In this document: one piece after another, positions 1 to 28,063 of the stretch
Layout: each line of letters begins with the position of its first letter
Numbering within the stretch: position 1 is the first letter of the stretch
Source of the DNA: a virus
Virus record (IMG/VR): IMGVR_UViG_3300024317_000014
Location: 1-28,063 of that record
Direction: 5' to 3' (one strand)
DNA: 28,063 bases
The notes under the pieces: generated by a model
Database searches by the model: none
What the model saw: only the letters and a program-made list of their open reading frames with translations
What the model was told of the DNA's origin: nothing
Position numbers and translations under genes: made by a program

Positions 1-773
1 AATACAGCGAAGCCATACGGGTTGGCTATCAGAGTGTACGCGGGCACAGCCCCCACACCCAGAGCGCCCATGAAGCCAAGAGTACCCTGCACGTCATTGA
101 GCAACTGATACACCACATGTTGCCCATTGATAGTGAAGTCAAACTTGAGCAGCCCTCCGAGATAGTTGTCACCTGCTCCATTCCTGTCTGCCGCTGTCAT
201 TGCACAGTCGTATACCGCAGAGGTGGAATCCCCCGCAGATCTCAGCTTCCAACCACCGCCAGCAGTCACAGCCGTGCCAGACAGGAAGCCGTTAGACTGC
301 ACGAGAAGCTCATTGAACTCAGGCCCAGCAGCTAGAGCCGTAAGGTTGAGCGTGAAGCTTACTGAAGAGTTGGGCACGATAACCGCAACCCAAGGCCCTG
401 CATTGATAGCCGCCGCCAAGTTATCCAAGGTGTCCGTATACGTGGTGCCCATTGGCACAAAGATACAGGCCGTGGTCGAACCTGGAAGCTGGTGGAATGG
501 GTCATACAGGCTATACTCCTGAGCCCCAATGCTCAAGAATCCTGGAGGGGCATTGCACCCCACCACAGTCTTAGGGCCGTCTATCCCATCAGAGATAGGC
601 ACCCCAAGCGGAAAGGTAACAGAGGCCGAGGCGTGCAGGCTCTCTACCAGAGTCCACCCAACAGATTGCAGTTGAGTGGCCCAGGCATTTATGAATATGT
701 CTTGCGCGGGGCCGTGGATCACCTGATGTGCTACAGCCCCGCTTCGCTTAATGGATAAATCGTCTATGAGCAT
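1..773 (-). CDS. Partial tail-associated protein, C-terminus off the left edge
   Basis: An open minus-strand frame runs from an ATG at 773-771 to the window edge with no stop, about 257 codons. The start overlaps the TGA of the upstream gene by one base (TGATG), typical of translational coupling in phage operons. The protein begins MLIDDLSIKRSG and is rich in Gly, Ala, Thr and aromatic residues, with no membrane segment. Its first 60 residues loosely resemble those of the upstream gene product (an Ile-His pair, then a helix ending in Gly-Trp), so the two may be related. It lies downstream of the tail hub and adhesin genes, so a tail-tip or fibre-associated role is inferred. I do not recognise the family. 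Confidence 0.8.
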   Translation of the reverse strand, partial: MLIDDLSIKRSGAVAHQVIHGPAQDIFINAWATQLQSVGWTLVESLHASASVTFPLGVPISDGIDGPKTVVGCNAPPGFLSIGAQEYSLYDPFHQLPGSTTACIFVPMGTTYTDTLDNLAAAINAGPWVAVIVPNSSVSFTLNLTALAAGPEFNELLVQSNGFLSGTAVTAGGGWKLRSAGDSTSAVYDCAMTAADRNGAGDNYLGGLLKFDFTINGQHVVYQLLNDVQGTLGFMGALGVGAVPAYTLIANPYGFAV

Positions 774-1711
774 CAGTACGCCACATTCCCCGCTCCCTGA
801 CTGAGCACTTCAAGGATCAGCACCAGAGAAGAGTAAGTATTGGAGTGCCACACCTGAGTGGACACGTTGAACGAAGCCCCAACATACTCATCCGTATATG
901 TGTGTAGCACGTCCAGGCCACCAGCAGCAGTGAGCAAGAAGGCATCCCATAACTGCCCGTGTATCTGCCAGTCCCAGACCACCAGAGCGTCAATCACCAA
1001 TGGCTTATGAGATGAGTAGGTGATCGAGGGCCACGGGATCTGGTTATGGCTGAACACATTGGTTGCGATGAGCGGCACAAGGGCCAAGAACCCGCTATCG
1101 GGGGCTATCGTATTGTTGTCAGGTGCAATCACCACAACCCCGTTAAGGTAGTAGCTCATGCAGGCGTAACAGTCAAACTGGGTGCGCCAGTCAAAGCCGA
1201 ACTGAGAGCCGCCATTAGTCCACCAGAGATCAGTAATAGCGGGGGGAGTTAGTCCCTCAGTGCATGACCCCTCATAGATTGGAACAAAGGGTATGCCTCC
1301 AGCAAAAGAGGACCAGCTAAGACCAATAGATCCCACTAGCGAGATGAACAATTGGCAACGGCCAGCAATACACTGAAGACTGGGATAGTCTCCATTGGTT
1401 CTCAGTTGGTGATCAAAGCTGGATACGGTCTCGGCCACATTGTAGAACTTGATTACTACACTGGGGAAGTTATATAAGTCGGCGCTTGGATTGTCCAGCT
1501 TGTAGTTAATGTTGTCTTGCACCAGCACACGACAGGCATAGTGAGTGATCTGGGGGGAGGTTACATCATAGACCCACCCCCCGGTAAGTGCGCGGTTAAC
1601 TTGCCACCCAGCTAACAGCAGAATGGCGTGAAGGTCCGCTATGGTGTGTGCGGCTGTGTCTGCCCGCAGCGAATCGTGGATGATAGGTTTACCGCTGTAG
1701 GCGACAGGCAT
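773..1711 (-). CDS. Tail-associated protein of unknown family (312 aa)
   Basis: This 312-residue protein begins MPVAYSGKPI. It has no recognisable enzymatic motif, is rich in Trp, Tyr and beta-prone segments, and has five Cys. The start codon lies two bases from a copy of the dispersed palindrome and has no Shine-Dalgarno sequence, because the palindrome occupies that position. The stop overlaps the next gene as TGATG. Its place between beta-rich adhesin-like proteins and another unknown tail protein suggests a receptor-binding or tail-fibre accessory role. That is inference from context only. Confidence 0.85.
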   Translation of the reverse strand: MPVAYSGKPIIHDSLRADTAAHTIADLHAILLLAGWQVNRALTGGWVYDVTSPQITHYACRVLVQDNINYKLDNPSADLYNFPSVVIKFYNVAETVSSFDHQLRTNGDYPSLQCIAGRCQLFISLVGSIGLSWSSFAGGIPFVPIYEGSCTEGLTPPAITDLWWTNGGSQFGFDWRTQFDCYACMSYYLNGVVVIAPDNNTIAPDSGFLALVPLIATNVFSHNQIPWPSITYSSHKPLVIDALVVWDWQIHGQLWDAFLLTAAGGLDVLHTYTDEYVGASFNVSTQVWHSNTYSSLVLILEVLSQGAGNVAY

Positions 1712-1713
1712 AA

Positions 1714-1728
1714 CCGTAATTATTACGG
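1714..1728. repeat. Dispersed palindrome, copy 1
   Basis: CCGTAATTATTACGG, a perfect 15-bp odd palindrome. Read on the gene strand it supplies two consecutive stop codons (TAA TAA) for the upstream gene and ends two bases before the next ATG. Confidence 0.95.
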
Positions 1729-2913
1729 AACCATCAGGATCTTGAAGGGCGCATCCTGCGCTCCGGTAGCTGTGAATCTCAGGGAGATATCTGCCCCGTT
1801 GAGATCAGAAGCGTCCAGGTCCACGACATACCAGCCATTGGAAAGCTCTGTCACGGCATTGGCGCAAGAGGCGAATGCTGCCCCGTCGATACTGCGGAAT
1901 CCAACCACCGACAAGCCCGTACGCGGCACACCAGCGGTATCCCTCATGAGGAAAGCGAATCCAGGCATACTTACATTGGTTGTGTTATTCGCCTGTACCT
2001 TGACTCGGCCACTGGACAGGCTCACCTGCCCCGTGCCAGTGCCGGAAGAGATAAGCACGCTGGCCCCGATATCACGGGCTGTCTGAGTAGTGCCACCCAT
2101 CTTCAGCATGTTAGCGTCAACGTGTCCAGCAACCGTGAAGGTCAGTGAGTCCGTCTTGGTCTTGATAGCCGACACCACAGCATCCAGGTTATGGCCGAGA
2201 ATGTACCCAGCCTTGCCCGATGCGTAAGAGCCAGGGAGCGAGACATCCCACGGATCAGCACCTGCCCCAAGGTTGCCCAAGATATAGCCGCCGCTGCCAG
2301 CGGAGTAAGCCCCAGGTAGAGCCACATCCCATGGGTCAGACTTGACACGGCCAGAAGTGAAGTCAAGCTGTCCAGTGCCAGTGCCACTACTGAGCAGTAC
2401 ACTCGCTCCTATGTCCCGTGCAGTCTGGGACGTGCCATTGATCTTGAGCACATCCACACGCCCGCTTGAGTCAACCGACAGAGGCAGACCGCCATTAGCC
2501 CCTGCATTGGCATTGGGCAACGCAGTGAGCCCGCCCCGAGTGGCATCCTGATTGTCCCAGCCTGTAAGCTCAATCTCAATGGGCACAGGGGCCATATTGG
2601 TTACGCCTTGCAGATGAATGGAGACAAAGCGGCCACTGGCCAAAGCGGCATCTGGGATATCGAAGCGATACCACCCAGGCATATTGGTGGAGTCAATCTC
2701 CTTGAAACCCCCGGAGGAGTATGAGGATGTCACCGCTGCCAGAGTGGCCAGTGTGATAGAGACTGACGCCGCACGGGGGAGAGCGTAATAGGCCGTGAGT
2801 CCACTGGAGTTGTACACCAACCCAGTCTTAGCCGCGCCCACAGTAGACGATGAGTCCTGGATGTAGATGTTAACCGATTGGCTCGTGGAGCCTGCTTTGA
2901 TAGATAGCTTCAT
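1723..2913 (-). CDS. Beta-rich tail appendage protein with internal repeats (396 aa)
   Basis: The protein is low in charged residues and rich in Ser, Gly, Thr and Ala, as in phage tail-fibre or baseplate appendage proteins. Two internal duplications are visible. A unit containing TARDIGASVLLSSGTGTGQ appears near residues 160-190 and again near 275-305. A 24-residue unit (DPWDV-LPG-Y--G--GYILG) is tandemly repeated near residues 195-240. The N-terminal region (WYRFDIPDA) and C-terminal region (GWYVVDLDASDL) resemble each other, suggesting paired beta domains. Its stop codon lies inside palindrome copy 1. The start at 2913 is preceded by GAGGG four bases away. A structural role at the tail tip is inferred from position and composition. 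Confidence 0.85.
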   Translation of the reverse strand: MKLSIKAGSTSQSVNIYIQDSSSTVGAAKTGLVYNSSGLTAYYALPRAASVSITLATLAAVTSSYSSGGFKEIDSTNMPGWYRFDIPDAALASGRFVSIHLQGVTNMAPVPIEIELTGWDNQDATRGGLTALPNANAGANGGLPLSVDSSGRVDVLKINGTSQTARDIGASVLLSSGTGTGQLDFTSGRVKSDPWDVALPGAYSAGSGGYILGNLGAGADPWDVSLPGSYASGKAGYILGHNLDAVVSAIKTKTDSLTFTVAGHVDANMLKMGGTTQTARDIGASVLISSGTGTGQVSLSSGRVKVQANNTTNVSMPGFAFLMRDTAGVPRTGLSVVGFRSIDGAAFASCANAVTELSNGWYVVDLDASDLNGADISLRFTATGAQDAPFKILMVP

Positions 2914-2923
2914 ATGCCCTCAA

Positions 2924-2938
2924 CCGTAATAATTACAG
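2924..2938. repeat. Dispersed palindrome, copy 2
   Basis: CCGTAATAATTACAG, central base A on the plus strand. It contains the stop codon of the gene ending at 2933 and lies 10 bases upstream of the next start. Confidence 0.95.
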
Positions 2939-4042
2939 TATCCCAAGTGGATCAGCGAAGAACGGGCCACCACTGCCCAGCCCAGCTAGACCAGCAGGAC
3001 GGAACAGACCGCCAGATGCTGGTGGTGATCCCGTAGCGATACGAAAGGTTACCTCATAGAGAAATGGGTTAACGTTCGCGTTGCCAGAAACACCAGTTAG
3101 TCTGTAGTATGTATAGCCCGTGGTATTGCCATGTGCCCCTATGAACGTGGATTGACACATGAACACCGAATTGGAACTCACGTTATATTGCCGCCGTAAA
3201 TTGTTGTTGTAGTCGCCGCCTATAGTGTCGGTGGTTCCGATATCCGCGAAAGATACCCCGTCATTACTGCCTTGCAGCTTCCAGGTTGCATAGGAGTCAG
3301 TGGTGTCTTGATGCCATCGCAGTTCATCAATCACACGCGGGCTGGAGAATTGCCACTGAATCCACTTGCTTGCTACTGCGAGATGCAGGCTCTCAAATTC
3401 AAGAGCCCCTCCACCTGACGTATCAACTCGGTTTAGACCATCACAGAACAGATTGAGGGTTGGGTCTTGAAAACCAGATCGACCAAAGATAAGATCTCCA
3501 TGGCCACTGGTCTGGCTCTGAGTGACTGTAATCGTGGCAGTCCTATCACCTGTGCCGTCTGCATTGCCATAATCAGGCACGGCAGCATCGAGCGCATCAA
3601 TCTGGAACTCAATGCCCTTGGTGAAAGGGCTATCTGACACGTTGCCGCTTATACCCAATAAACGGTAGTACCTGTAAGGTGTGGTATTCCCGTTTAGCTG
3701 CGTCTGCGTCTGTGTGGTAGCACCCGCCAGAGTGAAAGAGCTTCCAATATCTGTGTAGGATGAGTCGTCATTGGACCCCTGCCACTTCCACACACCTTGT
3801 GCAGTTGAATTATCCTGATACCACTTGGCCTCATCCACAATGCGGGCAGAGCCAAAGTCGAAAGTGATGTAGTACCCAGATACAGCATGTCCACTGTCGT
3901 TGAACCAGATAACGTTAGTCGGCGTATTGACTAGGTACGCAGGGTGCTTGGTACCACCAGATCCCCAGTTAACATTAGACTGCACAAGGATCAAGTGGTA
4001 CCGCTGTCCAGTACCGCCCGAATTGGAGTAGCTTTGAGCCAT
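2933..4042 (-). CDS. Tail protein with two discoidin-like (F5/8 type C) domains
   Basis: Two copies of a discoidin-like pattern are visible in 369 residues. The first, about residues 55-150, has an aromatic-rich strand, a WKWQGSNDDSSYTDIG loop and YRYYRLLGISGN. The second, about 220-335, has WIQWQF, WKLQGSNDGVSFADIG and YTYYRLTGVSGN. Discoidin domains commonly bind carbohydrates or lipids, so this is probably a receptor-binding or virion adhesin component. The C-terminus is Gly-rich. The start at 4042 lies three bases from palindrome copy 3, with no Shine-Dalgarno sequence. Duplication of the domain is seen directly; ligand and placement on the tail are inferred. Confidence 0.88.
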   Translation of the reverse strand: MAQSYSNSGGTGQRYHLILVQSNVNWGSGGTKHPAYLVNTPTNVIWFNDSGHAVSGYYITFDFGSARIVDEAKWYQDNSTAQGVWKWQGSNDDSSYTDIGSSFTLAGATTQTQTQLNGNTTPYRYYRLLGISGNVSDSPFTKGIEFQIDALDAAVPDYGNADGTGDRTATITVTQSQTSGHGDLIFGRSGFQDPTLNLFCDGLNRVDTSGGGALEFESLHLAVASKWIQWQFSSPRVIDELRWHQDTTDSYATWKLQGSNDGVSFADIGTTDTIGGDYNNNLRRQYNVSSNSVFMCQSTFIGAHGNTTGYTYYRLTGVSGNANVNPFLYEVTFRIATGSPPASGGLFRPAGLAGLGSGGPFFADPLGIL

Positions 4043-4045
4043 AAA

Positions 4046-4060
4046 CCGTAATAATTACAG
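4046..4060. repeat. Dispersed palindrome, copy 3
   Basis: CCGTAATAATTACAG, central base A on the plus strand. It holds the stop codon of the tail hub gene and lies three bases from the next start codon. Confidence 0.95.
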
Positions 4061-6637
4061 TGGGTAGATCCCACCAAACCCGATCATGGTGATGTCTGAT
4101 CCGGATGAGCCACCGCTAGAGCCAAGGCTTATATATATGTTCACACGGTTATTGTCCGGATCTTCAACCACAGTTACAACAATCCCGCCGAGCCCGATGA
4201 AGTTGAGGGTGTGACGCGTGCCGATTGACACTCCGTCTGACATGGCCTCAACTTTGGCTGGGCTCCACTTAAGCCCAGTAGCTTCGCCGCTATCAGCAGT
4301 GAGCACAGAATCATCAGCGCCCACAGGTAGCCGCACAGGATTACCGTCATAAGCCAAGAGATCACCGACAGTGGTGAGGGGTTGCGATACGTCTTCCCAG
4401 TCTGTGTCATAGTCTGTATCCGATAGCTTAGTCAGTACTTGGCCAGTGGTGCCACCAGCCGGAACACCCACTCCAGGATCTCCATCTGCTCCCTTGAGAG
4501 CCATGAGATCCCAGAAATCAGTGCCGCCCACCTCAGGCTCATTGCCTGTGTTGTCATCCTGGAGACTGATGTAGCTGGAGCCCTCGTGCTCCACACCATC
4601 CCCCATCTCGTAGGTTGCGCTGTTATCCCAAGGCCCTCGCCAAGTGCCCATGATAGACACCTGATTGACGATGCCCCACATGACAGTGACCGTAGCCACA
4701 CCTTGAGCATCGAAAGAGCCATCAGATCCTGTGATGTCCCAGCTAATCGCCTGACCCTTCACGAGATGTTTGGTCTTGATAGAGATGGACACTTCCGTAT
4801 CAACCTCGGTAGTCTCAGGGATGGTAATGGTGTCCAGTTCATTACCAGCGAGATTGACGCGAACAACCAGATTGGCAGAGATCTCCTTGCGCAAGACGGC
4901 TGTGATCTTGATGCCTGGGCCTGTCTCCTGCACTGTGAGCACGGGGCCAACATTGTCACCAATAGTTGTCTTGTGGATGTCGAACACGCGCCAGAAGGCT
5001 TGGGGTGCTGGGGCTCCCCCGCCACCGCTACCCCCTATGTCATCGGGGGGCCTCAGCCGTGCCAGCGTAGCCCTGTAGTCCCAATCAATCAGGGGAGAAC
5101 CCAACGCTGTGACATTCCACACCACCCATGCCCCATCAGTTGAGACGGTCACCGAGTCAATCACGAAGCGGCTATTAACACCCCAGCGGGCTTTATCAAC
5201 TAGGATATTCATCCCAACTTTGAGCCCATTCTTGAATGTCTTGATGGTGACCTTCTTAGGGATCACACCGAACTGCTGACCTATCGCCTTGGCATAAGTC
5301 TGGCCGTCCACTAGAGTGTTGGGATTGTCCTGTTGCTGGACGCTCTCATGGTAGCCAGTGCCGCCCTGACGGGCAGAGGCGAAGTCAATGGCGTCAGTGT
5401 TGTAATAGGTGGCAAAGCCTGCCTGGAATTGAGGACAGGTGACCACGATAGCAAGGCCGTCAGCTACTGGTGTCTCAGAAGGGTCCTGGGATATGCCAGT
5501 GGAGTTAAGATTCCAATACCATTGCTTACCTGTGTTGACGCCCTGGATGCCTACGGTTTGGGGATTGCCATCGACGGTGATCGTGGGCTCAGCAGCCGCA
5601 GGACCAGCAAGACTAAAATTGCGGGTACTTCCATCTCCTGTGAAGGTAGAGGGGATAGGATCTGACGCCTGATTGCCTTCACGTATAATGACTCGATTGA
5701 CAAACGTGTCACCATCTTCATCCATCTCAAACCCAATGGTATAGTCATCGGGATCAGAGTCATCGGTGATGTCAAAGGGCGCGGCTGGGCCGTTAGTGTC
5801 ATCCGATATCGCAATCTTCTTGTCCGGAGTGCAGTACCAGTGCAGCCACTGCGGGGGAGTGCCCTGTGTGCCCGTGGTAATCAGATTGTCAAAGGCAGCT
5901 CCGCACATGGCGTAGCTAACCTTGAAGGACGGGATGGGCTCACCGTCTGCCGCCAGTGGCAGGTAATCAAAGCCCTCACTAGAGAGAGCATTGACAACCA
6001 GATACTTCATGATTCCCTTGGCTAGCTCATTGTCGAACTGGCCAGCAAAGGGCTTGGCTATTGGTGAGTCGGGATCGGTAGGCTCTCCAGTAGTGCGGCC
6101 ATACACAACCACTTCCCAGCCCACACAGTCAAGCTGCCATTCCATGTATGCGTCATTGCCCTGCACCTCTACGGCCCTGACGCGCATAATGAGCCCGCCA
6201 AAGTACATGTCACTGTCAACTATGGCAAGGATAGGCTGAAGAGTCAGAGGCGGATCAAGCGTATCAAAGAAGCTACAGCTAAACGTGTCGTGAGTGGTCA
6301 GGGAGTTATTGACGTGGAACGTATTGACTCGCGGCCCTCTGAGCCTGAACAGTGTACCGTTAGCAGAAGCATCGGGGGTCTGGGTAGCCGCGTCCTCCGT
6401 CTCGCACACTGTATCACTGGTGACAGAGACGATGACAGTACGCAGCATTCCATTGTCATCAGTGCTGGGGTCGATAGGATCAGTGGCCCCAATGATCCAG
6501 ATAGGAGAGCCCACGTCAGCCGCAGTGAAGTGCATCCTACCCGCGACATCCGTAACAGTAGTGCCCGACATCGTGCAAGTAGACACCACACCAATTCTCA
6601 CTTGCGCTAAGTCGATCTGTGTCTTTGGCAGGCTCAT
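4055..6637 (-). CDS. Tail hub/tip protein with carbohydrate-binding C-terminal part
   Basis: This 860-residue protein lies immediately after the tape measure, the usual place for distal tail or hub proteins. The N-terminal 500 residues look like a baseplate-hub scaffold. A Gly-rich linker (GGSGGGG) follows near residue 534. Around 662-690 a segment with WRGPWDNSATYEMGD then YISLQDDNTGNEP matches the look of small chitin/cellulose-binding modules (CBM5/12 type). Near 720-740 the motif GGTTGQVLTKLSDTDYDTDW is a recurrent phage tail-fibre element. The start at 6637 has no Shine-Dalgarno sequence; palindrome copy 4 lies 11 bases upstream. Assignment to hub or tip is by position and domain style and is fairly secure in general terms. 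Confidence 0.88.
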   Translation of the reverse strand: MSLPKTQIDLAQVRIGVVSTCTMSGTTVTDVAGRMHFTAADVGSPIWIIGATDPIDPSTDDNGMLRTVIVSVTSDTVCETEDAATQTPDASANGTLFRLRGPRVNTFHVNNSLTTHDTFSCSFFDTLDPPLTLQPILAIVDSDMYFGGLIMRVRAVEVQGNDAYMEWQLDCVGWEVVVYGRTTGEPTDPDSPIAKPFAGQFDNELAKGIMKYLVVNALSSEGFDYLPLAADGEPIPSFKVSYAMCGAAFDNLITTGTQGTPPQWLHWYCTPDKKIAISDDTNGPAAPFDITDDSDPDDYTIGFEMDEDGDTFVNRVIIREGNQASDPIPSTFTGDGSTRNFSLAGPAAAEPTITVDGNPQTVGIQGVNTGKQWYWNLNSTGISQDPSETPVADGLAIVVTCPQFQAGFATYYNTDAIDFASARQGGTGYHESVQQQDNPNTLVDGQTYAKAIGQQFGVIPKKVTIKTFKNGLKVGMNILVDKARWGVNSRFVIDSVTVSTDGAWVVWNVTALGSPLIDWDYRATLARLRPPDDIGGSGGGGAPAPQAFWRVFDIHKTTIGDNVGPVLTVQETGPGIKITAVLRKEISANLVVRVNLAGNELDTITIPETTEVDTEVSISIKTKHLVKGQAISWDITGSDGSFDAQGVATVTVMWGIVNQVSIMGTWRGPWDNSATYEMGDGVEHEGSSYISLQDDNTGNEPEVGGTDFWDLMALKGADGDPGVGVPAGGTTGQVLTKLSDTDYDTDWEDVSQPLTTVGDLLAYDGNPVRLPVGADDSVLTADSGEATGLKWSPAKVEAMSDGVSIGTRHTLNFIGLGGIVVTVVEDPDNNRVNIYISLGSSGGSSGSDITMIGFGGIYPL

Positions 6638-6648
6638 AATGGCTCAAA

Positions 6649-6663
6649 GTGTAATTATTACGG
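6649..6663. repeat. Dispersed palindrome, copy 4
   Basis: GTGTAATTATTACGG, the asymmetric-flank variant. It lies between the tape measure stop (6664-6666) and the hub start (6637). Confidence 0.95.
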
Positions 6664-9600
6664 TTATCGCGGCCAAGTGCCGGGACGGAAAGCGCCTGAT
6701 CTCTTAGCCCTATCTATCCCTCTATTGAAGATAGCATCCACCTGGGTATCCGTAACCTCACCATTGAAGGTAGAGCCCCTCAGGTCCACATTGACACTTG
6801 CATCAGTGCCAAGGTTAAGACCGGCATCAGTGACTACATCCGCAGGGCCACCGCCAGCCACAGCCAATTGAGGTTGCAGAGTGATTCCAGGCATACCGCC
6901 ATGGCCAATAAGGGCGTCCAACTTCTCACAGATCTGCTGGTAGTAGTTAGTGGCTACGCCCCAGTTCCAGGCCATGAAGTCTGTCAGAGTATTGCGGATA
7001 ACATGGCTGTCATTCAGGAGAGAATCACCCTGTTCCACAAGTCCAATCTTCAGGTAACGCGTGTAGTTCTCGATCAGATCGAGCGTCTTATTCATCCCGG
7101 CCATCTGGAAGTTGCCGATCACTCCCGAGATAGCCGATACCACACCGGATACCATGCCCACTATGCTCGTGATGCTGGTGCTTACAGCCTTAGCCGCCGT
7201 ACCTGCTACATCCGCAGTGCTTTTAGCTGCTGTGGCCGCAGCATTAGCGGCTACTGTCGAAGCCTGAGTAATGCTGGCCGCTTGCTGCCCAGCACCAGCC
7301 GCAGCCGTGGCCGCTGAAGTGCCAACCCCACCCAGACTGAACACCTTGCCAAGGGTGCTGGCCACCCCAGGCAGGGATAGTATCTCATCCTTGAGGGTCT
7401 TGAGCACCCCGTGGATAACTGTCTTGAGCATCTCGACTTCGAAGTCGTGCATGATGCCGCGCCAGAATGCCCAGAATTTGCCACCAGCTAAGATAGCCTC
7501 ACCCACCTTGTCACCAAACTCATTCCAGAGCTTGGATACATTCTTCTCAGTCTCCTTGAAGACAATGCCAAGCTCATGCTGCTTGTCAATCAAGGCTTGC
7601 TCCTTGACCTTCAGCATCTCAAGAGCAATCATCTGAGCGCTGTTAGACTTGCCCATCAGAGTATCAAGCTCCATCTGAGCCTGCATACGGCGGATGATCC
7701 TGTCAGTCACCGATACAATGCCACCACCATACTCACGCTCAAATTGGATCTTGTTCTGAAGTTGGCGGATCTCCTCTTCCCCACCATGGAGAATCTGAAT
7801 CTGAGTCTTGAGAGAGCGTGCGGCCCTACGATCGGCCAAGTCAGCAAGCTGATTCTCCAGTGCCTCTTTCTTGGAGTAGTACTGGTTATCATTGCCACCC
7901 TTCTTGATGAGGATGTTTAGCTCTCGCTGGACTGCCTTCTCCTGGATATCGGCAATCTGATCATCGAGATCCTGTTCCAGCTTCAAGCGTTGGCTGGCGC
8001 TAATGGCCCCGATGCTTTCCTGGTATGCAATCTTCTGACGCTCAAGCTCTATCAGATTAGTCTGATGCTTGGCCTCCCCAGCCTCTTCAATCTGGATGGC
8101 CTTGAGCTTGTCATCGGTGATCTCTTGATTGCGCTTTGCCTCTTCCTTGTCGAAGTCAGCAAGCCCCGCAGTCAGGTTTTTCTGATACTCGTCATAGATC
8201 TTCTGCTGTTCTTTGAGAGACTTGGCCTCGCGGTTCTCCCTGTCAAAGGTGGCCTTCTGATCCGCCGCAGCCCTGCGAGAATTGGCAGCAGACATCTGGG
8301 CCTCAACCGTGGCCTCATACACTGAGGACTTCTTGGTTGTCTCAAGTGCAAGCTTCTTTAGCTCGTAGTTCTCCTGAATCTTGAGAAGCTTCTCGTTCTG
8401 TGCCAGCAGTTGGGCCTCAGCATCCTCAGCGCTGATCTTGTGGAGATTCTCCTCGTGCTTGATAGATTCAATCTCCATCTGCACCAGTGCCTCCTCTGCC
8501 TTCTTGGCAGACTCAAGCCGGATCTCCTGGATGCGGTTACGCTCCTGTGCAGCACGTTCAGCCGCCGCCTTGCGCTTAGAGTCCGCGTCAGGATCTTCTA
8601 CACTACCACTGCCCTTGAATCCCATCGCAGGGGCAGGAGGGGGCTTAGGTGGTGCTGGAGGAGTGCGCTGCCCTGTGAAGTACTTGTATGCAGCTTCGGC
8701 CAGAGCGATATAGCCCTGACTCAGATCGTGAACCGTGACAATGGTATCCGCTATGACACCAGCAGACGCTTTGGCAGCGGGGGCAAGCACAGTGCCCATA
8801 TCAATAGCTGCCAGTCTCGCAGCCTCACCCAGCTTATTAAACTCCGTCTTGGCCGAGTCCATGCGGATATCGGCTACCTTCTGAGTGGTGCCAGCCGCAT
8901 TCTTTAGCTGAGTCTCATAGTCCTTTAGAGTGCTGGACATCCCCAGCAAAGCCTGAATGGACTGGTTAGTGCGGCTATTGAGATGCAACAGAGCTAGATC
9001 GTGCTGGATAGTCTCAGTGGACGCGCCATTGAACAGAGTCTCAAGCTCTCCCAGGATGACTGAGAAGTCCTTCATCGTGCCCGTGGAATCGTACAAGAGT
9101 TCCTTGTACTTCATCTGGTGGCCGTTAAGGGTGATTAGAACGTCTTGGTACTTCTCGGCCTCACGGGGCAAGTCACGCAGGATCTGGATAAGCGCTGTCT
9201 GCTGCTGAGCCGCAGGGATGCCAGCCTTGGCCATAGTCGCCAAGATTGCCAAGCCTTCCTCAGCGGACTTACCAAGAATCTGGATAGCGCCCGCACCTTT
9301 GCCAGCGAGAGCCTTGGCGAACTGCTCACCTGTGCCCTGCGCAATCGTATCGGCCTTGAGCAACAGGTCAGAGATATGCTCGATGGACCCGCCAGAGCCC
9401 TTGAGAGCATTGAACACACTAGTGAGAGTCTCAGCCGCAGTGCTCACCTTCATGATGCCGTCAGCACTCGCAGTAAAGGCGAACTGCACTACAGCGGGCA
9501 TGTCCTTGAGCGCTTCCTCTGTGGTTCTGCCCGCAGACTCCAGAGTGTAGAAGGCGTGTGCAATCTCAACAGAAGAGATGCCGTAAGCGACAGACAGGTC

Positions 9601-10551
9601 TTTAGCCGTCTTGATCATCTGAGTCTTTTGGAACTCAGTGACATCCTTCATGATCGAGAGGGACTTGTTAATGGCGTCATCAAACTCTGCGAACTGCTTA
9701 ACTGCCTCATAGCCTACAAAGGCAGCAGCCGCTCCCGCAATAAGTCCACTAGCGCCAGTGCCAATCGTGGGGTTGAGTCCACTTGTGCCCGCACGCAACC
9801 CCATACGGACAGGGATAGAGTCTGCCGCCTGAGCTTCCTTGACTATTGCAGCAGCCCTAACCTCGGCCTCAGCATATTGGTTGGCCAGTTTGATGCGCTC
9901 AGCTACAGCAGCAGCCTGAGCCTCAGTCTGCATGGCTTCTGCTCGGGCCGTGCCGATTGCTATCTGATTAGCGAGAGCAATACGGGCATCTGCTATCTCG
10001 GCTTCCATGGCCAGAGCACGGGCCTCACCCTCAGCAACCAAGTTAGCCGCTGCCACCCGCTCATCTGCGAACTGCTTATTGAGAGCGGCTGCACGAGCCT
10101 CACCTACCGCGATCTGGTTAAGCTGTGCAATCTTCTTGTTGGCGATCTCCTGCTCAATTGCAGCAGCTTGGATCTCACCCTGAACCTCTTGATGCGCCCT
10201 GATCTTGACATCGAGAGCGGCTTGCTCAGCCCTGATCAACTGCTCAAGAGCGCTCTTCTCTGCCGCCAGTGCCGACACCTGAGCCGCTGTTAACTGGGTT
10301 GCATTACCCGTAGAGACACCCAAGCTCTGGAGTGCCGCTTGATATGCAGTGGTGGCCTCAGTGCCCTGAGTGAGAGAAGTGATTACTTGCTGGTAGCGTG
10401 ACTGGAGAGCACCCAAAGACAGGGACATGTCAGCCCCGGCCTCTTTGATCATCGCTTTAGATTCAGCGAGAGAAGCACTCAGCGGGCCTACATCAAGCCC
10501 TAGTGTTGCAAAGAGATCAGCGACAGAACCAGTGATGCTAGGGCTTGGCAT
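6664..10551 (-). CDS. Tape measure protein (1295 aa)
   Basis: This is the longest gene in the window and follows the tail chaperones, the standard position for the protein that sets tail length. It is strongly helical and Ala-rich. Residues 123-244 contain about five imperfect 25-residue repeats with the pattern A-GEARA-A----A--R-A-ANQ. A hydrophobic segment near 265-285 and another near the C-terminus (SIVGMVSGVVSAISGVIG) could be membrane-active during DNA entry. Long charged coiled-coil stretches occupy the middle. At the usual 0.15 nm per residue this predicts a tail near 190 nm. The start at 10551 has a good ribosome site (AGAGGAAG) and overlaps the end of the chaperone frame by 14 bases. 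Confidence 0.95.
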   Translation of the reverse strand: MPSPSITGSVADLFATLGLDVGPLSASLAESKAMIKEAGADMSLSLGALQSRYQQVITSLTQGTEATTAYQAALQSLGVSTGNATQLTAAQVSALAAEKSALEQLIRAEQAALDVKIRAHQEVQGEIQAAAIEQEIANKKIAQLNQIAVGEARAAALNKQFADERVAAANLVAEGEARALAMEAEIADARIALANQIAIGTARAEAMQTEAQAAAVAERIKLANQYAEAEVRAAAIVKEAQAADSIPVRMGLRAGTSGLNPTIGTGASGLIAGAAAAFVGYEAVKQFAEFDDAINKSLSIMKDVTEFQKTQMIKTAKDLSVAYGISSVEIAHAFYTLESAGRTTEEALKDMPAVVQFAFTASADGIMKVSTAAETLTSVFNALKGSGGSIEHISDLLLKADTIAQGTGEQFAKALAGKGAGAIQILGKSAEEGLAILATMAKAGIPAAQQQTALIQILRDLPREAEKYQDVLITLNGHQMKYKELLYDSTGTMKDFSVILGELETLFNGASTETIQHDLALLHLNSRTNQSIQALLGMSSTLKDYETQLKNAAGTTQKVADIRMDSAKTEFNKLGEAARLAAIDMGTVLAPAAKASAGVIADTIVTVHDLSQGYIALAEAAYKYFTGQRTPPAPPKPPPAPAMGFKGSGSVEDPDADSKRKAAAERAAQERNRIQEIRLESAKKAEEALVQMEIESIKHEENLHKISAEDAEAQLLAQNEKLLKIQENYELKKLALETTKKSSVYEATVEAQMSAANSRRAAADQKATFDRENREAKSLKEQQKIYDEYQKNLTAGLADFDKEEAKRNQEITDDKLKAIQIEEAGEAKHQTNLIELERQKIAYQESIGAISASQRLKLEQDLDDQIADIQEKAVQRELNILIKKGGNDNQYYSKKEALENQLADLADRRAARSLKTQIQILHGGEEEIRQLQNKIQFEREYGGGIVSVTDRIIRRMQAQMELDTLMGKSNSAQMIALEMLKVKEQALIDKQHELGIVFKETEKNVSKLWNEFGDKVGEAILAGGKFWAFWRGIMHDFEVEMLKTVIHGVLKTLKDEILSLPGVASTLGKVFSLGGVGTSAATAAAGAGQQAASITQASTVAANAAATAAKSTADVAGTAAKAVSTSITSIVGMVSGVVSAISGVIGNFQMAGMNKTLDLIENYTRYLKIGLVEQGDSLLNDSHVIRNTLTDFMAWNWGVATNYYQQICEKLDALIGHGGMPGITLQPQLAVAGGGPADVVTDAGLNLGTDASVNVDLRGSTFNGEVTDTQVDAIFNRGIDRAKRSGAFRPGTWPR
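9820..10185 (-). repeat. Tandem 75-bp coding repeats in the tape measure gene
   Basis: Successive units encode IAVGEARAAALNKQFADERV, then LVAEGEARALAMEAEIADAR, then QIAIGTARAEAMQTEAQ and so on, with a 25-residue period and one four-residue insertion. The repeats have diverged at DNA level, so they are old. They would make a continuous helical rod. Confidence 0.8.
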
Positions 10552-10935
10552 ATATCTTCCTCTTCTTTATTTTACGGGCTTTATTGGCTGTCACACCCTT
10601 AAGAGCCTGCTTCAATTCCTTCCAGTTTCCGCCAGCCCCTCTATCGGGATCAGGTGTAATTATTACGGTTTTCTTCTGCGGCGGGTACTGCTGGAGCAAT
10701 AGGTCTTCAGCCGTGAACGCCTTGTCACTGGTATTGGTACGGCCTCGGTTAAGTTGATAGGACGCAGATTGAGCGACAAAGAAGTCCCTTGTTCTATCCC
10801 AGGTAAGCACCCTAACACGATAAAGGGCTGTGACCCGCGCTAGGGTTGACTTGTCAAACTCCTCAGAAGTCAGCCCCAAACACCGAGCCACAGCCCAGTA
10901 CTGTAACCACGATTTGTTTGAGGCTAAGAAGGGTC
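10538..10935 (-). CDS. Tail assembly chaperone, second part, expressed by probable -1 frameshift
   Basis: From the GTG at 10891 this frame is 117 codons, but no ribosome site precedes that GTG. The same frame stays open upstream to a TGA just before 10935 and reads protein-like (SNKSWLQYWAVARCLGLTSE), so coding clearly begins before the GTG. This frame is -1 relative to the upstream chaperone gene, the arrangement of lambda G/GT and most siphovirus tail chaperones. The slip must occur between 10927 and 10935, in GAG GAC CCT TCT just before the TAG. The fusion would be near 270 residues and would help load the tape measure and tail tube. Palindrome copy 5 is in frame, encoding Thr-Val-Ile-Ile-Thr. 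The boundary given is the open frame, not a proven start. Confidence 0.8.
10654..10668. repeat. Dispersed palindrome, copy 5 (inside coding sequence)
   Basis: GTGTAATTATTACGG inside the tail chaperone frame, read as codons ACC GTA ATA ATT ACA (TVIIT). Confidence 0.95.
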
Positions 10936-11346
10936 CTCAGCCTCTGTGGGTAGCGGGGGACGTGCACCTTCGATCTGCACATCCGACATGTCGGGCAAGA
11001 AGAGATCAAGCGCAACCTTGAGCCGCTCCAGAATGTAACCGTAGTGGCGATAGGTGAACAGCTTGTCAACATCGTCCTGGGTAAGCTCAGGGTGATGCTC
11101 CTTCAAGGCCCAGTACAGCGTGGCTCCCATCAGTTCAGGGCTCTGCATTTCCTTGAGCCCGAACCCGATAGCCAAGAGATTATGCCCAGTATCCTTGTAG
11201 ATCCCCTTTACCGCGTAGTTATTAAGCTCCATGGTAAAGGTCTTGCCCTTCAGGGTAATAGTCGTCAGAGGGTCAAGCTGGAACGTCTCCTCGATGCGCT
11301 TCTTGCGAAGCTCCTGGGCCTCTTCAATGCTGATCACCTTCACCAT
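10924..11346 (-). CDS. Tail assembly chaperone, first part (gpG-like)
   Basis: A 140-residue, acidic, mostly helical protein lies between the tail tube gene and the tape measure gene, the fixed position of the first tail assembly chaperone frame in siphoviruses. It ends PTEAEDPS. The next frame lies at -1 and overlaps the stop, so most ribosomes should terminate at 10924 and a minority continue into the second frame. Its start at 11346 follows the tail tube stop (11351) by only a few bases. Function is assigned by position, size and the frameshift arrangement, not by a sequence motif. Confidence 0.85.
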   Translation of the reverse strand: MVKVISIEEAQELRKKRIEETFQLDPLTTITLKGKTFTMELNNYAVKGIYKDTGHNLLAIGFGLKEMQSPELMGATLYWALKEHHPELTQDDVDKLFTYRHYGYILERLKVALDLFLPDMSDVQIEGARPPLPTEAEDPS

Positions 11347-11350
11347 AGGC

Positions 11351-11776
11351 TTAGCTCCACTGCGGCTGGCCAGTCACCTTGAGGGTACCGGACGCCATCA
11401 GGATCGTCCCAATGTCGGCCTTGGGGGCAATGGTCTGAATATAGGTGGCGTAGTCCACCGTGTTATCCGAGTCATCGGGGAAGATCGTCTCGAAGTTGGT
11501 AAGCGTACGCGCGTAGCTGTTGGTCCGCAAGTCGATGTGAATCTGATTGCTGGGCCTCCAGTTGCAGTCGAACGCCACATTGTCACCGTCAGCCAAGCCA
11601 GGGATGAACTCCCTGAAGAAGCCCTCGGAATCGTGACTGGTCGCATCCAGCAAGTCAAACTTGATGGACGGGCCAGACAGTTTGGTAACTTCTGGGACGG
11701 TGGTGAACTCTTCGGGAGAAGCCCCATCACCCATCTTCAGAAGCGTGCCGTTTGCGATAATCGCGATTGTTGCCAT
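11351..11776 (-). CDS. Major tail tube protein
   Basis: A 141-residue beta-rich protein beginning MATIAIIANGTLLKMGDG, with the features of compact siphovirus tail tube proteins: a short N-terminal strand, PEEFTTVPEVTKLSGPSIKFDLLDAT, and a C-terminal beta region ending GTLKVTGQPQWS. It precedes the tail chaperones and tape measure, as expected. It would polymerise into hexameric rings forming the tail tube. The start at 11776 has a strong ribosome site (AAGGAGTAACACA before ATG), consistent with high expression. Confidence 0.9.
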   Translation of the reverse strand: MATIAIIANGTLLKMGDGASPEEFTTVPEVTKLSGPSIKFDLLDATSHDSEGFFREFIPGLADGDNVAFDCNWRPSNQIHIDLRTNSYARTLTNFETIFPDDSDNTVDYATYIQTIAPKADIGTILMASGTLKVTGQPQWS

Positions 11777-11788
11777 TGTGTTACTCCT

Positions 11789-12028
11789 TCAGTAAGAGGG
11801 ATCATCGTACTGTCTGACTTCGCCCTCTGGAATCGGATTCTGTCCTGGGAAAGCCCAAGGGTGATTGTCCTCCGCTTGATGCTTCTCCATCTTAGCAAGC
11901 CACAGTGTTGAGTACTGACAGTAAATGCACTTGTAGTTCTTAAGTGCTTTCCACTTGCCAATCGAGTAGCCCCTCAGTTTGTCAAGCTCGTCCTGAGTGG
12001 GCTCAACTATTAGCTTTTGGTCCGACAT
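11789..12028 (-). CDS. Small C2H2 zinc-finger protein
   Basis: In 79 residues it has C34-x2-C37-x12-H50-x5-H56, a C2H2 zinc-finger spacing, with an aromatic just after the second Cys (CIYCQYST). The neighbouring glycosyltransferase carries a similar finger at its N-terminus (C21-x2-C24-x15-H40-x5-H46), so the two fingers are probably related. The start overlaps the glycosyltransferase end by 26 bases and is preceded by AAGGCGG. The protein could bind nucleic acid or a partner protein; nothing in the sequence decides this. A separate small zinc-finger gene inside a tail module is unusual. Confidence 0.85.
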   Translation of the reverse strand: MSDQKLIVEPTQDELDKLRGYSIGKWKALKNYKCIYCQYSTLWLAKMEKHQAEDNHPWAFPGQNPIPEGEVRQYDDPSY

Positions 12029-13055
12029 ACCATTCCGCCTTAGGTAACTGCTGCCCTTCCAATAACTTAAGTATACCAGCGTCCAGCCCCCGCTTCTTCC
12101 ACTTCTGTATCAGGTAGAGCTTACGGGAGACGAACATCTTGTCCAGGTCAATGCCCATGGCCTTAAGCTCAGGCCAAGACGAGTGGAGAGCGCGGTGCAG
12201 GTACCGCATCCCGCCAAAATAGCGGTTTTTGTAGCCTGCTTCTACAAGCTGGTAGTGGAGATCATCATCCTCATAACCCCAGCCCAGCCCGCCGAATGGC
12301 CCATCCTCATCGAAGCGTACGCCTTTCTGGAACATCTCACAGCGGAACAGGCCGTACTGAGTCCAGGCGCACCGGATATCATTGCGGGTGCGCGACTCTG
12401 GGATCTCTACAAGATTGTGGGCACACTCCTCTCTCTTCTCCGAGAAGTTAGCAGAGTAGGCACCGATGACGCCTACGTCCCAGTGGCACTCCAGATAGCG
12501 AGTCATGGTATAGGCCGACAGAGGAACTATCTCGATGTCGCCGTCCATGAGCATCAGGTACTTGGAGCCCACCACTTTGACCGCAAAGTCGATGATGGCG
12601 TTACGCGCCTTGCATATCCCCTGATTGGTATTGAACCTACCCAGATGGACATTGGATGGTAGAGTCTCACCGAACAAGCCCCGGATAGCTTCCCACGTGC
12701 CATCAGTAGACCCGTTGTCCATGATGCAGATATAGGGTACAAGGCCGAGCTTGATAAGCCTGTTGGACTCTTCCACCAGTGCCATGACCCCCTCAACACT
12801 GATGTCTCGTGTGTTCCAGCACAAGTAGCCAAGTGTAATTATTACGGTTTTTGGGGCATCCCCGTTCTGACTGTCCATGTACTTCTGGATATCCCCCTTG
12901 TATTCAGTGGTGATGCCATGCCCCTTGGCCTTGCAATGCTCCAACATCTTGACAATACAGCCCGCTCCAAGAGTGTCATAGGCACAGTCCACACACATAC
13001 AGTGAGTCAGGCCCTTCCTCTGGCTTGTGTTCCAGGTGTATTCTAGCTGCCCCAT
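12003..13055 (-). CDS. Family 2 glycosyltransferase with N-terminal zinc finger
   Basis: The 350-residue protein has a C2H2-like finger at residues 21-46, then a GT-A type transferase. The first strand is KTVIITLGYLCWN (69-81), followed by DNGSTDGT (113-120), a DxD-type metal site MDGDIE at 170-175, and a late GWGYEDDDL with E262-D263. These are the expected motifs of family 2 enzymes that transfer a sugar from a nucleotide-sugar. Within the tail genes it may glycosylate a virion protein. Palindrome copy 6 encodes the first strand (residues 70-74). The gene overlaps the tail terminator gene by 13 bases and the small zinc-finger gene by 26. The sugar and acceptor cannot be inferred. Confidence 0.9.
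   Translation of the reverse strand: MGQLEYTWNTSQRKGLTHCMCVDCAYDTLGAGCIVKMLEHCKAKGHGITTEYKGDIQKYMDSQNGDAPKTVIITLGYLCWNTRDISVEGVMALVEESNRLIKLGLVPYICIMDNGSTDGTWEAIRGLFGETLPSNVHLGRFNTNQGICKARNAIIDFAVKVVGSKYLMLMDGDIEIVPLSAYTMTRYLECHWDVGVIGAYSANFSEKREECAHNLVEIPESRTRNDIRCAWTQYGLFRCEMFQKGVRFDEDGPFGGLGWGYEDDDLHYQLVEAGYKNRYFGGMRYLHRALHSSWPELKAMGIDLDKMFVSRKLYLIQKWKKRGLDAGILKLLEGQQLPKAEWYVGPKANS
12833..12847. repeat. Dispersed palindrome, copy 6 (inside coding sequence)
   Basis: GTGTAATTATTACGG within the glycosyltransferase gene, encoding TVIIT at the first beta strand of the nucleotide-binding fold. Confidence 0.95.
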
Positions 13056-13426
13056 GCGATAGACACCCTCGTAACTCCTTGATGTAGGGAGCGGACGCCA
13101 TCATGTAGCATGGAGTCCACAACCGGATTGACGCCTTGAATGAACCTGGAACCTGCTGTGCCACTGAAGCCGCACAGGTACGCCTTGGCTGAGTCGCGCA
13201 TGGTGCCAGCAGACTCAAAGTCCTTGGCCCACACGTTCACCTGGATGACAGTGAACTGCACACCGCTCAACCCCTGCAAGCTCTCCACTTCCTTGACAGT
13301 GATCTCCTGCACTGTGACATAGGGGAAGGCGGCAGAAGGGGGCAGCGGGACAGGCGAGATTCCACCCAAGCTAGATGTGAAGTGGTTTTTGAGTAGCTGT
13401 ATCACCTCTGCGACAAAAGTGTTCAC
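13043..13426 (-). CDS. Tail terminator/completion protein
   Basis: A 127-residue protein beginning MNTFVAEVIQLLKNHF. A central segment (FPYVTVQEITVKEVESLQG, then QFTVIQVNVWAKDFESAG) matches the DUF3168-like style of siphovirus tail completion proteins that cap the tail tube and join it to the head. It starts by ATGA overlap with the upstream connector gene, showing translational coupling. The assignment rests on position between connector and tail tube genes plus this pattern. Confidence 0.8.
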   Translation of the reverse strand: MNTFVAEVIQLLKNHFTSSLGGISPVPLPPSAAFPYVTVQEITVKEVESLQGLSGVQFTVIQVNVWAKDFESAGTMRDSAKAYLCGFSGTAGSRFIQGVNPVVDSMLHDGVRSLHQGVTRVSIAWGS

Positions 13427-13878
13427 GCCAGCAGCCCCCTGATTAGTGCGGCTACTCCAGCATGGACATCAGCCCTTATCTGACGGTCATTGCCGAAGAT
13501 TGCATTACTGATAGCCCCCTGCCCTCTGCCTGTCGGAGAGCCATTGAATTCGATATAGGGGGCATAATCCTTGCGGGAGACATTGCGGGGATCTGCTATC
13601 AGCTTCTCACCGCCCACTTGTAGCACGGCCCTAGCATGAGTTGGGCCTATCTCGGAAACAACAGTCTCCATCGTAGAGATGCTAGCACCCGTGAGAATGG
13701 GCCACTCACTCTTAGCATCCGCAAGTGCAGGCTGTAAAGCCTCAAGAAGTATCTCCGCAATTGCCTCTCCTGTCACCCCTGCCTGTAGCTTGGACAGGCC
13801 AAAGGTATTCACCTGCATCCCAACTGTAGTGCCGGGTTCGCGGGACCTTCGACCTGTGGTTACTCGTACCTGTGCCAT
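13423..13878 (-). CDS. Head-tail connector/tail component (HK97 gp10-like)
   Basis: A 151-residue protein following the head closure gene, with a start that shares one base with the upstream stop (TAATG). It has the order usual for gp10-like proteins: a helical middle (GEAIAEILLEALQPALADAK), then GGEKLIADPRNVSRKDYAPYIEFNGSPT-type strands with a conserved-looking YAPYIEFNGSP, and a helical end. The first 20 residues are basic. This family lies at the head-tail junction. Position and pattern agree; no enzymatic role is expected. Confidence 0.8.
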   Translation of the reverse strand: MAQVRVTTGRRSREPGTTVGMQVNTFGLSKLQAGVTGEAIAEILLEALQPALADAKSEWPILTGASISTMETVVSEIGPTHARAVLQVGGEKLIADPRNVSRKDYAPYIEFNGSPTGRGQGAISNAIFGNDRQIRADVHAGVAALIRGLLA

Positions 13879-14258
13879 TAGGGGGCTATTAACTCCAGAT
13901 GAAGTCTGGTGCTGAAGTGGGAGCCGTCATGTTCAACGCCCACGATCTTGAAGTTGATACCGTCGATGAGAGCATACATGTCATTGACGATTGTCGGCTG
14001 ATAGCTGTTCAGCTTCAGATTCCGCCGATTGAGATTCTCGGTCACAGCCTGATCACGGATCTGCGTATCATCAGGGCGCAGGGTGATAAACGGGGCCATA
14101 CGACACTCCAGGTCAACCATAAGAGGCACAGGAGTGTAGCCTGTAATCACAGGTTGATTGGCCGCATTCAACGTAGTAGTGGCCGCGCGGATTGTGCACC
14201 GCGACGGCCACACTTCGGGTATTGCGATTCGAAGACGGGAGTCAATTATCTGTCTCAT
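13878..14258 (-). CDS. Head closure (stopper) protein
   Basis: The start at 14258 makes an ATGA overlap with the upstream connector stop, so I prefer it to an in-frame ATG further upstream at 14297. The resulting 126-residue protein is beta-rich and ends NFKIVGVEHDGSHFSTRLHLELIAP, typical of head closure proteins that seal the portal after packaging. The middle contains LRPDDTQIRDQA and a YALIDGINFKI strand. It belongs to the connector cluster between major capsid and tail genes. Confidence 0.8.
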   Translation of the reverse strand: MRQIIDSRLRIAIPEVWPSRCTIRAATTTLNAANQPVITGYTPVPLMVDLECRMAPFITLRPDDTQIRDQAVTENLNRRNLKLNSYQPTIVNDMYALIDGINFKIVGVEHDGSHFSTRLHLELIAP

Positions 14259-14818
14259 GTGCTGGTTCGCTCCCAATCCTTCCAGATCTTCTCGCACCAG
14301 CTAGGACGGTCGTAGACCATCTCAACCATGTCAAACACGTTCTCCTCAAGCACTAAGTCACGCATAGCCTTAGCTGCCGCCCGCATCTCCTTGGCCATCG
14401 CGGGGCCGTCCGTCTGGAGATCGAGGATCTTGATCTTCTTAAGGATCAGGATCATGTTGACTGCCATAGCGTCTAGGCAATCGGCTGCAATGACTTTGGC
14501 ATCGGCAATGTTACCGTCACTGTCGGTATTCACGTCGATGATGTTTTGAATGGTCGAATCGAGAAGGATCACTTGGTCATACTGGAATGTGTAGTTTCCA
14601 GACGAAGCACCAGCGCCAAGTGTGATACGACCATTCTGAGGATCGGTGAGGGTAAATGCAGGAGCCGAGCCGCTTGGAGGTGTAATTATTACGGTTCCAT
14701 CGACTACGGGGAAGTACACGGTCTGGAACGTCAGTTGCCCCGCTACCGCTACGATGACATCGCTATGGTACAGGGGCTGGTCCTGGATCAAGGATCGGAT
14801 TTGGTCAATGAGAGACAT
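14255..14818 (-). CDS. Head-tail connector/adaptor-type protein
   Basis: With ATG at 14818 the start overlaps the upstream TGA as TGATG; a GTG one codon earlier is less likely. The 187-residue protein opens with a helix (MSLIDQIRSLIQDQPLYHSD), has beta strands including the TVIIT segment encoded by palindrome copy 7 (residues 42-46), then a helical half with two acidic Asp-rich stretches. Adaptor proteins that bind the portal occupy this slot, but the beta-rich N-terminal part is not a standard adaptor fold that I recognise. Head-tail connector is a positional call. Confidence 0.65.
   Translation of the reverse strand: MSLIDQIRSLIQDQPLYHSDVIVAVAGQLTFQTVYFPVVDGTVIITPPSGSAPAFTLTDPQNGRITLGAGASSGNYTFQYDQVILLDSTIQNIIDVNTDSDGNIADAKVIAADCLDAMAVNMILILKKIKILDLQTDGPAMAKEMRAAAKAMRDLVLEENVFDMVEMVYDRPSWCEKIWKDWERTST
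14680..14694. repeat. Dispersed palindrome, copy 7 (inside coding sequence)
   Basis: GTGTAATTATTACGG inside the connector gene, encoding TVIIT at residues 42-46. Confidence 0.95.
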
Positions 14819-15021
14819 CACTTTTTCCGTTGGGCCACTGGTTCTTTAACGCGAACATCATCCAAGGTACGCATGTCAGGGGGTTTGGGCTGGGTGCTGG
14901 CCACCACTACATCCTTGATTTCGGTCAGCACCTTTACCACATTACGCAGTTCTTCTACCGCCGCTGCCATGAAGTGGTCTGACACCGTTTCGGGTGCCAG
15001 ACCACGGTCAGGAGAAGCCAA
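14818..15021 (-). CDS. Small protein of unknown function after the major capsid gene
   Basis: A 67-residue protein beginning MASPDRGLAPETVSDHF, with a central amphipathic helix (AAVEELRNVVKVLTEIKDVVV) and a basic C-terminus (VAQRKK). It lies directly after the major capsid gene and overlaps the next gene as TGATG, so it is probably translated. Small proteins here are often head accessory or connector factors. I do not recognise it. Confidence 0.7.
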   Translation of the reverse strand: MASPDRGLAPETVSDHFMAAAVEELRNVVKVLTEIKDVVVASTQPKPPDMRTLDDVRVKEPVAQRKK

Positions 15022-15023
15022 GT

Positions 15024-16229
15024 TTAAGAGGCTCCGAAAGACGCGACCGCAGCCTTGGGGTCCACCTGAGTGGCGCCAAAGATGTGCCGGATCTTGTAGT
15101 TAATGCCGTCATTGTCGAAGTTGCCTTCGGCGACAGACGATACGCCACCGCCCAGCATCATGGCATCGGGGTCCTTCACGAACAACTGAGGACTGCGACG
15201 GCCACGCATGAAGGCAAAGACGAAAGCGGGACGACGGCTAACGTCGTTGGGATTGGAGATAAGGAACCACGGATTGGTTGCGCAGGAACTGGCCACATAC
15301 GGGATGTACGGGTTGACTTCCAGCTTGAGCTTGGCCTTCATCCAGTTATCCGTATACAGGAACTGGTCCGAATCGCCGCCGCCGGAAGCAGCATTGATAC
15401 GGAGTTGGCTTGCGCCCAGGATGTTACGGGCCGTGATCTCGTCGTTGGGAGTGACCAATAACGTGGCCGCGTCCACCATGATGGGCTGACCCTCAGTGTC
15501 CGTCTGAGCCGCCAAGACCTTGAACGCAGCTTGCAGGTTCTTGATCGTAAGCGGACCAGTAGTCAGATTGGCGTTACCACTGGAGAAGAACGTGGCATCG
15601 GGGCCGTTCACATCGCAGAGCTTGGTGGTAGCCAAGTACTCTTCGGAACGGCGGGCACCAACACCCATGAGCACGGGACGGTCATTGAAGGCGTTGAGAT
15701 CGTCCTGGATGATCATCTCGAACGAAATGCCATACCGCTGGCCGTACTTGAGTACGGACACCGAGTAGTGGCCTTCCGTGAAGGCAATCTCCGGATAGGG
15801 CTCATGTTCCTTCACCTGAGGCAGGATACCCTGCCCGCCGTCGATGGTGTACAGGTTGAGGGCGCGGAAGTCCTTCACGTCCACAACACGCATCCACGAC
15901 GGATAGGTGACGGGCCAGGGCATGTAATTGCCCAGGAGTTGGCGGTACAGCAAATCCCCGAACAACAGCGGGAAGTCGTCCGTACCCATGGCCTCTTGCA
16001 GGTGGTACTCGGGCACGCGGCCCTCTTTCACCCCTGCGATCAATTCGGCCAGCATCATGCAATGCCGCATCCCCTCTTTCGAGCGAAGGCGCACCACACG
16101 GTCAGACCGAGACATGCCAGCGTGCTCATTAACGGTGGCATCCTTACCAGTGACAGGGACGATACTGAAGGAGCTACGCAGCTTCGCAACGTCCGATGCC
16201 ACCATCTTCATCTTGTCGGCAAAAAGCAT
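15024..16229 (-). CDS. Major capsid protein (HK97 fold)
   Basis: A 401-residue protein following the protease, scaffold and decoration genes, the normal place for the capsid. An N-terminal arm is followed by shell-like regions: the E-loop/P-domain region with YSVSVLKYGQRYGISFEMIIQDDLNAF is characteristic of the Mu/HK97-type capsid group, then a helix QAAFKVLAAQTDTEGQPI and the DAATLLVTPNDE strand found in many such capsids. The start at 16229 has a strong ribosome site (AAGGAGACTACA before ATG). Confidence 0.93.
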   Translation of the reverse strand: MLFADKMKMVASDVAKLRSSFSIVPVTGKDATVNEHAGMSRSDRVVRLRSKEGMRHCMMLAELIAGVKEGRVPEYHLQEAMGTDDFPLLFGDLLYRQLLGNYMPWPVTYPSWMRVVDVKDFRALNLYTIDGGQGILPQVKEHEPYPEIAFTEGHYSVSVLKYGQRYGISFEMIIQDDLNAFNDRPVLMGVGARRSEEYLATTKLCDVNGPDATFFSSGNANLTTGPLTIKNLQAAFKVLAAQTDTEGQPIMVDAATLLVTPNDEITARNILGASQLRINAASGGGDSDQFLYTDNWMKAKLKLEVNPYIPYVASSCATNPWFLISNPNDVSRRPAFVFAFMRGRRSPQLFVKDPDAMMLGGGVSSVAEGNFDNDGINYKIRHIFGATQVDPKAAVASFGAS

Positions 16230-16239
16230 TGTAGTCTCC

Positions 16240-16653
16240 TTAGTACCCCACCTGTACGTCGATAGAGGTGGTCGTGGAGCCAGAAGCTACCAGTTCCACA
16301 CCCGAATCGCCGACAGCATAGCCGAAGCGCACCCCGCCAGCCCGCTTGCTAACCGGGGGAGTCTTGGCTTGGTCGAAGTAGAGAATGTCTCCACCGTTTA
16401 CGGCCACATTGGCGTCCGCGCCAGAAGTGCCGCTGGAATCCTTACCCGCAACGAGTAAGGTGAAAATCCCGTCCTTCTGCATACGGGTCTTGCCGTCCGA
16501 GTCCGCGTTATCCAACGCAACACCCGGAACCGAGCCGCACACCACAGGATCATTGGCCAAAGCGTGATTACTGGTGCGGTTGGCAGTTTGCGCAATAACC
16601 GCAACGTTAGGCCAAACATTGTTGGTCTGCGCGTACTTTCGATTCGTTGCCAT
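16240..16653 (-). CDS. Head decoration-type protein (DUF2190-like)
   Basis: A 137-residue beta-rich protein just before the major capsid gene. The segment NGGDILYFDQAKTPPVSKRA followed by VRFGYAVGDS matches the pattern of DUF2190-type phage proteins, usually head decoration or stabilising factors that bind the capsid surface. The gene has a good ribosome site (GGAGG, 10 bases before ATG at 16653), and palindrome copy 8 lies just upstream of that. Function is from family style and position. Confidence 0.8.
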   Translation of the reverse strand: MATNRKYAQTNNVWPNVAVIAQTANRTSNHALANDPVVCGSVPGVALDNADSDGKTRMQKDGIFTLLVAGKDSSGTSGADANVAVNGGDILYFDQAKTPPVSKRAGGVRFGYAVGDSGVELVASGSTTTSIDVQVGY

Positions 16654-16671
16654 CGTTTGTTGCCTCCAAAA

Positions 16672-16686
16672 GTGTAATTATTACGG
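16672..16686. repeat. Dispersed palindrome, copy 8
   Basis: GTGTAATTATTACGG between the scaffold stop (16704) and the decoration gene. The ribosome site of the latter is intact between the repeat and the ATG. Confidence 0.95.
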
Positions 16687-16703
16687 TCCCGAAGGCTTCC
16701 GCG

Positions 16704-17126
16704 CTACCGGAAGTCTCCCAGAGCGTACTTCAGACCAGCTTCGGGGACTCCAAGCGTCTGCAACGACTCGCTGTAGCGCTTCTTATCCGCTTCCTCGGCC
16801 TTCTGGGTGTTGCTCTCACGTGCATTGAGATGCTGTTCGCCCAGTCCGGTGACTGAGCCGCCAGCTTCGGCCACGCCCACGAGATCCTCTTTAACCGACT
16901 TGGCCCAGTCCAAGTCAACCTTGCCCTCGGTGGTCATCTTGGGATTGCCGCATACCCGCTCCAGCAGTGATGCCTTCACGGTAAAGCCAGCCTCCCGTAC
17001 CAAGGTCCCGACAGTGGCGACAGCAAGAATCACGTTCTGCTGAGCCTCCATGACCTTGTTCTTCGCCTCTGCCGCGTCCAGTCTATCGCGCAGGGCTTGC
17101 ACTTCTGCGTCCGTTAATCCAGGCAT
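16704..17126 (-). CDS. Scaffold protein from internal in-frame start (Nu3-like arrangement)
   Basis: Within the protease gene, codon 326 is ATG, preceded by AAAGGAG with a six-base spacer, as good a ribosome site as any in the operon. Starting there gives 140 residues: MPGLTDAEVQALRDRLDAAE, then a long helical region, ending GVPEAGLKYALGDFR. Phage lambda makes its scaffold Nu3 in the same way, from inside the protease gene C, so scaffold can be made in excess of protease. The ribosome site and frame are seen directly; the scaffold role follows from the known arrangement. Confidence 0.75.
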   Translation of the reverse strand: MPGLTDAEVQALRDRLDAAEAKNKVMEAQQNVILAVATVGTLVREAGFTVKASLLERVCGNPKMTTEGKVDLDWAKSVKEDLVGVAEAGGSVTGLGEQHLNARESNTQKAEEADKKRYSESLQTLGVPEAGLKYALGDFR

Positions 17127-18101
17127 ATTACTCTCCTTTACATCGGTGATAGGGGCACTGCCCCGCTGCGATTCTGTAACTGGGACGATTGGGGCACCGC
17201 CCGCGCCCGCCTTGGTTACATAGTCTACTGAGTAAGCCTTCTCGAAGGACTGGGCAATCATGCCCGTGCGACCATCGACAGTGCCTGGGGCTGCCTTAAT
17301 CGCGGCGTTAATGCTGCACCCGATGTAAGGCCCCTTACTCATAATCTGTTCTTCGTGGTCAGGGAACACCATGGCCTCAGAGTAGAGGCCAGCACCCACC
17401 GGACCATTGGCATTCCAGTATGCATCACGGTCAAGCACACTGGCCAAGTCGTTAACGTCGCCCTCAGGCCGCTCAATCTGCTCCGTCTCGGTGGCATGAT
17501 TGAGGAACATCTGAGTGCCTTTCTTGAAGGCCTGTGGTCCAGTGGCCTTGATCATGGCTTCACTGTAATATGCCATCGAGCCCCATCCCGGCTTGATGAT
17601 GCAGACAGGGATACGGGTCTTGCTGGCCTCGGTGACCTTGATCCCCTCTGTTACGGCTGGTTCGCAGAAGGTGACCGACTCCCTGACGAGGGTGAACTCC
17701 TCCGCAGTCTCAGGCTTGTGAGTCTCGCGCACGGCCTTGAACCAGTCCATATCCTCCACGAGGCCTTGAGGAAGATCAAATAACGCCCGCATCGACTCAA
17801 GCGCTTCTGTGGCGGAAGATACGTAGGCGACATGCACCTTTTTAGCCGCGCCAACTGTGACGGTTGGGTCACTTCCAGCAGCACCTTGAGTAGCTGTGTA
17901 TGAGCGTTTGTAGTTCTGCCCCTTGTGAGAGTAGACAACATGCCCAGGAAATACATCATTAACCCACGGACCCTGTTCATCATAGGTGTTGTTCACCCCG
18001 TGAGCCGCCATGAGCGCAGTGCGAAGATGACCCCTGAGCGCATCATGGGACTGATTCATCGGCAAAGCCGCCTCAGCGACTGTCTTATAGAAGGGAAACA
18101 T
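16704..18101 (-). CDS. Prohead protease with C-terminal scaffold domain
   Basis: The start at 18101 is chosen over an upstream in-frame ATG at 18155 because AAAGGAGAAGTA precedes it and it avoids overlap with the portal gene. The 465-residue protein has a protease-like part: MFLNHATETEQIERPEGDVNDLASVL (His202) resembles the His motif of phage prohead proteases, and IGCSINA (Ser263) the Ser motif. The C-terminal 140 residues are Ala/Glu/Lys-rich and helical, like a scaffold. The protease would mature the prohead and digest the scaffold. An internal start at 17126 probably makes the scaffold separately. Confidence 0.88.
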   Translation of the reverse strand: MFPFYKTVAEAALPMNQSHDALRGHLRTALMAAHGVNNTYDEQGPWVNDVFPGHVVYSHKGQNYKRSYTATQGAAGSDPTVTVGAAKKVHVAYVSSATEALESMRALFDLPQGLVEDMDWFKAVRETHKPETAEEFTLVRESVTFCEPAVTEGIKVTEASKTRIPVCIIKPGWGSMAYYSEAMIKATGPQAFKKGTQMFLNHATETEQIERPEGDVNDLASVLDRDAYWNANGPVGAGLYSEAMVFPDHEEQIMSKGPYIGCSINAAIKAAPGTVDGRTGMIAQSFEKAYSVDYVTKAGAGGAPIVPVTESQRGSAPITDVKESNMPGLTDAEVQALRDRLDAAEAKNKVMEAQQNVILAVATVGTLVREAGFTVKASLLERVCGNPKMTTEGKVDLDWAKSVKEDLVGVAEAGGSVTGLGEQHLNARESNTQKAEEADKKRYSESLQTLGVPEAGLKYALGDFR

Positions 18102-18126
18102 TACTTCTCCTTTGTACCACGTAAAG

Positions 18127-19920
18127 CTAACGTTTCGCCCCCGGTAAAGGGGCACCTGAAGGCTTCGGAGTAGGCTTAGAGGCTGTTTTCATAGCTGCAT
18201 CTGCCGACTTGAGAGCCGCATCTCCAAGCTCTTTCTTACCCTGAGCTACCAGATGCTCATCGTCCATCTTGTCCGCCGGATCAGCAAAGCCTTGCAGCAC
18301 AGAGTCAGGATACAGCAGTTCTGTCATCCGCTGCGCATCCTCGCGGCCAAGAGCCTCAAGCAGCATCTCACAGACCACTTTACGGTCAGGGATGATACCC
18401 TCAGCGGCACTACCACCTAATGTTACAGCCTGGACAACCGAGCGAACACGATCGGTCACGTCGCGCTCAAGTATATTGGGGAACTCGATCTTGACGTTGG
18501 TGGTTTCACCTTCAGGTGGAATAACCGTAATTATTACGGTCCCGTCGAAGGAATCCCGTGTCATCTCGGCACTGTAGCCAGCCTTGTTGAGAACACCACC
18601 TGGAGCCTGAGCAGACCACTCAATCAATCGGGTGCAAAAGGCTTGTATGACCCCAGCCCACATGTCTTGACGAGAAACCATCTTAAGCTCAGTAGGACGA
18701 TCAAGGGTGGTAGATGTGGCGAAGTTGCCAATGTCGGAGTCCCCGAGGAAGTGTTCAGGGGTATCTGACCCAGCCGCGACCATTGACCTGAGTGCGCGTG
18801 CCTCATCTGGACCTGTCGTAGATCCCGCTGTTTTAATCGGCTTGACATCTGCGGCCCCCGATAACAAGGCCCAAGATGCTGTATTAGTGGGCGGATTATT
18901 GTCAATCGCCCGCCCATTCTGGACCCCTGTCTTCATCCTGTTCTTGCTGGCAGCGACACCAGCTTTCCCAGGCAATCCCGATATTTGGTACGCGAGTCTG
19001 GCATAAGCGGCCAGAATTGTGGCAAAGTTCTCCAGAATGCGCTTGTAGCCCGTGGCCCAGCCAAATGCTGAGATAAGCTCAGGGCACCCGAAGCGCATCA
19101 TGTCCAGCCCACCCGTCTTGAGATGGTAGGTGCAAGTGTCCCAGGCTATACGAGTGCCGTCGATATCGTACTTGCGGCGGGTAACTGGGTAGTAGTCCCA
19201 ATCCGGATACAGGGTGTTCTCCTGTACAGTGTCCTGCATCATCTGATCTTGGAGAAAGAAGCCCCCATTCGGGCCTCCAACGTTAGACACACGAGCATAA
19301 AAGCGGGGCTCTTTGGAGTCTTCAGGGTTGTAAATGATACCTTGTATTTGGTCAAAGGGGAGGAGTCGAACGCGGGCAGTGCCGTTTTCCTTGTTCCGAT
19401 AGAATATGAAGAACTGATTACCGTCAACCCGTTGCTGTCGCTCTCGCTCAGTCCAGGCATCCCCGATAATGCGTTGATTCTTCCTGTTATTGAAAAAGTC
19501 ATCAAGCACCTTCTGCACATTGGGGTTCTCAGCGGTGATCTGCACGCCTCTGCCCCAGACATATAGCTCCTGCACCGTCACGACACGCTTGATTAGAGGA
19601 TTGATCATGTACATGACACGGGAGAGCCCCACGATGCGCCTGAGAGTGGTACGGGTGAAATTGAAGGTAGCGTCCGCGCCATTCGCAAGCCAGCCACGAT
19701 CCTCACCGGAGAAGGTGGCCTCAAGCTCACCAAAAGCAGATTCCAGGACTTCCACCATCTTGCCCTTGAGCGCCTCTTGGGACGGCATACCTGAATCGCC
19801 ATCCTTCACCATGAGAGCCTCTTCGGCCAGATCAGCAGTCGCAGTCATGTGATTTGCGCCCAATGACGCGCCAGCCCAAGCCCCTACGAGCTTATCGCGC
19901 AGTTGCTTTCCGAATGTCAT
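18127..19920 (-). CDS. Portal protein
   Basis: A 597-residue protein between terminase and protease genes, the usual portal position. It has the portal layout: a helical N-terminus, RRIVGLSRVMYMINPLIKRV at the start of the core, an acidic/aromatic wing with DGNQFFIFYRNKENGTARVR, then FDQIQGIIYNPEDSKEP, and a helical C-terminal part. Portal rings form the DNA channel at one capsid vertex. Palindrome copy 9 encodes TVIIT near residues 461-465. The start at 19920 has no ribosome site; palindrome copy 10 ends two bases before it. Confidence 0.92.
   Translation of the reverse strand: MTFGKQLRDKLVGAWAGASLGANHMTATADLAEEALMVKDGDSGMPSQEALKGKMVEVLESAFGELEATFSGEDRGWLANGADATFNFTRTTLRRIVGLSRVMYMINPLIKRVVTVQELYVWGRGVQITAENPNVQKVLDDFFNNRKNQRIIGDAWTERERQQRVDGNQFFIFYRNKENGTARVRLLPFDQIQGIIYNPEDSKEPRFYARVSNVGGPNGGFFLQDQMMQDTVQENTLYPDWDYYPVTRRKYDIDGTRIAWDTCTYHLKTGGLDMMRFGCPELISAFGWATGYKRILENFATILAAYARLAYQISGLPGKAGVAASKNRMKTGVQNGRAIDNNPPTNTASWALLSGAADVKPIKTAGSTTGPDEARALRSMVAAGSDTPEHFLGDSDIGNFATSTTLDRPTELKMVSRQDMWAGVIQAFCTRLIEWSAQAPGGVLNKAGYSAEMTRDSFDGTVIITVIPPEGETTNVKIEFPNILERDVTDRVRSVVQAVTLGGSAAEGIIPDRKVVCEMLLEALGREDAQRMTELLYPDSVLQGFADPADKMDDEHLVAQGKKELGDAALKSADAAMKTASKPTPKPSGAPLPGAKR
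18525..18539. repeat. Dispersed palindrome, copy 9 (inside coding sequence)
   Basis: CCGTAATTATTACGG inside the portal gene, encoding TVIIT near residue 461, just before VIPPEGE. Confidence 0.95.
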
Positions 19921-19922
19921 GA

Positions 19923-19937
19923 CTGTAATTATTACGC
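19923..19937. repeat. Dispersed palindrome, copy 10
   Basis: CTGTAATTATTACGC, two bases upstream of the portal start codon. Confidence 0.95.
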
Positions 19938-19946
19938 TTTTGGCGA

Positions 19947-20336
19947 CTAAGATCTGTGGTTTGTTTGGTTATTCAATCCATGAACCATACCCCGTAATTC
20001 GGCAATCAGAGAGGCGTGAGACTCCACTTTCACACATAAGGAGTCCAGCGTTTTGGTGCTTATGCTATTCACCACACTCTGTGATTGCCCTGCCGTCTGA
20101 ATAGCAGCAGCTGCTGTGATCAATTCCCGAGCGGCGGTCTTCATATCAGCCGCAATCTCGGCAATTGCCTCGTTGGTTGTGCGTTTGAACTCAGCCAAAC
20201 TGGCCTCACTGGATAGAAACTTGTTATCCAGGACAGCCAGCTTGATGTCCATGTCGTGAGAGGACTTAACTGAAGATAAATATGCAGCGATAGCAGCAGA
20301 AAGGAGTGCCGCTGCCACCATGCGAACCCATTCCAT
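19947..20336 (-). CDS. Membrane-anchored coiled-coil protein (spanin-like topology)
   Basis: A 129-residue protein with one N-terminal hydrophobic segment (VRMVAAALLSAAIAAYL) followed by a long charged helical region with heptad-like spacing. This is the topology of inner-membrane spanins and similar small phage proteins. Lying between terminase and portal it is out of place for lysis, and no holin or endolysin is nearby, so the role is open. No ribosome site precedes the ATG at 20336. Confidence 0.75.
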   Translation of the reverse strand: MEWVRMVAAALLSAAIAAYLSSVKSSHDMDIKLAVLDNKFLSSEASLAEFKRTTNEAIAEIAADMKTAARELITAAAAIQTAGQSQSVVNSISTKTLDSLCVKVESHASLIAELRGMVHGLNNQTNHRS

Positions 20337-20437
20337 GCATACAGGGTACCAGCATAGTACTAGCGTTTCACCCCATTATGTGCCTTTTTTCACCAATCAG
20401 TACTAAGGTGAATCCCCTATTTCCGTAATTATTACGG
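20337..20437. other. Intergenic gap after terminase
   Basis: About 100 bases between the terminase stop and the next gene. It holds palindrome copy 11, a KpnI-like GGTACC, and AGTACT. I see no consensus promoter or terminator. Confidence 0.6.
20423..20437. repeat. Dispersed palindrome, copy 11
   Basis: CCGTAATTATTACGG immediately after the terminase stop codon (20438-20440), 86 bases before the next start. Confidence 0.95.
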
Positions 20438-21838
20438 TCAGAAAGGTGAAATATCTATCCCCCCTGTGTAGACCATCACGTCTTCAAACTCTTCCGGATC
20501 GTCTGCAAGGCTGTCGATAAAGGCCACCATATAGCGCAAAGCGTCCATACCGTGATTGTCCTTATCAAGCGGGATCTCATCTTTCTTACTATTTGCCTTC
20601 TCATTCTGCCTCTTATCCCACACGTAACCGTCAAACTCGCCCTCAGTGCTATACGGGGCTCCCCTGTCCTTAAGCTCCTCATCCACCGAGATTAGAGCAT
20701 CCCGCAGGATCATGATCCCAGGACGGCCCTCCCAATCAGGTAAAAGCCGCTTTTGGACACCTTGAACACCCTCTTGGATGCTCTTGTATGCCGCAAATGT
20801 CGGATATCCCGTGTGTCTCTGAAATACGGCCCTGCCCTCTGCGTCATGATCACAAATGATGGCCTGAGGGGGAGGTTGGCCCTCAGTGATGCTCATTATC
20901 TCCCTTGCTGCGTCCTCAACCAGCATCTGAGTGCGGTATAGTTCACGGTTGAGGTAGAGACGGCCTTGCGGGTCCTCCATCCAATCCTGCCAAACGAAAG
21001 GATGAGTAAAACCAAAGTCCAAGGACCAGTAATGAGTCCATTCTTCCCAGCCAACAGGTAATTCAGCACGAGAAATGAGATGAGTGTGAGTGTCCCAAGT
21101 GTCATAGACTATACCCTCCGCAGCGGCCCACTCTCCTTTATATAAGCGCTTGAATCGCACACCGGAGAGCCGTTTGAGCTTCGCCATGTAGCGGACGCCC
21201 TCCGGAGTCCAGCTTTGGCTACTTTGATCGAAGAATTTGGGGTTGTCCTCATGAAAGGACAGGTACATCTTGGTCAAGCCCTTGTCGCAGCGCACTTTTA
21301 GCCAATGAGTGGGCTTGTCTGGGTTGCAATCGCCCATCATTTGCTGATAGGGCACGACTCCATGGCGGATACAGGCCGTGCAGATTTCCCAGTCATTCTC
21401 AGTGGCCTCAGTGGCCTCCTGCATGTATCCGATGTCCCATTCGGACGAGTTTAGGCGATCTACGTCATCCAAACCGATGACCGCGCACATGGACTTGTTG
21501 GGATAGTTGAAAACTTGGTCCTGTTTGAGGAAGTGTACCTTGTCCTGGGGCTTGAGGATGAACTCCTGGTACATAGCAAGGCAGGAATTGGTCATCGAGG
21601 TGCGGGTTTTGCGGGACATGAAGCCCCTTGCGCCTGGATATTTGCTCAGGACAAGGTGAAGTTTATGTAAAAGTCCCAGAGACTTGCCAGTACCCTTTGG
21701 ACCCGCAACAAGTATCTCGTCAGACTTATCGAGAAACACCTCTTTCGACGCGCCATAGGGGGTGTATTTGATCTTGTAACCAGAAGCGGCGACTAGCTCA
21801 GGTTGGGCAGTTGCGGGGACTACCTTCTTCCTGGGCAT
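20438..21838 (-). CDS. terL: Terminase large subunit
   Basis: A 466-residue DNA packaging motor. The ATPase part has a Walker A motif GPKGTGKS at residues 46-53 and a Walker B/catalytic region DIGYMQEATE with E141. The C-terminal nuclease part has SLDFGFTHP (D274), IICDHDAEGR (D330, D332) and HGMDALRY (D432), matching the RNase H-like nuclease of large terminases. It would cut concatemeric DNA and pump it into the prohead. The gene follows the small subunit directly, three bases apart. Confidence 0.96.
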   Translation of the reverse strand: MPRKKVVPATAQPELVAASGYKIKYTPYGASKEVFLDKSDEILVAGPKGTGKSLGLLHKLHLVLSKYPGARGFMSRKTRTSMTNSCLAMYQEFILKPQDKVHFLKQDQVFNYPNKSMCAVIGLDDVDRLNSSEWDIGYMQEATEATENDWEICTACIRHGVVPYQQMMGDCNPDKPTHWLKVRCDKGLTKMYLSFHEDNPKFFDQSSQSWTPEGVRYMAKLKRLSGVRFKRLYKGEWAAAEGIVYDTWDTHTHLISRAELPVGWEEWTHYWSLDFGFTHPFVWQDWMEDPQGRLYLNRELYRTQMLVEDAAREIMSITEGQPPPQAIICDHDAEGRAVFQRHTGYPTFAAYKSIQEGVQGVQKRLLPDWEGRPGIMILRDALISVDEELKDRGAPYSTEGEFDGYVWDKRQNEKANSKKDEIPLDKDNHGMDALRYMVAFIDSLADDPEEFEDVMVYTGGIDISPF

Positions 21839-21840
21839 GT

Positions 21841-22308
21841 CTATACCGCATCCACGTCAACGCCTACATAGATGCGGATTGCCGTCTCCTGTTGATTCTT
21901 TTCTTCCGGCTTGTCAAGAGCCAGCAACTTACGGCGGCGATCAGATATTTGCAGGCTAAGACCAGCCGCAGCAAGATTGCCAGCCTCTGCCAGTGGTTGG
22001 TAGAAGCGTAGGAGAGCATCATACCGTTCGATCTCCATTTGGCGCATCTCTTCGGTAGTTTCGGAGAACTCCTTGATGGCCATACCCATCACCTGCTTGG
22101 CGTCCTCACTGGCCGTGACCGTGGTGCACCCTAAAGTGCGGGCAATCTCCTCGTACGAGTAGCCTTGACGCCTCAACTCGACCACTTTATACCGTCTGTC
22201 CACTTGACGTAGCGTCTGGACCGAATTAACTACATTCGAGCCCCTGGTTTTCCCCTGAGTGCGGAGGGCCTTGACGGGAACAGCCTTCTTGGATCTCTTA
22301 GTCGCCAT
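21841..22308 (-). CDS. terS: Terminase small subunit
   Basis: A 155-residue protein with a basic N-terminus, an HTH at about residues 40-72 (YKVVELRRQGYSYEEIARTL then a recognition helix), a helical oligomerisation region, and a C-terminal tail. It directly precedes the large subunit. Small terminases recognise the packaging site on DNA. The ATG at 22308 has no clear ribosome site; the probable promoter at 22330-22358 would give a leader of only about 15 bases. Confidence 0.88.
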   Translation of the reverse strand: MATKRSKKAVPVKALRTQGKTRGSNVVNSVQTLRQVDRRYKVVELRRQGYSYEEIARTLGCTTVTASEDAKQVMGMAIKEFSETTEEMRQMEIERYDALLRFYQPLAEAGNLAAAGLSLQISDRRRKLLALDKPEEKNQQETAIRIYVGVDVDAV

Positions 22309-22324
22309 AATCAGTTGCCATAAT

Positions 22325-22339
22325 CTGTAATTATTACAC
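22325..22339. repeat. Dispersed palindrome, copy 12 (overlaps late promoter)
   Basis: CTGTAATTATTACAC. On the minus strand its TAATAAT core lies 16-17 bases after a perfect TTGACA. Confidence 0.95.
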
Positions 22340-22358
22340 TCTGCTATTCTAGTGTCAA
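22330..22358 (-). promoter_or_regulatory. Probable late operon promoter
   Basis: On the minus strand TTGACA (22358-22353) is followed after 16 or 17 bases by TAATAAT (22336-22330), a sigma-70 type promoter just upstream of the terminase small subunit. The -10 lies inside palindrome copy 12, so a protein bound to the palindrome should block it. Confidence 0.75.
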
Positions 22359-22359
22359 C

Positions 22360-22396
22360 GGTACTAGTACCCGCAGTCCCGTTACTCTCTTGCGGG
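22360..22396. promoter_or_regulatory. Palindrome and hairpin upstream of late promoter
   Basis: GGTACTAGTACC (22360-22371) is a perfect 12-bp palindrome beside the -35 element. CCCGCA (22370-22375) and TGCGGG (22391-22396) can form a stem that could terminate transcription from the gene ending at 22429; there is no T-run. Confidence 0.5.
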
Positions 22397-22428
22397 CTGC
22401 GATTGGGGGGGAGGTGCGGGCCTTCCCC

Positions 22429-22704
22429 TTAGTCGTTATCGTACGAGATGGTTAGCGTAGTTCCATTCGGGACGTACGCATAGAGCCCACCCAGACGATA
22501 TCCAGGCAGGGCAGGTTCCTTGGGTGGCAGGATTGTCATCTTGCCCGTTTCGAGACTGGCCCCGTGCGATGAGTCTGTAGTGGACCCGCCCAGTCGAGCA
22601 GGACCCCCAACAGCGCAGATATACACCGCAGTGGCCATAATCTGCGCATCAGTGGTTAGCTGGTGCGTAGCATTGTTACCGGAGATGTCGGCTAGTGATT
22701 TCAT
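22429..22704 (-). CDS. Small protein of unknown function (91 aa)
   Basis: The protein begins MKSLADISGNNATHQL and ends GTTLTISYDND, is Gly/Thr-rich and beta-prone, and has no membrane segment. It resembles small virion-associated proteins in composition, but I do not recognise it. On the minus strand a perfect TATAAT ends six bases before its ATG, so the transcript would start at or next to the start codon (leaderless). It faces the plus-strand gene at 22726 across a 21-base gap. Position upstream of the late promoter suggests separate regulation from the structural genes. Confidence 0.75.
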   Translation of the reverse strand: MKSLADISGNNATHQLTTDAQIMATAVYICAVGGPARLGGSTTDSSHGASLETGKMTILPPKEPALPGYRLGGLYAYVPNGTTLTISYDND

Positions 22705-22709
22705 GCACC

Positions 22710-22716
22710 TATTATA
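22710..22716. promoter_or_regulatory. Overlapping divergent -10 elements, leaderless genes
   Basis: TATTATA reads as TATAAT on the minus strand, six bases before the ATG at 22704, and as TATTAT on the plus strand, ten bases before the ATG at 22726. Neither gene has a Shine-Dalgarno sequence. The -35 regions are weak. Confidence 0.6.
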
Positions 22717-22725
22717 CGATTAAGT

Positions 22726-23034
22726 ATGGAAATCACCATTTACTGGTCAGACAAGCTCGGAGCCCCGCATAGAAAGTTCCGAGAGTTTGTGCAAGAGATG
22801 GCCAACCGCATCAATTTTGGTCATGCCCGCCATGGATTCCCCAATTTCAATGATGATTACTGGGGATCACTCAAGAAAGAGATGGAAGCCTACAATCACA
22901 CAGGCAATAAAGAGCACCTGTACAATATCGCCAACTTCGCCGAGCTTGAATGCCGTGTCCCTTCACACCCCAAGCACCATTATGCAGCCGTCAAATCTGT
23001 GAATCGCAACGGCAAGAGGAAGATTGGGGAGTGA
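22726..23034 (+). CDS. Hypothetical phage protein (102 aa)
   Basis: The protein begins MEITIYWSDKLGAPHRKF and is mostly helical, with ANRINFGHARHGFPNFNDDY followed by KKEMEAYNHTGNKEHLYNIANFAELE. The pattern of a helix, TGN-EHL--IANFA and then a conserved-looking PSHPKHHY recalls small phage proteins annotated as hypothetical or MazG-like, but I cannot confirm a nucleotide pyrophosphatase role because the usual acidic EExxE motif is not evident. It is divergent from the 22429-22704 gene and convergent with the LuxR-type gene. Confidence 0.75.
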   Translation: MEITIYWSDKLGAPHRKFREFVQEMANRINFGHARHGFPNFNDDYWGSLKKEMEAYNHTGNKEHLYNIANFAELECRVPSHPKHHYAAVKSVNRNGKRKIGE

Positions 23035-23037
23035 GGA

Positions 23038-23081
23038 CGGGAGAGGTGGCAGGAACCCGTTGCTTGAGGTGGCCTCTCCCG
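23038..23081. terminator. Hairpin terminator between convergent genes
   Basis: CGGGAGAGG (23038-23046) and CCTCTCCCG (23073-23081) form a perfect 9-bp stem with a 26-base loop, between the stops of the plus gene (23034) and the minus gene (23083). It lacks a clear T-run, so efficiency is uncertain. Confidence 0.65.
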
Positions 23082-23082
23082 C

Positions 23083-23484
23083 CTATTGCATTGGCGTTTT
23101 ATTCACCTTATCACGGTTTCTGTCCCACCAGATAGCCGCTGAGGTGCGATTAGCGTGACCTGTTTTGCCCAGCACCTCACTCACATAGGCTTTAATGGTT
23201 CCAGTGTCCAGTTTCAGCTTGAAAGCTATTTCCTTGTTGAGCAGGCCTTCCACCAAGCAGTCCAGCACTTGGTAGTTGCGCACGGTGAGGGGTTCCCCTA
23301 GCAACTGCTCCCTAGTTCTGCGCGTTTGGTACAGTTTCCTGCGCTCTGGAGTCTGGCGGCACGCATGGCAGATCTTGGCTTTCGCGTTATTGCAGATGTA
23401 AGCGTGGAAGTCCTTGCCGCAACGTGCGCAATTGTTCATCTCAAGCTGTGGAACATCATCTCGAATAGGGCCTTTATATGGCAT
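23083..23484 (-). CDS. LuxR-type HTH regulator with N-terminal zinc ribbon
   Basis: In 133 residues there are two parts. Residues 19-42 carry a Cys cluster (C19-x2-C22, C31, C39-x2-C42) suggesting a zinc ribbon. Residues 66-118 match a GerE/LuxR-type DNA-binding domain: LTVRNYQVLDCLVEGLLNKE, then IAFKLKLDTGTIKAYVSEVL and a final helix. Such domains bind DNA as dimers. It is preceded by a strong promoter (23699-23727), a structured 200-base leader and palindrome copy 13 inside a larger inverted repeat, so it may be autoregulated and is a candidate to bind the dispersed palindromes. An alternative start is ATG at 23439. Confidence 0.85.
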   Translation of the reverse strand: MPYKGPIRDDVPQLEMNNCARCGKDFHAYICNNAKAKICHACRQTPERRKLYQTRRTREQLLGEPLTVRNYQVLDCLVEGLLNKEIAFKLKLDTGTIKAYVSEVLGKTGHANRTSAAIWWDRNRDKVNKTPMQ

Positions 23485-23487
23485 CCA

Positions 23488-23522
23488 GGGTACCTACCGT
23501 AATTATTACAGTACTGGTACCC
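23488..23522. promoter_or_regulatory. Extended inverted repeat around palindrome copy 13
   Basis: GGGTACC (23488-23494) and GGTACCC (23516-23522) flank copy 13 (23497-23511), making a 35-bp imperfect palindrome directly upstream of the LuxR-type gene. GTACTGGTACCCGC (23511-23524) recurs with one change at 22361-22374 beside the late promoter. Confidence 0.7.
23497..23511. repeat. Dispersed palindrome, copy 13
   Basis: CCGTAATTATTACAG, 12 bases upstream of the LuxR-type gene start. Confidence 0.95.
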
Positions 23523-23532
23523 GCTCGGACAG

Positions 23533-23638
23533 CCCGCTTCGCGTGCAGTCCTCGCTCCGCTCGTCCAGTACAGGGCTCTGGGGGATTGCGAAGATCCCGG
23601 TATTTGCTGCGTAAGCAGCAAAGAGGGATCGAAGCGGG
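23533..23638 (-). ncRNA. Structured leader RNA element upstream of the LuxR-type gene
   Basis: The segment is closed by CCCGCTTC (23533-23540) with GAAGCGGG (23631-23638). Inside are GATCCC/GGGATC (23593-23598 and 23625-23630), which encloses a perfect 8-bp hairpin TTTGCTGC-GTAA-GCAGCAAA (23603-23622), and GCAGTCC/GGATTGC (23545-23551 and 23583-23589), complete only in plus-strand RNA where it has a G-U pair. A consensus minus-strand promoter starts transcription near 23692, so this would be the 5' leader of the LuxR-type mRNA or a small RNA. Strand is inferred from the promoter. Confidence 0.6.
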
Positions 23639-23698
23639 AGGTATCGTGTGAATCCCCCCTTCCCTCTCTCTTGGAACTCTCTCCCAACCCCCCTTCTT

Positions 23699-23727
23699 AT
23701 TATATTGTCAAATTCAACTTCTGTCAA
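23699..23727 (-). promoter_or_regulatory. Consensus promoter toward the LuxR-type gene
   Basis: On the minus strand TTGACA (23727-23722), 17 bases, then TATAAT (23704-23699): a perfect sigma-70 consensus promoter. Transcription would run left through the structured element. TTGTCA at 23705-23710 on the plus strand may serve a weaker divergent promoter. Confidence 0.85.
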
Positions 23728-23762
23728 GAATTATTATTTTCTGGGTATTTTACGGTTGAAAA

Positions 23763-23777
23763 CCGTAATAATTACAG
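23763..23777. repeat. Dispersed palindrome, copy 14
   Basis: CCGTAATAATTACAG, in the leader of the plus-strand gene at 23872. An adjacent ACGGTT-GAA-AACCGT inverted repeat (23752-23766) overlaps its left end. Confidence 0.95.
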
Positions 23778-23871
23778 TGGTTTAGGGTATTTTGGCCTAT
23801 TTCGTACGGATTCTGGTCGATTTTTCTTGCAATTCTCTGAATTTCGCCTTACTCTTGGATCAGGAGGCGAT

Positions 23872-24120
23872 ATGAACACTGGATTACAGACCACTCTCTG
23901 CCCTTCTTGCAGCCGGAACACTCCACGCGAGACGCATGTTTGCGTATTTTGCGGCTGCTCCACCTCCACCAGTACCTTTGCCGAGATCGCTGAGACTCCC
24001 GAAGCGCCTATTTGGCATCCTTGGGTGGTCATATACACCGAACAGGGCAGCGTTCCTTATGTTCTTGACAAGATTGAGATGGATACACGACGGGAGTTAA
24101 CCGCGACGCGGGATAACTGA
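23872..24120 (+). CDS. Small zinc-ribbon protein (82 aa)
   Basis: The start at 23872 has a perfect AGGAGG five bases upstream; a longer frame beginning at 23671 has no such site and crosses a repeat. The 82-residue protein has C10-x2-C13 and C24-x2-C27, a compact zinc ribbon (LCPSCSR then CVFCGCS). A Trp/Pro segment (PIWHPWVVIYTEQG) and a charged C-terminus follow. It is one of several small Cys-pair proteins here. Zinc binding is likely; a role in transcription or assembly is a guess. Confidence 0.82.
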   Translation: MNTGLQTTLCPSCSRNTPRETHVCVFCGCSTSTSTFAEIAETPEAPIWHPWVVIYTEQGSVPYVLDKIEMDTRRELTATRDN

Positions 24121-24278
24121 CCCCGGAGGAGAGAGTGAGAGAGCGCTTGTCGCCTCAAGGTCACGAGGGAGGGGAACTTTCTCCAGAACTCCTCTAAATC
24201 GTAGACCACTCAATATCTTCACCTGTTCTTTCGATCTGTGCGTTTCCTCAGTAGACCTACTTCCTGTCTATCTCTCAA

Positions 24279-24314
24279 AAGGGGCAGTTCAAACCAATTC
24301 CCATGCTGCCCCTT
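24279..24314. terminator. Hairpin terminator between convergent genes
   Basis: AAGGGGCAG (24279-24287) pairs with CTGCCCCTT (24306-24314). On the minus strand it is followed by TTTTGAG, so it best serves the gene at 24322-24462. Confidence 0.65.
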
Positions 24315-24321
24315 CCTTCAT

Positions 24322-24462
24322 TTACCTCATCATCTGGCTCAAGAACCAGAAGAACACCCCTAACCATCCCAGGCTTAGCCTAGACGGGGCTGTTGGTAAG
24401 CCTACTGCCGCGCAAAGCACGCATATAACCGCTATCACTTGCAGGATCAACGTTGGATTCAT
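24322..24462 (-). CDS. Small membrane protein (46 aa)
   Basis: A minus-strand ATG at 24462-24460 is preceded by GGAGG with a four-base spacer, a near-ideal ribosome site. The 46-residue product has two hydrophobic segments: MNPTLILQVIAVICVLCAAVG, then LGWLGVFFWFLSQMM, joined by a short turn with PTAPSRLS. This is a hairpin-type small membrane protein, holin-like in size and topology, but there is no lysis gene nearby. Palindrome copy 15 lies 22 bases upstream and a terminator hairpin 8 bases downstream, giving a complete small transcription unit. Confidence 0.75.
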   Translation of the reverse strand: MNPTLILQVIAVICVLCAAVGLPTAPSRLSLGWLGVFFWFLSQMMR

Positions 24463-24483
24463 AGAACCTCCGATTCGATCGTA

Positions 24484-24498
24484 CTGTAATTATTACGG
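24484..24498. repeat. Dispersed palindrome, copy 15
   Basis: CTGTAATTATTACGG, just upstream of the small membrane protein gene at 24322-24462. Confidence 0.95.
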
Positions 24499-24910
24499 TT
24501 TTGCTGGATATTGGTTAGTCTGAAGATAACCTCCCCCTCACCTCTTTTGCGCTGGAGTCCCGCCCGCTTTCATGTGACTCCCAAAACATCTATTAGGAGA
24601 TTCCCTGATATACGTACTCGGGGCAATCCCTTATTACCAACTGTAATAATTACACTTCATACACGTGTACATTTGCGAAGTGGCCGTTTACGGCCACTGA
24701 GCACCCAGGCACCCGGATATATGCGGAGCGGTGCACCGTGCGCACCTACCGACCTCTGCGTCACAAGAAACGGCACTCTACGGTGACTCAGTGCGGAGTG
24801 TCCGCACCACTTTCCGCACTTGAGACACACTCCTATGCCGAGTGGACAGTAGACTAACAGCTAGAAAAATCAGAAAAGTAGCACCACAGAAAAGTGTGTG
24901 TGCATAACTT
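24499..24910. other. Non-coding, palindrome-rich stretch
   Basis: No convincing gene. It contains palindrome copy 16, the perfect palindrome TACACGTGTA (24660-24669), an 8-bp stem AGTGGCCG-TTTA-CGGCCACT (24679-24698), and a 7-bp stem GTGCGGA-GTG-TCCGCAC (24791-24807) with a further CCGCAC at 24814-24819. Frames crossing this stretch have poor composition and no ribosome sites. It flanks the iteron array and may belong to the same origin or control region. Confidence 0.6.
24641..24655. repeat. Dispersed palindrome, copy 16
   Basis: CTGTAATAATTACAC, followed within five bases by the TACACGTGTA palindrome. Confidence 0.95.
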
Positions 24911-25004
24911 TGTGGAAAACCACTAGTCTCCTGTGGAAAACAAATCAATCCTGTGGAAAACTCGTAGTATTCTGTGGAAATAAAGGCGAATAAAAAGGCG
25001 AATA
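24911..25004. other. Candidate replication origin: four phased DnaA-box-like iterons
   Basis: TGTGGAAAA occurs at 24911, 24932 and 24952, and TGTGGAAAT at 24973, spaced 21, 20 and 21 bases, all on one face of the helix. The reverse complement TTTTCCACA fits the DnaA box consensus TTWTNCACA. Directly after lie two 11-bp repeats AAAGGCGAATA (24982-24992 and 24994-25004) in A/T-rich sequence. Ordered iterons plus an A/T-rich repeat region is the classic layout of a replication origin. The initiator could be host DnaA or a phage protein not in this window. Confidence 0.65.
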
Positions 25005-25179
25005 GACCAGTATGGCCGTGTGCATCACATGCCAAGTGCGCATAGTATGAGAAGCAAAATAAACAAAACACGCAAACGGATAGAGGCACCCTAAGGGCAG
25101 GACTACTCTTAGGGACACTAACGGTAAGGGCGGGAGACGAGATTCGCGCCACGCGCTAGGTACAGTGGGGAGATAAGCT

Positions 25180-25305
25180 ATGGGCTCCTCTGCGCGATAC
25201 ATACACTACTACCCTGTGTGGAGAACTAACCCGAACGGGACCACAGGGTACGGTGTCAAATACTACCAAGACGTGCTACCGAGTCTGATACGGTGGATGG
25301 ACTAG
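25180..25305 (+). CDS. Possible small protein (41 aa)
   Basis: ATG at 25180 is preceded by GTGGGGAGA with a good spacer. The product begins MGSSARYIHYYPVWRTNPNG and ends LPSLIRWMD, rich in Tyr and Trp. The frame coincides with the structured hairpin at 25211-25249, so it may instead be chance within an RNA gene. Confidence 0.35.
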   Translation: MGSSARYIHYYPVWRTNPNGTTGYGVKYYQDVLPSLIRWMD

Positions 25306-25635
25306 TACCGAGAGATCCTCTTACGCTTAAGCGTGGGGATACCAGCGTGCGTAGAGCGGGTGTTTAGACTACGCATAAATCCTAGCGATGAGTTAGGTTT
25401 ACTGAGAGCACGGGGCGAGAGCTTAATTAGCCGTGCACACAGAACGCGGGGATACTAGAGATCATGACTTGCTGATTGATTAAATGGGCAAGGTAGTGGA
25501 ATAGTGAACGGATCAAGTGACTTGGTTGCATTGAACGCCTAACACCTGCAATGACAGTCTACAGACTGAGCACGCGTTAGGGTAGTAGACAGGCCAATAT
25601 CGAATAGATCTAGGAGACAGCCACGATAAAGATAA

Positions 25636-25650
25636 TCGTAATTATTACAC
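25636..25650. repeat. Dispersed palindrome, copy 17
   Basis: TCGTAATTATTACAC, immediately upstream of the terminator hairpin. Confidence 0.95.
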
Positions 25651-25654
25651 TTTG

Positions 25655-25692
25655 AGCGAGGGCGCTAGTAAAGGCCCTCGCTTGTATTTATT
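25655..25692 (+). terminator. Rho-independent terminator
   Basis: AGCGAGGGC (25655-25663) pairs perfectly with GCCCTCGCT (25674-25682), loop of 10, followed by the T-rich TGTATTTATT. The polarity fits a plus-strand transcript. Confidence 0.8.
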
Positions 25693-25701
25693 CCCTTTGG
25701 C

Positions 25702-25924
25702 GGTAGACCTTGGACTACTTCATAAGTCTGGGGTCGTATGAGCTAAGCAGTGCGTACGACTGCTCTTATACGCTTAAACTACCTAGCCCTAGTAGCAGAG
25801 AGATAGACTAACTCGCTTTAACCTTCGGCGATATGCGTAACCAATGTGAGTCTTGATGGCCACTGGACACAGCTAAGCCAACTACGCGACGTTAAGACTA
25901 CCTGATCTAAATCTAAGGTCTACC
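25702..25924 (+). ncRNA. Candidate structured leader or RNA, about 220 nt
   Basis: GGTAGACCTT (25702-25711) pairs perfectly with AAGGTCTACC (25915-25924), closing a 203-base interior. Inside, GTATGAG/CTTATAC plus AGCAGT/ACTGCT form a 13-bp two-step hairpin with a seven-base loop (25736-25771), and AGTCTT pairs with AAGACT (25849-25854 and 25894-25899). No frame of useful length crosses it. It ends seven bases before the ribosome site of the small membrane protein gene, so it may be the leader of that operon, or a separate RNA. The strand is inferred. Confidence 0.5.
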
Positions 25925-25942
25925 ACCTGGGGGAGTAAACAT

Positions 25943-26050
25943 ATGACGCCAGTCGATTCGATCGCCGCTTTTGCTGTACTCATGGCAGTCTACTGCATTG
26001 GACGTGCCATACGGGTGGCCTTTCCACCTAAGACAAAGATGTACCGCTGA
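25943..26050 (+). CDS. Small membrane protein (35 aa)
   Basis: ATG at 25943 follows GGGGGAG with a good spacer. The 35-residue product, MTPVDSIAAFAVLMAVYCIG and then RAIRVAFPPKTKMYR, has one hydrophobic segment and a basic C-terminus, the shape of a single-pass inner-membrane protein with the tail in the cytoplasm. It is the first gene after the structured RNA region and precedes the RNase III gene. Function unknown. Confidence 0.65.
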   Translation: MTPVDSIAAFAVLMAVYCIGRAIRVAFPPKTKMYR

Positions 26051-26125
26051 GTACCTCAGGTGCTATCGCTCAGTGACAGAGTGATAGCTCTTGTCTATTC
26101 AGAGAGTAGACCAACAGGAGAGAAT

Positions 26126-26515
26126 ATGGAACATATGCAACGGGCACTGGTACACTCCAGCGCCGATAACACAGAGAACAATGAGCGATTAGAGTATCTG
26201 GGGGATTCAGTCCTTCAGCTAATTGCCTCAGAGTATCTCTTTAACCTGATGGCTAGATCTACTGAAGGTCAGCTATCCCAGGCTAGGGCGCGGTACGTAT
26301 GCCGCGCCAATCTTGTAGCCGTGGCTCAACGTACGCAGCTCGGACTGAGATTGGTACTCGGTAGATCAGAGTTAATGGATGGAGGGCGCAATAAGCCCAA
26401 CATCCTAGCAGATGCAGTAGAGGCGCAGATTGGAGCCATGTATCTCACGTACGGGATGCAGACTACAAGACAGTGGGTAGTGGATAACATCATGGCTCGG
26501 CCAACAGTTAGCTAG
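26126..26515 (+). CDS. RNase III catalytic domain protein
   Basis: The product matches the RNase III catalytic domain. With ATG 26126 the signature is NNERLEYLGDSVL at residues 18-30 (E20, E23, D27), then TEGQLSQARA (E47), and ILADAVEAQIGAMYL (D96, E99). All six acidic residues expected for the metal site are present. There is no double-stranded RNA-binding domain, so the protein is about half the usual length. I prefer ATG 26126 because AGGAGA lies six bases upstream; a GTG at 26060 would add 22 residues that could complete the first helix. It would cut double-stranded RNA and sits beside likely structured RNAs and hairpin-rich gene junctions. Confidence 0.92.
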   Translation: MEHMQRALVHSSADNTENNERLEYLGDSVLQLIASEYLFNLMARSTEGQLSQARARYVCRANLVAVAQRTQLGLRLVLGRSELMDGGRNKPNILADAVEAQIGAMYLTYGMQTTRQWVVDNIMARPTVS

Positions 26516-26530
26516 CCGTAATTATTACAG
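26516..26530. repeat. Dispersed palindrome, copy 18
   Basis: CCGTAATTATTACAG, starting one base after the RNase III stop codon and three bases before the GGAGG of the next gene. Confidence 0.95.
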
Positions 26531-26543
26531 TTTGGAGGATTCA

Positions 26544-26804
26544 ATGCAGGACTATAACAAGAAAACATATGTGGACTTTGGCCAGCACGTGACTATGGAG
26601 ATTGGCTGGAGTGAAGCGGCCATGCACTTGCAGATTGCAGGCAAGGTGCTGGAAGTTGAGCTAAGACTTACAGCCCCTGACAAGTCTGTATGTGTGGCTC
26701 AGGTCTACAAAGACGGCGCAGAGTACAGCTTCCCAATCACCCCAGGAGAGGCTGGATTCTACTGGGATTCTGACGGGTATTACTACTACCCGCCGAAAGA
26801 GTAA
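26544..26804 (+). CDS. Hypothetical protein (86 aa)
   Basis: ATG 26544 follows GGAGG with a good spacer and is preferred to the TTG at 26532. The product, MQDYNKKTYVDFGQHVTMEI onward, is an acidic, beta-rich small protein with a very aromatic C-terminus (FYWDSDGYYYYPPKE). No motif recognised. It is the first gene after the RNase III gene, with palindrome copy 18 between them. Confidence 0.8.
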   Translation: MQDYNKKTYVDFGQHVTMEIGWSEAAMHLQIAGKVLEVELRLTAPDKSVCVAQVYKDGAEYSFPITPGEAGFYWDSDGYYYYPPKE

Positions 26805-26811
26805 CCTACTA

Positions 26812-26842
26812 GGCTAGGCTTGACAGTATTGTGAGTCTAGCC
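26812..26842 (+). promoter_or_regulatory. Intergenic hairpin before ribosome site
   Basis: GGCTAG (26812-26817) pairs with CTAGCC (26837-26842), with further pairing inside (CTT-ACA with TGT-GAG). The ribosome site GGAGG follows four bases later. It could be a processing site for the phage RNase III. Confidence 0.5.
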
Positions 26843-26858
26843 AATGGAGGATAACTTA

Positions 26859-27227
26859 ATGAAAGCATCATTCGACCCAGAGTATGCGTATCATCTGGGT
26901 TACCATGACGGACTAGAAGACGGCCACAAAGACCCCAAGAGGGACTTTGACAGGGCTAAGACAGACCCACGCACTGTAGCCTATTTCGCAGGGCTCAAGG
27001 CTGGTGTGGCTCAGGCGCAGAAGGAGGGCTTAGATATGCGCTGTTTAGTGCGCTGGGATAAGCCTGGATTCGATACTCCTCAGTGTGAGAGTAAGTCTCA
27101 CTATCTGGCTTTCGCTTACGGCCACGTTATACCGCTGTGCATCAGACACGCTTTCAAGATATTCCTTGACATCGAGGGCAAACCTGATGCCAATCAGTGG
27201 ACAATAATTCCCAAAGACTGGGTGTAA
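26859..27227 (+). CDS. Hypothetical protein (122 aa)
   Basis: ATG 26859 is preferred to ATG 26844 because GGAGG (26846-26850) lies eight bases upstream of it. The protein begins MKASFDPEYAYHLGYHDGLE and has a helix with repeated Gly-Tyr-Asp/His patterns, then a middle with MRCLVRWDKPGFDTPQCES and a C-terminal part rich in His and aromatics. It resembles small hypothetical proteins in phage early regions in style only. No function assigned. Confidence 0.8.
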   Translation: MKASFDPEYAYHLGYHDGLEDGHKDPKRDFDRAKTDPRTVAYFAGLKAGVAQAQKEGLDMRCLVRWDKPGFDTPQCESKSHYLAFAYGHVIPLCIRHAFKIFLDIEGKPDANQWTIIPKDWV

Positions 27228-27238
27228 GTAACCCGCTA

Positions 27239-27260
27239 GGCTGTGCTCACGAGTACAGCC
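27239..27260 (+). promoter_or_regulatory. Intergenic hairpin before ribosome site
   Basis: GGCTGT (27239-27244) and ACAGCC (27255-27260) form an inverted repeat just before GAGGTG and the ATG at 27276, the same layout as at 26812-26842. Confidence 0.5.
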
Positions 27261-27275
27261 GATGAGGTGCTGCTT

Positions 27276-27515
27276 ATGACAGTGATTTACGACGATCTAC
27301 TAGCTTGTCAGGACTGTGTGACAGCCATCGCCAATGATGACTATTCAGGCATGGATGACAGACAAGAGGCCAAGACTCGTAGGGGCATAGAGTCCTGGAG
27401 TAAGAAGGGTTATTTGGTTGTGGGTGATGAGGTAGGCTTCACCCGTGATGGCTGCGACATCTGCGACGATAACCTAGCAGGTGACAAGCACACGGTAAGC
27501 CTGTTAGGCGAGTAA
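27276..27515 (+). CDS. Small Cys-pair (zinc-binding type) phage protein (79 aa)
   Basis: ATG 27276 has GAGGTG six bases upstream and is preferred to a GTG at 27243. The protein has C11-x2-C14 (ACQDCVTAIANDDYSGMDD) and C60-x2-C63 (DGCDICDDNL), so it likely binds one zinc with the pairs brought together. The pattern of a CxxC, AIAN-D-SGM, a helix, then VVGDEVGF and CxxC recalls small hypothetical proteins common in actinobacterial phages, which is a weak clue to host type. Function unknown. Confidence 0.82.
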   Translation: MTVIYDDLLACQDCVTAIANDDYSGMDDRQEAKTRRGIESWSKKGYLVVGDEVGFTRDGCDICDDNLAGDKHTVSLLGE

Positions 27516-27527
27516 CTCGCTTGCTAG

Positions 27528-27542
27528 CCGTAATTATTACGG
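27528..27542. repeat. Dispersed palindrome, copy 19
   Basis: CCGTAATTATTACGG, extended by GCTAG (27523-27527) and CTAGC (27544-27548) into a longer inverted repeat just before the ribosome site of the next gene. Confidence 0.95.
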
Positions 27543-27562
27543 TCTAGCACTGAGAGGTGCTT

Positions 27563-27796
27563 ATGAGTTTTGATTTAACTGCCGCTGTGTATGTGTTCTG
27601 TAGCAACCACCACAGCGGGCAGTGGTCTCGGGGTTACAGAATCATGAGCCGAATAGCTAAGCGAGGGCTAAGGCTCACAGATAACGCCTGGGAAGCTATA
27701 CAGTACGGCACGGGCAGGGGTAAGGCAGAGTGGGAGTTAGCCCACATTTATTACCTGAATCTGGAGGGGATGACTCGATGGAGAGAGCATCTCTAA
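27563..27796 (+). CDS. Hypothetical protein (77 aa)
   Basis: ATG 27563 follows GAGAGGTGCTT and is preferred to an earlier in-frame start. The product, MSFDLTAAVYVFCSNHHSGQ onward, is helical, with basic residues in the middle and an aromatic C-terminus (YYLNLEGMTRWREHL). No family recognised. It continues the plus-strand operon after palindrome copy 19. Confidence 0.75.
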   Translation: MSFDLTAAVYVFCSNHHSGQWSRGYRIMSRIAKRGLRLTDNAWEAIQYGTGRGKAEWELAHIYYLNLEGMTRWREHL

Positions 27797-27812
27797 TCAT
27801 CAGGCTACGCCC

Positions 27813-27956
27813 ATGCGGTGTGGCCGAATGAGGTGGAGGGCCTATCCGAGGATGAGCAGACAACACCCGTACACTCCAACATGCAGATGCCAGCGCTGTA
27901 AGGCGGTAAAGCGTATGGTAGAGAATCTACCGCTGAAGAAAGGGGGTAAGGCATGA
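27813..27956 (+). CDS. Small Cys-rich basic protein (up to 47 aa)
   Basis: The frame from ATG 27813 ends at 27956 and overlaps the next gene as ATGA, which supports translation. It has a Cys cluster TCRCQRCKAVKRM and a basic C-terminus (LPLKKGGKA). The true start may be ATG 27828 or 27852; the region has GGTGGAGGG before the latter. Possibly a nucleic-acid-binding zinc knuckle; not recognised. Confidence 0.55.
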   Translation: MRCGRMRWRAYPRMSRQHPYTPTCRCQRCKAVKRMVENLPLKKGGKA

Positions 27957-28063
27957 GTGACGCTATGTTGCTGGGGCTAACAGTCGCCATGGTCATAACC
28001 GTGACGGTGATAGTCGCCAATGAATGTATCAAGGGCCTACAGCGCTGGAATCGGCGGCGCAAG
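27953..28063 (+). CDS. Partial small membrane protein, runs off the right edge
   Basis: ATG 27953 overlaps the previous stop as ATGA and follows AGGGGGTAAGGC. The visible 37 codons encode MSDAMLLGLTVAMVITVTVI followed by VANECIKGLQRWNRRRK, a single hydrophobic segment and then a basic cytoplasmic tail. No stop before the window end. Confidence 0.6.
   Translation, partial: MSDAMLLGLTVAMVITVTVIVANECIKGLQRWNRRRK

Follow-up and report, generated by a model that had tools for sequence, protein, structure and literature searches.

The palindrome and its extent

What reads a short palindrome that recurs throughout a phage genome, and what does it do there? The window, i.e. the whole stretch of 28,063 nucleotides that was analysed, contains 19 exact copies of GTAATWATTAC, as the original prediction had stated, against 0.02 expected from dinucleotide shuffles (n=100, none with more than one copy). 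Allowing up to two mismatches added only two matches in the window, the number expected by chance, so that the 11-mer behaves as an all-or-nothing site. In all 19 copies this 11-bp core is a perfect dyad except for the centre base. Copies 1, 9, 11 and 19 were rightly singled out as perfect 15-bp palindromes, and the five copies described as sharing the flanks GT...GG are copies 4 to 8. Of the 15-bp site that had been proposed the core stands but the length does not, as the flank preference over 35 copies reaches further (AASY-GTAATWATTAC-RSTT).

The sites were said to be spread across the phage genome, which is correct for the window, but the window is only a linear fragment. A 99.99% identical contig adds 20.8 kb to the same phage, and the extended phage (hereafter phage A; its record is G001) carries 35 sites in 48.9 kb. 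In a 17-mer scan of IMG/VR, repeated matches were confined to phage A and its relatives. GTAATWATTAC is specific to this phage group.

Placement, conservation and spacing of the sites

In phage A, 24 of the 35 sites are noncoding (P 2e-14), and at 17 sites a start codon follows within 60 bp (P 3e-10). The coordinates given here, without strand, are those of the core, which starts two positions after the 15-bp starts listed originally. Sites 1 to 4 are intergenic and centred 10, 18, 11 and 19 bp upstream of the starts of minus-strand genes: site 1 (1716..1726; CC-GTAATTATTAC-GG) precedes 773-1711, site 2 (2926..2936) precedes 1723-2913, site 3 (4048..4058) precedes 2933-4042 and site 4 (6651..6661) precedes the tail gene 4055-6637. 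Equally intergenic are site 8 (16674..16684), centred 26 bp upstream of the start of the head gene (16240-16653, minus strand), site 10 (19925..19935), centred 10 bp upstream of the portal gene start (18127-19920, minus strand), and site 11 (20425..20435), between TerL and the gene at 19947-20336. Site 12 (22327..22337) lies 24 bp upstream of a TerS-like gene (21841-22308) and overlaps the -10 element of a promoter-like TTGACA-N17-AATAAT (22358-22330, minus strand). A sigma-70-type promoter with a perfect TTGACA-N17-TATAAT (23699..23727, minus strand) has a site on either side, namely site 13 (23499..23509), 20 bp upstream of a LuxR-type HTH gene (23083-23484, minus strand), and site 14 (23765..23775), about 40 bp upstream of the -35 element. 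Site 15 (24486..24496) is found 29 bp upstream of a small ORF (24322-24462, minus strand), sites 16 (24643..24653) and 17 (25638..25648) are intergenic, site 18 (26518..26528) separates an RNase III-like gene (26060-26515) from the gene at 26532-26804 (plus strand), and site 19 (27530..27540) lies 22 bp upstream of the gene at 27557-27796 (plus strand).

The sites are well conserved in G002, a relative with 74% identity, where 23 of 26 alignable sites occupy the same positions against a background of 7.7% for aligned 11-mers. Within the window, sites 1, 3 to 11 and 13 to 15 are kept in G002, as is the promoter between sites 13 and 14; site 12 keeps its position with C/G at the centre, and the G002 version of site 17 has one mismatch (GTAAATATTAC). 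The conserved sites include four inside minus-strand genes: site 5 (10656..10666) in ORF 10538-10891, site 6 (12835..12845) in a glycosyltransferase-like ORF (12003-13055), site 7 (14682..14692) in ORF 14255-14821 and site 9 (18527..18537) in the portal gene. Site 5 is read as GTA ATA ATT ACA (VIIT), sites 6 and 7 likewise encode VIIT, and so do nine of the ten in-gene sites scored. At conserved VIIT sites the centre Ile codon switches between ATA and ATT but never to ATC; at site 9 the centre base is swapped (A/T) between phage A and G002 with VIIT unchanged. Protein-coding constraint was rejected as an explanation on this ground and because most sites are noncoding and one in-gene site (43228) is in a different frame. 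An RNA hairpin or RNase III site was discarded as well: the outer half-site positions are complementary no more often than by chance and lack an excess of complementary change between the halves, in agreement with the proposal of a DNA site. The palindrome includes AATAAT and might be taken for a promoter -10 element, a reading that was rejected because the layout persists in relatives whose GTAACSGTTAC sites lack AATAAT.

Promoter-like sequences are enriched at the sites (26 versus 10.6), an excess that is partly confounded because sites and promoters are both intergenic. Some sites lie near starts or promoter-like sequences and others are distant from them, including sites inside structural genes with promoters far off. 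The mean spacing is about 1.4 kb, as had been noted, and unusually even, with a coefficient of variation of 0.44-0.63 in the five genomes with the best sampling (A, G002, G041, G042 and G051; P <0.001 against random placement). This evenness is not a by-product of gene boundaries, for which a control gave 1.10 versus the observed 0.57.

Site variants in related phages

Close homologs of a ParB-like gene, described below, are encoded on 14 phage contigs, all of which carry 17-51 copies of the general form GTAA-N3-TTAC (35 in A, 41 in G002, 27 in G003, 17 in G004, 46 in G041, 44 in G042, 17-51 in G045-G051 and about 26 on one 45-kb contig of the MAG REEB45, versus 4 in the remainder of this 1.4-Mb assembly), whereas TerL relatives without this gene have none of it. 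At least four core types occur among the site-bearing phages, the core changing to GTAAC, GTAAA or CGAAA, and the variants in relatives comprise TGTAATSATTACA, TGTAACSGTTACA, TGTAAASTTTACA and CCGAAANTTTCGG. The last of these is the odd-centred palindrome of G018, which has 16 copies of it and shares little else detectable with A, G002 and G003 (TerL and weak polymerase matches). In G044, which encodes a distant ParB-like homolog, no enriched palindrome was found. The cyanophage Yong-DA was considered as a comparable case and dismissed, having ParA-ParB and no comparable site array.

A ParB-like protein as candidate binder

The site-bearing phages were found to share replication genes, the ParB-like gene and, in several of them, TerL. 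The ParB-like gene encodes a ParB/Noc/KorB-type protein of 429 aa (31441-32730 of the extended sequence, 25101-26390 of G001; plus strand), 3.4 kb beyond the right end of the window, and is the sole predicted HTH DNA-binder found across these phages. Its co-occurrence with the sites is partly phylogenetic, because the close ParB homologs share replication genes as well. ParB/Spo0J/Noc structures match the family profile at 1e-12 to 1e-8 and KorB does so at 5e-4, and the best Foldseek matches of the predicted model are ParB and Noc (E 5e-8). In the homologs of G003 and G018, HTH_ParB passes the Pfam cut-off and ParB_N stays below it. The copy of phage A by itself had no Pfam or PDB ParB match, and its family membership rests on the homologs. 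Judged by sequence and predicted structure, the family has a ParB-type N-terminal domain followed by a ParB HTH. In the model, which is confident inside the domains and not globally (pTM 0.44), a long coiled coil and a small C-terminal domain follow the HTH. Of the CTP motifs (GxxR and ENxxR), G65, R68 and N105 are invariant in nine homologs; the Glu of ENxxR is variable among the other homologs and replaced by K104 in phage A, so that the protein may hydrolyse CTP differently or not at all. For the G041 homolog, searches returned no plasmid or isolate-phage match.

The predicted recognition helix covaries with the site. At residue 161, where the helix starts, phages with GTAAT half-sites have F or M and two phages with A beside the centre (G042 and G050) have H, and G004, with GTAAC sites, is without the adjoining GGRKG loop. 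In G018 the base beside the centre is likewise A, yet the aligned residue is W rather than H. The ParB-like protein is very probably the binder of the palindromes.

We consider it very improbable that another phage or host regulator binds instead, be it the LuxR-type HTH protein (23083-23484), the TerS-like HTH protein, or host Zur or another Fur-family protein, although site 13 and the conserved promoter are followed directly by the LuxR-type gene, and although the core GTAATNATTAC resembles the Bacillus Zur box. No counterpart of the LuxR-type and TerS-like genes was detected in G041 and G042, and these proteins, like the XRE-type HTH protein, are not common to all site-bearing phages. The core switches would be left unexplained by a conserved host regulator, and a Zur or Fur box was rejected on the grounds that the core of the relatives changes together with the HTH protein of the phage itself.

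No ParA or integrase found

ParA (PF13614) was absent from the site-bearing virus records searched (G001, G002-G004, G018 and G041-G051) and present in 14 of 14 control genomes; the MAG REEB45 was outside this search. Integrase (PF00589) and resolvase (PF00239) were likewise found in none of the site-bearing virus records, several of which are fragments. G003 is probably complete because it has a 144-bp terminal repeat, and G018 has terminal repeats as well.

The original prediction had mentioned partition and Noc-type sites among its alternatives, which lead to the right protein family, although no ParA was found for a ParA-driven partition. In partition systems the sites generally cluster close to the locus itself, in contrast to the 17-51 sites found genome-wide here. 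Combined with the missing ParA gene, this makes centromeres of a plasmid-prophage that uses a host ParA very improbable, in spite of the ParB-family candidate and the parS-like palindromes.

The layout had also been compared with the stoperators of cluster A mycobacteriophages, and in this respect, as in the site versions that diverge among relatives, the likeness holds (20-30 sites per genome there, 20-50 here). A lysogen repressor that occupies all sites and blocks elongation could be sought in the XRE-type HTH gene of G002 and G003, but no such gene turned up in G041 or G042, despite their 46 and 44 sites. Stoperators are asymmetric sites of 13-14 bp, oriented with transcription and bound by monomeric Rep, in phages with integrase or parABS (PMC6550527). 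The near-perfect dyad symmetry, the ParB-family candidate binder and the missing genes for prophage inheritance (no integrase, resolvase or ParA found in the virus records, including G003 and G018) exclude a place among the cluster A stoperators and make immunity of this type unlikely.

Proposed mode of action

The best explanation, to which we assign a probability of roughly 0.6, is that a ParB-family protein loads at the palindromes and controls transcription or organises DNA genome-wide. A dimer of the ParB-like protein would read the two half-sites via its ParB-type HTH, and the N-terminal ParB domain, probably with CTP, would close the dimer into a clamp that spreads along the intervening DNA, the sites being about 1.4 kb apart. 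Phage transcription would thereby be silenced or timed genome-wide, as by RK2 KorB from its operators, and the protein may organise the phage DNA as well. Genome-wide transcription control is proposed because the sites sit at the starts of genes and close to promoters and are distributed evenly along the genome. If the ParB-like protein is the binder, we put the chance that transcriptional control is its main role at even.

The same protein and sites might instead have a structural role, i.e. to coat or compact replicating DNA, segregate daughters or prepare packaging, with transcription as a secondary effect. This would agree with the spacing that is even beyond gene boundaries, the sites within structural genes, the long coiled coil and the co-inheritance of the ParB-like gene with the replication module; given the strong preference for positions just ahead of start codons, within a few tens of bp, and no ParA found, we consider it possible but rather unlikely. 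Tentative and less likely than not is the idea that these are lytic phages in which the entire genome is covered by its own ParB-type CTP clamp, loaded without ParA at 17-51 centromere-like sites in even spacing and forming a nucleoid-like or silencing network with a specificity repeatedly rewired via the recognition helix.

Comparison with known systems

To our knowledge, no phage version of ParB without ParA is known with described DNA sites. Noc needs no ParA and functions in chromosome organisation from palindromic sites along the chromosome. Noc of Bacillus (structures 7nfu and 7ol9) resembles the phage protein in family and in its many spread palindromic sites, whereas it acts on a bacterial chromosome at far sparser sites with a different motif. 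KorB of plasmid RK2 belongs to the ParB family and works as a CTPase clamp; it silences promoters at distances of up to 1.5 kb, a range close to the site spacing observed here, and acts from OB operators that are promoter-proximal or more than 1 kb distant (PMC11790492). It differs in being a plasmid regulator with a known partner, KorA, whereas the phages have 17-51 sites, their protein continues into a long coiled coil behind the HTH, and the profile match to KorB (5e-4) is weaker than that to ParB/Noc (1e-12).

VirB of Shigella, acting at virS, is also a ParB-family CTP-dependent clamp that regulates transcription, but as an anti-silencer of H-NS at particular plasmid promoters and not on a genome-wide phage array (PMC10770331). 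SPbeta uses one 15-bp element (SPBRE) at intergenic phage sites under a phage master regulator, MrpR, which is however a recombinase-fold protein with about ten promoter sites (PMC10516654). A literature search for the inverted repeats of the phiC31 repressor returned nothing.

Beyond partition, ParB-fold proteins occur widely, and most of them have yet to be explained (PMC12704722). Our results suggest, in a family of uncultured phages, a genome-wide switch or organiser of a kind known so far from plasmids and bacterial chromosomes; a clamp that covers the phage genome would give phages a novel means of directing their transcription programme or arranging their DNA. The phage set unites the ParB-like protein and its probable sites with several switches of specificity that arose naturally, which makes long-range regulation by a ParB-type clamp testable on a small genome, and natural variation allows the code from ParB recognition helix to site to be read.

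Distribution and conservation of the site

The window holds 19 copies of GTAATWATTAC where 0.02 are expected, without an excess of near-miss versions, which bears out the original prediction that the exact copies lie far beyond chance. Portal, TerL, capsid and tail genes identify it as a tailed-phage fragment, and the IMG/VR contig 3300024232_000025 (G001), 99.995% identical across 21.7 kb, prolongs the phage. The scan of the remaining phage and of its relatives that had been proposed with the prediction found 35 sites in the joined sequence (A; 48,890 b). The relative G002 (IMG/VR 3300019875_000001; 74% identity where alignable) contains 33 sites with a W centre and 38 with an N centre. The alignable part covers 26 of the A sites, and 23 of these have an exact counterpart at the homologous position, against a background of 7.7% of aligned 11-mers. 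Flank preferences extend the motif to AASY-GTAATWATTAC-RSTT. Its two halves change independently of each other at the outer positions, which fits DNA half-sites bound by a dimer and not an RNA stem, as had been argued from the window.

The site evolves among related phages. De novo palindrome searches identified TGTAATSATTACA in G003, G041 and G045-G049, GTAATNATTAC (outer bases mixed) in G051, TGTAACSGTTACA in G004, TGTAAASTTTACA in G042, TGTAAWSWTTACA (mixed) in G050, GTAGANTCTAC in G043 (4-6 copies in 27 kb) and CCGAAANTTTCGG in G018 (L030, IMGVR_UViG_3300013307_000006, 62,217 b). G018 contains 16 CCGAAANTTTCGG copies, 15 of them extended to ACCGAA N3 TTCGGT, and a distant ParB-like gene (54299-55489). 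G003 and G018 carry terminal repeats and are probably complete. Another family member, the 45-kb contig JAGWWT010000009.1 (L171; C89 of G052), was binned in the Patescibacteria MAG REEB45, where its sites betrayed it; this placement may be a binning accident.

The motif family was absent from the TerL relatives G006, G009 and G017, and likewise from the further TerL-relative loci that were inspected. G008 (L012, IMGVR_UViG_3300012351_000011, 54,989 b) has 24 CCTTGCAAGG copies across the record (e.g. at 1930, 13228 and 34587), 18 of which are CCCTTGCAAGGG. It encodes a tyrosine integrase and lacks the ParB-like gene. Its array is a different system from the GTAA-type sites (GTAA-N3-TTAC), probably a separate genome-wide repressor-site system of a temperate phage.

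Candidate binding protein

The site-bearing phages share TerL, replication genes and the ParB-like gene; of these, the ParB-like gene alone is predicted to encode a DNA-binding protein. A profile of five homologs matched ParB, Spo0J and Noc (1e-12) and KorB (5e-4) in PDB. The AlphaFold model (mean pLDDT 78, pTM 0.44) matches ParB and Noc in fold; beyond the HTH it shows an antiparallel coiled coil of some length (197-348) and then a small helical C-terminus. Residue 161 starts the recognition helix; F or M accompanies GTAAT, and the two close homologs whose sites have A beside the centre, those of G042 and G050, carry H. These two proteins (38% identity) fall in one weakly supported group (0.52) of the ParB tree, together with that of G051 (F), so H may not have arisen twice independently. 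In G004, where C stands beside the centre of the site, the GGRKG loop adjoining this position is missing from the protein. The window phage has Lys in place of the ENxxR Glu, which makes CTP use uncertain. Near the ParB-like gene lies a 396-aa protein (A 29024-30214; G001 22684-23874) that matches PHROG 1362, of unknown function, and is 70% identical in G002.

Spacing, placement and proposed role

The sites are spaced more evenly than random placement would give in A, G002 and G051 (CV 0.57, 0.44 and 0.54; P <0.001 each) and in most well-sampled genomes, not significantly so in G004 and G018 and marginally not in G047. Random draws of gene boundaries in A gave a CV of 1.10 versus the observed 0.57. 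Such even coverage of the genome would suit a structural role, which the array may have. Placement relative to the 66 curated gene calls of A (start positions approximate) favours transcriptional control, since sites lie at gene starts: 24 of 35 site centres are noncoding (noncoding share 12.5%; P 2e-14) and 17 of 35 sites precede a start codon by at most 60 bp (8% expected; P 3e-10). Of the ten sites scored inside genes, nine encode VIIT and one is read in another frame; eight are exact in G002, with the centre base toggling freely between A and T. With the sites masked, promoter-like sequences were enriched close to them (26 versus 10.6 expected). A site lies about 40 bp upstream of the top one in the scanned half of the window (23727-23699, minus strand), and G002 retains the pair.

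We propose that a ParB-family dimer would load at the palindromes and spread along the DNA between them. With CTP, KorB of RK2 loads and spreads in this way, silencing promoters as far as 1.5 kb away from OB (PMC11790492), a range that fits the spacing of about 1.2-2.2 kb in GTAA-type phages. By analogy, the array with its candidate binder would work most like KorB/OB or Noc. The likeness to cluster A stoperators put forward originally does not extend to identity: dyad symmetry, the protein family and the absence of prophage-inheritance genes rule out a stoperator system by definition (PMC6550527). ParA (PF13614), tyrosine integrase (PF00589) and resolvase (PF00239) were not found in the site-bearing virus records, and the lack of ParA rules out a ParABS system. 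The available part of a 2025 survey of ParB-fold proteins ties many orphan homologs to mobile elements and contains no description of genome-wide phage site arrays (PMC12704722).

Other genes in the window

Directly downstream of a perfect TTGACA-N17-TATAAT promoter lies a gene (23083-23484) for a LuxR/GerE-type HTH protein with a zinc-finger-like cysteine cluster at its N-terminus. It is kept in G002, as is a phage RNase III catalytic domain (26060-26515; Pfam 4.5e-30). A glycosyltransferase-like gene (12003-13055) is located within the tail/head-completion gene cluster.
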